From Hippasteria phrygiana (lineage: Eukaryota > Echinodermata > Asteroidea > Valvatida > Goniasteridae), in contig JAZGUH010000105.1 in the NCBI GenBank assembly GCA_037893225.1, positions 682,001 through 746,000 of the forward strand: 64,000 bases of DNA. The letters run 5' to 3'. The notes under the pieces are model-generated. The model was not told the origin of the DNA. It did no database searches and saw only the letters and a list, made by a program, of their open reading frames with translations. Shown here piece after piece: positions 1 to 64,000 of the stretch. The position numbers were made by a program, and so were the translations under genes. The first letter of the stretch is position 1; each line of letters starts with the position of its first letter.

Positions 1-1165
1 ATTTGAATCCATTCCCGCATAAGTGCACATGCTATACAATGGACTAGCCGAGACCCCCACAACGCAACTTGGGCCCCAAATGAGGGCGTTCTTCGGTCTG
101 ACATTGAACGAAATTGCGCACAATCTTAATACTGATGGAGAGAGGGACTCCTCAGCAAAATCCAGACCAATTTCCAGCTCCGCAGGCCCAAATTCAGCCA
201 AATGATGGTCGAGATAAGTTAGTAGTATTTTTCGAACTGATTTTTGTCTGCATTCCCGCATGAGTGTACATGCTATACAATGGACTAGCCGAGACCCCCC
301 CCCCCCCCCCCCATGCAACTTGGGCCCCAAATGAGGGCGTTTTTCGGTATGACGTTGAACAAAACTGCGCACAATCTTGATACTGATGGAAAGAGGGACT
401 CCTCAGCAACATCCAGACCAATCTCCAGCTCCTCAGACCCAAGTTCAGCCAAATGATGGCCGAGATAAGCGAGTAGGTTTTTCAAACCAATTTGTCTCCA
501 TTCCCGCATAAGTGCACATGCTATACAATGGACTAGCCAAGACCCCCACCACGCAACTTGGGCCCCAAATAAGGGCGTTTTTTGATCTGACATTGAACGA
601 AATTGCGGACAATCTTGATACTGATGGAAAGAGGGACTCCTCAGCAACACCCAGAACAATCTCCAGCTCCTCAGACCCAAGTTCAGCCGAATGATGGCCG
701 AGATAAGCGATTAGTTCTTTTTCCGAACTGATTTTTTCTGCATTCCCGCATAAGTGCACATGCTATACAATGGACTAGCCAAGACCCCCACCACGCAACT
801 TGGGCCCCAAATAAGGGCGTTTTTTGATCTGACATTGAATGAAATTGCGGACAATCTTGATACTGATGGAAAGAGGGACTCCTCAGGAACACCCAGAACA
901 ATCTCCAGCTCCTCAGACCCAAGTTCAGCCGAATGATGGCCGAGATAAGCGATTAGTTCTTTTTCCGAACTGATTTTTTCTGCATTTCCGCATGAGTGTA
1001 CATGCTATACAATGGACTAGCCGAGACCCCCACCACGCAACTTAGGCCCCAAATGAGGGCGTTTTTCGGTCTGACATTGAACGAAATTGCGCACAATCTT
1101 GATACTGTTTGAAAGAGGGACTCCTCAGCAACATCCATAGTAATTTCCAGCTCCACAGACGCCAT
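1..1165. repeat. Tandem satellite, ~242-bp unit, five copies
   Basis: The phrase GCTATACAATGGACTAGCC recurs at about 30, 270, 519, 761 and 1003, giving spacings of 240-249 bp. Copies share the downstream landmarks CAACTTGGGCCCCAAAT and GAGGGACTCCTCAG. Copy 2 has a C16 run where the others have CCCACCACG. The last copy diverges after about 1130, and the array continues off the left edge. Short ORFs across it recur with the repeat and have no independent support. Confidence 0.93.
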
Positions 1166-1400
1166 TCCAAGTTCGATCTTCGAAAGGGCGCCCTCTATCA
1201 TGATCGCCATTACTGGGAGGCGGTTGGTCCGCCCAATTTGCATTATGCATGTGTCCGCCTGATGAACTCTAAAAGGCGGAATGGCGCGAAATATAAACCA
1301 ACAGTGTTGAGGAGCAGACGATCAACAACAAAATGATGTAATTTAGATGTTAATGTTTTGTTAAATCCGTTGTTTCAAATCATATTGCTGGTGTGATTGT
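1166..1400 (+). promoter_or_regulatory. Possible promoter: octamer and TATA-like box
   Basis: An ATTTGCAT octamer lies at 1236-1243 in a locally GC-rich stretch (GGCGGTTGGTCCGCCC). A TATA-like ATATAAA follows at 1291-1297. The order and ~50-bp spacing would suit an RNA polymerase II promoter for the gene to the right, but no transcript start can be seen and the motifs are short. A 'gggcgccctcta' word at about 1187 is typical of dispersed repeats. Confidence 0.25.
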
Positions 1401-1614
1401 TGTGCTTAAAGAAAATGTGTCCACGAATAAAAAAAGGGATCCAAGGCATGACTAAAATTATTAATTTACGTGCATTGCCCGGCGAAGTTGGTCCGTCGTG
1501 CGTGGCGCGCAACTCGTTCGGTCTTCGTCGACGGGGTTTACTGTAGTCGACTGCAATCACGGCACGGTCATGACGGTGCTAATAAATACCTGCGTGTACG
1601 TACTGTTGGAGTGA

Positions 1615-1719
1615 CTGTCGGAATCAAATCTGTGTCCGAGTGATAAGCCACCAAGAAAGCGTACTGGTGAGTTTTGCTTCAAAGTCTCAAAAGACATGAA
1701 GGATGGCTTAGAAAAATAG
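1615..1719 (+). pseudogene. Possible degraded 5' exon, 34 open codons
   Basis: An open frame with protein-like composition runs from 1615 to a TAG at 1717-1719 and includes SDKPPRKRTGEFCFKVSKD. It has no ATG at the expected start; a TGA lies just upstream at 1612-1614. A strong donor-like GTGAGT sits inside it at 1667-1672, so the exon could end at 1666 and splice to the acceptor at 2847. It is about 1.1 kb upstream of the SWIM/YqaJ exon on the same strand and could be its first exon or a relic of one. The family was not recognised. Confidence 0.25.
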
Positions 1720-2107
1720 AACTTGAAGTTGTAAATTTTAAAATAACAGCACAGTGTCGAGTTAATGATGTTTTAGCCAAGATAAGCCATAGCCTAGGCT
1801 ATATGTCATAGCCTAGCCTCAACACTCAAGGCAGATTGCCCAGACATAACGTTAGCCTAGCTAAGCCTGATGTAATCCCTTAAATGTGATTAACTTTGCT
1901 TATACTAATAATAGGCCTATTGTTATAATCCATTTACATTTTTGAAATAATTTTGCATGTAAAATGTAACTTTCTAAATCATGAATTCAATACAAATCAA
2001 GCCAATTGGTAGTGATCAGTAATACATTTGTGTATTTTATATAGGCTTAGAATAATTCATGGAGTGGATTGATGATGTGCGTCATTGGCCGAGGCTAGAC
2101 TTTCAAG
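1720..2107. other. AT-rich stretch, no gene seen
   Basis: This is low-GC sequence with several 'tagcctagc' words around 1790-1865. No open frame of interest or RNA-like structure was recognised. It would be intronic if the exon candidates on either side belong to one gene. Confidence 0.4.
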
Positions 2108-2112
2108 GTAAT

Positions 2113-2394
2113 GCGCCTATCAATTGCTCTCCCACCCCCCCCCCCCCCCCCCTTCGGGCTGCCCCATCCAAGATGTGGGGAATTGTCGCTTTTGACAAAA
2201 TCCCCACCCCTGGGGCAACATTTTGGTTACAATCCCCAACATACATGAGTGGGGCACCCCACCTCATGGTTTTAACTATGATGGGGAAACAATGGCAAAA
2301 TGAGTAAGTGACCAAAATCGGGCTTGAAAAACGTGGCCAAACCCCCACATAAGACCCGAGGCAGCCAAAAGAGGGGGAAGCAATTGATAGGCCC
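2113..2394. mobile_element. MITE, ~21-bp TIRs, 5-bp target duplication GTAAT
   Basis: The left end GCGCCTATCAATTGCT is the inverted repeat of the right end AGCAATTGATAGGCCC, with two mismatches in ~21 bp. GTAAT flanks both ends exactly (2108-2112 and 2395-2399). The interior has a C-run at about 2134-2152 and no transposase. An outer imperfect inverted repeat also brackets it: CATGGA..GGATTGATGAT at about 2058-2076 and its complement at about 2411-2437. The MITE may have inserted into the loop of an older fold-back. The superfamily is not certain. Confidence 0.75.
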
Positions 2395-2847
2395 GTAATT
2401 TTCAGATTCAAAATCATCAATCGAGTCCATCCATGTATATCACATTTTTTGAAAATATTTGCAACAGAAGCATGGATTATTTTTTGCAATATTAATGTCG
2501 GTCACTCCCCAGCCCCAATTTAGGATGCAGAGGGTTCAGGAGTCAGGACACTATTTATTACAGATTTCTATGAAGTTGCTTTGTTTAGTTTTATTTGGAG
2601 ATATGGATGAAGCACATGCTGAGTCGATTGGGAACCCATATTCTCCACACCTCTAAAAAGCATATAAAGTTACATGTATGACGCATTGTAAAAAGAAATC
2701 AATTATTTGTACATCTTACATTTTTTGCTTTTATATATATCTGTTTACATATATATATACATTCACTGTACTATAAAGCCATAATTAAGTTTAATAATTA
2801 TTGAAAATCAGCTTAATAAATATGACCTTTGTTTCCTTCATTTTCAG

Positions 2848-3974
2848 ATATGTATGACTACTACATAAACGGACCTGCATGTGATGAACATCCAAACTTA
2901 AACCATCGAAGCATAAGTGAAGGCCTAAATTATTTTCATTCCGGATGGGTAGGAGTTGTGAAGCATTGCTACAAAACTGATAATAAGGTTAATATTACAT
3001 TGGCTGGTCAAGTTCGATTTTCCCAGAGGATAAAAAACTTTCACAATGTTGAAGTAACTGTAAATAAAGCCAATAGGCAAATAATTACTGTTAAATGTAA
3101 CTGTACTGCTTCCGAAGGGAAAACCTGCAGCCATTCAGCTGGCCTTCTCTTTAAACTTGTAGAAGCTCATGAATCCGGATTCACAGCCAGTTCATGTACA
3201 GATACGTTATGCATGTGGAATCGTTCAACACAGGAAAATGTATTTCCAGATACCTTAAGTAATATCCGTGGAAAGAATGAATCAACCATCAACAGAAGTC
3301 TTGCATTTGACACTGATAAACAACTTATGGACCACTTGAATAGTTCTACACTGAGGGAGCTTTCTGCAATACCTGGAACTATTTTAAATCAAGTTAAATC
3401 AGCCAAGCCATTGTACCATCCCCACAGCAAATGCGCACTACCAGACCATGAACTGCACATTACCAACAAGCAGTGCCCTGCATGCCTCATGACCTATGAG
3501 AAATATGTACAAGTCTCAACTGCCGATGCTGCAATGCTTGCCCAGTCCACTGTTAATCAGAAGTCTGCACTGTGGACATCACAAAGAAAACTCAGAATAA
3601 CGAGCAGTACAGCAGCTAGTGTTCCCAAGAAAGTGGACACGGACCCTGCCAAGTGGATACAAAATCATTTAAGTCAAACATTTCAAGGGAATTCAGCAAC
3701 ACGCTATGGACAGGAACATGAAGCAGTTGCTCGTGAGCAGTTTGAGAGGGACACTGGTAAACATGTGGAAACAACTGGTCTGGTTGTCAATCCAGAGGAA
3801 AGCTGGCTAGGAGCCAGTTTAGATGGAATTGTAGATGAAAATACCATCCTTGAAATTAAGTGCCCCACACAACAAAAACTTTCTAAATATAGTTCTGTTA
3901 ATGGCTTGATAAACAGTGGACAGTATCATGCGCGGAGATTTCTTGTTTCATGTGGGGGGGGGGATGATTTTTGA
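2848..3974 (+). CDS. SWIM zinc finger / YqaJ-like nuclease protein, partial exon
   Basis: This is a protein-coding exon with a good acceptor (pyrimidine tract, TTTTCAG ending at 2847); the first ATG is at 2850. Counting from that Met there are 374 residues. A SWIM zinc finger, C83-x-C85...C93-x-H95, suggests DNA or protein binding. The C-terminal third resembles the YqaJ family of PD-(D/E)xK nucleases, with GQEHEAVA near 288, WLGASLDG (D325) and LEIKCP (E335, K337). The usual continuation of the YqaJ fold (a YYxQxQ-type segment) is missing: the frame runs into a G10 run at 3954-3963 and stops. The 5' part must lie upstream. SWIM plus YqaJ proteins of unknown role are common in marine invertebrate genomes and may be recombination nucleases or of mobile-element origin. 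It could be a live gene spliced before 3920, a pseudogene, or a frame affected by a homopolymer error. Confidence 0.75.
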
Positions 3975-4294
3975 AAGGCCATCCTTAACAGAGTGAGAAG
4001 TATTTTCCTATAATAATATTTCTATTTTTAACATATTTTTTACTTCAAAAAGGTTCACTTTTTTTGTTTGTTGGCAAAACAGATGAATCATTCCCAAAAA
4101 ACCTACTTTTGTTGCACTCTTTTGTGTAATGAATGAACTTCTACTTTTCCGGCTCTAATAAGATTAGAAATAGACATTTTTTTTCCATCTCTCTTTTTCT
4201 GTATCAAAATGAATATTTTTTTGTGATCAAATCAAACTGCTTATATTTAGATCTAAATAATTGAATGTGTGTACATGTCAGTGTTGCAGGAAAC
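3975..4294. other. AT-rich spacer, nothing recognised
   Basis: The sequence is T-rich, with no open frame continuing the YqaJ domain in any phase that I could recognise and no clear poly(A) signal. It borders the 47-bp minisatellite. Confidence 0.5.
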
Positions 4295-7200
4295 TGAATG
4301 GCCGGAGTCTCTACCGACACCGGCTATTCCAATGTCTACTCAGAATGGCCGGAGTCTGTACCGACACCGGCTATTCCAATGTCCACTCAGAATGGCCGGA
4401 GTATGATCAGAAACCGGCCATTCCAATGTCCATTCAGAATGGCCGGAGTATGGTCAGAAACCGGCAATTCTAATGTCCATTCAGAATGGCCGGAGTATGA
4501 TCAGAAACCGGCCATTCCAATGTCCATTCAGAATGGCCGGAGTATGGTCAGAAACCGGCCATTCCAATGTCCATTCAGAATGGCCGGAGTATGATCAGAA
4601 ACCGGCTATTCTAATGTCCACTCAGAATGGCCGGAGTATGATCAGAAACCGGCTATTCCAATGTCCACTCAGAATGGCCGGAGTATGATCAGAAACCGGC
4701 CATTCCAATGTCCACTCAGAATGGCCGGAGTATGATCAGAAACCGGCCATTCCAATGTCCACTCAGAATGGCCGGAGTATGATCAGAAACCGGCCATTCT
4801 AATGTCCACTCAGAATGGCCGGAGTCTGATCAGTGACCGGCTATTCCAATGTCCACTCAGAATGGCCGGAGTATGATCAGTGACCGCCTATTCCAATGTC
4901 CACTCAGAATGGCCGGAGTATGATCAGAAACCGGCCATTCTAATGTCCACTCAGAATGGCCGGAGTATGATCAGAAACCGGCTATTCCAATGTCCACTCA
5001 GAATGGCCGGAGTATGATCAGAAACCGGCCATTCTAATGTCCACTCACAATGGCCGGAGTATGATCAGAAACCGGCTATTCCAATGTTCACTCAGAATGG
5101 CCGGAGTATGATCAGAAACCAGCCATTCCAATATCCACTCAGAATGGCCGGAGTATGATCAGAAACCGGCCATTCCAATGTCCACTCAGAATGGCCGGAG
5201 TATGATCAGAAACCGGCCATTCTAATGTCCACTCAGAATGGCCGGAGTCTGATCAGTGACCGGCTATTCCAATGTCCACTCAGAATGGCCGGAGTATGAT
5301 CAGTGACCGCCTATTCCAATGTCGACTCAGAATGTCCGGAGTCTGATCAGTGACCGGCTATTCCAATGTCCATTCAGAATGGCCGGAGTATGGTCAGAAA
5401 CCGGCCATTCCAATGTCCACTCAGAATGGCCGGAGTATGATCAGAAACCGGCCATTCTAATGTCCACTCAGAATGGCCGGAGTATGATCAGAAACCGGCT
5501 ATTCCAATGTCCACTCAGAATGGCCGGAGTATGATCAGAAACCGGCCATTCTAATGTCCATTCAGAATGGCCGGAGTATGATCAGAAACCGGCTATTCTA
5601 ATGTCAATTCAGAATGGCCGGAGTATGATCAGAAACCGGCCATTCCAATGTCCATTCAGAATGGCCGGAGTATGATCAGAAACCGGCTATTCCAATGTCC
5701 ACTCAGAATGGCCAGAGTATGATCAGAAACCGGCTATTCCAATGTCCACTCAGAATGGCCGGAGTATGATCAGAAACCGGCCATTCCAATGTCCATTCAG
5801 AATGGCCGGAGTATGATCAGAAACCGGCCATTCCAATGTCCATTCAGAATGGCCGGAGTATGATCGAAAACCGGCCATTCCAATGTTCACTCAGAATGGC
5901 CGGAGTATGATCAGAAACCGGCCATTCCAATGTCCATTCAGAATGGCCGGAGTCTGATCAGTGACCGGCCATTCCAATGTCCATTCAGAATGGCCGGAGT
6001 ATGATAAAAAACCGGCTATTCCAATGTTCATTCAGAATGGCCGGAGTATGATCAGAAACCGGCTATTCCAATGTTCACTCAGAATAGCCGGAGTATGATC
6101 AGAAACCGGCTATTCCAATGTCCACTCAGAATGGCCGGAGTATGATCAGAAACCGGCCATTCCAATGTCCATTCAGAATGGCCGGAGTATGATCAAAAAC
6201 CGGCCATTCCAATTTTCACTCAGAATGGCCGGAGTCTGATCAGTGACCGGCTATTCCAATGTCCATTCAGAATGGCCGGAGTCTGATCAGTGACCGGCCA
6301 TTCCAATGTCCATTCAGAATGGCCGGAGTATGATCAGAAACCGGCCATTCCAATGTCCATTCAGAATGGCCGGAGTATGATCAGAAACCGGCCATTCCAA
6401 TGTCCATTCAGAATGGCCGGAGTATGATCAGAAACCAGCCATTCCAATGTCCATTCAGAATGGCCGGAGTATGATCAGAAACCGGCCATTCCAATGTCCA
6501 TTCAGAATGGCCGGAGTATGATCAGAAACCGGCCATTCCAATGTCCATTCAGAATGGCCGGAGTATGATCAAAAACCGGCCATTCCAATGTTCACTCAGA
6601 ATGGCCGGAGTATGATCAGAAACCGGCTATTCCAATGTCCATTCAGAATGGCCGGAGTCTGATCAGTGACCGGCTATTCCAATGTCCATTCAGAATGGCC
6701 GGAGTATGATCAGAAACCGGCTATTCCAATGTTCACTCAGAATAGCCGGAGTATGATCAGAAACCGGCTATTCCAATGTCCACTCAGAATGGCCGGAGTA
6801 TGATCAGAAACCGGCCATTCCAATGTCCATTCAGAATGGCCGAAGTATGATCAAAAACCGGCCATTCCAATTTTCACTCAGAATGGCCGGAGTCTGATCA
6901 GTGACCGGCTATTCCAATGTCCATTCAGAATGGCCGGAGTCTGATCAGTGACCGGCCATTCCAATGTCCATTCAGAATGGCCGGAGTATGATCAGAAACC
7001 GGCCATTCCAATGTCCATTCAGAATGGCCGGAGTATGATCAGAAACCGGCCATTCCAATGTCCATTCAGAATGGCCGGAGTATGATCAGAAACCAGCCAT
7101 TCCAATGTCCATTCAGAATGGCCGGAGTATGATCAGAAACCGGCCATTCCAATGTCCATTCAGAATGGCCGGAGTATGATCAGAAACCGGCCATTCCAAT

Positions 7201-7718
7201 GTCCATTCAGAATGGCCGGAGTATGATCAAAAACCGGCCATTCCAATGTTCACTCAGAATGGCCGGAGTATGATCAGAAACCGGCTATTCCAATGTCCAT
7301 TCAGAATGGCCGGAGTCTGATCAGTGACCGGCTATTCCAATGTCCATTTAGAATGGCCGGAGTATGATCAAAAACCGGCCATTCCAATGTCCATTCAGAA
7401 TGGCCGGAGTATGATCAGAAACCGGCCATTCCAATGTCCATTCAGAATGGCCGGAGTATGATCAGAAACCGGCCATTCCAATGTCCATTCAGAATGGCCG
7501 GAGTATGATCAGAAACCGGCTATTCCAATGTCCATTCAGAATGGCCGGAGTATGATCAAAAACCGGCCATTCCAATGTTCACTCAGAATGGCCGGAGTAT
7601 GATCAGAAACCGGCTATTCCAATGTTCACTCAGAATGGCCGGAGTATGATCAGAAACCGGCTATTCCAATGTCCATTCAGAATGGCCGGAGTATGATCAA
7701 AAACCGGCCATTCTAATG
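4295..7718. repeat. 47-bp minisatellite, ~73 copies, each with a 10-bp inverted repeat
   Basis: Each unit is GAATGGCCGG, a 14-nt loop (usually AGTATGATCAGAAA), CCGGCCATTC, then a 13-nt spacer (CAATGTCCACTCA or CAATGTCCATTCA). The arms are perfect inverted repeats and the loop holds the palindrome TGATCA. The first unit starts at 4297 and the last at 7681; the difference of 3384 is exactly 72 x 47, so there is no net indel. Frequent variants are CCGGCTATTC in the right arm and AGTCTGATCAGTGA in the loop. The first two units have loops with TACCGACA. Higher-order repeats are visible: a rare AATTTTCACT spacer recurs at 6211 and 6869 (658 bp, 14 units), and a loop-variant pair at 4821 and 5244 (423 bp, 9 units). 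Confidence 0.97.
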
Positions 7719-8416
7719 CATAAATCATGTGCTTTTGATCCGATTCACCTCAAAATATTGCCTAAAATACATTATCTGGGAACTTAGAAACCAGATAAAT
7801 CCACTGACTAGAAATTCAATATTTTCCTGAGGTTTTTCTAAACCTTGGTTATGCTACTCCATGTCATGTCAGATACAACTTCCTTAATTGGAATATTTGC
7901 CAAAATTGTTACACAAGCAGGCACATATGACCATTTATATACGTACCCCATTAATTGGGACTCCACAAACAATGCATGCAGTTTCTTTCGTTCTCTTCAG
8001 ACAGTGGAACAGTCTTTCACTAGTCGAACTCTAAAATTTGAGTCCTCTTTTCTTGTTTGTCTAATATTCTCTGAACTCATTGATTACCCTGTTAAATGCG
8101 AAATACTGTCAAATGTATATGTACATGTATGTATACACGAAGTGTTCACTGAATGAATACCAAATAGAATAAATAGGACTGTAGTCTTATTCTTCATTCT
8201 AAAAACATAATTCATACTAAAAATATAAGTAAAAATCAAGTTACATTTGATCAAAATGTACTTTTACAGTCACGAATACTATTTGGATTAAATATAAGTT
8301 CCTGAATGACAATTGTATTTTAACTCTCAACTGGTATTAAACAAAGGTTTAAACAGACCCACTTATTTACAGGCTCTGGATTAATAGGAATAGTGAAACC
8401 ATTTAATAAGGATGTT
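7719..8416. other. Gene-free AT-rich sequence
   Basis: No gene is supported. The longest open frame (7845-8156, 103 codons) has no recognisable domain and ordinary noncoding composition. Confidence 0.5.
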
Positions 8417-8547
8417 TTAACCCTAACTCCCTACATCATTTTTCCTACATGTAACCTAAACTTCAAAAGACCCTCAATCTTCGAAATTTCTCCATTTGGC
8501 AAAGAGGATTTGGAGGATTTGGGAGGATTTGGGAAGGTTAGGGTTAA
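8417..8547. mobile_element. Small MITE with TTAACCCTAAC termini, piggyBac-like
   Basis: A perfect 11-bp inverted repeat TTAACCCTAAC / GTTAGGGTTAA bounds a 131-bp segment. TTAA at both outer edges fits piggyBac-type TTAA insertion. The interior has short direct repeats of GGAGGATTTGGG. The termini resemble the telomere repeat, but only one TTAGGG word is present per end. Confidence 0.55.
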
Positions 8548-9110
8548 TATGGCATACGTACAATGCAACTTCTAAAACATGGGATGCTTTGTTTGTCATG
8601 TTCAGAATGGAAGTTCATAACAATCTAAGTCTGCCTACAAATACATCTTTTTAAGTTGTCAGGGAGCATAATTTATATAGGTTGCTTAAGCACAGATATG
8701 ACATGTTGTCCACCAACGAATGTACTGAAATGTACATGTAGCTCAGGTTCAGTTGAACTGCAACGTTTCTGGAACAGTGGTGTAACATCTGCTTCACGAG
8801 TCGCTTCTTTGATTTTGTTGAACTATAGATACACATAAAAACACACAACAAAAAATGAATAGTGCAAAACGTCATTTCAGTAATCATTGTAAATTGTAAA
8901 CAACCTACATGTACAATATTACATGTACTTCATGACAATGTTTTTGTTATGAAAACGAAATGTTTCTGTTACCTTTATATTTCTACTTGCCTTCATTATT
9001 TCACAATAATTATTTTATCTACCTCAGTTCCAAAAAATATAGTACATGTACATGTACATGTACATGTATTATTAATTTGTTTGGCAGCAAATCAAAATAG
9101 TCAGCCTGAA
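8548..9110. other. Gene-free sequence with TACATGTA repeats
   Basis: Short runs of the self-complementary word TACATGTA occur, notably around 9046-9066. No coding or RNA feature was recognised. Confidence 0.5.
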
Positions 9111-9286
9111 GGGCTGGTCACACTGGTCAGGATAACGATGACGAAAACGAAAACGATGCGAATAAACACTATTGGCGGGTATAAGGCGCATGTATTACAT
9201 GGGCGACAATTCAACCAACCAATCAATGGTGTATATTCTCAACGTTTTCGTTATCGTTGTCGTTATCGTGGCCAGTGTGACTGGCC
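9111..9286. mobile_element. MITE family 'GGTCACACTGG', copy 1
   Basis: The left terminus GGGCTGGTCACACTGG plus a GATAACGATGACGAAAACG subterminal tract is mirrored at the right as CGTTTTCGTTATCGTTGTC...CCAGTGTGACTGGCC. The length is about 176 bp with no coding capacity. A second copy lies at 40290-40481, which confirms mobility within this locus. The superfamily is not assigned; TTAA-like bases flank both copies but are not clean duplications. Confidence 0.8.
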
Positions 9287-12200
9287 TTTAAACTAATTAG
9301 GCGTAAGAAAATAACATGGCACTTTGTAAAACCATATACATGTATGTGTAGGCGGTGCAGATACAGGTACATGTACATGTACATTGTAGATGGTGCATCT
9401 GATAGTTGCATTGTATAGAAACAGCTTATCCCCCTCCTCACTTCAAAATAATTAGGTTTCATCAGTGGGGATGAAATGGTCACCAAGATTTTTTTTCTAT
9501 TATTTCTTTTCAGTGTCCAGATGATGAGGGTGGGAGAGATGTTGTGTATTGAAGTAAAATGAAATATGCAAGTTTCCAACAATGCTTAGTCAGATGTTTG
9601 GAATTTGTTATAAGATTGTTTCTACTTGGGAGAGTTGGAAACCTGACAAGTTAAAGTTAGTGTACATATTTGGTCATTGCTGCAATTTTCAGAAATGGGC
9701 GGATTTGGGGGTTTAGTATTTTATAGGAAATATCGTTCTACTGACCTGTTCAAAGTTTTGCATTGTTTGATGGCAAAAAAAAAACGAAAGAAAAACGGCG
9801 CTCGTTTTCAACCATCGGGCGGATGATAGTTTTACTTTCAACATTGGTGTATCAATCATTTTAGTTTATAAATAACCGAGTTAACCAGGGCTTAAAAAAG
9901 ATGGGAAAAATCACACTTTTAAGTGTTTCAATGTCACAACTTCTTGACTAAAAGTTTAGGTTATTTTGAACCAAAATTAGGACAATGCATTGTCATGATA
10001 CAAATTTTGTTGGTTTTATTTAGTTCACAATGATGTTAGTTACACAATAAAAACACAGAAAAGAATATGTGAACTAACCACACTTGACAAATCCGCCAAG
10101 AAAGTATAGGAATGTACATTTTTACCATTGGCCCCCATATTTATGGAATGACCCTAATGTCAATTTATACAAAGGATGTAAATTTACATGCACTTTGTAA
10201 AAATAATTATAACATATTTGCTGTAAATATACAGCATCACATTGAAATGTTGTTTATTTACAGAGAATCTACTGTTCTACAAAAATCTCATTAAGCAGCA
10301 ACCAACTGACCAATCAAAATTGAATTTGTGTGTTTACAAAAGCCATGTTAAATTGTAGTGTTTTCTTCCTCCACGTGTACAGCAACAGTAAACTGCGTGT
10401 GTGTATTAAAGGCGATTTCACTGCACACTATCACTGCACACTGCAAAAATCGCATTGATACATTCACACGACCAATCTCGGTGATCGTCGCACGGATGTC
10501 GCATCGATGCGCAATTTTTGATGTCTCCTTGAACCCTGTCACGAACCACACGGGACCCATGCGATTTGGTGACAGGGATACATACATGTAATACTACACA
10601 CGGCACAGAATCCGTGCGTTCGTGACATGCAATTTCATCACACCGGACCCGTGCTACACTGCATGTTTCTCAATAACATTAACCTACCCAGCCTGCCTGC
10701 CTGCCCTGAGAAGCATTTCTCTGATGATGTGTCCACTTCTGTCATGCATGGTCACAATCCTCTTGGGGATCCACTGCTACACTGTACATGTACCTCCAAC
10801 ACCTCAAAGAAGTCCAGTGAAGGGCCCAGATTTATAGGTGGCCTCTCTAACACTCAAACTTTTCGTTGAAAAACAAGCAAAAAATAAAATTATCTTGGAT
10901 ACATTTTTAGCAGTAACGAAGCCTTGTTTTTTTCTAGGAAGCACAGTACAGTAAAACATCTCCAGCAGCAGTAAATACAGTACATGCAGTAGTACATGCT
11001 TTGAGGGTCAAATCACAACACAAATTCTTGTTTATCACACAGTGAAATTGGCAACCAGCATACCTTTGGTGTAAGTTGATAGCTGATGTTACATACATAA
11101 ACATAAACAGTCTCTGCTGGAGCACATGTATGACATGAGATAAGTAAATAGGTGCCTGTGTGCATACAGGAGTGTGATAAACTCAAGGCCATCTACACAT
11201 AGGGTCTAGTGAAGACTGGTGGTCCCACTTTAGCCCCTGGTGACTTTAATTTAGCCCCTTGTTTTTAATAACCATCATTTTGGAGATGGTTGGACAGGAA
11301 TATTGAAATTGTTTTGGGTATTGTACGATGTACATAGGTTTATGAGGGGTTGTCTAATGCAGCGATTTAACATTTCATTCAACATCAGAATAAAAAAAAA
11401 ACATGTTAACAGGAGTTAGCCCATTTTTTTCACAATAACTTTTGCAAACAATAACATTGAATTATCAAAATCATTTTAAAAACACAATAGAACTTACACC
11501 ATTTACTTTGGTGTAATTAAAAAAAATCAATGGATTTGCGGTTAGTATTTCATAGCATGATAATGGCAAATACTCTAGCACCGACCTGTTTAACGTGTGC
11601 ATACATGTAGATGCTGGGAAAATTAGACGGAAATTATGTTCTACTTGTCTGGTTCCCTGACCATACTTTGGCCAAACAGATCAATTTATAGAGTCAGGAA
11701 ATCATCAGGTCGGGGCACTATAGACTATTTCCAATGCTTGTCAGCAGACAGTCATTGGGAAAACAATATAAATTTCCTTTCTTGAAAAATGACAGCACAC
11801 CATGTGCCATGATTTCACAGGATGCCTGATGAGACTGCTATTTACTTACAGTCTAGTATAGTATTTCGTAATAATTCAGTAGTTTTGTTTTCTGATGTTT
11901 ACAAATGTTGTATACTACATTTAAATCTTGAACTATAAGAGGCTGTGCATGCCATGTTTGTTAGGACAGTAGAAGAGTTGGTACTCAGAGATTTTTTGTG
12001 TGTTCTTGTTTTCCTTTTCCTTTTTCTTTTCTTTTCAAGTTCATTTGACCCTTCTTATCATGGGGTGTTTCCTACATGTATATGTACATGTACATTGTAC
12101 CTCCATGATTCAAGTGAAATTTTTCCAAAAAGGGTTCTAAAGTACATGTACATGTACAATATCTACAATGCTACCATGGAGGTAGGATGATGCTACCCAC

Positions 12201-12664
12201 AGCATGCATGCATGTAGGTACTAGGGTAATTTAAACCACCTCCATGTACAAATGTACTAAGCATAGAGCAAGGAAAGCCGCTCAAACCAAACTAAAAAAA
12301 CATGTACATTGTACATGTGCACACATGCAAAACCACAATGATTCCTGTCACACAACAGAAAATGTCCTTGGGGCTTATGCTCATGGGGGCCTGCTCATAA
12401 AACCTTATCAGGCTTAAGTAATCAGGACTGATGACCCCCACTTGCTTGCATCAACTACATGTAAACTACATTGTACATGTACATTTTGTAGGTCTTACCA
12501 TGGAGCTTACCATCCTCCATGGTCTTACCACAAAGAATGTATAGCACTAGGGTTACAACTAATTTTGAAAGTGGTATCGACTGTGAAATTTGTGATTTAT
12601 TTGGGAATATTAGGAAATTCTTAAACCTTGTGAAAAATTTCGGAAGTACAAAAGTAAAATAAAA
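9287..12664. other. Gene-free interval with CATGTA palindromes
   Basis: About 3.4 kb without a supportable gene. TACATGTACATGTA tracts appear at about 9367-9382, 12077-12094, 12142-12157 and 12474-12482. The short open frames here (60-119 codons) lack domains and overlap on both strands, as expected by chance. Confidence 0.5.
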
Positions 12665-15016
12665 CTAGACGGACGGTGTTTGTGGACAAACACAGGGCTG
12701 TTTCGTTTTTTTTTTTTTTTAGTTTGGATGTGAAATGTGAATACAATAAATTAAACTTCGTCAAACAATCGCGCTCCTGTCAGTTTGCTTTGTTAGACTT
12801 TGAAAATAATTAAAGTTGTTTGTAATAGTCACTTGTGATGACGTCATCATAACATAATGTACATTTTCATCTGTAAACTTGCTGACCTACCTAGATATTA
12901 CATTTAAAATAATCGAACTTGTACTTTTGTAGATATACAATGTATGGCTTTAAAAACTGCCCCTTTAAGATAACGTCACGTGACATGTGATGACGTCATC
13001 ATAACGTCACGTCAATTTTCATCTATAAACCTGCTTGCCTACCCGACTATATATTACATTTCAAATAAATCGGACCTGTACTTTTGTAGATTTATGGCTT
13101 CGAAAAATGCCCCTTTAAGATAATGACACGAAACAAGTGATGACGTAATCATGACATCATAAAAAAAATTATTTAAAATACCTACTGGGCTACCTAGATA
13201 TTACTTTTCAACTTAATCGGACTTGTACTTTTGTTTATATATGGCTTCAAAAACTGCACCTTTAAGATGACGTCATGTGACATGTGATGACATCATAATA
13301 ATGTCATGTCAATTTTCATCTATAAACCTATTGGGCTACCTAGATATTACTTTTCAACTTAATCGGACTTGTACTTTTGTTTATGGCTTCAAAAACTGCC
13401 CCTTTAAGATGACGTCACGTGACGTGTGATGACATCATCATCATAATGTCATGTCAATTTTCGTCCATAAACCTGCAGACCTACCTGGATATTACATTTC
13501 AACTTAATCGAACTTGTACTTTTGTTTATATATGGCTTCAAAAACTGCCCCTTTAAGATGACGTCACGTGACATGTGATGACGTCATCATAACATCATGT
13601 CAATGTTCATTTATAACACCCGGTGGCATACCTAGATATTACGTTTCAACTTAATCGGACTTGTACTTTTGTAGATATATGGCTTCGAAAAAATGCCCCT
13701 TTAAGATGACGTCACGTGACATGTGATGACGTCATCATGACGTAGAAGTTCGGCACACATTGTGAGCAGTTGGTGTAAGTGTCTGCCAAGTTTAAAAGTA
13801 GCCAAAGTGGCCGGTAAGAAAGAAAACGTTTACAAATGCTATGTGCAATATTCTAGCGACTTGAAAAAAGAATTTTTTTTATGACGTCATCATGACGTCA
13901 CACAATTTGCGCTTTTTATGGCATATCTTTGAGACATACCAAACCTATAACAAAAAGAATTTTGAAAATATCTTGTTTTGTTCGCTAGATATATTGAAAA
14001 GACTGTTACGATTCTAAAACTTCAAAAATTTAGCGACTTGAAAAAAGACTAGAAATCAACCCCTTTTATAAACAGCAAGCACAAAATACCCATGGTTATC
14101 AGCCCTTCCCAGAATTCCTTTGTGTTATATTGAATTTGGTCTAAATTTTGAAATGGCTCCTATTTCTTACTTGAGTGAGCCACGATCATGAAATTTTGGA
14201 ATTAGGTACAGGAAAATTCAATATATACATTTTTGTAATCGGATTGACCCTTACATGCGTTTAAAAAAAAAGATTTGTTGATGACGTCATCATGACGTCA
14301 CACAATTTTCGCCATTTAGGGCATATCTTTGAGACATACCAAAGCTGTAACAAAAATAATTTTGAAAATATCTTGTTTTGTTCGCTAGATATATTGAAAA
14401 GAATGTTACGATTTTAAAACTTCAAAAATTCAGCGACTTGAAAAAAGACTAGAAATCAACCCCTTTTATAAACAGCAAGCTCATAATAGCCATGGTTATC
14501 AGCCCGTCCCAGAATTCCTTTGTGTTATATTGAATTTGGTCTAAATTTTGAAATGGCTGTCATTTCTTACTTGAGTGAGCCACGATCATGAAATTTTGGA
14601 ATTGGGTACAGCAAAATTCAATATATACATTTTTGTAATCAGATTGACCCTTACATGCGTTAAAAAAAAAAAGCATTTTTGATGACGTCATCATGACGTC
14701 ACACAATTTTCGCTTTTTAAGGCATATCTTTGAGACATACCAAAGCTATAAAAAAAAGAATTTTGAAAATATCTTGTTTTGTTCGCTAGATATAATTTAA
14801 TGAATGTTACGATTTTCAAAATTCAAAAATTCATAAAAAATCACGTGATGACGTCATCATGACGTAAAAGTTCGGCATGCATTCTGAGCAGTTGGTCTGA
14901 GTGTCTGTTAAATTTAAAGGCAATCGGCTGCATAAAAGTAGCCAAAGTGCCTGGCAGAAAGAAATCGTGTACAAACGCTATGGGCAAAAAGTCTGAAAAA
15001 GAAAAAAAAAAAGAAA
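12665..15016. mobile_element. Array unit U1 (2.35 kb) of CRE-palindrome element
   Basis: The left junction is A-run, CTAG (12665-12668), an 18-bp hairpin GTGTTTGTGGACAAACAC (12676-12693), GGGCTGTTTCG and a T-run. The first ~1.1 kb repeats a ~150-bp module (CTACCTAGATATTAC, CTTAATCGGACTTGTACTTTTG, ATGGCTTC, CCCCTTTAAG, then CRE/E-box palindromes). The second half is a ~400-bp module (GGCATATCTTTGAGACATACC, GTTCGCTAGATATATTG, ACTTGAGTGAGCCACGATCATG). The right end is CTATGGGCAAAAAGTCTGAAAAAG plus an A-run. Confidence 0.7.
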
Positions 15017-17944
15017 CTAGAGCCAATGGGAGGTGTTTGTGGACAAACACAGGGCTGTTTCGTTTTTGTTTTTTTATTTTTTGGATGTGAAATGAGAATA
15101 CAATAATTTAAGTTTGTCAAACAATCGCGCTGCTGCCAGTTTTCTTTGTTAGACTTTGAAAATAATTAAAGTTGTTTGTAATAGTCACTTGTGATGACGT
15201 CATCATAACGTAATGTACATTTTCATCTGTAAACTTGCTGACCTACCTAGATATTACATTTAAAATAATCGAACTTGTACTTTTGTAGATATACAATGTA
15301 TGGCTTTAAAAACTGCCCCTTTAAGATAACGTGACGTGACATGTGATGACGTCATCATAACGTCACGTCAATTTTCATCTATAAACCTGCTTGCCTACCC
15401 GACTATATATTACATTTCAAATAAATCGGACCTGTACTTTTGAAGATATATGGCTTTGAGAAAAATGCCCCTTTAAGATAATGACACGAAACGAGTGATG
15501 ACGTAATCATGACATCAATAATTTTGTTATTTAAAATACCTACTGGGCTACCTAGATATTACTTTTGAACTTAATCGGACTTGTACTTTTGTTTATATAT
15601 GGCTTCAAAAACTGCACCTTTAAGATGACGTCATGTGACATGTGATGACATCATAATAATGTCATGTCAATTTTCATCTATAAACCTATTGGGCTACCTA
15701 GATATTACTTTTCAACTTAATCGGACATGTACTTCTTAATATATATGGCTTCAAAAACTGCCCCTTTAAGATGACGTCACGTAACATGTGATGACGTCAT
15801 CATAACGTCATGTCAATTTCCATCTATAACACCCGGTGGCATACCTAGATATTACGTTTCAACTTAATCGGACTTGTACTTTTGTAGATATATGGCTTCG
15901 AAAAAATGCCCCTTTAAGATGGCGTCACGTGACATGTGATGACATCATCATGACGTAAAAGTTCGCCACACGTTGTGAGCAGTTGGGGTAAGTGTCTGCC
16001 AAGTTTAAAAGTAGCCAAAGTGGCCAGTAAGAAAGAAAACGTTTACAAATGCTAAGGGCAATAATCTAGCGAGTGCCCCTTTAAGATGACACCACGTGAC
16101 ATGTTATGACTTGATCATAACGTCATGTCAATGTTCATCTATAACACCCGGTGGCATACCTAGATATTACGTTCCAACTTAATCGGACTTGTACTTTTGT
16201 AGATATATGGCTTCGAAAAATGCCCCTTTAAGATGACGTCACGTGACATGTGATGACGTCATCACGACGTAAAGGTTCGGCACACATTGTGAGCAGTTGG
16301 GGTAAGTGTCTGCCAAGTTTAAAAGTAGCCAATGTGGCCGGTAAGAAAGTAAACGTTTACAAATGCTATGGGCAATATTCTATCGACTTGAAAAAATAAT
16401 TTTTTTATGACGTCATCATGACGTCACACAATTTTCGCTTTTTAGGGCATATCTTTGAGACATACCAAAGCTATAACAAAAAGAATTTTGAAAATATCTT
16501 GTTTTGTTCGCTAGATATAGTGAAAAGAATGTTACGATTATAAAACTTCAAGAATTCAGCGACTTGAAAAAAGACTAGAAATCAACCCCTTTTATAAACA
16601 GCAAGCTCATAATAGCTATGGTTATCAGCCCGTCCCAGAATTCCTTTGTGTTATATTGAATTTGGTCTAAATTTTGAAATGGCTGTCATTTCTTACTTGA
16701 GTGAGCCACGATCATGAAATTTTGGAATTGGGTACAGAAAAATACAATGTATACATTTTTGTAATCGGATTGACCCTTACATGCGTTAAAAAAAACACAT
16801 ATTTTTGATGACGTCATCATGACGTCACACAATTTTCGCCTTTTAGGGCATATCTTTGAAACATACCAAAGCTATAACAAAAAGAATTTTGAAAATATCT
16901 TGTTTTGTTCGCTAGATATATTGAAAAGAATGTTACGATTTTAATACTTCAAAAATTCAGCGACTTGAAAAAAGACTAGAAATCAACCCCTTTTATAAAC
17001 AGCAAGCTCATAATAGCCATGGTTATCAGCCCGTCCCAGAATTCCTTTGTGTTATATTGAATTTGGTCTAAATTTTGAAATGGCTGTCATTTCTTACTCG
17101 AGTGAGCCACGATCATGAAATTTTGGAATTGGGTACAGAAAAATACAATGTATACATTTTTGTAATCGGATTGACCCTTACATGCGTTAAAAAAAAACAT
17201 ATTTTTGATGACGTCATCATGACGTCACACAATTTTCGCCTTTTAGGGCATATCTTTGAAACATACCAAAGCTATAACAAAAAGAATTTTGAAAATATCT
17301 TGTTTTGTTCGCTAGATATATTGAAAAGAATGTTACGATTTTAATACTTCAAAAATTCAGCGACTTGAAAAAAGACTAGAAATCAACCCCTTTTATAAAC
17401 AGCAAGCTCATAATAGCCATGGTTATCAGCCCGTCCCAGAATTCCTTTGTGTTATATTGAATTTGGTCTAAATTTTGAAATGGCTGTTATTTCTTACTTG
17501 AGTGAGCCACGATCATGAAATTTTGGAATTGGGTACAGCAAAATTCAATATATACATTTTTGTAATCAGATTGACCCTTACATGCGTTAAAAAAAAAAAG
17601 CATTTTTGATGACGTCATCATGACGTCACACAATTTTCGCTTTTTAAGGCATATCTTTGAGACATACCAAAGCTATAAGAAAAAGAATTTTGAAAATATC
17701 TTGTTTTGTTCGCTAGATATAATTTAATGAATGTTACGATTTTCAAAATTCAAAAATTCATAAAAAATCACGTGATGACGTCACCATGACGTAAAAGATC
17801 GGCATGCATCCTGAGCAGTTGGTCTAAGTGTCTGTTAAGTTTAAAGGCAATCGGCTGCATAAAAGTAGCCAAAGTGCCTGGCAGAACGAAAACGTGTACA
17901 AAGTCTATGGGCAAAAAGTCTGAAAAAGAAAAAAAAAAAAAAAA
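15017..17944. mobile_element. Array unit U2 (2.93 kb)
   Basis: The left hairpin is at 15033-15050 and the modules have the same order as U1. It contains a direct 400-bp duplication: 16801-17200 and 17201-17600 align without offset and are nearly identical. The right end again reads CTATGGGCAAAAAGTCTGAAAAAG plus an A-run. Confidence 0.7.
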
Positions 17945-20900
17945 CTAGAGGTCTATGTTTTTAAGAACATAGGGCTTTTCCATATGTTTTTATGATGTCA
18001 CTTCGAATTTTGTAAACTAGTGACAAATCTACCTAACCACCAAGTTTCATGACGATTAGACATGGTCTATCCTTATGTCTTTCAAGAAATCATGCCTTTG
18101 ATGACGTCATTATGACTTCAGTAATTTTTCGCATTTACATAAAAGAATGTACGAGCTAACAAAGCTATTACAAAAAGAATTTTGAATTTAACATGTTATG
18201 TTGATGAGATATGGTTTTAAGAATCTTTAACGTTAAAATTTTGAAATTACTATAAAAATCAGATGATGACGTCATTATGACGTCACCTCAATTTTGATTT
18301 ATAACATGTACTTGTTTAGCAACATACCAGGTTTGAATGCAATTGGACTTACGGTTCTCTTGATATGGGCCCTTGAAAAATGAGCCTTTAAGATGACATC
18401 ACGTAACATATAATGACGTCATCGTGACGTCACTCTTCGGCACACAATTTCAGATTAGGGTCTATGTTAGGGTTAAGTTTGCTTAAGATCTGATGTTGTT
18501 TAGTGACCAAAGTGCCGCAGACAAAATTCGTGTTTAAGAAGAAACCAAAATAGTGGGTATTGTGTAGTTTAGGATTTCTGTATTAATTGTGTTCAGGTTA
18601 GCTTCTGGAGTATTTGATTATTCCAAAAGCCTTTTTTTGTTACTAAAGTAGACTTCTCTGAATCCCAATGACACGTGCTTTTGTGATTTGGAAAGGTTTT
18701 TTAAGGCGGAAAATACGATTTTCTTACGTTGTGTCACGTTTTGGCTCGGTCAACTACTCTCCCACCAGCTATATATCCGTGTAAAGCTGGGTATTGCGCA
18801 ATCACGTATTTTGTTACCTCTTAGCTAACGATTTCACTCAAAAAAAACCCTGCAGATGTTCTTCGACGTGGCCCTTTGTTCTGAATGTGGCAAAACGAAC
18901 AATTTTCAAGTAGATTGTGTTCATGCCTGGGCGAAAGTGTACTAAACTACACAATCGCGCGAACAGAACAAAAACAAAGGCTTTCCTGCTGTAGCGGAAA
19001 CGCCAAAAAATGTGCGTCTGTTGTAAACATACGCATGGCTTTTCCTTTTTTTCTTTTTTATTTAACATAAATTATCAGAAGGTCTATGTCTTTGCTAAGT
19101 TTAAGATCTGAGATTATTTGATGATTAACATTTCGTACTCCAAACTTGACCTTTAAGTTCATGTTACATGCCACACGAAGACGTCATTATGACGTCACTC
19201 TTCGCGGCACGACTTTGCATCAGGGTCTATACCTATGCTAACTCTGACTAAGATTCGATGTTGTTTGATGACAAAAGTGCCGATAAGAAAATCTATGCAC
19301 AAAGTCTTTCGGATTTGGGATAGAACTAAAATAAGAAGCAGAAAAAAAATAGATATAGGGCCTTCAAAAATGCAAATTTAAGATGACGTCACGTGACATG
19401 TGATGACGTCATCATGACGTCATGATTCGGCACCCATCTCGAGTAGATAGTCAATGCATATGCCAAGTTTGAAGTTCATGGCATTTGAAGAAGTGCAAAA
19501 TTTTAAGAGTACAATGAAATTTGAAACATTTACAAATTCATAAAAAATCAGCCGATGACGTCATCATGACGTCACTTCGGATTTTGCATGCTAGTGGCAC
19601 TATCTACCTACCCACCAATTTTTATGACGATCGGACGTACCCTTATGTGTGTTTCAGAAATGCACATTTTTGATGACGTCATGATGACGTCACACATTTT
19701 TCAAATGTATGTGAAAGAATATAGGAGCTAACAAAGCTATTACAAAAAGAATTTTGAATTTAGCATGTTCTGTTGGTGAGATATGGCTTTAAGAAACTTT
19801 GAAGTTGAAAAACTTTAATATTACTGTAAAATCGTATGATGACGTCATCATGACGTCACCTTAATTTTCATCTATAACACGAGCTACCATACCAACATAC
19901 CAGGTTTGAAGGCAATCGGACCTACCGTTCTCTAGATATAGGCTCTTGAAAAATGCACATTTAAGATGACGTCACATGACACGTGATGACGTCATCATGA
20001 CGTCACGTTTCGGCTTACATTTTCAGCTTAGGGTCTATGTTTGTGTTAAGTCTGATTAAGATCCGAGGTTGTTTAGTGACCAAAGTGCCACTTACAAAAT
20101 TCGTGTACAAAGTCTATGGGATTTGGGATAGAACTAAAAAATTCACAGAAAATCAGCCGATGACGTCATCATGACGTCACCTCGGATTTTACATGCTATT
20201 AGCACTATCTACCTACCCACTAATTTTTATGACGATCGGACCTACCCTTATGTGTGTTTCAGAAATGCACATTTTTGATGACGTCATGATGACGTCACAC
20301 ATTTTTCAAATGTATGTGAAAGAATATAGGAGCTAACAAAGCTATTACAAAAAGAATTTTGAATTTAGCATGTTCTGTTGGTGAGATATGGCTTTAAGAA
20401 ACTTTGAAGTTCAAAAACTTTAATATTACTGTAAAATCGTATGATGACGTCATCATGACGTCACCTTAATTTTCATCTATAACACGAGCTACCATACCAA
20501 CATACCAGGTTTGAAGGCAATCGGACCTACCGTTCTCTAGATATAGGCCCTAGAAAAATGCACATTTAAGATGACGTCACATGACACGTGATGACGTCAT
20601 CATGACGTCACGTTTCGGCTTACATTTTCAGCTGAGGGTCTATGTTTGTGTTAAGTCTGATTAAGATCCGAGGTTGTTTAGTGACCAAAGTGCCACTTAC
20701 AAAATTCGTGTACAAAGTCTATGGGATTTGGGATATAACTAAAAAATTCACAGAAAATCAGCCGACGACGTCATCATGACGTCACCTCGGATTTTACATG
20801 CTAGTAGCACTATCTACCTACCCACTAATTTTTATGACGATCGGACGTACCCTTATGTGTGTTTCAGAAATGCACATTTTTGATGACGTCATGATGACGT

Positions 20901-21456
20901 CACACATTTTTCAAATGTATGTGAAAGAATATAGGAGCTAACAAAGCTATTACAAAAAGAATTTTGAATTTAGCATGTTCTGTTGATGAGATATGGCTTT
21001 AAGAAACTTTGAATTTCAAAAACTTAAAAATTACTATAAAATCGTATGATGACGTCATCTTGACGTCACCTCAAATTTCATCTATAACACGAGCTAGCCT
21101 ACCAACATATCAGGTTTGAAGGAAATCGGACCTACCGTTCTCTAGATATGGGCCCTTGAAAAACGCACCTTTAAGATGACGTCACGTGACACGTGATGAC
21201 GTCATCATGACGTCACTCTTCGACATACTATTTCAGCTTAGGGTCTATGTTTGAGGTAAGTTTGGTTAAGATCTGAGGTTTTTTAAGACCTAAAGTGCCG
21301 CGCAGAAAATTCGTGTACAAAGTCTATGGGATTTTGGTCAGAACTAAAAGAAGAAGAAGAAGAAGAAGAAGAAGAAGAAGAAGAAAAAAAAAAAAAAATC
21401 AGAACAAAAACAAAGCCTTTTCCGAAGGATTTCGGAAAAGCCAAAAAAAAAAAAAA
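17945..21456. mobile_element. Array unit U3 (3.5 kb), divergent subtype
   Basis: The left hairpin has a different sequence, CTATGTTTTTAAGAACATAG (17953-17972), followed by GGGCTTTTCC rather than GGGCTGTTTCG. The right end carries a matching fold-back with GGAAAAGCC (about 21413-21442), preceded by a GAA microsatellite (about 21346-21384). The interior from 19556 to about 21380 is a ~605-bp higher-order repeat in three copies starting near 19556, 20158 and 20766, each with four CRE clusters. A unique stretch at 18540-18840 and a degenerate junction-like hairpin region at 18965-19050 suggest a nested older unit. Confidence 0.65.
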
Positions 21457-23877
21457 CTAGAGCTTTAGTGTTTGTGGACAAACACAGGGCTGTTTCGTTT
21501 TGGTTTTTTTTGGTAGTTTGATTCTTATTCTTGAGATTTCATTGGTGGATAAAATATCTCGTTTTATGGTCGTCTAGGTCAAGCAATCACGTGCTTATTC
21601 ATAATCTTTTAAGAAATGTGAGCATACAAGCAGTTGATGACCATGATTACGTCATCAGACGTCACACATTTTTCACATTTATATTTAAGTGTGTATGACC
21701 TAAAAATATATTACAAAAATAATTATACAAAATTGTTTAAAATTCATGTTAGATACCACGTTTCAACTTAATCGGACTTGTACTTCTTAATATATATGGC
21801 TTCAAAAACTGCCCCTTTAAGATGACGTCACGTAACATGTGATGACGTCATCATAATGTAATGTCAATTTTCATCTATAAACCTACTAGGCTACCCAGAT
21901 ATTACTTTTCAACTTAATCGAACTTGTACTTTTGTAGATATATGGCTTCGAAAAAATGCCCCTTTAAGATGACGTCACGTGACATGTGATGACATCATCA
22001 TGACGTAAAAGTTTGGCACACGTTGTGAGCAGTTGGGGTAAGTGTCTGCCAAGTTTAAAAGTAGCCAAAGTGAACGGTAAGAAAGAAAACGTTTACAAAT
22101 GCTAAGGGCAATAATCTAGCGAGTGCCCCTTTAAGATGAAACCACGTGACATGTTATGACTTGATCATAACGTTATGTCAATGTTCATCTATAACACCCG
22201 GTGGCATACCTAGATATTACGTTCCAACTTAATCGGACTTGTACTTTTGTAGATATATGACTTCGAAAAATGCCCCTTTAAAGATGACGTCACGTGACAT
22301 GTGATGACGTCACCATGACGTAAAAGTTCGGCACACATTGTGAGCAGTTGGGGTAAGTGTCTGCCAAGTTTAAAAGTAGCCAAAGTGGCTGGTAAGAAAG
22401 AAAAAAATTACAATTGCTATGGGCAATATTCTAGCGACTTTAAAAAAAGAATTGTTTTATGACGTCATCATGACGTCACACAATTTTCGCTTTTTAGGGC
22501 ATATCTTTGAGACATACCAAAGCTGTAACAAAAATAATTTTGAAAATGCCTTGTTTTGTTCGCTAGATATATTGAAAAGAATGTTACGATTTAAAAACTT
22601 CAAAAATTTAGCGACTTGAAAAAAGACTAGAAATCAACCCCCTTTTATAAACAGCAAGCACATAATAGCCATGGTTATCTGCCCGTCCCAGAATTCCTTT
22701 GTGTTATATTGAATTTGGTCTAAATTTTGAAATGGCTGTTATTTCTTACTTGAGTGAGCCACGATCATGAAATTTTGGAATCAGGGAGAGGAAAATTCAA
22801 TATATACATTTTTGTAATCGGATTGACCCTTACATGCGTTTAAAAAAAGAAATGTTTTGATGACGTCATCATGACGTCACACATTTTCTCCCTTTTAGGG
22901 GATATCTTTGAGACATACCAAAGCTATAACAAAAAGAATTTTGAAAATATATTGTTTTGTTCGCTAGATATATTGAAAACAATGTTACGATTTTAAAATT
23001 TCAAAAATTCATAAAAAGTCACGTGATGACGTCATTATGACCTCATTTTGGATTTTGCATGCTAGTGACAGTATCTACCTACCCACCACTTTTCATGACG
23101 ATCGGACTTATCCTTATATATGTTTTAAAAAATCACACTTTTGATGACGTCATCATGACGTCACACATTTTTTCCCTTTTAGGGCATATCTTTGAGACAT
23201 ACCAAAGCTATCACAAAAAAAAAATTGAAAATATCGTGTTTTGTTCGCTAGATATATTGAAAAGAATGTTACGATTTTAAAACTTCAAAAATTTAGCGAC
23301 TTGAAAAAAGACTAGAAATCAACCCTTTTATAAACAGCAAGCGCATAATAGCCATGGTTATCTGCCCGTCCCAGAATTCCTTTGTGTTATATTGAATTTG
23401 GTCTAAATTTTGAAATGGCTCTTATTTCTTACTTGAGTGAGCCACGATCATGAAATTTTGGAATTAGGTACAGAAAAATTCAATGTATACATTTTTGTAA
23501 TCGGATTGACCCTTACATGCGTTAAAAAAAAAACACATTTTGGATGACGTCATCATGACGTCGCACAGTTTTCGCTTTTTAGGGCATATCTTTGAGACAT
23601 ACCAAAGCTGTAACAAAAAGAATTTTGAAAATATCTTGTTTTGTTCGCTAGATATATTGAAAAGAATGTTACGATTTTCAAATTTCAAAAATTCATAAAA
23701 AATCACGTGATGACGTCATCATGACGTAAAAGATCGGCATACATTCTGAGCAGTTGGTCTAAGTGTCTGCTAAGTTTAAATGCAATCGGTTGCTTAAAAG
23801 TAGCCAAAGTGCCGGTCAGAAAGAAAACGTGTACAAATGCTATGGGCAAAAGTCTGAAAAAGAAGAAGAAAAAAATA
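21457..23877. mobile_element. Array unit U4 (2.42 kb) with helicase fragment
   Basis: The hairpin is at 21468-21485. A Pif1-helicase-derived fragment follows at about 21519-21650, then both module types. It is nearly identical in layout and sequence to U5 and U7, which share the junction CTAGAGCTTTA and the same internal landmarks at matching offsets. Confidence 0.75.
21519..21650 (+). pseudogene. Pif1 helicase fragment in U4
   Basis: It aligns with the intact ORF at about 50697-50830, around the Walker B motif. Shared words are TCAATGGTGGAT (here TCATTGGTGGAT), GGTCAAGCAATCACGT and AAATGTGAGCATAC. Indels break the frame. The similarity ends at GTTGATGACCATGAT, which runs directly into a CRE-type palindrome. 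Confidence 0.85.
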
Positions 23878-26297
23878 CTAGAGCTTTAGTGTTTGTGGAC
23901 AAACACAGGGCTGTTTCGTTTTGGTTTTTTTTGGTAGTTTGATTCTTATTCTTGAGATTTCAATGGTGGATAAAATATCTCGTTTTATGGTCGTCTAGGT
24001 CAAGCAATCACGTGCTTATTCATAATCTTTTTAGAAATGTGAGCATACAAGCAGTTGATGACCATGATTACGTCATCAGACGTCACACATTTTTCACATT
24101 TATATTTAAGTGTGTATGACCTAAAAATATATTACCAAAATAATTATACAAAATTGTTTAAAATTCATGTTAGATACCACGTTTCAACTTAATCGGACTT
24201 GTACTTCTTAATAGATATGGCTTCAAAAACTGCCCCTTTAAGATGACGTCACATAACATGTGATGACGTCATCATAATGTAATGTCAATTTTCATCTATA
24301 AACCTACTAGGCTACCTAGATATTACTTTTCAACTTAATCGGACTTGTACTTTTGTAGATATATGGCTTCGAAAAAATGCCCATTTAAGATGACGTCACG
24401 TGACATGTGATGACATCATCATGACGTAAAAGTTTGGCACACGTTGTGAGCAGTTGGGGTAAGTGTCTGCCAAGTTTAAAAGTAGCCAAAGTGAACGGTA
24501 AGAAAGAAAACGTTTACAAATGCTAAGGGCAATAATCTAGCGAGTGCCCCTTTAAGATGAAACCACGTGACATGTTATGACTTGATCATAACGTTATGTC
24601 AATGTTCATCTATAACACCCGGTGGCATACCTAGATATTACGTTCCAACTTAATCGGACTTGTACTTTTGTAGATATATGACTTCAAAAAATGCCCCTTT
24701 AAAGATGACGTCACGTGACATGTGATGACGTCACCATGACGTAAAAGTTCGGCACACATTGTGAGCAGTTGGGGTAAGTGTCTGCCAAGTTTAAAAGTAG
24801 CCAAAGTGGCTGGTAAGAAAGAAAAAATTTACAATTGCTATGGGCAATATTCTAGCGACTTTAAAAAAAGAATTGTTTTATGACGTCATCATGACGTCAC
24901 ACAATTTTCGCTTTTTAGGGCATATCTTTGAGACATACCAAAGCTGTAACAAAAATAATTTTGAAAATGCCTTGTTTTGTTCGCTAGATATATTGAAAAG
25001 AATGTTACGATTTTAAAACTTCAAAAATTTAGCGACTTGAAAAAAGACTAGAAATCAACCCCTTTTATAAACAGCAAGCACATAATAGCCATGGTTATCT
25101 GCCCGTCCCAGAATTCCTTTGTGTTATATTGAATTTGGTCTGAATTTTGAAATGGCTGTTATTTCTTACTTGAGTGAGCCACGATCATGAAATTTTGGAA
25201 TCAGGGAGAGGAAAATTCAATATATACATTTTTGTAATCGGATTGACCCTTACATGCGTTTAAAAAAAGAAATGTTTTGATGACGTCATCATGACGTCAC
25301 ACATTTTCTCCCTTTTAGGGGATATCTTTGAGACATACCAAAGCTATAACAAAAAGAATTTTTAAAATATCTTGTTTTGTTCGCTAGATATATTGAAAAC
25401 AATGTTATGATTTTAAAATTTCAAAAATTCATAAAAAGTCACGTGATGACGTCATTATGACCTCATTTTGGATTTTGCATGCTAGTGACAGTATCTACCT
25501 ACCCACCACTTTTCATGACGATCGGACTTATCCTTATATGTGTTTTAAAAAATCACACTTTTGATGACGTCATCATGACGTCACACATTTTTTCCCTTTT
25601 AGGGCATATCTTTGAGACATACCAAAGCTATCACAAAATTTTTTTTGAAAATATCGTGTTTTGTTCGCTAGATATATTGAAAAGAATGTTACGATTTTAA
25701 AACTTCAAAAATTTAGCGACTTGAAAAAAGACTAGAAATCAACCCTTTTATAAACAGCAAGCACATAATAGCCATGGTTATCTGCCCGTCCCAGAATTCC
25801 TTTGTGTTATATTGAATTTGGTCTAAATTTTGAAATGGCTCTTATTTCTTACTTGAGTGAGCCACGATCATGAAATTTTGGAATTAGGTACAGCAAAATT
25901 CAATATATACATTTTTGTAATCAGATTGACCCTTACATGCGTTAAAAAAAAAATGCATTTTTGATGACGTCATCATGACGTCGCACAGTTTTCGCTTTTT
26001 AGGGCATATCTTTGAGACATACCAAAGCTGTAACAAAAAGAATTTTGAAAATATCTTGTTTTGTTCGCTAGATATATTGAAAAGAATGTTACGATTTTCA
26101 AATTTCAAAAATTCATAAAAAATCACGTGATGACGTCATCATGACGTAAAAGATCGGCATACATTCTGAGCAGTTGGTCTAAGTGTCTGCTAAGTTTAAA
26201 TGCAATCGGTTGCTTAAAAGTAGCCAAAGTGCCGGTCAGAAAGAAAACGTGTACAAATGCTATGGGCAAAAGTCTGAAAAAGAAGAAGAAAAAAAAA
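23878..26297. mobile_element. Array unit U5 (2.42 kb), near-identical to U4
   Basis: The hairpin is at 23889-23906 and the helicase fragment at about 23941-24068. Differences from U4 are scattered single bases and small homopolymer changes. Confidence 0.75.
23941..24068 (+). pseudogene. Pif1 helicase fragment in U5
   Basis: The same decayed fragment as in U4, with TTTCAATGGTGGATAAAAT and the same junction into the CRE palindromes. Confidence 0.85.
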
Positions 26298-28054
26298 CTA
26301 GACATGCTATGTGTTTGTCACGTTATGACAAACACAGGGCTGTTTCGGGGTTGTTTTGTTATTTTGGATGTGTAATATGCTTATAATAGTAAAAGGTGTT
26401 TGTTAGTTAAAGACGGAGGGGTTAGGATGTTGTTGTTGGGAGGAACATAAAATTTACAAAATAAAAAAAATCATAGAAAATTTGCCGATGACGTCATCAT
26501 GACGTCACTTCGGCTGCCGCATGCTTGTGGCACACTATCTACATACCCACCAATTTTTATGACGATTGGACCTACCCTTATATGTGTTTTTTTTTAAATA
26601 TATTTTTGATGTCGTCATGATGACGTCACACATTTTCTCATTTATGTGAAAGAATATAGAAGCTAACAAAGCTATTACAAAAAGAATTTTGAATTTAGCA
26701 TGTTCTGGTGATGAGATATGGGTTTAAGAAACTTTAAGGTTAAAAAACTTAAAAATTACTATAAAATCGTATGATGACGTCATGATGACGTCATGATGAC
26801 GTCACCTCAATTTTCATCTATAACACGTACTTGTCTACCACCATAGCAGGTTTGAATGCAATCGGACCTACGGTTCTCTAGATATGTGCCCTTGAAAAAT
26901 GCACCTTTAAGATGACGTCACATGACAAGTGATGACGTCATCATGACGTCACTCTTCGGCATACATTCTTAGCTTAGGGTCTCTGTTTGAGTTAAACCTG
27001 ATTAAGATCTGAGGTTGTTTAGTGACCAAAGTGGCTCTTACAAAATTCGTGTACAAAGTCTATGGGATTTGGGATAAAACTAAAAAGTCATAGAAAATCA
27101 GCTGATGACGTCATCATGACGTCACTTTGGATTTTACATGCTAGTGGCACTATCTACCTACCCACCAATTTTCATGACGATCGGACATATCCTTATATGT
27201 GTTTTAAAAAAGCACATTTTTGATGATGTCATCATGACGTCACACATTTTCTCCCTTTCAGGGCATATCTTTGAGACATACCAAAGCTATAACAAAAATA
27301 ATTTTGAAAATATCTTGTTCTGTTTGCTAGATATATTGAAAAGAATGTTACGATTTTAAAATTTTGAAAAATTCATCAAAAATCATGTGATGACGTCATC
27401 ATGACGTCACTTTGGATTCAGCATCCTAGTGACAGTATCTACCTACCCACCAATTTTCATGACGATCGGACCTATCCTTATATGTGTTTTAAAAAAGCAC
27501 ATTTTTGATGACGTCATCATGACGTCACACATTTTCTCCCTTTCAGGGCATATCTTTGAGACATACCAAAGCTATAACAAAAAGAATTTTGAAAATATCT
27601 TGTTTTGTTCGCTAGATATATTGAACAGAATTTTACGATTTTGAAATTTCAAAAATTCATAAAAAATCACGTGATGACGTCATCATGACGTAAATGTTCG
27701 GCATACATTCTGAGCAGTTGGTCTAAGTGCCTGCCAAGTTTAAAGCCAATCGGCACCATAAAAGTAGCCAAAGTGCCAGTAAGAAAGAAAACGTGTACAA
27801 ATGCAATGGGCATTTGGCTGAAAAAGAAGAAAAAAAAAAAGAAAAAAAAAAGAAAAAAAAAAAAATCTTAACGAAAACAAGGGCTGTTTCGGAAAAGTTT
27901 CCGAAACAGCCAAAAAGAAAAAAAAAACAATCTTAACGAAAACAAGGGCTGTTTCGAAAAGCTTTCGAAACAGCCAAAAAAAAAAAAAAAAAATCTTAAC
28001 GAAAACAAGGGCTGTTTCGAACTCTTTCGAAACAGCCAAAAAAAAAAAGAAAAA
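26298..28054. mobile_element. Array unit U6 (1.76 kb) with extended hairpin
   Basis: The hairpin GTGTTTGTCA-CGTTA-TGACAAACAC (26311-26335) is longer than in its neighbours, with paired changes in both arms. The unit lacks the helicase fragment. The right end contains three tandem ~64-bp fold-backs (27868-28038) of the GGCTGTTTCG...CGAAACAGCC type between A-runs. Confidence 0.7.
27868..28038. repeat. Cluster of three fold-backs at the U6 right end
   Basis: Three ~64-bp copies of TCTTAACGAAAACAAGG, then GGCTGTTTCG, a variable centre and CGAAACAGCC, then an A-run. The centres differ but extend the stem in each case (GGAAA/TTTCC, AAA/TTT, AA/TT). Confidence 0.85.
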
Positions 28055-30482
28055 CTAGAGCTTTAGTGTTTGTGGACAAACACAGGGCTGTTTCGTTTTG
28101 GTTTTTTTTGGTAGTTTGATTCTTATTCTTGAGATTTCAATGGTGGATAAAATATCTCGTTTTATGGTCGTCTAGGTCAAGCAATCACGTGCTTATTCAT
28201 AATCTTTTTAGAAATGTGAGCATACAAGCAGTTGATGACCATGATTACGTCATCAGACGTCACACATTTTTCACATTTATATTTAAGTGTGTATGACCTA
28301 AAAATATATTACAAAAATAATTATACAAAATTGTTTAAAATTCATGTTAGATACCACGTTTCAACTTAATCGGACTTGTACTTCTTAATATATATGGCTT
28401 CAAAAACTGCCCCTTTAAGATGACGTCACGTAACATGTGATGACGTCATCATAATGTAATGTCAATTTTCATCTATAAACCTACTAGGCTACCTAGATAT
28501 TACTTTTCAACTTAATCGGACTTGTACTTTTGTAGATATATGGCTTCGAAAAAATGCCCCTTTAAGATGACGTCACGTGACATGTGATGACATCATCATG
28601 ACGTAAAAGTTTGGCACACGTTGTGAGCAGTTGGGGTAAGTGTCTGCCAAGTTTAAAAGTAGCCAAAGTGAACGGTAAGAAAGAAAACGTTTACAAATGC
28701 TAAGGGCAATAATCTAGCGAGTGCCCCTTTAAGATGAAACCACGTGACATGTTATGACTTGATCGTAACGTTATGTCAATGTTCATCTATAACACCCGGT
28801 GGCATACCTAGATATTACGTTCCAACTTAATCGGACTTGTACTTTTGTAGATATATGACTTCGAAAAATGCCGCTTTAAAGATGACGTCACGTGACATGT
28901 GATGACGTCACCATGACGTAAAAGTTCGGCACACATTGTGAGCAGTTGGGGTAAGTGTCTGCCAAGTTTAAAAGTAGCCAAAGTGGCTGGTAAGAAAGAA
29001 AAAATGTACAATTGCTATGGGCAATATTCTAGCGACTTTAAAAAAAGAATTGTTTGATGACGTCATCATGACGTCACACAATTTTCGCTTTTTAGGGCAT
29101 ATCTTTGAGACATACCAAAGCTGTAACAAAAATAATTTTGAAAATGCCTTGTTTTGTTCGCTAGATATATTGAAAAGAATGTTACGATTTTAAAACTTCA
29201 AAAATTTAGCGACTTGAAAAAAGACTAGAAATCAACCCCTTTCATAAACAGCAAGCACATAATAGCCATGGTTATCTGCCCGTCCCAGAATTCCTTTGTG
29301 TTATATTGAAATTGGTCTAAATTTTGAAATGGCTGTTATTTCTTACTTGAGTGAGCCACGATCATGAAATTTTGGAATCAGGGAGAGGAAAATTCAATAT
29401 ATACATTTTTGTAATCGGATTGACCCTTACATGCGTTTAAAAAAAGAAATGTTTTGATGACGTCATCATGACGTCACACATTTTCTCCCTTTTAGGGGAT
29501 ATCTTTGAGACATACCAAAGCTATAACAAAAAGAATTTTGAAAATATATTGTTTTGTTCGCTAGATATATTGAAAACAATGTTACGATTTTAAAATTTCA
29601 AAAATTCATAAAAAGTCACGTGATGACGTCATTATGACCTCATTTTGGATTTTGCATGCTAGTGACAGTATCTACCTACCCACCACTTTTCATGACGATC
29701 GGACTTATCCTTATATGTGTTTTAAAAAATCACACTTTTGATGACGTCATCATGACGTCACACATTTTTTCCCTTTTAGGGCATATCTTTGAGACATACC
29801 AAAGCTATCACAAAAAAAAATTGAAAATATCGTGTTTTGTTCGCTAGATATATTGAAAAGAATGTTACGATTTTAAAACTTCAAAAATTTAGCGACTTGA
29901 AAAAAGACTAGAAATCAACCCTTTTATAAACAGCAAGCACATAATAGCCATGGTTATCTGCCCGTCCCAGAATTCCTTTGTGTTATATTGAATTTGGTCT
30001 AAATTTTGAAATGGCTCTTATTTCTTACTTGAGTGAGCCACGATCATGAAATTTTGGAATTGGGTACAGAAAAATTCAATGTATACATTTTTGTAATCGG
30101 ATTGACCCTTACATGCGCAAAAAAAAAAAAACATTTTTGATGACGTCATCATGACGTCGCACAGTTTTCGCTTTTTAGGGCATATCTTTGAGACATACCA
30201 AAGCTGTAACAAAAAGAATTTTGAAAATATCTTGTTTTGTTCGCTAGATATATTGAAAAGAATGTTACGATTTTCAAATTTCAAAAATTCATAAAAAATC
30301 ACGTGATGACGTCATCATGACGTAAAAGATCGGCATACATTCTGAGCAGTTGGTCTAAGTGTCTGCTAAGTTTAAATGCAATCGGTTGCTTAAAAGTAGC
30401 CAAAGTGCCGGTCAGAAAGAAAACGTGTACAAATGCTATGGGCAAAAGTCTGAAAAAGAAGAAGAAAAAAAAAAGAAGAAAA
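28055..30482. mobile_element. Array unit U7 (2.43 kb), third copy of the U4 type
   Basis: The hairpin is at 28066-28083 and the helicase fragment at about 28118-28244. It follows the U4/U5 sequence to the end. Confidence 0.75.
28118..28244 (+). pseudogene. Pif1 helicase fragment in U7
   Basis: The third copy of the U4-type fragment, at the same offset from the hairpin. Confidence 0.85.
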
Positions 30483-32796
30483 CTAGAGCTTTGGTGTTTG
30501 TGGACAAACACAGGGCTGTTTCGTTTGGGGGGTTTTTGGTAGTTTGATTCTTAATTTTTGAGATTTCAATGGTGGATCAAAAAATCTCGTTTTACATTCA
30601 TGGTCGTCTACGACAGGTCATGCAATCACGTAGGCTTATTCATAACCGTTTTGGAAATGTGAGCATACAAGGAGTTGATGACCATGATTACGTCATCAGA
30701 CGTCACACATTTCTCACATTTATATTTAAGTGTGTATGACCTAAAAATATATTACAAGAATTATCAAAAATTGTTTAAAATTCATGTTAGATACCACGTT
30801 TCAACTTAATCGAACTTGTACTTTTGTAGATAGATGGCTTCAAAAACTGCCCCTTTAAGATGACGTCACGTGACATGTGATGAAGTCATCATAATGTCAT
30901 GTCAATTTTCATCTATGAACCTGCAGATCTGCCTGGATATTACATTTCAACTTAATCGAACTTGTACTTTTGTTTATATGTGGCTTCAAAAACTGCCCCT
31001 TTAAGATGACGTCAGGTGACATGTGATGAAGTCATCATAACGTCATGTCAATTTTCATCTATAAACCTGCTGGCCTACTTAGATATTACATTTCAACTTA
31101 ATCGAGCTTGTACTTTTGTAGATATGGCTTCAAAAACTGCCCCTTTAAGATGACGTCACGTGACATGTGATGACATCATGATAATGTCATGTCAATTTTC
31201 AGCTATAAACCTACTGGGCTACCTAGATATTACTTTTCAACTTAATCGAACTTGTAACTTTGTTTATATGGCTTCAAAAACTGCCCCTTTAAGATGACGT
31301 CACGTGATATGTGATGACGTCATCATAACGTCAATTCAATTTTTATCTATAAACCTACTGGGCTACCTAGATATTACTTTTGAACTTAATCGGACTTGTG
31401 CTAATTTTGTAGACATATGGCTTCAAAAACTGCCCCTTTAAGATGACGTCACGTGACATGTGATGACATCATGATAATGTCATGTCAATTTTCAGCTATA
31501 AACCTACTGGGCTACCTAGATATTACTTTTCAACTTAATCGAACTTGTAATTTTGTTTATATATGGCTTCAAAAACTGCCCCTTTAAGATGACGTCACGT
31601 GACATGTGATGACGTCATCATAACGTCAATTCAATTTTTATCTATAAACCTACTGGGCTACCTAGATATTACTTTTGAACTTAATCGGACTTGTGCTTTT
31701 GTAGACATATGGCTTCAAAAACTGCCCCTTTAAGATGACGTCACGTGACATGTGATGACATCAATTATGATAATGTCATGTCAATTTTCAGCTATAAACC
31801 TACTGGGCTACCTAGATATTACTTTTCAACTTAATCGAATTTGTACTTTTGTAGATATATGGCTTCAAAAACTGCCCCTTTAAGATGACGTCACGTGGCA
31901 TGTCATGACGTCATCAAGAGGTAAAAGTTCGGCACACATTGTGAGCAGTTGGGGTAAGTGTCTGCCAAGTTTAAAAGTAGCCAATGTGGCCGGTAAGAAA
32001 GTAAACGTTTACAAATGCTATGGGCAATATTCTATCGACTTGAAAAAAGAATTTGTTTATGACGTCATCATGACGTCACACAATTTTCGCTGTTTAGGGC
32101 ATATCTTTGAGACATACCAAAGCTATAACAAAAAGAATTTTGAAAATATCTTGTTTTGTTCGCTAGATATAGTGAAAAGAATGTTACGATTATAAAACTT
32201 CAAGAATTCAGCGACTTGAAAAAAGACTACAAATCAACCCTTTTTATAAACAGCATGCACATTTAAGCCATGGTTATCAGCCCTTCCCAGAATTCCTTTG
32301 TGTTATATTGAATTTGGTCTACATTTTGAAATGGCTCCTATTTCTTACTTGAGTGAGCCACGATCACGAAATTTTGGAATTAGGTACAGGAAAATTCAAT
32401 GTATACATTTTTGTAATCAGATTGACCCTTACATGCGTTTAAAAAAAAAAATATTGTTGATGACGTCATCATGACGTCACACAATTTTCGCCATTTAGGG
32501 CATATCTTTGAGACATACCAAAGCTGTAACAAAAATAATTTTGAAAATATCTTGTTTTGTTCGCTAGATATAATTTAATGAATGTTACGATTTTCAAAAT
32601 TCAAAAATTCATAAAAAATCACGTGATGACGTCATCATGACGTAAAAGTTCGGCATACATTCTGAGCAGTTGGTCTAAGTGTCTGATAAGTTTAAAGGCA
32701 ATCGGCTGCATAAAAGTAGCCAAAGTGCCTGGCAGAAAGAAATCGTGTACAAATGCTATGGGCAAAAGTCTGAAAAAGAAGAAAAAAAAAAAAAGA
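30483..32796. mobile_element. Array unit U8 (2.31 kb) with best-preserved array helicase fragment
   Basis: The hairpin is at 30494-30511. The helicase-derived fragment at about 30545-30688 keeps the stretch TCATGGTCGTCTACGACAGG seen in the intact gene. The remainder is dominated by the ~150-bp module. Confidence 0.7.
30545..30688 (+). pseudogene. Pif1 helicase fragment in U8
   Basis: It retains GGTGGATCAAAAAATCTCG, TCATGGTCGTCTACGACAGG and TTTTGGAAATGTGAGCATAC. It is closer to the ORF than the U4-type copies, although a small insertion (GGCTT) shifts the frame. Confidence 0.88.
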
Positions 32797-34782
32797 CTAG
32801 AGGCAAGTGTTTGTGGACAAACACAGGGCTGTTTCGATTTTTTTTATTGTTAGTTTGGATGTCAAATGTGTATGCAATATTTAAAGTTGTTTGTTAGTTA
32901 ACAATGACGGAGGGATGAAGATGTTGTTATTGGATGTGTGAAGGATTGGTTTAAAAAAAAGGAATCGTGTACAAATGCTATGGGAAATAGCCTAGCGAAT
33001 GCCCCTTTAAGATGACATCACATAACATGTAATGACTTCATCATAACGTCATGTCAATTTTCATCTATGACACCGGGTGGCATACCTAAATGGTGTGTTT
33101 CAACTGAATCGGATTTGTACATTTGTAGATATATGGCTTCGAAAAATGCCCCTTTAAGATGACGTCACGTGACATGTGATGACGTCATCATGACGTAAAA
33201 GTTAGGCACACATTCTGAGCAGTTGGGGTAAGTGTCTGCCAAGTTTAAAAGTAGCCAAACTGGCCGGTAAGAAAGAAAACGTTTACAAATGCTATGGGCA
33301 ATAATCTAGCGAGTGCCCCTTTAAGATGACACCACGTGACATGTTATGACTTGATCATAACGTCATGTCAATGTTCATCTATAACACCCGGTGGCATACC
33401 TAGATATTACGTTCCAACTTAATCGGACTTGTACTTTTGTAGATATATGGCTTCGAAAAATGCTCCTTTAAGATGGCGTCACGTGACATGTGATGACGTC
33501 ATCATGACGTAAAGGTTCGGTACACATTGTGAGCAGTTGGTGTAAGTGTCTGCCAAGTTTAAAAGTAGCCAAAGTGGCCGGAAGGAAAGAAAACGTTTAC
33601 AAATGCTATGTGCAATATTCTAAAGACTTGAAAAAATAATTTTTTTATGACGTCATCATGACGTCACACAATTTTCGCTTTTTAGGGCATATCTTTGAGA
33701 CATACCAAAGCTATAACAAAAAGAATTTTGAAAATATCTTGTTTTGTTCGCTAGATATATTGAAAAGAATGTTACGATTCTAAAAATTTAACAATTCAGC
33801 GACTTGAAAAAAGACTACAAATCAACCCCTTTTATAAACAGCATGCACATTTAAGCCATGGTTATCAGCCCTTCCCATAATTCCTTTGTGTTATATTGAA
33901 TTTGGTCAAAATTTTGAAATGGCTCTTATTTCTTACTTGAGTGAGCCACGATCATGAAATTTTGGAATTACGTACAGAAAAATTCAATGTATACATTTTT
34001 GTAATCGGATTGACCCTTACATCCGTTAAAAAAATAAAATATTGTTGATGACGTCATCATGACGTCACACAATTTTCGCCTTTTAGGGCATATCTTTGAG
34101 ACATACCAAAGCTATAACAAAAATAATTTTTAAAATATCTTGATTTGTTCGCTAGATATATTGAAAAGAATGTTACGATTTTAAAACTTCAAAAATTCAG
34201 CGACTTGAAAAAAGACTAGAAATCAACCCCTTTTATAAACAGCAAGCACATAATAGCCATGGTTATCTGCCCGTCCCAGAATTCCTTTGTGTTATATTGA
34301 ATTTGGTCTAAATTTTGAAATGGCTCTTATTTCTTACTTGAGTAAGCCACGATCATGAAATTTTGGAATTGGGTACAGAAAAATTCAATGTATACATTTT
34401 TGTAATCGGATTGACCCTTACATGCGTTAACAAAAAAACACATTTTTGATGACGTCATCATGACGTCACAGAATTTTCGCTTTTTAGGGCATATCTTTGA
34501 GACATACCAAAGCTGTAACAAAATGAATTTTGAAAATATCTTGTTTTGTTCGCTAGATATATTGAAAAGAATGTTACGATTTTCAAATTTCAAAAATTCA
34601 TAAAAAATCACGTGATGACGTCATTATGACGCAAAAGTTCGGGGCACATTCTGAGCAGTTGGTCTAAGTGTCTGTTTAGTTTAAAGGCAATCGGCTGCAT
34701 AAAAGTAGCCAAAGTGCCAGGCAGAAAGAAATCGTGTACAAATGCTATGGGCAAAAAGTCTAAAAAAGAAAACAAAAAAAAA
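32797..34782. mobile_element. Array unit U9 (1.99 kb)
   Basis: The hairpin is at 32807-32824. A distinct leader follows (GACGGAGGGATGAAGATG), shared with U10. Both module types are present and there is no helicase fragment. Confidence 0.7.
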
Positions 34783-35360
34783 CTAGAGGCAAGTGTTTGT
34801 GGACAAACACAGGGCTGTTTCGAATTTTTCTATTGTTAGTTTGGATGTCAAATGTGTATGCAATATTTAAAGTTGTTTGTTAGTTAACAATGACGGAGGG
34901 ATGAAGATGTTGTTATTGGATGTGTGAAGGATTGGTTTAAAAAAAGGAATCGTGTACAAATGCTATGGGAAATAGCCTAGCGAATGCCCCTTTAAGATGA
35001 CATCACATAACATGTAATGACTTCATCATAACGTCATGTCAATTTTCATCTATGACACCGGGTGGCATACCTAAATGGTGTGTTTCAACTGAATCGGACT
35101 TGTACATTTGTAGATATATGGCTTCGAAAAATGCCCCTTTAAGATGACGTCACGTGACATGTGATGACGTCATCATGACGTAAAAGTTAGGCACACATTC
35201 TGAGCAGTTGGGGTAAGTGTCTGCCAAGTTTAAAAGTAGCCAAAGTGGCCGGTAAGAAAGAAAAAGTTTACAAATGCTATGGGCAATATTCTAGTGACTT
35301 GAAAAAATAATAACGAAAACAAGGGCTGTTTCGAAAAACTTTCGAAACAGCCAAAAAAAA
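34783..35360. mobile_element. Array unit U10 (0.58 kb), internally deleted
   Basis: The hairpin is at 34793-34810. Its first ~500 bp match U9. It then ends in one fold-back (about 35310-35353) and an A-run, so it is a short derivative with both ends kept. Confidence 0.7.
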
Positions 35361-36988
35361 TAGAGCTTTGGTGTTTGTGGACAAACACAGGGCTGTTTCG
35401 TTTGGGGGGTTTTTGGTAGTTTGATTCTTAATTTTTGAGATTTCAATGGTGGATCAAAAAATCTCGTTTTACATTCATGGTCGTCTACGACAGGTCATGC
35501 AATCACGTAGGCTTATTCATAATCGTTTTGGAAATGTGAGCATACAAGGAGTTGATGACCATGATTACGTCATCAGACGTCACACATTTTTCACATTTAT
35601 ATTTAAGTGTGTATGACCTAAAAATATATTACAAGAATTATCAAAAATTGTTTAAAATTCATGTTAGATACCACGTTTCAACTTAATCGAACTTGTACTT
35701 TTGTAGATAGATGGCTTCAAAAACTGCCCCTTTAAGATGACGTCACGTGACATGTGATGAAGTCATCATAATGTCATGTCAATTTTCATCTATGAACCTG
35801 CAGATCTGCCTGGATATTACATTTCAACTTAATCGAACTTGTACTTTTGTTTATATGTGGCTTCAAAAACTGCCCCTTTAAGATGACGTCAGGTGACATG
35901 TGATGAAGTCATCATAACGTCATGTCAATTTTCATCTATAAACCTGCTGGCCTACTTAGATATTACATTTCAACTTAATCGAGCTTGTACTTTTGTAGAT
36001 ATGGCTTCAAAAACTGCCCCTTTAAGATGACGTCACGTGACATGTGATGACGTCATCATAACGTCAATTCAATTTTTATCTATAAACCTACTGGGCTACC
36101 TAGATATTACTTTTGAACTTAATCGGACTTGTGCTTTTGTAGACATATGGCTTTAAAAACTGCCCCTTTAAGATGACGTCACGTGACATGTGATGACATC
36201 AATTATGATAATGTCATGTCAATTTTCAGCTATAAACCTACTGGGCTACCTAGATATTACTTTTCAACTTAATCGAATTTGTACGTACTTTTGTAGATAT
36301 ATGGCTTCAAAAACTGCCCCTTTAAGATGACGTCACGTGGCATGTCATGACGTCATCAAGAGGTAAAAGTTCGGCACACATTGTGAGCAGTTAGTCTAAG
36401 TGTCTGCCAAGTTTAAAAGTACCCAAAGTGCCGGTAAGAAAGAAAACGTGTACAAATGCTATAGGCAATAATCTAGCGAGTGCCCCTTTAAGATGACACC
36501 ACGTGACATGTTATGACTTGATCATAACGTCATGTCAATGTTCATCTATAACACCCGGTGGCATACCTAGATATTACGTTCCAACTTAATCGGACTTGAA
36601 CTTTTGTAGATATATGGCTTCGAAAAATGCCCCTTTAAGATGACGTCACGTGACATGTGATGACGTCATCATGACGTAAAGGTTCGGCACACATTGTGAG
36701 CAGTTGGGGTAAGTGTCTGCCAAGTTTAAAAGTAGCCAAAGTGGCCGGTAAGAAAGAAAAAGTTTACAAATGCTATGGGCAATATTCTAGCCACTTGAAA
36801 AAATAATTTTTTTATGACGTCATCATGACGTCACACAATTTTCGCTTTTTAGGGCATATCTTTCAGACATACCAAAGCTGTAACTAAAAGAATTTTAAAA
36901 ATGTCTTGTTTTGTTCCCTAGATATATTGAAAAGAATGTTACGGTTTTAAAAATTTTACGATTGAGCGACTTGAAAAAAGACTACAAA
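35361..36988. mobile_element. Array unit U11, left part, interrupted at 36988
   Basis: The junction is TAGAG without the leading C, with the hairpin at 35371-35388 and the helicase fragment at about 35423-35564 (near-copy of U8). The array sequence breaks off at GACTACAAATC, where repeat A of the 22-kb segment begins. Confidence 0.65.
35423..35564 (+). pseudogene. Pif1 helicase fragment in U11
   Basis: Nearly identical to the U8 copy, at the same offset from the hairpin. Confidence 0.88.
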
Positions 36989-37531
36989 TCAAAAGTTTCT
37001 CTGCCACAATTGACAAACCTGTCAATTTTTTAGCGCAAGAGGGCGGTAGTACTTAAAAAAATACTTCTCTGGTTGGGTTTAGTGAATTGTAGAGGGCAGC
37101 ATACGAGTTTACTGGTAACAATTAGTTCACGGATTTTGTCCGGTGGCGCCTAGCACTGTATACCAAACTTAACTAACAATTTAAGGCAAACACACACATA
37201 GAGCGGTGGGTGAGACCGAAGCATACCGCCTGTAGTGTTTGAAGACGAAAAACCAGTAATTAACGCAACACACCTTAAAGAATGGACGGCTGAAACAAAC
37301 TTGATTTGAGCAGTAGAAAATCACAGAACGCATTTTGTTTAATACATTGGGAATTATAAACTGGAAATTAAATGTTAAGGTAATCTAAATGACGATTGAG
37401 ACACAATTTACTTGAGTGGAACAAAATACAATTATTTTTGAAAATTATGTTAAATCCTCCCAAATCACAGAACGCAAAACTTGTTTACCTATGACGTAAA
37501 AAACATATTTCAAAAAGAATTACAATAAGAA
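36989..37531. repeat. Direct repeat A (copy 1)
   Basis: Matches 58555-59021 closely: both start TCAAAAGTTTCTCTGCCACA and share ACACACATAGAGCGGTG and GAATGGACGGCTGAAACAAA. Copy 1 has about 80 bp (37076-37158) that copy 2 lacks. Confidence 0.9.
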
Positions 37532-37539
37532 TTTGGAAA

Positions 37540-37762
37540 GAATGTTATAAGACGCCTGATTGTTTCTGTGCTTTTCACTGAATGCACTTGTTAAATACAC
37601 AACTTTTTCTCTTCAACATTTTGTTTTCAGGCTTGTATTGGAGTAACTTGCCTCTCAAATTTGAATCTTTATTAATATTATGTGATATGTTCTTGATAAA
37701 AATGCATGTTGACATTGTGGCACGTAGGAAGCAATAAAAATAATTCTTTGAAAACAAGACCG
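37540..37762 (+). repeat. Direct repeat B (copy 1), terminal-exon-like
   Basis: Matches 58200-58373. It holds an acceptor-like TTGTTTTCAG ending at 37630 and an AATAAA at 37733-37738, the layout of a 3'-terminal noncoding exon. Copy 1 is longer because of two short insertions upstream of the acceptor. Confidence 0.85.
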
Positions 37763-39792
37763 ACTCAATGTTGCAAATGTTATAATTTCATTTATACTCT
37801 TTTTGAAAAGTGAAACAGATTGTGTTGAAAATTCTCTAATCCAGTGATGTTATTCCTAGTGGAAAGTGTAATAGTTAATGAATGGGAAAACAATCATTTG
37901 TATTGTTACATGTGTATTGTTATGCGTATTAAATAACTTCTGTGATGATCCAGTTGATCAGGTATTGAAATAGTTTTTGGAAATGTTTGTAATGTGTGTC
38001 TTGTATTGGCAGAAACATTGGTAATGAGTTTTTTGAAGGGTTCAAAGTTTTGTATGGCGCATGTTTGCTTGCATGTTTCTAGTCCGTGGTTGTAATTTAA
38101 AAAGTTGCCGGGCATCAATTTGAACTTTATTTTTAAATTATGAAGTTTTCAGTTATAAAAATAGTTTTGAACTTTTCTTTGATTTTACAGAGAAGTGATG
38201 AGGCTAACTGGTTCAGGAAAGGATTTGAAATTGAAATTTGTCTTTGATTTACTGCTATAAAAGCGACGTAAATTATAAGAATAAGAAAAAATTGTATAAT
38301 TATAAAGTACAGACAGTGTCATAGTGGTAACCATGGTTTTCTGTAGGGATGGAGGCTAAATGTGTCAAGGGAGCGGCAATTCTCTATTTTTTATTAAAAT
38401 TATTTTCTTAAAATTTACAGGGGGCGTGGAAACCGGGGCGGTGATGGTTTTTTTTTTTTTTTTTTTTTGGGGGGGGGGGTTAGTGGCGCGGCGTGTACCA
38501 TCAACTCCCTTTGCCGTGGATCGGAACGTCTAGACATGTACGGTTTTTAATTGTACCAGTATTGTTACAAAGGGAGAGGGTTGCGTTAATTGGAAAAACA
38601 AGAAATGGGAAAAGAGAAATTAGAAGGGACATCCATTTTTTTTTTTTTTTTTTAGGACAAGCTGGTCATGATGATAAGGTGTTATTCTATCATAACGGTT
38701 CATCAATAGTTGTAGTGAGGGAAAGGGTGCCCTCAATGCGGTTTCTGCATTATCCATAGACAAGGGCTGATTTGTAAACCCGGTATTTGTCTCTGTTTTA
38801 GTTTCATGGAGCTGGGCGAAACGGAGCTTAAAGCTGGAGTTTTAAAAACGGCCTTTATATATCTTTATATGGAACGTGTCGCATACCCTACGCGCGGTGT
38901 GGCGCGCGTAGTGTGCATGCAGGGTAGCCTGAGAATTTTATTATGGCCCTTTTCCAAACCGCTGGGACTTCGACTTCGCGTTATAATATTTTATGTTCCC
39001 GATCCCAGGGGTGCGTTTTGGCGGTCAGAAACAACCATGAACCAAAAATTTGTTCGGTTGCTTCTTGTCGGTGAATTTCTTTGGGAATTTGAAATGGGCG
39101 TAAATTATGCATCATAATGAAATCCCCAAATTTCTAAAGTGATTAAACCATAGAGCAAGAAACAGAAAGAGGAGCAGAACCGAACCAGTTTTCGGTTATA
39201 AGACCGCCAAAACGCACTGCAGATTTGCCAAGATTTGTGGTGCTATTTTTGCTAAATGTACACCAAAGTCTTTTGTTTTAAGCAAAAGCCAGAACCTGAT
39301 GTTTATTTATTTACATATTGAAGGTTTCAGATCGGCAGTGCGGCTAGAGATCGAAATAGCTGGAGACGAAGCCGAAATCGAAGTCCAAGCCAAGGTTTGG
39401 GTCTGTGAGGGTAGTTCACAGACGTAAATAACCCATGTATGTGGGGGGAATAGCTCAATGTGTTGTGTGTAGAAGGGCGCCCTCTGTATTGCGAAGACAA
39501 CATGTTTGAGTGGTATTTGGGCTTAACAAACATTGGTCTTCATTGTATAGACGTATGTCTACCAGACTATTAAATTTGAGCGCTTCATGAGGAAGAGCAT
39601 TGTTCAGTGGCACTGCAGTCCTTTGTGATGGTTGATATTTATCGTTTTTGTTATAGGAATATCTGAATTTGTGAGTTTTGTTGTGTATTTCATAGAAGCC
39701 GAGATAAATAACTGTTTTTCATATCGTGGAATTAGTAGATACTTTTAAATCACTATGAAATACGTGACACTCCTTTACTATGGTTATTATAT
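37763..39792. other. Gene-free; homopolymers and fold-backs
   Basis: There is a T-run plus G-run at about 38449-38479 and another T-run at about 38637-38654. A perfect hairpin CTACGCGCG-gtgtgg-CGCGCGTAG lies at 38888-38911. A perfect 16-bp inverted repeat pairs GTGCGTTTTGGCGGTC (39011-39026) with its complement at 39202-39217, probably the remains of a small inverted-repeat element. No coding sequence is supported. Confidence 0.6.
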
Positions 39793-40278
39793 AGGTAATC
39801 GTTACCTTTAACCATAGAGCAGTGTTCCTTGCTCTATGCTTTAACTTTAAGAGCCCGTTTAGCGTAAGAGGACGAAGGAGGCAATTTATGTTTCGAAACT
39901 TACCTCAATATTTTGCGATGATACAGGCAGGAAAAGTCAATCTGTGTGCTTGAAATCATCTAAATAGTTTGCTAAGATACCATGTTTTTAATATGAGCAA
40001 GTTTAATTTTGTGGAAAGAGGGCAGGGTTTTGATTTATGATGGAAATTATGGGGTAAAACGGCAATGTCTGTGTCTGTGACTGCAAAAATAGGTAGGCAA
40101 GTCACATTTTCTTTGAAAGTGCATTTCAAAATTACAACGAACATGAGTTAATCTGAAGAAAAAAAGACTGCTTTAGCCTGCAAAAGTCACTTTGGTACTT
40201 TAAAAGTCATCTGCAAAAGTCAGTTTTGAATGGAACTCGTTAAAAAAATAAGAGGTGCCCTAAAGGTAACGATTACCT
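39793..40278. mobile_element. Possible inverted-repeat element with 18-bp arms
   Basis: AGGTAATCGTTACCTTTA at 39793-39810 is the exact inverted repeat of 40261-40278. A small hairpin CATAGAGCA...TGCTCTATG follows the left arm. No transposase and no clear target duplication were seen. Confidence 0.5.
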
Positions 40279-40289
40279 TTTATGGTTAA

Positions 40290-40481
40290 GAGCCGGTGAG
40301 AGTGGCCACGATAACGAAGATGATAACGAAAACGGTGAAAAAAAAAAAAAAACGGCATTTGATTGGTGGAATTGTCGCGTGTGTAATACGCATGCATTTA
40401 ATTCAGCAATATAGGAAGCATTTATTTGGATTGTTTTCGTTTTCGTTATGGTTATGGTTATGGTGGCCAGTGTGACCGGCC
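40290..40481. mobile_element. MITE family 'GGTCACACTGG', copy 2
   Basis: The same termini and GATAACGAAAACG subterminal tracts as the copy at 9111-9286, ending GGCCAGTGTGACCGGCC. It has an A-run near 40339 and a diverged centre. It lies just right of the 18-bp-arm element. Confidence 0.8.
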
Positions 40482-41721
40482 GTTTAGCCTAGCTAATAAA
40501 AGTTAAAAATATATCGCAGGTTACTGATCAGGTTGCCGAAGCGATCTGACAGGAGAGCGAGAGGCAGTTTTCTGTGTTGGATGTTCTTGCACAATGCATA
40601 ATATATTATATAGTGTATGGTAACTGTAAGTGTTAACATACAATGTACATGTTGATTTCTGTCTAATTTGTTATAGTTTTTGTTGACATAAATGTTGAAA
40701 TTACTGGTTGTGTCACATGTTTAGACAGTTGTTATCAAGGAGGGTTGGTTATTTTGTAAGATTTTGCTGTTCCTGATCCATTTTGGTGAGGGGTATTAAC
40801 CCTCCTGTTCTCAGGGCCAAAATCGACCCAGCTGCTGTACAGATCAAAACCTATCAAATGTCAGATTGAAACACACACAAATTGGCAGAGTTGGTGTTTA
40901 GAGTTTTTGATAGGCTGTGATAGTTATAAGTATAGGAGGAGGGTTAAAGTGAAATTTTTTCTGAAAAAGGGCAAAACTTCAGATAACGTGTACCTAGGCC
41001 GTAGGCGCTAGGCCTAGCTTTAAGTTCTAATTCTACTGTGGTGGTTTTTGTGTGGTGATCTTTGATTGATATGTATTGGGGAATGCCTACAATTTACGAA
41101 ATATAATTTGTAAATACAATTCATTTTTGTTAACTTTGGAATTAGAAATAAGTACTACTGTGATGTGTTGAAATGAAGTTTGTATGTTTTGGAAAAAATA
41201 TTGCGTCCTCTTTAGAATTTGTGTAGAAAGTTGTATAGAATTTTGTTGAAGTATTTTTTACTTGAATGTAGTGTACACAATTGGTAATCCTCCAATTGAT
41301 TTTTTAATGAATTATTATGAAATACCTTAGCAGACTAAGTTAATAGTAGTCTTAATCATCCTGTGAAATGGTAGCAGTAGGTATGTGCTGTCGTCAAGAA
41401 AAGTTGAAATTGAAGTTTTAAATGATTTCCAAGTGGAAATCATTGGGAAAACTGTCTTGTAGCCTTTAGTTAAGGCGTGTTTGACTACATTGGACAATTG
41501 GCGCACACTGGACATGCTTCTATTCGGGGTGCGTCATGTGTGCAGGTAGCTACACGTGGCTTAAATAGAGGCCATCATCCGGCTGGCAGTTAAAAACGAG
41601 TGCCATTTTTCTGTCGTTTGTTCACCATCTAAGAATGCAAAACTTTAAAAAAGTCAGTGGAACAATTTTTGTTTGGAAATACTAACTCCTAAATTTGGCC
41701 GTTTGTGAAAATTGTAGCAAT
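40482..41721. other. Gene-free interval upstream of the transposase
   Basis: AT-rich, with no ORF of interest. It may contain the transposase promoter and 5' leader, but no specific site can be defended. Confidence 0.4.
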
Positions 41722-42004
41722 CAGGAGCGGATCCAGAAATTTGCAAATGGGGGGGGGGGGGGGGGGGGGGAGGTGGGCATGGGCGTGAGGAGGGTGTAAA
41801 ATCTTCCAAGCAGCTAATGATGAAGGCGAGTTGTGGCGTCTATGCCGAAGGTGTGCCTGCCCCCATTGCTAGAAGTTTCTGGCTGCATTTTTTATCTGTC
41901 CCTCTTTTTTCTTATCTTTTTCAGTCTCTGTTCGTCTCTATCTCTTTATTTTTTTTCTTGAAGGAAGAAAAGGGGGGTGTTGGCTCCCCCTGGATCCGCC
42001 CCTG
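41722..42004. mobile_element. MITE with GGATCC-containing TIRs, 128 bp upstream of the ORF
   Basis: CAGGAGCGGATCCAG (41722-41736) pairs with CTGGATCCGCCCCTG (41990-42004), 14 of 15 positions. The interior has a G-run of ~21 and pyrimidine-rich sequence. No transposase and no exact target duplication (flanks GTAGCAAT / ATAATGAG). Confidence 0.75.
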
Positions 42005-42089
42005 ATAATGAGCAATCATGTACATTGCCTTTCAATGGGAAGTTGTTCTCAGTCCTAGATTTGTATATTATTAAATATTTGTTGGTATG

Positions 42090-42132
42090 ACTATGTTTAT
42101 TTAGGATTTGTTTTTGTTTTTATCAACAGAAA
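42090..42132 (+). promoter_or_regulatory. Likely 3' splice acceptor before the transposase start
   Basis: A pyrimidine-rich tract TTTGTTTTTGTTTTTATCAACAG ends at about 42129, immediately before AAAATG. This suggests an upstream noncoding or coding exon. The ATG at 42133 sits at the exon start, so the true initiator may be further upstream or downstream. Confidence 0.45.
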
Positions 42133-45100
42133 ATGAAGTACTACCAGGTAAACCACAATGAGAGGAGGGCTGCCATGTGCCGAATGGTGATGGAGCGGTC
42201 ATCCAGACGATGTATGTTTCCCTTGTCTGTTATTGTGATGTTATCTGATTCATCATCCATTTCATCTCCCTGTTCACAGTTTTCTATATATACCCATCCC
42301 ATGCGCTGTTCATCTGCCATTTCATTTCTTCTGGGTGCTCTTTCGGGAGAGCCTTCGCCACCTGGTGAAAATTCAAATGCCTTGAGGTTTGCATCTCCTC
42401 AAGGAAGTCTGTCTACCCGTAGCGAGGGTATCTCACCGAAGTCTGACCCACCAACATGTGGGTGTACTCTGCCGTGTGAGGCAGATGTACCCTGGTTACA
42501 ACAGCGGCTGTGTGACCTTGCAGGACAGACGCAAACAGGTGAACCAGTTGACATTACAGTTTCCAGGACTGTAGTGGAGCAGACAGCCTGCCTTACAACT
42601 GGCAAATCTGATGTTGCCACAAAAGATGTAATGTTGCCAGAGCCATATGAAACAATGTTGCCAAAGCCATATGAAACAATGTTGCCAAAGCCATATGAAA
42701 CAATGTTGTCAGAGCCATGTGAAACAATGTTGCCAAAGTCATGTGAAACAATGTTGCCAAAGCCATGTTATATAATGTTGGCGAAGCCATGTGGTACAAT
42801 ATTGACTAAACCATGTGAAAGAGTGATGACTAGAAATAAGCGACGTCGAAGATTTACAAAGCAGAAAAAAACATGTAATGTACATGTACAATTTGATAAA
42901 TCTCTTTTGTATAATGTGGACATTTCAACAGGGATACAGACATGTTTTGATAATGATGGCATCTTGAACAAAGGATACGTGGAAACACAGAAGATGGGAA
43001 AGTGGCTGGAGAAGGTAGGCCATATGCAGAGGAAGAGATTGGAGAAGTTGACTCCTAAAAGATTATGCAGGTATAAAAGAATGATGATTTGCTTCAATGA
43101 GAAGAAATACTGTGCTGGTGGTAAGATTTTGGAGTATGTAGTAGAGGAGTTTCAATGGAAAAGAAATAGGAGGACAGGGAAAGTGAGTAGAAAAGCACAA
43201 AGAAGACGGAATTGTAAAGAGTCTTACAATAGACGAAGAGGTGGGAAAAGAGTAGAACAGCGTATGAGTAAAGATGAGAGATGTGTTCATGAATATGCCC
43301 AGAAAATTATTTTTTCTCACACATGGAGTACATTGAAGACAGTGTTACATAAAAAGCAGTATTGGAATTGTAGCAAAAGAGGTCAGAAGAATGAAAGTGA
43401 AGAGTGTGACAACAGAAAGAGAAGTGGTAAGAGGATGGAATTGCGGATGACTAAAGATGAACAAGGTTTTCTCGAGAAAAGTACAAAGATGTATAGCCAC
43501 AGTCAAATTGGTGCAGTTGATGAGATAGTGGATAATTTGAATGAAGTACACAAGTCAGACAAAAGGCAGATGAAGAATGCAGGACATGTGACATGTATAA
43601 AGAAACATGTTGAGGATGGTCATGCATTAGTAAGAAATAGTGGGAAGGTGAATAATAGACAAACAGTGAAAAGTAGAAGTGACCATACAAACAGTAATGA
43701 CACATGTAAAATAAGGCCAAGTAATGTTGGTGATATCAGTGAGAAACAGTGCTGGTTGTGTGATTTGAGTATTAAGGCATCCGAAAGTAATGTGCAATGT
43801 GATGGTTGTGACATATGGTATCATGTCAACTGTACGAATTTGAAGAAGAAAGAGCACATTTTGGCGAACAAATCATTTACTTGGTTGTGTCTTAGATGCG
43901 GAAAGACTACTTACTGCAAGTTTCTCTTGAATGATCTTGGCATTCCTACAGATAAGAATGTGTATGAGATGACAATACAAGAAAGATGTACTGACAGCAA
44001 GTGTGTAGCAATGAAGACCTATACTGATAGACCGTGCAGAGAGGATACTGGCCAAAGATATGAAAAACACAGTGTAAGTGAACCGAGGAACAATGAGAGT
44101 TGTTTTACATGTAGATCTAGGATCGAAGAAAGAACACGTAATAATTGGGCGAGCACTAAAGGTCCAACAGTGTTGTTACGAGAGCAGTCCGGAGGCTATT
44201 CTTTAAGGAGCAGAAAGGTAAAAAGTACTGAAGAGAGCAATACAGATAAAAAAGAACCCGATCGAATCAGGGAAATTGAGGGTACATATGATGTTGAGAT
44301 GCAAAAGGTATACAGACAGAGTAGTAGAAAGAGAAGTAGTAGAAAGAGAAAAGCATTAGAAAGTTTTGAAAGGGAATTGAAAGTGAATGAAAAAAGGATG
44401 ACACATGAAATTGAGGAAATGGATGATAATGTACCACTGACGACAAAAGTGAACTTTCCATATAGTTGTGCATCATTGAGAAGTAAACAAGAAGAATTTC
44501 CTGTAGATGTGGTACTACAAACTGAACAAGATAAGCAAAGAGATGTAAGCTGTGTGACATTGCCAGAAAAGATTTTGCAGGGCAGTTTTCATCAAGGCCA
44601 TCATAAGTTTGGATGTCATAGTGGTAAACAATGTGTAGCGAATGGATTGAGTTGTATGTTAATGAGTAGGTTGAAGAAATTAAGAGATTGGACTTGTTTT
44701 GACATGGATAGTGCATTGAATACTGGAAATGAATTATATGGTTTTTTATCTCGGAGCTGTACAATCAACCATGACTATCTGTTGGTGACTGAACTGCCAA
44801 ATGAGTTAGATCTACTGAATCATCATTTCAGTATAAAGTTCAATGATTCTGTATGTGGTGCATTTGGAAAAGACTTTAATTTAGCTGAATTTGATATGAT
44901 ACCCATTAATTGTGCCTTAGAACAGACTCTGCAGCAGTACTATGCATGTTTCATAACTTTCCATGGAAATACATTTGTTGTGATTGCTCAAGATGGGATG
45001 TATTATATCTTTGATTCACACTCCAGAAATCAGCAAGGTTGTCAGGTCAGTGAAGGACGAAGTTTGCTCAAATGTGTGACAGCATGGCAAGATGTATACA

Positions 45101-48100
45101 GGTACTGTACTGATTTGGCAAGATCTATGAATTTATCTAACACTGAGCAGTTTGAAATTACAGGTGCATCAGTATGGTTAGATGATGAGGTAAGGCAGGA
45201 TGCTGATGGTACTACACAGGAGGAAGGACATTTGTTATTAGGGAGCAGTGAGCATAGTAAAGAAATAGATGGAGACAGTACTGATTCTAGAGTATTGCGT
45301 GGTTCTTGTAGTGGCTTGTCGAGTACACGTAGTGATATGCCAAATAATATCAAGGAAGACAACAATGGCAGTTTGTATGGAATGAGTTGCAATAACAAAT
45401 CAGATGGAGGTAGTGATGTGGAAATCGAGAGTGTGACACAAACACAGGGTTTTAAGTTTGTTCCGTTGACATATGGTAGCAGAAATGCACTGTGTAGATT
45501 TCATCGAATGGGCCACGTATCTCTGGACCGTAATGAAATTTCAGATAAATGTGAAGAGATGGGACGACCTAATTCAGTGAAGAAAATTAAAGGTGATGGC
45601 AACTGCTTTTTCAGGGCTATTTCATTTGCTGTGTCAGGAACTGAAATTAATCATATGCAGTTAAGAATGGCAACTGTGAATCATCTGTTGAAAAATGGAG
45701 ATAAATTCAATGGCTTCCTGCGTCAAGGGTTTGTTAATGTGGAAGAATATGTCATGAGGCAAAGATTGTTTGATTGTGGAACGTGGGCTACAGAGGTTGA
45801 AATCATGGCCATGGCACACATGCTACGTGCAGACATATACACATATGAAGATGGAAATAACTGGTATGTTTTTTCAGCAAGTACTTTTGAGAGAGAGGCT
45901 GTAAAATTAGATGAGGCAATTTACTTGTACCATATGCAAAGAATTCATTATGATGTTGTATTGTCGGTTCATGAATTAGCAAGAGAATCTGCTAAGGGAC
46001 AAGAAAAAGGACATGAAGAAAAAGCATTAGAAACGGATTCTTGCTTGAAAACAGCATCAAGTGATAAGAAGTTAGAATTGAAATATGAGAAAGAAGTGAG
46101 TTTTGAGACCATAAAGCCAAAAAATAAAGATTTAAAACGTAAAAAGCAAAAACGTACTAATATAACATTACAGCAAAAAAAGAAAAGAGAAAAAGCCAAG
46201 GAAAGGTATGACACAAAAATTAATGAGGTTGTCATGAATAGCAAAGGAATACAACAATCTAAATCTAACTGTAAAGATCAGAAAAAATGTAGGTCAAGAA
46301 ATTCCAACATTGTAGATGAAAAGTTAAAACATAAAAAATCCTGCAATGATAAAGACAAAGCAACTAAAAAAATATATAACCAGAAGAATTACCAAAAAAA
46401 TGCAGACAGGAAAAAGAAATCATTGCACATAAAGTATCACAGTGACATCAACTTTCAAACAGAGCGATTGGAGGCTCAAAGAAGAAGCTATGGTTTATAT
46501 GAAAATTCAGAAGAAAAAAAAAATTCTGTGAAAAGAAGGTATCACAAAAATGTTAAATATAGAGAGAGTAAAATAAATCACGGTAAGGCAAAGTACGTTA
46601 ATAATGCAGAGTATAGAGAAAAGCTAATTAATAGTGGAAAAACAAAGTACTCTGATAATGCTGAATATAGAGAAAAGTTAATTAGCAGTGGAAAAACTAA
46701 GTACTGCGATAATGCTGAATATAGAGAAAAGTTAATTAGCAGTGGAAAAACAAAGTACTCTGATAATGCTGAATATAGAGAAAAGTTAATTAGCAGTGGG
46801 AAAACAAAGTACTCTGATAATGCTGAATATAGAGAAAAGTTAATTAGCAGTGGAAAAACTAAGTACTCTGATAATGCTGAATACAGAGAAAGGCTAATTA
46901 AGCAACAAAGTATCAAGTATAAAACAAAATATCATGAAGATGTTGATTATAGAAAAAAGGAAATAAATAGAGTTCAATGTAAATACCATGACAATGTTTC
47001 ATATAGAAATAAGCTAATTGCAAATATAAAAAAGAAATACCGATGTATTGTTTCCTATAGGACGAAATTGTTAAATTTTGAGAAATGCAAGTATCACAGT
47101 GATACAAACTATAGAAGAAACTTAATAAAGCATGGAAAAGAAAAGTACAAGAGGGACGATGGGTATCGTAAAAAAGTGGCAGTGATGAATCGTGCACGTA
47201 CTGTAAATAAGAAAGAGAAAAGACGTAGTATATGTTTCGTTACAAACAAATTTAAAGCAGACATATCTAAAGGACCAGAATACGTGTGTGCTTCATGTCA
47301 CAAACTTCTGTTTAAGAAACAAGTCTTAAAATGTCATAAGTTAAAGTATAAAAACCAGAAGTGTATTACTGAAAAATATCTGCATACTTGCAGTAGAAAG
47401 TGTGAATCAAAGTGTTTGATTAGAGAATCAAGCAGATCATGTCTGTGGATTTGTTATACATGTCATAGGAAATTACTTGCTAATAGAGTACCTGGTGAGG
47501 CAAATGTGAATAATTTAACCCTAATAGACATCCCGGAAGAATTGGCTTGTTTGAACACATTAGAAGAACATCTAATTGCTAGAAATGTGTCATTCATGAA
47601 AATGATTGCATTACCTAAAGGAGGACAGCACGGTGTACGAGGCCCAGTTGTATGTGTACCGTCAAATATAACAGATACAGTTAAAGTATTACCGAGAGCT
47701 GAAAATGAAAATCAAATGATTCGTGTAAAGCTGAAGAGGAAATTAAATTATAAAGGATATTATCAGTATCAGTTTGTGAATAAAGAATACGTTGAGAGTG
47801 CCTTATCTTACCTTAAACATAACAATAAGTGGTACCATGATATCGAAATAAACACTGATTGGGACAATCCAGTGTGCGATAAAGATAATGATGAAATAGA
47901 TCAACATGAAAGTGATGTTAAAGAAAAAGAAAAAGTGGAAACAAATGATGACATGGATAACAGTGATGAGGAAACAGAGGATGATCGTTTACGTGGCATA
48001 GCATTAGACAGTTGTCTTCAACCAATTAATTTAGGACAGGAAATTCTTGATCAGTATTTTGATGATGTGCTTTGTGTTGCACCTTGTGAAGGCAATAGTC

Positions 48101-51100
48101 CAATTAGAATATTAATGGAAAAAGGCAATGAGGCAAAATGCTTTCCAGCATTATTTCCAACAGGTCAACCTACATTTGATGATGATCGTGATGTGAAATT
48201 AACTCTGTGTAGATACATGCATAACCGATTAATGAATGTTGATAATAGATTTGCCAAGAATACTCAATACATTTTTTATGCTCAGTACTTGTCAGAGATT
48301 CAGAAAGTGATGTCTAGTGTTTCTATCGCATTACGTAAAGGTTCTGATAAAATGCGTAGTGGAGAAAATGTAAATGCTTCAATGATCAATGACAGAGACC
48401 AGTTGAATGATATCTTGAAGTCAGACAGTGGATATAAATTCTTGAAACCAATTCGTGGTACACCCCCATATTGGCAAGCAACACAGAAAGATGTTTTGGC
48501 AATGATCAGACAGCTAGGAATACCTACATGGTTTTGTTCATTTTCTGCAGCAGACATGAGATGGCCTGAAGTAATCAATACAATTTTAAGGCAGCAAGGA
48601 GATTCTAGAGATGTGAAAGATTTGGACTGGAATGAGAAATGTACAATATTGAGAAGTAATCCTGTAACTGCTGCAAGAATGTTTGATCAACGATTTCACA
48701 CATTTCTGAAAGATGTAATTTTGTCAAGAGCTGAACCAATTGGAAAAGTCAAAGACTATTTTTACAGAGTGGAATTTCAGCAAAGAGGATCTCCTCATAC
48801 ACATTGTCTCTTCTGGATAGAAAATGCACCAAAATTGGAAAGTAACAGTAACAAAGATGTTATTAAGTTCATTGACAAATACATCAGTTGCAAATTACCA
48901 TCAAAAGAAGAAGATGAAGAATTAAATGAAATCATCAGTCATGTGCAGTTACATAGCAGAAGACATTCTAAGTCATGTAAAAAGAAACGTACTGAATGCA
49001 GATTTAATTTCCCGAGACCTCCATCTGAACGAACATTTATTACAGAGCCTGATATGCCAACAGATGATAAGAAAAAGGTGGATAAAAAGGACACACAGGA
49101 AAGGAATGATGCCAAGGAGTTACTTCAGTCAATATGGACTGCAATACAGAAAAGTGAGAATGAACATATGACAACCAGTGAATTGTTTGCAAGCATAAAT
49201 GTAACACAAGCTGATTTTGAGAAAGCTAATGATGTCTTAAGCAGCAAGGCCAGTATCATACATAAGAGAAAGCCACAAGATGCTTGGGTTAATTTGTACA
49301 ATCCTGCTCTAATGAGATGTTGGAATGCAAACATGGATATTCAGTACATTTGTGATGCTTATGCTTGTGTTGCTTATGTAGTATCCTACATGTCTAAAGC
49401 TGAACGTGAAATGGGCGTATTGTTATCACAGGCTCAAGCTGAAGCAGAGAAAGGAAACTTGGATGCCAGACAGAGTATGAAGGAAATTGGCTGTGTGTAT
49501 TTGCATAATCGTGAAGTATCGGCACAAGAAGCAGTTTATCGTGTCTGTAATTTGAGATTGAAAGAAGGATCAAGGAAAGTAGAATTTATACCTGTTGGTG
49601 AAAATCCAATTAAAATGAGCTTGCCACTTAGTGTTATTCAAAATAGATGCAATGATGACTGTGATGATGATAGTATTTGGATGACCAGTAGAGTTGATAG
49701 GTACTTGGCAAGACCAAATATTGATGAATTTGAAACGATGTGCTTAGCCACATTTTGTTCCGATTATAGAGTAATATACAATAACATGGCTAAGACAAGT
49801 CGTTCACGGGTGTATGAATTGAAGAATGGTTTAGGCCACGTACAGAAACGTAGTCGAACTGATCCTGCAGTTATACGATTTCCTAGATTTTCAGTTGCAA
49901 AATATCCTGAGAAGTACTATCAGAGTATATTGCAGTTATACCTTCCTTATCGTATTGATGTTCAGTTGAAACCAGAGCAGTTTGAAACTTATGAGCAATT
50001 TTATCAAAATGGTGTTGTTCGAATGAGAGGTTCCCTACAATCTGTGATAAATATTGTTGAAAGCAATCGGGCATTGTATGAAGCTAATGCTGAATCAGTG
50101 GATGAAGCTGAGGAATTATTAAATAAATTTGGTCCACAAGAAGATGCTTGGGCATTGATAGCTCCAGAAACTGAAAAGGACAGACTTGAATGTAAAAGGC
50201 AGCACCAACCAGAAATTGATGATAGTGACAATGAGTTTGAGATTCCTGATTTGAAATCAAAGAAAGACAATGATGTGAAATGTAGCATTGAACCACATGC
50301 ACTAAATGTATCCAAACAAGAAGCAATGAATTTGTTGAGGTGCTTAAATGCAAAACAAAAGAAAGTTTTCTACAAAGTCAGACAGTGGTGCTTGGAGAAA
50401 GTGAGTGGAAAAAATCCAGAACCATTTCATGTATTTGTGACAGGCGGAGCTGGTACTGGAAAAAGTCATTTGATCAAATGTATTTACTATGAAGCAACAA
50501 GGCTTTTTGCTACAATGATGGAGAATCCTGATGATGTATCGGTACTACTTACAGCTCCTACAGGCGTTGCAGCATATAATATCCATGGTGCCACAATTCA
50601 CAGTGCTTTGTCAATAGGAATAAATGTGAAATTGCCATATCAACCACTTGGTGAAGAGAAGATCAATACATTAAGAAATAAATTAAGACAACTACAGATT
50701 CTGATTGTTGATGAGGTTTCAATGGTGGATCAAAAAATGTTGTTTTACATTCATGGTCGTCTACGACAGGTCAAGCAATCACGTAATCATAATCCTTTTG
50801 GAAATGTGAGCATACTTGCAGTTGGTGATTTTTATCAGTTGCCCCCAGTGAAAGGAAAATCTTTGTACCAGACTGCTGTTACAGGTGATCTGTGGAATGA
50901 TATTTTTGTGAAAGTGGAACTGACTGAAATTATGAGGCAAAAGGAAGATGCACAGTTTGCTGAAGTCTTAAATAGGTTACGAATAAGAAGGAGAAGGGAA
51001 CATTTGCAAGATAATGATATCAGATTGTTAAAATCACGTGAAACTGGAGAAGATTGGACTGATGCTGTGCATATTTACCCTTGCAACAAACAGGTGGATC

Positions 51101-52437
51101 AGTATAATACACAAACTCTTTATGCAAAGTGTTCTGAATGTGTATGTGTTTTTGCTAAAGATTTCCAGAAAGATCCAAAAAGTGGGAAAATGAAACCGGC
51201 AGGCAAATCAGTCAAGAAATCTTCCTATACTAATTTACCTGAGTTACTATGGCTTGGAGTTGGTGCTAGAGTAATGCTTACAAGGAATCTTGATGTATAT
51301 GATGGACTTGTTAATGGAGTGTTTGGAACTGTCTGTGACATAGTGACATTACCTAATCAACAATCTCCAAAGTGTGTGAAAGTTAAATTCGATGATGAGC
51401 ATGTTGGGTTAAAGTTGAAAAAACAGTCATCTATTGATCGTACCGATGCAGTTTGTATTGAAATGGTAGAAGAAAATGTGACTAACCAGTGTGTACGGCA
51501 TCAGTTCCCTCTCAAGTTAGCTTGGGCATGTACAGCTCACAAAGTGCAAGGAATGACTACAAAAAAGGCAGTTGTATGTTTGGAGCGTACGTTTTCAGCA
51601 GGACAAGCTTATGTTAGTTTGAGCAGAGTGGTATCACTGAATGGCCTTGTGATAAAAGGGTTCGATGAAAAATATATTTATTGTAATGAAGGTGTGGCTA
51701 AGGCAATGAATGAAATGTTACCGTATATTTACGAGAATGATAACGGCAGTGATAAAAATGAAATAAAGTCTCACAAAAGTTATAGCACATGTATTGCTAT
51801 GCATAATATTCAAGGCTTATGTGCACATTTCATGGATTTGACAAATAATAACGAAATGATGTCATGTGATTTCATGTGCTTGACAGAAACATGGACCGAT
51901 AGAGACTTCAGTTGCAATATGGATATGAATGATTGTAAATGGTATCATCAGCCAAGATATATGTCATATGATAACACCAGCCGTCTTACTTGCATGTTGA
52001 AAGATCAGTGCCATGGAGGTGTAGCTGTGTGTGGCAAAAAGGAGAAAGTATTCAGCAGGCTAAATTTACCAATCCATAATCTTGAGTATATTGCATTTCA
52101 GATAATTTCAAATATGTCATTAGCTGTTGTTATAATTTATCGACCTGCATCATACACACTGCATGAATTTCTTGAGATTCTCCAAATGTTGCTAAATGAG
52201 CTACATAAGATTTCAAACAAGTGCATTGTAATGGGTGATTTCAATGAAGATATTATACACAAGGAATCTTCTGTTAGTAAACTGATGTCTAGTCATGGAT
52301 ATAAGCAATGTGTAGGTGATGCCACAACTGAAAGAGGTACTTTGCTTGACCATGTTTATGTTAGGAATATAGATATTAACATTGAAATTTGTCCAACGTA
52401 TTATAGCTACCACGAAGCAGTCATTGTTCAGTTCTGA
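42133..52437 (+). CDS. Helentron/Helitron-like Rep-helicase with OTU peptidase and EEP endonuclease
   Basis: An uninterrupted 3434-residue ORF for a rolling-circle transposase. Order: about 167-232, eight-residue repeats (MLPKPYET) then a basic stretch NKRRRRF; 540-589, PHD finger (CWLC...CDGC..WYH..C...C..C); 834-963, C76-like peptidase signature (C834, D961-x-H963); 1150-1276, OTU peptidase (D1155-G-N-C1158, H1272-Y-D); 1470-1682, 17-residue repeats; about 1715-1900, Cys-rich and DUF6570-like; 1914-1956, acidic; 2025-2230, Helitron-like N domain with the HUH motif H2222-T-H2224; Y2415 and Y2419, paired catalytic tyrosines; 2750-3190, Pif1 helicase (Walker A GGAGTGKS with K2777, Walker B D2860-E2861, GDFYQLPP, AWACTAHKVQGMT); 3217-3434, EEP endonuclease (E3252, D3369-x-N3371, D3406-H3407). 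HUH plus Pif1 defines Helitrons, and a C-terminal EEP is the Helentron hallmark. The family moves by rolling-circle replication in the nucleus. The SDH motif of EEP reads SYH here. The first ~150 residues look less conserved and may not be translated. Confidence 0.95.
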   Translation: MKYYQVNHNERRAAMCRMVMERSSRRCMFPLSVIVMLSDSSSISSPCSQFSIYTHPMRCSSAISFLLGALSGEPSPPGENSNALRFASPQGSLSTRSEGISPKSDPPTCGCTLPCEADVPWLQQRLCDLAGQTQTGEPVDITVSRTVVEQTACLTTGKSDVATKDVMLPEPYETMLPKPYETMLPKPYETMLSEPCETMLPKSCETMLPKPCYIMLAKPCGTILTKPCERVMTRNKRRRRFTKQKKTCNVHVQFDKSLLYNVDISTGIQTCFDNDGILNKGYVETQKMGKWLEKVGHMQRKRLEKLTPKRLCRYKRMMICFNEKKYCAGGKILEYVVEEFQWKRNRRTGKVSRKAQRRRNCKESYNRRRGGKRVEQRMSKDERCVHEYAQKIIFSHTWSTLKTVLHKKQYWNCSKRGQKNESEECDNRKRSGKRMELRMTKDEQGFLEKSTKMYSHSQIGAVDEIVDNLNEVHKSDKRQMKNAGHVTCIKKHVEDGHALVRNSGKVNNRQTVKSRSDHTNSNDTCKIRPSNVGDISEKQCWLCDLSIKASESNVQCDGCDIWYHVNCTNLKKKEHILANKSFTWLCLRCGKTTYCKFLLNDLGIPTDKNVYEMTIQERCTDSKCVAMKTYTDRPCREDTGQRYEKHSVSEPRNNESCFTCRSRIEERTRNNWASTKGPTVLLREQSGGYSLRSRKVKSTEESNTDKKEPDRIREIEGTYDVEMQKVYRQSSRKRSSRKRKALESFERELKVNEKRMTHEIEEMDDNVPLTTKVNFPYSCASLRSKQEEFPVDVVLQTEQDKQRDVSCVTLPEKILQGSFHQGHHKFGCHSGKQCVANGLSCMLMSRLKKLRDWTCFDMDSALNTGNELYGFLSRSCTINHDYLLVTELPNELDLLNHHFSIKFNDSVCGAFGKDFNLAEFDMIPINCALEQTLQQYYACFITFHGNTFVVIAQDGMYYIFDSHSRNQQGCQVSEGRSLLKCVTAWQDVYRYCTDLARSMNLSNTEQFEITGASVWLDDEVRQDADGTTQEEGHLLLGSSEHSKEIDGDSTDSRVLRGSCSGLSSTRSDMPNNIKEDNNGSLYGMSCNNKSDGGSDVEIESVTQTQGFKFVPLTYGSRNALCRFHRMGHVSLDRNEISDKCEEMGRPNSVKKIKGDGNCFFRAISFAVSGTEINHMQLRMATVNHLLKNGDKFNGFLRQGFVNVEEYVMRQRLFDCGTWATEVEIMAMAHMLRADIYTYEDGNNWYVFSASTFEREAVKLDEAIYLYHMQRIHYDVVLSVHELARESAKGQEKGHEEKALETDSCLKTASSDKKLELKYEKEVSFETIKPKNKDLKRKKQKRTNITLQQKKKREKAKERYDTKINEVVMNSKGIQQSKSNCKDQKKCRSRNSNIVDEKLKHKKSCNDKDKATKKIYNQKNYQKNADRKKKSLHIKYHSDINFQTERLEAQRRSYGLYENSEEKKNSVKRRYHKNVKYRESKINHGKAKYVNNAEYREKLINSGKTKYSDNAEYREKLISSGKTKYCDNAEYREKLISSGKTKYSDNAEYREKLISSGKTKYSDNAEYREKLISSGKTKYSDNAEYRERLIKQQSIKYKTKYHEDVDYRKKEINRVQCKYHDNVSYRNKLIANIKKKYRCIVSYRTKLLNFEKCKYHSDTNYRRNLIKHGKEKYKRDDGYRKKVAVMNRARTVNKKEKRRSICFVTNKFKADISKGPEYVCASCHKLLFKKQVLKCHKLKYKNQKCITEKYLHTCSRKCESKCLIRESSRSCLWICYTCHRKLLANRVPGEANVNNLTLIDIPEELACLNTLEEHLIARNVSFMKMIALPKGGQHGVRGPVVCVPSNITDTVKVLPRAENENQMIRVKLKRKLNYKGYYQYQFVNKEYVESALSYLKHNNKWYHDIEINTDWDNPVCDKDNDEIDQHESDVKEKEKVETNDDMDNSDEETEDDRLRGIALDSCLQPINLGQEILDQYFDDVLCVAPCEGNSPIRILMEKGNEAKCFPALFPTGQPTFDDDRDVKLTLCRYMHNRLMNVDNRFAKNTQYIFYAQYLSEIQKVMSSVSIALRKGSDKMRSGENVNASMINDRDQLNDILKSDSGYKFLKPIRGTPPYWQATQKDVLAMIRQLGIPTWFCSFSAADMRWPEVINTILRQQGDSRDVKDLDWNEKCTILRSNPVTAARMFDQRFHTFLKDVILSRAEPIGKVKDYFYRVEFQQRGSPHTHCLFWIENAPKLESNSNKDVIKFIDKYISCKLPSKEEDEELNEIISHVQLHSRRHSKSCKKKRTECRFNFPRPPSERTFITEPDMPTDDKKKVDKKDTQERNDAKELLQSIWTAIQKSENEHMTTSELFASINVTQADFEKANDVLSSKASIIHKRKPQDAWVNLYNPALMRCWNANMDIQYICDAYACVAYVVSYMSKAEREMGVLLSQAQAEAEKGNLDARQSMKEIGCVYLHNREVSAQEAVYRVCNLRLKEGSRKVEFIPVGENPIKMSLPLSVIQNRCNDDCDDDSIWMTSRVDRYLARPNIDEFETMCLATFCSDYRVIYNNMAKTSRSRVYELKNGLGHVQKRSRTDPAVIRFPRFSVAKYPEKYYQSILQLYLPYRIDVQLKPEQFETYEQFYQNGVVRMRGSLQSVINIVESNRALYEANAESVDEAEELLNKFGPQEDAWALIAPETEKDRLECKRQHQPEIDDSDNEFEIPDLKSKKDNDVKCSIEPHALNVSKQEAMNLLRCLNAKQKKVFYKVRQWCLEKVSGKNPEPFHVFVTGGAGTGKSHLIKCIYYEATRLFATMMENPDDVSVLLTAPTGVAAYNIHGATIHSALSIGINVKLPYQPLGEEKINTLRNKLRQLQILIVDEVSMVDQKMLFYIHGRLRQVKQSRNHNPFGNVSILAVGDFYQLPPVKGKSLYQTAVTGDLWNDIFVKVELTEIMRQKEDAQFAEVLNRLRIRRRREHLQDNDIRLLKSRETGEDWTDAVHIYPCNKQVDQYNTQTLYAKCSECVCVFAKDFQKDPKSGKMKPAGKSVKKSSYTNLPELLWLGVGARVMLTRNLDVYDGLVNGVFGTVCDIVTLPNQQSPKCVKVKFDDEHVGLKLKKQSSIDRTDAVCIEMVEENVTNQCVRHQFPLKLAWACTAHKVQGMTTKKAVVCLERTFSAGQAYVSLSRVVSLNGLVIKGFDEKYIYCNEGVAKAMNEMLPYIYENDNGSDKNEIKSHKSYSTCIAMHNIQGLCAHFMDLTNNNEMMSCDFMCLTETWTDRDFSCNMDMNDCKWYHQPRYMSYDNTSRLTCMLKDQCHGGVAVCGKKEKVFSRLNLPIHNLEYIAFQIISNMSLAVVIIYRPASYTLHEFLEILQMLLNELHKISNKCIVMGDFNEDIIHKESSVSKLMSSHGYKQCVGDATTERGTLLDHVYVRNIDINIEICPTYYSYHEAVIVQF
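42631..42828 (+). repeat. 24-bp coding repeats (MLPKPYET)
   Basis: About eight in-frame copies of an eight-residue unit, M-L-P-K-P-Y/C-E-T, lie directly before a basic, probably nuclear-localising stretch. The first four are nearly identical at the DNA level. Confidence 0.9.
46540..47178 (+). repeat. 51-bp coding repeats (17-residue KY..NAEYREKLI units)
   Basis: About a dozen in-frame 17-residue units fit the pattern SGKTKYSDNAEYREKLI. The central five (about 46615-46880) are almost identical in DNA; the outer ones diverge but keep K-Y, Y-R and a basic residue. The tract is strongly charged and probably helical. It sits between the OTU and the DUF6570-like region. Confidence 0.95.
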
Positions 52438-52589
52438 TTTTGCTTTGATCAATCAAATTATTTTCGAATTATGTACTGCTGAATGTTGTAGGCTTTCGCC
52501 AAAAAAAAATGGTACACAATATGAATGAGTATTGTAAACAAGTAAGATAAAGTAGTGTGGTTAAGAAAAAGGACAAAATACAATGTATC
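52438..52589. other. 3' flank of the ORF
   Basis: Short AT-rich stretch after the TGA at 52435-52437. No AATAAA and no terminal hairpin of the array type were seen here. Confidence 0.5.
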
Positions 52590-52866
52590 ATGGTAAACAA
52601 GAAAGATGAAATAGCATATCAAAAGAGGAAGAAATAGGGTGGTAAATAAGGATGAAATAGCATGGAAAACAAGGATAAAATAATGTCAAACAAGAAGGAT
52701 GAAATAGCATTGTAAACAACAAGGAAGAAATAGGACGGTAAACAAGGATGAAATAGCATGATAAACAATAAGGATGGAAAACAAAAAGGGTGAAATAGCA
52801 TGGTAAACAAGAATGAAATAGCACGTTAAACAAGGATGAAATACCATAGTCAATAAGAATGAAACA
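52590..52866. repeat. Degenerate ~20-25-bp tandem repeat
   Basis: The words GATGAAATAGCATGGTAAACAAG and close variants recur about a dozen times with irregular spacing. Low-complexity open frames on the minus strand are a by-product. Confidence 0.8.
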
Positions 52867-52924
52867 AAAGATTTTCAACAAAACTGAGCACATTTGTTGC
52901 GAAACATGCAATATTCTTCTGTTT

Positions 52925-54710
52925 AACAAGGGATGGCGACCATCACTGACTATAACTGTGAATCACCGATGCCAGACTCACAACTCAGTGTGGCACATAT
53001 CACGGGTTCTTCAGTTCAGCAAGGGATGGCGAGCATCACTCACTGTAACTGTGGAACACCGCTGCCACACTCACAGCTCAGTGTGGCACATCACCAGTCC
53101 TTCTGTTCAGGAAGGGATGGCGATCATCACTCACTGTAACTGTGGAACACCGCTGCCACACTCACAGCTCAGTGTGGCACATCACCAGTCCTTCTGTTCA
53201 GCAAGGGATGGCGAGCATCACTCACTGTAACTGTGGAACACCGCTGCCACACTCACAGCTCAGTGTGGCACATCACCAGTCCTTCTGTTCAGCAAGGGAT
53301 TGGGACCATCATTCACTGTAACTGTGGAACACCGCTGCCACACTCATAGCTCAGTGTGGCACATCACCAGTCCTTCTGTTCAGCAAGGGATGGCGATTAT
53401 CACTCACTGTAACTGTGGAACACCGCTGCCACACTCACAGCTCAGTGTGGCACATCACCAGTCCTTCTGTTCAGCAAGGGATGGCAACCATCACTCACTG
53501 TAACTGTGGAACACCGCTGCCACACTCATAGCTCAGTGTGGCACATCACCAGTCCTTCTGTTCAGCAAGGGATGGCGATTATCACTCACTGTAACTGTGG
53601 AACACCGCTGCCACACTCGCAGCTCAGTGTGGCAACATCACCAGTCCTTCTGTTCAGCAAGGGATGGCAACCATCACTCACTGTAACTGTGGAACACCGC
53701 TGCCACACTCGCAGCTCAGTGTGGCAACATCACCAGTCCTTCTGTTCAGCAAGGGATGGCAACCATCACTCACTGTAACTGTGGAACACCGGTGCCACAC
53801 TCACAGCTCAGTGTGGCACATCACCAGTCCTTCTGTTCAGGAAGGGATGGCGATCATCACTCACTGTAACTGTGGAACACCGCTGCCACACTCACAGCTC
53901 AGTGTGGCACATCACCAGTCCTTCTGTTCAGCAAGGGATGGCGATCATCACTCACTGTAACTGTGGAACACCGCTGCCACACTCACAGCTCAGTGTGGCA
54001 CATCACCAGTCCTTCTGTTCAGCAAGGGATGGCGATCATCACTCACTGTAACTGTGGAACACTGCTGCCACACTCACAGCTCAGTGTGGCAACATCTCCA
54101 GTCCTTCTGTTCAGCAAGGGATGGCAACAATCATTCACTGTAACTGTGGAACACCGCTGCCACACTAACAGCTCAGTGTGGCACATCACCAGTCCTTCTG
54201 TTCAGCAAGGGATGGCGATCATCACTCACTGTAACTGTGGAACACCGCTGCCACACTCACAGCTCAGTGTGGCACATCATAAGTTCTTGTGTTCAGCAAA
54301 GGGATGCTGACTATTACTCACTAACTGTGGAACACTGCTGCCACTGCCATAGCTCAGTATGACACATCACCAGTTCTTCTGTATAATAAGGGATGATGAC
54401 CATCACTAACTGGAACTTTGAAATACTGCTGCCACACTCACAACTCAGTGTGGCACATCACAGGTTTTTGTCTTCAACAAGGGATGGCGACCATCATTCA
54501 CAGTAAATGTGGAACAACGCTGCCACACTCATAGCATGGTGCCATATCACCAGTCCTTCTGTACAATAAGGGATTGTGACCATCACTCACTATAACTGTG
54601 CAACACTGCTGCCACACTCACAGCTCAGTGTGGTACATCCCAAGTTCTTATGTTCAACAAAGGATGACTATTACTCATTATAATTGCAGCACTGTAGCTA
54701 CATGTACACT
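52925..54710. repeat. 91-bp minisatellite, ~19 copies
   Basis: Unit landmarks are CAAGGGATGGCGATCATCAC, CTGTAACTGTGGAACACCGC and CAGCTCAGTGTGGCACATCA, then CCAGTCCTTCTGTTCAG. Copies from about 53010 to 54290 are nearly identical; those after 54300 are progressively diverged. CAGCTCAGTGTGG variants with an extra A mark a sub-block around 53630-53740. The repeated 67-123-codon open frames are not evidence of a gene. Confidence 0.96.
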
Positions 54711-55140
54711 CACAGCTAAGTGTCATATCGCATGCATTTTCCAATATGGAACAGTGACTGACTATGGAGTAACGTTGCTACGTACTCGCATCTTTGATGT
54801 CCATCATTGGTCTTTAATACAAAAGACATATAATGTCCATTACTGAGCACTATTTGTTCATTGCCAACAACAGGTCTACATCCGTAGGTATGTGTGCCAA
54901 AAAGGTTTTCTACGTGTCTTATTAGGTCTACAACTAAAAATTTCAGACCATTTCAAATTATGTATGGGAAATGAGTACATGTCTTGATTCTTAATAACAA
55001 TGAGTTTCTTGGCAGAAGAATGAATTTTCAACCAAAAAATAGGTGAATTTTTTTGCATGGAAGTTCACGCAGTACAGGTCAGCATATTTATGTTCAATCA
55101 CTTTAATCATTTTTTTATAGAGAGGTCATTTGTTTTGTGT
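54711..55140. other. Gene-free sequence
   Basis: No feature recognised between the decayed end of the 91-bp repeat and the TTAA element. Confidence 0.5.
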
Positions 55141-55350
55141 TTAACCCCTTGCCACCGGTTGACACAAATACATGCAGATTGAAATTCCCACCTGGCCGGT
55201 TGACACAAATACAAGCCAATTTTTGCATTTTCAATCCATTATTGGGGTATTGTGTACGTTATGCTTGGCTGCACAAGCCTCTTGTTTCCGTTTCAGTTGG
55301 TTGCATAACCCGGCCTGGAGCCCTGGCACCACCCAGTGGCAAGGGGTTAA
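55141..55350. mobile_element. piggyBac-like MITE, TTAA-CCCCTTGCCAC termini
   Basis: TTAACCCCTTGCCAC at the left is exactly mirrored by GTGGCAAGGGGTTAA at the right. TTAA at both ends is the piggyBac-type target duplication and the CCC start fits that superfamily. The 210-bp element has an internal direct repeat (CCGGTTGACACAAATACA twice, ~43 bp apart) and no coding capacity. Confidence 0.82.
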
Positions 55351-56063
55351 TGTCCAATTTTTTTATATTGTCATTTGTTTGTAGACCGTGCAGGAATATA
55401 TGACTGCAAGTTGTGCAAACCAAAATATTTGTACAACTGTCTCTTAGACAACATTTGGATATAGATATATTTTGTTATATTTAGCTATTGTTATTTTCAG
55501 TTTAAAATAAGTAATTCTTGACATTTGGTTTCCATATGAGAATGTATTTTATAGCAAATGCAAAATAATAGAGAATGTTCATGTTGATGTAATCAGGGAA
55601 ACATTTTAAGTCTAAAGTAATGTGGTACATGTAGCATATGCTTCAACACATGTACACTATCTTTGAAACGTATGTCCATTTAGGGACGTTTTCAGTGAAG
55701 TGAGCATCTAGTATATACTCGCAGTCTGATCCAAGACCTTATGCAGCTAGTTCTGATCCATGAAAATGCACTCAGTGCACCATTGATGTAGAGGTTGCAA
55801 TCAAGAAAATGAATCAAATGCAGTCTTTATAACTTTGGCTGGGACATACATGTACTTTGTGATAATGACATTGGAGCGGCATGTACGTTGCCTATATGCA
55901 GTATGCTAGATCAGTATAGTATCGGAGTATAGCAAAGTTTAAGTTTCGAATCAATATCCAAAGTCTAACAATTTTAATTGTCAGCAAACAAACCAATTTA
56001 AATTTGTTGCGTGTTTTATTACATGTATGTTTGTCTGATTTCTGTTTGATCACTTCCTTTTGC
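55351..56063. other. Gene-free sequence
   Basis: AT-rich, with scattered TACATGTA words. Nothing else recognised. Confidence 0.5.
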
Positions 56064-56440
56064 AGTTATCCAAGCGTCCGTTCTGTGAGGTACCACTTGC
56101 ATCACAATGTCAGAGTCTACTCATCATCGGTCATCCAAGCCTGATTTCTGTCAGCTACCACTTGCATCACTGTGAAGTCAAAGACTACTCATCGAAGCCT
56201 GAGTTGTGTGAGTCACACTCATCACCTGTCAATCAAGCCTGAGTTCTGTCAGCTACTACTTATACATCATCGTGATGTCAAAGACCACTCATCTAAGCCT
56301 GAGTTTTGTGAGCTACCATTTGCATTACTGTGATGTCAAAGATTGCAAATCACCTGTCATCCAAGCCTGAGTTATGTGCACTAAATGTACATGTACCACT
56401 TGCAATGTAAGGTCAGAAGCTGCAAGGTGCCGGTCAGTGA
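56064..56440. repeat. Degenerate ~65-75-bp tandem repeat, about 5 copies
   Basis: Recurring words are ATCCAAGCCTGAGTTCTGTG, AGCTACCACTTGCATCAC and TGTGATGTCAAAGACTACTC. Copies vary in length and identity, so this is an old array. Confidence 0.8.
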
Positions 56441-57145
56441 TTCTTTAGCCTTGAAGAAAGATTTTAACTTGTTGAGTTGTATGCTATGTATGAAGTTAAT
56501 AAATAGAAGTCTCATTTTCTTATTCAAACACAAAGTTGGCACAATTGACTGTCTATTCAACTCATATTGCCATTTCTTTAAAAATATCAATCATTATTGG
56601 CAAGGTGGTAAATGTGAGTTAAATTAAGTTGATTTCTTATTGTTCATGAGAGGGACAATAGGTTAAGTATGAAGGTTATTACATTTGCAGGCTTATAACT
56701 CGGGAGTGAGATTTGTCAAGATTTCTCCGGATTTCAGGACTTTTTGTCAGGATTCTTGCACTTGTGAAATCTGGAAATGTGAAGTGTTACCCTGAAGGTG
56801 GCTTTTTTTATCTGCGAAAAGGGATATAAACTCATAAACACAGGTATTTTAAGGGGTGCCTTTAGCCAAATAGAAACCACAGACCCTACCATGCTGTGAT
56901 GTCCTCGGTGACCGACAAACACTGCAGATTGTGTTGATTTTTTATTTTAGGCCAATCTTACCCCTAACAAATAACTTGTGTAATGTATTTCAAAGGATTT
57001 ATAGTTGAGCCAGTGTTATATGAATATCAGATTCCCATCAAGTTTTGGTTTCTCTCATGTGATCAGTCAATGTCTCAATTATCTTCACTTTAGGCATGCG
57101 CAGTAGAAGTCAGCTTTTCAGGGTGACGGATATTCATGCAACGCC
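56441..57145. other. Gene-free sequence
   Basis: No supportable gene. The open frames are short and domain-free. Confidence 0.5.
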
Positions 57146-57229
57146 GGACCAGTTTTAAACAAGTACGTTTAAAACCGCCTTGGCACCTGGGACGCTTGAT
57201 AATGACCCAAGGCGGTTTAATACTGGCCC
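57146..57229. repeat. 84-bp two-stage fold-back
   Basis: The outer arms GGACCAGTTTTAAAC and GTTTAATACTGGCC pair imperfectly. The inner arms AAAACCGCCTTGG (from about 57170) and CCAAGGCGGTTT (57207-57218) pair almost perfectly. It is probably a small fold-back element. Confidence 0.65.
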
Positions 57230-58199
57230 TAGCAAATATTTATTTCTATTATTAAAAACCTTTTGGTATAATTCAGCAAAAACATTTAGAAAAATCATAA
57301 ATTTCTAATGATTTTCTTCAAAACATTGTTTTGTAAAACACCCCTTTAGCTATTTAATGGTTCATGCTAAGCATAAGTGGTGCTAAAGATTTCATTATAT
57401 GGAAATTGACATGCGCCCGATGCGCTTGCCAGGTGTTGGAGAATGCAGCTGTGTTAGTGAAGTGTGAAATGATCCACTCTAAATACAGATATACATCAGT
57501 AATATCCCGCTTGCATTATTAGGAGAGTGACTAGTTTTCAGGCAATAAAATGGATCAGATTTCATAGGACTCTAAATTTCTTGTTACGCCAGATTGGCTG
57601 TTTAAAACAGCCATGTCATGGGCTTTTGACCAACGGCAGTGGAACGGGGGGAGGGGGGGAGAGGGGCATTTCCGCCCCCCCCCCTCGTTCACTTTTGGCA
57701 GTTCCACATAAAGAAAAACAGAAAATGGCAGAATTCCCCCCCAAAAGTGTTCCGGTGCTGTTGCTTTTGACTAATAGGAAGAGGTAGACTGTCTTGGGTA
57801 TTTATAAATGGTTTCTATAACACTTAATTGTTCAACCTTAACTTTATTTTGTAGTCCTGTCTTACTAAAGAACAGGGATATTAGTCATCCTACATTTCTG
57901 TAATGAACTACAGGACAACAGTCTAATTCTAAAACAATACCTAAAAAGTAATTTTGCTTGAAATTGAAGTTCATATTTAATTACAATTGTATTAACATTT
58001 TTCATTGAAAATGAAACATTTGTACATAATTATTAAATTAAAGTGTAATTTACATGCTTTTAAAGAATGCCAAAGTAAAAATATGATATGTATAGATATC
58101 TAATTCAACAAGATGTGCATCTTGAGTATAGTTTAAGAGGAGATAAGTATCATGGAACACAAATATAGTTTGGCCTGACTGTATGTCTGTAATTCAAAA
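57230..58199. other. Gene-free sequence with G/C homopolymers
   Basis: G-rich then C-rich runs at about 57647-57690. No coding feature is supported. Confidence 0.5.
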
Positions 58200-58373
58200 A
58201 GAATGTTATAAGAATTGTTAAATACACAACTTTTTGTTTTCAGGCTTGTATTGGAGTAACTTGCCTCTCAAATTTGAATCTTTATTAATATTATGTGATA
58301 TGTTCTTGATAAAAATGCATGTTGACATTGTGGCACATAGGAAGCAATAAAAATAATTCTTTGAAAACAAGAC
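58200..58373 (+). repeat. Direct repeat B' (copy 2), terminal-exon-like
   Basis: Copy of 37540-37762, with the acceptor-like TTTTCAG ending at 58243 and AATAAA at 58346-58351. It lies downstream of the transposase in the same orientation and could supply its poly(A) site. Confidence 0.85.
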
Positions 58374-58554
58374 CATTGAATGAGTAGAGTTATTTAATGA
58401 AGTCTTACTGGTATATTTCTATTACAGTATATAATTGAAAGAAAATAGTCTTATTAACCCTAATAGTCCTGAATTCTCCAATTTTAATATGATTTTCCAC
58501 ACACCCTAGGGAGGTACAGTTAAATGCAAGGAAAGTCCGACATAATCTTGCTGG

Positions 58555-59021
58555 TCAAAAGTTTCTCTGCCACAATTGACAAACCTGTCAACTTTTTAAC
58601 GCAAGAGGGCGGTAGTACTTTTAAAAAAAATACTCCTCTGGTTGGCTGTATACCAAACTTAACTAACAATTTAAGGCAAACACACACATAGAGCGGTGAG
58701 TGAGAGCGAAGCATACCCCCTGTATTGTTTGAAGACGGGAAAACCAGTAATTAACGCAACACACCTTAAAGAATGGACGGCTGAAACAAACTTTATTTGA
58801 GCAGTAGAAAATCACAGAACGCGTTTTTTAATATACATTGGGAATTATAAACTGGAAATTAAATGTAATGTAATCCAAATGACGATTGAGACAAAATTTA
58901 CTTGAGTGGAACAAAATACAACTATTTTTGAAAATTATGTTAAATCCTCCCAAATCATAGAACGTAAAACTTCTTCACCAATGACCTAAAAAACCTATTT
59001 CAAAAAGAATTACAATCAGAA
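58555..59021. repeat. Direct repeat A' (copy 2)
   Basis: Copy of 36989-37531 lacking ~80 bp. Its right end grades directly into array sequence (TTAGCATGTTCAGTTGATGAG). Confidence 0.9.
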
Positions 59022-60157
59022 GTTCGAAATTAGCATGTTCAGTTGATGAGATAGGCCCTATAGCTTAAAGATTCAAAAGTTTAAAAATTACTATAAAATC
59101 ATATGATGACGTCACCATAACGTCACATCAATTTTCATATACAACACATGCCGGCCTACAAGCATTCCAGATACAAATTTTTGTAAGGTAATCCTACTGG
59201 GCTACCTAGATATTACTTTTCAACTTAATCGGACTTGTACTTTTGTAGATATATGGCTTCGAAAAATGCCCCTTTAAGATGACGTCACGTGACATGTGAT
59301 GACGTCATCATGACGTAAACGTTCGGCACACATTGTGAGCAGTTGGGGTAAGTGTCTGCCAAGTTTAAAAGTAGCCAAAGTGGTCGGTAAGAAAGAAATA
59401 TTCTAGCGACTTGAAAAAAAAATAATAATTATGACGTCATCACGACGTCACACAATTTTCGCTTTTTACGGCATATCTTTGAGACATACCAAAGCTGTAA
59501 CAAAAATAATTTTGAAAATATCTTGTTTTGTTCGCTAGATATATTGAAAAGAATGTTACGATTTTAAAACTTCAAAAATTCAGCGACTTGAAAAAAGACT
59601 AGAAATCAACCCCTTTTATAAACAGCAAGCACATAATAGCCATGGTTATCTGCCCGTCCCAGAATTCCTTTGTGTTATATTGAATTTGGTCTAAATTTTG
59701 AAATGGCTGTCATTTCTTACTTGAGTGAGCCACGATCATGAAATTTTGGAATTGGGTACAGGAAAATTCAATATATACATTTTTGTAATCGAATTGACCC
59801 TTACATGCGTTTACAAAAAAACATATTTTTGATGACGTCATCATGACGTCAAACAATTTTCGCTTTTTAGGGCATATCTTTGAGACATACCAAAGCTATA
59901 ACAAAAAGAATTTTGAAAATATCTTGTTTTGTTCGCTAGATATATTGAAAAGAATGTTACGATTTTCAAATTTCAAAAATTCATAAAAAATCACGTGATG
60001 ACGTCATCATGACGTAAAAGTTCGGCATGCATTCTGAGCAGTTGGTCTAAGTGTCTGTTAAGTTTAAAGGCAATCGGCTGCATCAAAGTAGCAAAAGTGC
60101 CTGGTAGAAAGAAAACGTGTACAAATGCTATGGGCAAAAAGTCTGAAAAAGAAGCAA

Positions 60158-60189
<32 letters not shown>

Positions 60190-60292
60190 ATCTTAACGAA
60201 AACAAGGGCTGTTTCGTAAAACTACGAAACAGCCAAAAAAAAAAAAATATTAACGAAAACAAAGGCTGTTTCGAAAAACTTTCGAAACAGCC

Positions 60293-60323
<31 letters not shown>

Positions 60324-60439
60324 ATCTTAACGAAAACAAGGGCTGTTTCGTAAAACTACGAAACAGCCAAAAAAAAAAAATCTTAACGAAAACAAGGGCT
60401 GTTTCGAAAAACTTTCGAAACAGCCAAAAAAAAAGAAAA
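59022..60439. mobile_element. Array unit U12, right part
   Basis: CRE-array modules resume and end with four fold-backs of the GGCTGTTTCG...CGAAACAGCC type (about 60205-60427) separated by A-runs, then the CTAG at 60440. Confidence 0.7.
60195..60427. repeat. Cluster of four fold-backs at the U12 right end
   Basis: The same element as at 27868-28038. The centres alternate TAAAACTA and AAAAACTTT, each keeping the stem paired. They are separated by A-runs. Confidence 0.85.
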
Positions 60440-62426
60440 CTAGAGCCAATAGTGTTTGTGGACAAACACAGGGCTGTTTCGGTGTTTTTGTGTAAAATTT
60501 GGTGATTAAAATGAAATTTCAAAATTTTTAATAAAATTAAAAAAATTAACAAATTATAGAAAATTAGCCGATGAGGTCTCATGACGTCACTTCGGCTTCT
60601 GCATGCGGGTGGCAATATCTACATACCCACCAATTTTTATGACGATCGGACCTACCCTTATATGTGTTTCAAAAAAGCATATTTTTGATGACGTCATGAT
60701 GACGTCACACATTTTCCCATTTATGTGAAAGAATATAGGAGCTAACAAAGCTATTACAAAAAGAATTTTGAATTTAGCATGTTCTGTTAAAGAGATATGG
60801 GTTTAAGAAACTTTAAGGTTAAAAAACTTTACAATTACTATAAAATCGTATGATGAGGTCATCATGACGTCACCTCAATTTTCATCTATAACACGTACTT
60901 GTCTACCACCATAGCAGGTTTGAATGCAATCGGACCTACGGTTCTCTAGATATGTGCCCTTGAAAAATGCACCTTTAAGATGACGTCACATGACAAGTGA
61001 TGACGTCATCATGACGTCACTCTTCGGCATAAATTTTCAGCTGAGGGTCTCTGTTTGAGTTAAACCTGATAAAGATCTGAGGTTGTTTAGTGACCAAAGT
61101 GGCTCTTACAAAATTCGTGTACAAAGTCTATGGGATTTGGGATAGAACTAAAAATTCATAGAAAATCAGCCGATGACGTCATCATGACGTCACTTTGGAT
61201 TTTACATGCTAGTGGCACTATCTACCTACCCACCAATTTTCATGACGATCGGACCTATCCTTATATGTGTTTTAAAAAAGCACATTTTTGATGACGTCAT
61301 CATGACGTCACACATTTTCTCCCTTTTAGGGGATATCTTTGAGACATACCAAAGCTATACCAAAAAGAATTTTGAAAATATCTTGTTTTGTTCGCTAGAT
61401 ATATTGAAAAGAATGTTACGATTCCAAAAATTTAAAATTCAGCGACTTGAAAAAAGACTACAAATCAACCCTTTTTATAAACAGCATGCTCATTTAAGCC
61501 ATGGTTATCTGCCCTTCCCAGAATTCCTTTGTGTTATATTGAATTTGGTCTAAATTTTGAAACGGTTCCTATTTCTTACTTGAGTGAGCCACGATCATGA
61601 AATTTTGGAATTCGGTACAGAAAAATACAATGTATACATTTTTGTAATCAGATTGACCCTTACATGCGTTTTAAAAAAATAATATTGTTGATGACGTCAT
61701 CATGACGTCACACAATTTTCGCCATTTAGGGCATATCTTTGAGACATACCAAAGCTGTAACAAAAATAATTTTGAAAATATCTTGTTTTGTTCGCTAGAT
61801 ATATTGAAAAGAATGTTACGATTTTAAAACTTCAAAAATTCAGCGACTTGAAAAAAGACTAGAAATCAACCCCTTTTATAAACAGCAAGCTCATAATAGC
61901 CATGGTTATCAGCCCGTCCCAGAATTCCTTTGTGTTATATTGAATTTGGTCTAAATTTTGAAATGGCTGTCATTTCTTACTTGAGTGAGCCACGATCATG
62001 AAATTTTGGAATTGGGTACAGCAAAATTCAATATATACATTTTTGTAATCAGATTGACCCTTACATGCGTTAAAAAAAAAAAGCATTTTTGATGACGTCA
62101 TCATGACGTCACACAATTTTCGCTTTTTAAGGCATATCTTTGAGACATACCAAAGCTATAAAAAAAAGAATTTTGAAAATATCTTGTTTTGTTCGCTAGA
62201 TATAATTTAATGAATGTTACGATTTTCAAAATTCAAAAATTCATAAAAAATCACGTGATGACGTCATCATGACGTAAAAGTTCGGCATGCATTCTGAGCA
62301 GTTGGTCTGAGTGTCTGTTAAGTTTAAAGGCAATCGGCTGCATAAAAGTAGCCAAAGTGCCTGGCAGAAAGAAATCGTGTACAAACGCTATGGGCAAAAA
62401 GTCTGAAAAAGAAAAAAAAAAAGAAA
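60440..62426. mobile_element. Array unit U13 (1.99 kb)
   Basis: The hairpin is at 60452-60469. The first ~1 kb carries the U3/U6-type modules (CTACCTACCCACCAATTTT, GACGATCGGACC) and the second half the ~400-bp module. Its last ~370 bp are nearly identical to the end of U1. Confidence 0.7.
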
Positions 62427-63617
62427 CTAGAGCCAATAGTGTTTGTGGACAAACACAGGGCTGTTTCGGTGTTTTTGTGTAAAATTTGGTGATTAAAATG
62501 AAATTTCTAAATTTTTTATAAAATTAAAAAAATTAACAAATTATAGAAAATTAGCCGATGAGGTCTCATGACGTCACTTCGGCTTCTGCATGCGGGTGGC
62601 ACTATCTACATACCCACCAATTTTTATGACGATCGGACCTACCCTTATATGTGTTTCAAAAAAGCATATTTTTGATGACGTCATGATGACGTCACACATT
62701 TTCCCATTTATGTGAAAGAATATAGGAGCTAACAAAGCTATTACAAAAAGAATTTTGAATTTAGCATGTTCTGTTAAAGAGATATGGGTTTAAGAAACTT
62801 TAAGGTTAAAAAACTTTACAATTACTATAAAATCGTATGATGAGGTCATCATGACGTCACCTCAATTTTCATCTATAACACGTACTTGTCTACCACCATA
62901 GCAGGTTTGAATGCAATCGGACCTACGGTTCTCTAGATATGTGCCCTTGAAAAATGCACCTTTAAGATGACGTCACATGACAAGTGATGACGTCATCATG
63001 ACGTCACTCTTCGGCATAAATTTTCAGCTTAGGGTCTCTGTTTGAGTTAAACCTGATAAAGATCTGAGGTTGTTTAGTGACCAAAGTGGCTCTTACAAAA
63101 TTCGTGTACAAAGTCTATGGGATTTGGGATGGAACTAAAAATTCATAGAAAATCAGCCGATGACGTCATCATGACGTCACTTTGGATTTTACATGCTAGT
63201 GGCACTATCTACCTACCCACCAATTTTCATGACGATCGGACCTATCCTTATATGTGTTTTAAAAAAGCACATTTTTGATGACGTCATCATGACGTCACAC
63301 ATTTTCTCCCATTTAGGGGATATCTTTGAGACATACCAAAGCTATACCAAAAAGAATTTTGAAAATATCTTGTTTCGTTCGCCAGATATATTGAAAAGAA
63401 TGTTACGATTTTAAAATTTCAAAAATTCATAAAAAATCACGTGATGACGTCATCATGACGTAAATGTTCGGCATACATTCTGAGTAGTTAGTCTAAGTGT
63501 CTGCCAAGTTTAAAGCCAATCGGCACCATAAAAGTAGCCAAAGTGCCGGTAAGAAAGAAAACGTGTACAAATGCTATGGGCATTTGGCTGAAAAAGAAAA
63601 AAAAAAAAAAAAGAAAA
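62427..63617. mobile_element. Array unit U14 (1.19 kb), shortened copy of U13
   Basis: The hairpin is at 62439-62456. The first ~950 bp match U13; the unit then ends early in the CATTTGGCTGAAAAAG type of right end also seen in U6. Confidence 0.7.
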
Positions 63618-64000
63618 CTAGAAACTGGTGTTTGTGTACAAACACAGGGCTGTTTCGGGTGTTTTTGTTTTTTTTGTGGGAGTATGATTCTAATTCTTGA
63701 TGAGATATCAATGGTAGATGAAACAAAATCTTGTTTTACATTCAAGCAATTACGTATCCTTAATCATAATTGTTTTGGAAATGTGAGCATACTTGCAGTT
63801 TGTGACCATGATGATGTCATTGTGATGTCACACATTTTGCACATTCATATGTAAGTACCTATCACCTAACAAATGTATTACAAATTGTTTTTTGAAATTA
63901 GCATGTAGGTTTGATGAGATATGGCTTTGGGGTTTAAAAACTTAAAAATTACTAGAAAATCGTATAATGATGTCATCATGACGTCATGTAATTTTTGTCA
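63618..64000. mobile_element. Array unit U15, cut by the window edge
   Basis: The hairpin GTGTTTGTGTACAAACAC is at 63628-63645, followed by another helicase fragment and CRE-type palindromes. Confidence 0.65.
63686..63812 (+). pseudogene. Pif1 helicase fragment in U15
   Basis: This stretch still translates: ILDEISMVDETK and later NHNCFGNVSILAV match the Walker B region of the intact protein (ILIVDEVSMVDQ, NHNPFGNVSILAV). A deletion of ~24 bp removes the residues between. The frame is open from 63543, but upstream of the fragment it is repeat DNA. Confidence 0.88.

Follow-up and report, generated by a model that had tools for sequence, protein, structure and literature searches.

The CRE-palindrome arrays in a 64,000-nt stretch of the Hippasteria phrygiana genome (assembly GCA_037893225.1, contig JAZGUH010000105.1, positions 682,001-746,000, forward strand; hereafter the window) are probably gene-less, non-autonomous members (HINE-type) of one Helentron family, which would have formed from an old deletion derivative by nested self-insertion and whose autonomous member is itself one 25-kb unit of the array. 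This would be a variant of known Helentron/HINE biology. In the account of the Helentron/HINE/DINE-1 group available to us (Thomas et al. 2014, PMC4067079), a Rep/helicase/endonuclease protein goes together with a T-rich target and with gene-less relatives carrying the ends of their partner. We compared the window with other loci fetched from the same genome, among them C584, C742, C148 and C1017.

The autonomous Helentron is a unit of the array

The main features of the window, all on the + strand, are the following.

12665..36988, head-to-tail array of gene-less units plus left shell, with 164 perfect TGACGTCA
34783..60234, composite autonomous Helentron, from the left terminus CTAG (34783) to the first right hairpin (60234), with a further hairpin ladder to 60425
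34783..34822, left terminus, CTAGAGGCAA with the palindrome and AGGGCTGTTTCG (subterminal repeat)
35361..35400, inner left end inside the composite, with damaged CTAG (AAATAGAGC)
36989..59029, core of the autonomous element, free of TGACGTCA, with direct repeats near both ends
42091..52437, single open frame of 3448 aa: PHD, Herpes_teg_N-like, OTU, DUF6570, Helitron_like_N (Rep), PIF1 helicase and C-terminal endonuclease
50697..50828, helicase stretch matched by the fragments (ILIVDEVSMVD...ILAVGD)
59030..64000, right shell and further array units, with 36 perfect TGACGTCA
60155..60206, A-rich tail, insertion target; empty in the window and C1017, filled in C742, interrupted in C148
60207..60425, four stacked right-end hairpins, GGCTGTTTCG..CGAAACAGCC, with A-runs between them

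Rep, PIF1 helicase and a C-terminal AP-type endonuclease are joined in one protein, as in Helentrons: in a Pfam scan Helitron_like_N (2043-2240), PIF1 (2751-2954) and Exo_endo_phos (3254-3430) all exceeded the cut-off, and PHD scored just below its curated cut-off. Helicase copies fetched from other loci were 98.6-100% identical to that of the window. Subterminal inverted repeats occur at both ends, GGCTGTTTCG near the left and CGAAACAGCC at the right. The palindrome GTGTTTGTGGACAAACAC, which begins 10 bp from the left terminus, corresponds to the one found near the 3′ end of Helentrons; the canonical 3′ end thus lies on the left and the ORF is reversed. In the one filled/empty pair described below, insertion was into a T-rich target without target duplication, where a duplication of one or two A would be invisible. 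The canonical Helitron features (5′ TC, 3′ CTRR, insertion between A and T) were not found. Despite CTAG at one end the element is not a canonical Helitron, because its other end reads GGCTG on the matching strand and insertion occurred inside an A-run. The core (22 kb) carries direct repeats, 36989-37539 resembling 58555-59029 and 37614-37761 resembling 58227-58374. The original prediction had described the Helentron as adjacent to the arrays; it is instead a member of them, one unit of 25 kb.

All four units compared with both shells of the autonomous element (21468, 28066, 30494 and 32807) aligned, an array unit being the left and right array shells without the 22-kb core. Both kinds of end are common to array units and autonomous Helentron. 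The left-end motif of 30 bp, GTGTTTGTGGACAAACACAGGGCTGTTTCG, is present in full 12 times in the window (12676, 15033, 21468, 23889, 28066, 30494, 32807, 34793, 35371, 60452, 62439 and 63628), with a thirteenth, partial left end at 26318; further right-end hairpins lie at 27882, 27947, 28010 and 35324. Outside the core, a sensitive search recovered core sequence only in the six helicase fragments and, weakly, in three stretches between 9.1 and 11.9 kb, and no open frame of at least 150 aa was found in the arrays. Like HINEs, the units have no coding capacity and possess the ends of a Helentron partner; their internal tandem repeats (~146, ~314 and ~401 bp) recall HINEs with satellite-like central repeats. 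Perfect TGACGTCA, the CRE palindrome core, occurs 200 times in the window against about 0.7 expected.

Such internal repeats are also what independent satellite DNA, into which Helentron pieces had fallen, would display. We regard this origin as highly improbable: the units are bounded by the ends of a mobile element rather than being tandem repeats devoid of transposon ends, the left-end motif occurs 5,629 times genome-wide (control, 0), and array sequence is transported along with the core. Shared ends, shells without core and array sequence moving with element copies thus bear out the proposal that the arrays are tandem non-autonomous relatives of the Helentron. The case for kinship is made chiefly by the shared ends; the helicase fragment, found at a minority of left ends, weighs less.

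Six helicase fragments at left ends

A blastn search of 50400-51100 against the window (E <= 0.01) gave the self match and exactly six others, all on the plus strand and all to 50697-50828 (120-136 bp, about 76-85% identity).

21520..21640, +, fragment type a, 75.7%, E 1e-20
23941..24061, +, fragment type a, 77.2%
28118..28238, +, fragment type a, 77.2%
30546..30681, +, fragment type b, 84.1%
35423..35558, +, fragment type b, 84.8%, E 4e-39, inside the left shell of the autonomous element itself
63686..63805, +, fragment type c, 76.9%, reading ILILDEISMVD

The distance from the end of GTGTTTGTGGACAAACACAGGGCTGTTTCG to the fragment is 22 bp in five cases and 28 bp for 63686. Together with the blastn result, this confirmed six helicase-matching stretches, each just after the terminal hairpin and on the same strand; the peptide motif said to be intact in the 63686 copy was likewise recovered. 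The six fragments are therefore real, but they had been assigned to six array units, and the 35423 copy lies inside the 25-kb Helentron unit and not in a separate one. The fragment is present at 6 of the 13 left ends of the window (12 full, one partial). None of the seven fragment-free left ends gave a convincing match as a further Helentron piece, the best being 29 bp (E 1e-4) from 60452 and 62439, at the edge of the core. C155 and, by pattern, C28 also have fragment-free left ends beside their cores, so that autonomous elements do not always include the fragment.

Fragments 30546, 35423 and 63686 keep an open frame across the helicase-like part. A peptide maintained by selection was considered and rejected: the 35423 copy differs from the helicase by 1 synonymous and 9 non-synonymous changes in 39 codons, with motif residues hit, and type a copies show gaps of 6, 5 and 2 nt in alignment with type b. 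From the ratio in the 35423 copy, the fragment-bearing left end appears to have decayed since its founding.

A probable single origin of the fragment

All six fragments carry an insert at one place, 6 nt long in three copies and 4 nt long in the other three, all of type a; the latter may be read as a shortened form of the former. Two extra residues at this place were found in none of 117 homologous helicases with a measurable stretch (112 had the window length, four were shorter and one was longer by one residue). Left and right junctions are common to all six window fragments. Genome-wide, the left junction occurred 567 times (control, 0) with a search pattern that imposes TTTGATTCT and so leaves other breakpoints, including the 63686 type, outside this count. 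The insert at one place, the shared junctions and the 567 occurrences make one founding event likely, as had been predicted; different breakpoints in each unit, which would have spoken against it, were not seen among the six fragments. The tree that had been proposed as a check was built on 44 protein columns: it joined the u35 peptide with a helicase copy of the family (98/85), the two fragments included did not fall into one group, and the 63686 copy stood on a long branch with loose placement.

In the scenario that we prefer, an old family member would have lost most of its coding DNA, keeping 132 bp of helicase between left end and repeat block. This fragment-bearing left end would have arisen once, then decayed and spread, and would also have become linked anew to coding DNA of a core, probably through recombination within the shells. 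Instead of a deletion remnant, the helicase piece might be filler DNA captured by an element that was already devoid of genes. This would agree with the short overlap of a few bases at each junction (GAT left, TGA right, read by eye), with the existence of left ends that have no fragment, and with gene capture by Helentrons, which is among the observations reported in PMC4067079; the order and orientation (left end, helicase, repeats, right end), weak evidence in themselves, fit a deletion product. We consider filler capture conceivable, though the less probable of the two. The region of PIF1 motif II is conserved in general, which could suggest that the source was PIF1 of the host, or a Helitron of unrelated origin. 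The fragments nevertheless reach 84-85% DNA identity to this Helentron family, and the best match of the three translated fragments (30546, 35423 and 63686) among 121 proteins, a comparison set of Helentron-type only, was the ORF of the window. On these identities a foreign Helitron was rejected, and a host PIF1 gene, judged solely from identity to this Helentron family, appears unlikely; that either of them supplied the fragment is hardly credible.

Copies at other loci

Composite blocks 99.7-100% identical occur in C584, C742, C148 and C1017, with array sequence carried along; C584 and C742 are 99.96% identical over 9.9-10.0 kb including array. The C584 copy starts flush at the equivalent of 34783, next to a left flank absent from the window and from the other fetched loci. 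Similarly, the C1017 copy ends in hairpins, beyond which lies sequence found neither in the window nor at any other fetched locus. No copy showing both flanks was found among the fetched loci, and some of the near-identical contigs may be haplotype duplicates. The C584 boundary suggests that transposition passes over the inner end with damaged CTAG (AAATAGAGC, 35361) and extends as far as the intact end at 34783.

Growth of the arrays

In C742 the A-rich tail is split by a complete unit of 2,058 bp in the same orientation, and the 210 bases compared on its left side are all identical (210 of 210). The insertion point falls within a run of A (T in the opposite strand), and the site provides one filled/empty pair. 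Among the 100 of the 567 left-junction places listed, fragment-bearing neighbours within 30 kb were on the same strand in 38 of 38 pairs, and those beyond 200 kb in 10 of 18. In this reading a new copy would enter, with the strand orientation of the resident one, the resident's A-rich tail (T-rich on the opposite strand), which adjoins its right hairpin on the inner side; units would thereby line up head-to-tail and right hairpins would pile up. Insertion into the tail is documented for one site against its empty form; by extension, whole arrays would have been built in this way.

The ends and hairpins of the window stand in balanced bracket order, with degenerate closing hairpins at 18967 and 21403, which may be coincidence. 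The ladder of four hairpins that follows the autonomous unit is found in unchanged order in C742, where the unit upstream of the composite is ~4% diverged and the composite is nearly identical. The ladder may therefore belong to the element, and this weakens the bracket argument, which is suggestive only.

A different arrangement was observed in C12: a complete fragment-bearing unit follows a tail without hairpin and is succeeded by array sequence, not by the rest of that tail. This counts against simple tail insertion.

Head-to-tail arrays could also be concatemers made by rolling-circle replication of circles and inserted as a block, as proposed for plant centromeric Helitrons. The uniform strand of the 38 neighbour pairs among the places listed and the lack of a right hairpin at most array junctions would agree with this, as would the plant Helitron arrays in which numerous 5′ ends go with a single 3′ end, described in PMC12628747, citing Xiong et al. 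We hold it to be unlikely here: C742 contains a single complete unit in a tail that is empty in the window and in C1017, and neighbouring units differ in left-end subtype and divergence, a mixture that concatenation of a single circle would not produce. We thus retain nested insertion. Taken further, it has an even chance of amounting to a self-seeding satellite, each copy bringing its own landing site (the A-rich tail by the right hairpin), so that rolling-circle transposition alone, by strand-specific self-insertion and read-through of damaged inner ends, would build oriented arrays packed with CRE palindromes, the core being lost and regained by shell exchange.

Relation to known elements

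Subterminal inverted repeats and a palindrome near one end, beside the protein and the T-rich target, place the element with the Helentrons of PMC4067079. HINEs in that account are gene-less, share their partner's ends and bear tandem repeats in some copies, and one family has its ORF in minus orientation. By contrast, an autonomous element whose core has repeat arrays on either side, and which carries part of its own helicase close to one end, has no counterpart in the portion of that account available. Cg_HINE of the Pacific oyster (Vojvoda Zeljko et al. 2020, PMC7492417) similarly holds satellite-like central repeats inside Helentron-type ends, but is described there without a relatable autonomous element, whereas in the present family ends, shells and fragment tie the units to their partner. 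FoHeli/Helitron2 elements of Fusarium, according to the sections available of PMC5148889, also show ORF reversal and terminal inverted repeats that are asymmetric; some of them have a hairpin at each end, a single 3′ end can be accompanied by several 5′ ends, and self-insertion and composite elements have been proposed. There the 5′ duplications are mostly <200 bp with one nested example; in the present genome left ends number in the thousands, the arrays are oriented, and one tail occurs in both filled and empty form. Plant centromeric Helitrons (Xiong et al. 2016, cited in PMC12628747) also form tandem arrays with many 5′ ends, but are explained there by rolling-circle amplification of truncated copies.

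Implications

Repeat-bearing Helentrons are thought to seed satellite DNA, and in the oyster, as far as PMC7492417 reports, no autonomous element could be related to the repeats; several mechanisms of array formation appear among the proposals in PMC12628747. With the partner, its gene-less relatives, a decaying fragment as marker and a filled/empty pair in one genome, growth by insertion and growth by concatemers become directly countable. The CRE core is dense (200 in the window) and, with 5,629 left ends, its genome total is probably very large. These CRE-dense arrays could matter for gene regulation.

Helicase fragments at array left ends

The features concerned are, in window positions:

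34783–60234, plus strand: autonomous Helentron (the element)
36989–59029: its core, flanked by left and right shells of array sequence
21520, 23941 and 28118, plus strand: starts of helicase fragments with a 4-nt insert
30546, 35423 and 63686, plus strand: starts of helicase fragments with a 6-nt insert

Using 50400–51100 as a blastn query on the window, we observed exactly six further copies of 50697–50828, all on the plus strand (75.7–84.8% identity, E 4e-39 to 1e-20). All six start 22 or 28 bp past the end of the left-end motif GTGTTTGTGGACAAACACAGGGCTGTTTCG, which occurs 12 times in full and once partially (26318), and the fragment is present at 6/13 left ends. This bore out the original observation of six same-strand copies just after the terminal hairpin. 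The ILDEISMVD noted there was also recovered, as the 63686 copy translates ILILDEISMVD.

The insert occupies one position relative to the helicase in every copy, and its 4-nt form looks like a shortened version of the 6-nt one. The six copies also share their left junction (TTTGATTCT, with TATGATTCT at 63686) and their right junction, at which helicase GTTGGTGAT passes into repeat sequence that includes a damaged CRE palindrome; more common sequence comes after it. Alignment gave the same two junctions throughout, with no differing breakpoints, and the shared breakpoint proposed to run into a CRE-type palindrome was found in all window copies. We compared stretch length in 120 homologous helicases, 3 of which were unmatched by the motif. 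Among the other 117, 112 equalled the window in length and 4 fell short of it; 1 exceeded it by one residue and none by two.

A pattern search of the 944-Mb assembly (window, C105:682001–746000) gave, outside the window, nine more copies with a 6-nt insert and one sequence variant (control, 0). The left junction AGGGCTGTTTCGN{8,32}TTTGATTCT was found at 567 places (271+296; reversed control, 0), a count confined to units with TTTGATTCT and hence exclusive of other-breakpoint units such as the window's own 63686 copy. The TAG of TAGTTTGATTCT, which the pattern does not impose, was present in 97 of the 100 places listed. Together with the common insert and junctions, these counts make a single founding event likely. 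A left-end 30-mer occurs at 5,629 places (up to 1 mismatch; control, 0) and a helicase 35-mer at 41 (up to 2 mismatches; 37 exact).

Perfect TGACGTCA, presumably a CREB/ATF core site, occurs 200 times in the window versus ~0.7 expected from composition: 164 in 12650–36990, 36 in 59030–64000 and none in the core or in 1–12600.

Probable source and decay of the fragments

The best match of three translated fragment peptides among 121 proteins was the ORF of the window (35423, 66.7%, with the runner-up protein at 60%; 63686, 54.5%). Substitutions relative to the window helicase amount to 10–13% (13/130 at 35423, 11/112 at 63686 and 15/117 at 21520); helicase copies differ at 0–2 of 132. Over 39 comparable codons, 35423 carries 9 non-synonymous differences and 1 synonymous, several of them hitting motif residues, which we read as decay without coding constraint. 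In a 44-column tree the 35423 peptide grouped with the helicase variant of contig C233 (98/85) and the 63686 peptide formed a long branch of unresolved position. The two were not recovered together.

The Helentron protein and its polarity

The single 3448-aa open frame includes Herpes_teg_N-like, OTU, DUF6570, Helitron_like_N, PIF1 and endonuclease domains, the domain plan of a Helentron; a PHD match scored slightly below cut-off. Relatives in scallop, sea urchin, hagfish and feather star show 60–63% identity over the helicase (best 120 of 631). The palindrome-bearing end, which is the 3′ end in Helentrons as described in PMC4067079, lies to the left of the ORF, and the latter is thus reversed. 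Reversed ORFs are also described for one Drosophila family (PMC4067079) and some Fusarium elements (PMC5148889).

The ORF has in-frame tandem repeats of 24 bp (42630–42820) and 54 bp (46589–46900). A long minisatellite of 91 bp (52916–54666) lies directly downstream and another long one, of 47 bp, at 4296–7718. A 382-aa frame with a YqaJ-like recombinase/exonuclease domain occupies 2826–3974. Direct repeats in the same orientation (36989–37761 and 58227–59029) lie near both core ends; the 36989–37761 block is also found on the right side in C88, C400, C155, C60 and C174, and a second copy of it in C88 is interrupted by an inserted left end. The segment 39812–40290, with inverted termini (ggtaatcgttacc...) and inverted-orientation matches in C88 and C174, is probably a small inverted-repeat element.

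The Helentron as an array member

The unit containing the core (35371–60452, left end to next left end) measures 25 kb; the remaining 11 left-end spacings range from 0.6 to 6.4 kb, with 7/11 at 2.0–2.4 kb. All four units compared (21468, 28066, 30494 and 32807) align to the left shell until the core border and to the right shell from ~59.2 kb, some array sequence occurring in both shells. Searched sensitively against the remainder of the window, the core matched nothing besides the six fragments and stretches within 9.1–11.9 kb. Hence a gene-less (HINE-type) unit is the element minus its core. The proposed kinship of arrays and Helentron is supported; the Helentron is not adjacent to the array, as had been supposed, but a unit inside it.

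The stretches 9103–9291, 9676–9827 and 11791–11881 are inverted matches (68–76%) to the 5′ non-coding part of the element (40.3–41.7 kb), with short direct matches too in 9103–9291; they may be what remains of an older Helentron that lay in the opposite orientation to the left of the array.

Shell sequence is included in copies on other contigs: C584 and C742 share 99.96% identity with the window over 9.9–10.0 kb (starting at 35.5 and 36.0 kb). For C148, C742 and C1017 the figure is 99.7%, between 50.5 or 50.6 and 60.0 kb. The C584 copy is flush on its left with left end 34783 and the C1017 copy is bounded on its right by a run of right hairpins; the flanks beyond (2,985 and 481 bp, respectively) matched neither the window nor the other loci compared. 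These near-identical copies may in part be haplotype duplicates, since no copy with both flanks was seen among those examined and C584, C148 and C1017 are cut by contig ends. At the inner left end 35371, CTAG is missing its C (AAATAGAGC), as it is in C584 and C742, and we infer that transposition would pass through this damaged end to the intact end at 34783. A fragment-bearing left end is not universal among cores, which speaks against the fragment as a fixed part of the element: that of C155 is fragment-free and that of C28, 15 kb from the helicase, is absent from the fragment places listed (100 of 567).

The C88 copy is chimeric (helicase 99.7% identical, N-terminal half 74–80%). Near-identical helicases (98.6–99.7%) with far more diverged N-terminal halves in C88, C400, C174 and C233 (loci L011, L013, L023 and L027) suggest exchange between families.

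Array growth

The composite tail runs from GTCTGAAAAAGAAGC through A-runs to TCTTAACGAAAACAAG and a hairpin whose loop is GTAAAACTAC. It is unbroken in the window and also in C1017, which differs by one loop change. A complete unit of 2,058 bp (CTAG to AGCC) splits this tail within the A-run in C742: 210/210 bases are identical left of it, and the A-run and same hairpin resume after it. In C148 the tail is interrupted by another left end; all of these share one orientation. Of the 567 fragment-bearing ends, 100 were listed, and among these strands agree in 38/38 neighbouring pairs within 30 kb and in 10/18 beyond 200 kb. C12 holds a complete unit with the fragment behind a hairpin-less tail, and what comes next is array sequence, not the remainder of that tail. 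Left ends and right hairpins of the window stand in a balanced-bracket order that is only suggestive, because of two degenerate closing hairpins and because the four-hairpin ladder behind the element recurs in C742, where the upstream unit is ~4% diverged and the composite nearly identical. Separately, eight right-end hairpins with changing loops lie in series in C1017 (L033), and the DNA that follows them is one that the window lacks.

Precedents exist for gene-less Helentrons that have repeats and the ends of a partner (PMC4067079) and for satellite-like central repeats (PMC7492417); self-insertion and multiple ends have been proposed (PMC5148889). In the open-licence literature searched we found no Helentron that has a fragment of its own helicase at one end, nor an autonomous partner linked to repeat-bearing units in the way seen here. 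For the oyster elements, PMC7492417 reports the link to an autonomous partner as unresolved, while PMC4067079 describes partners of plain HINEs and of some repeat-bearing HINEs.
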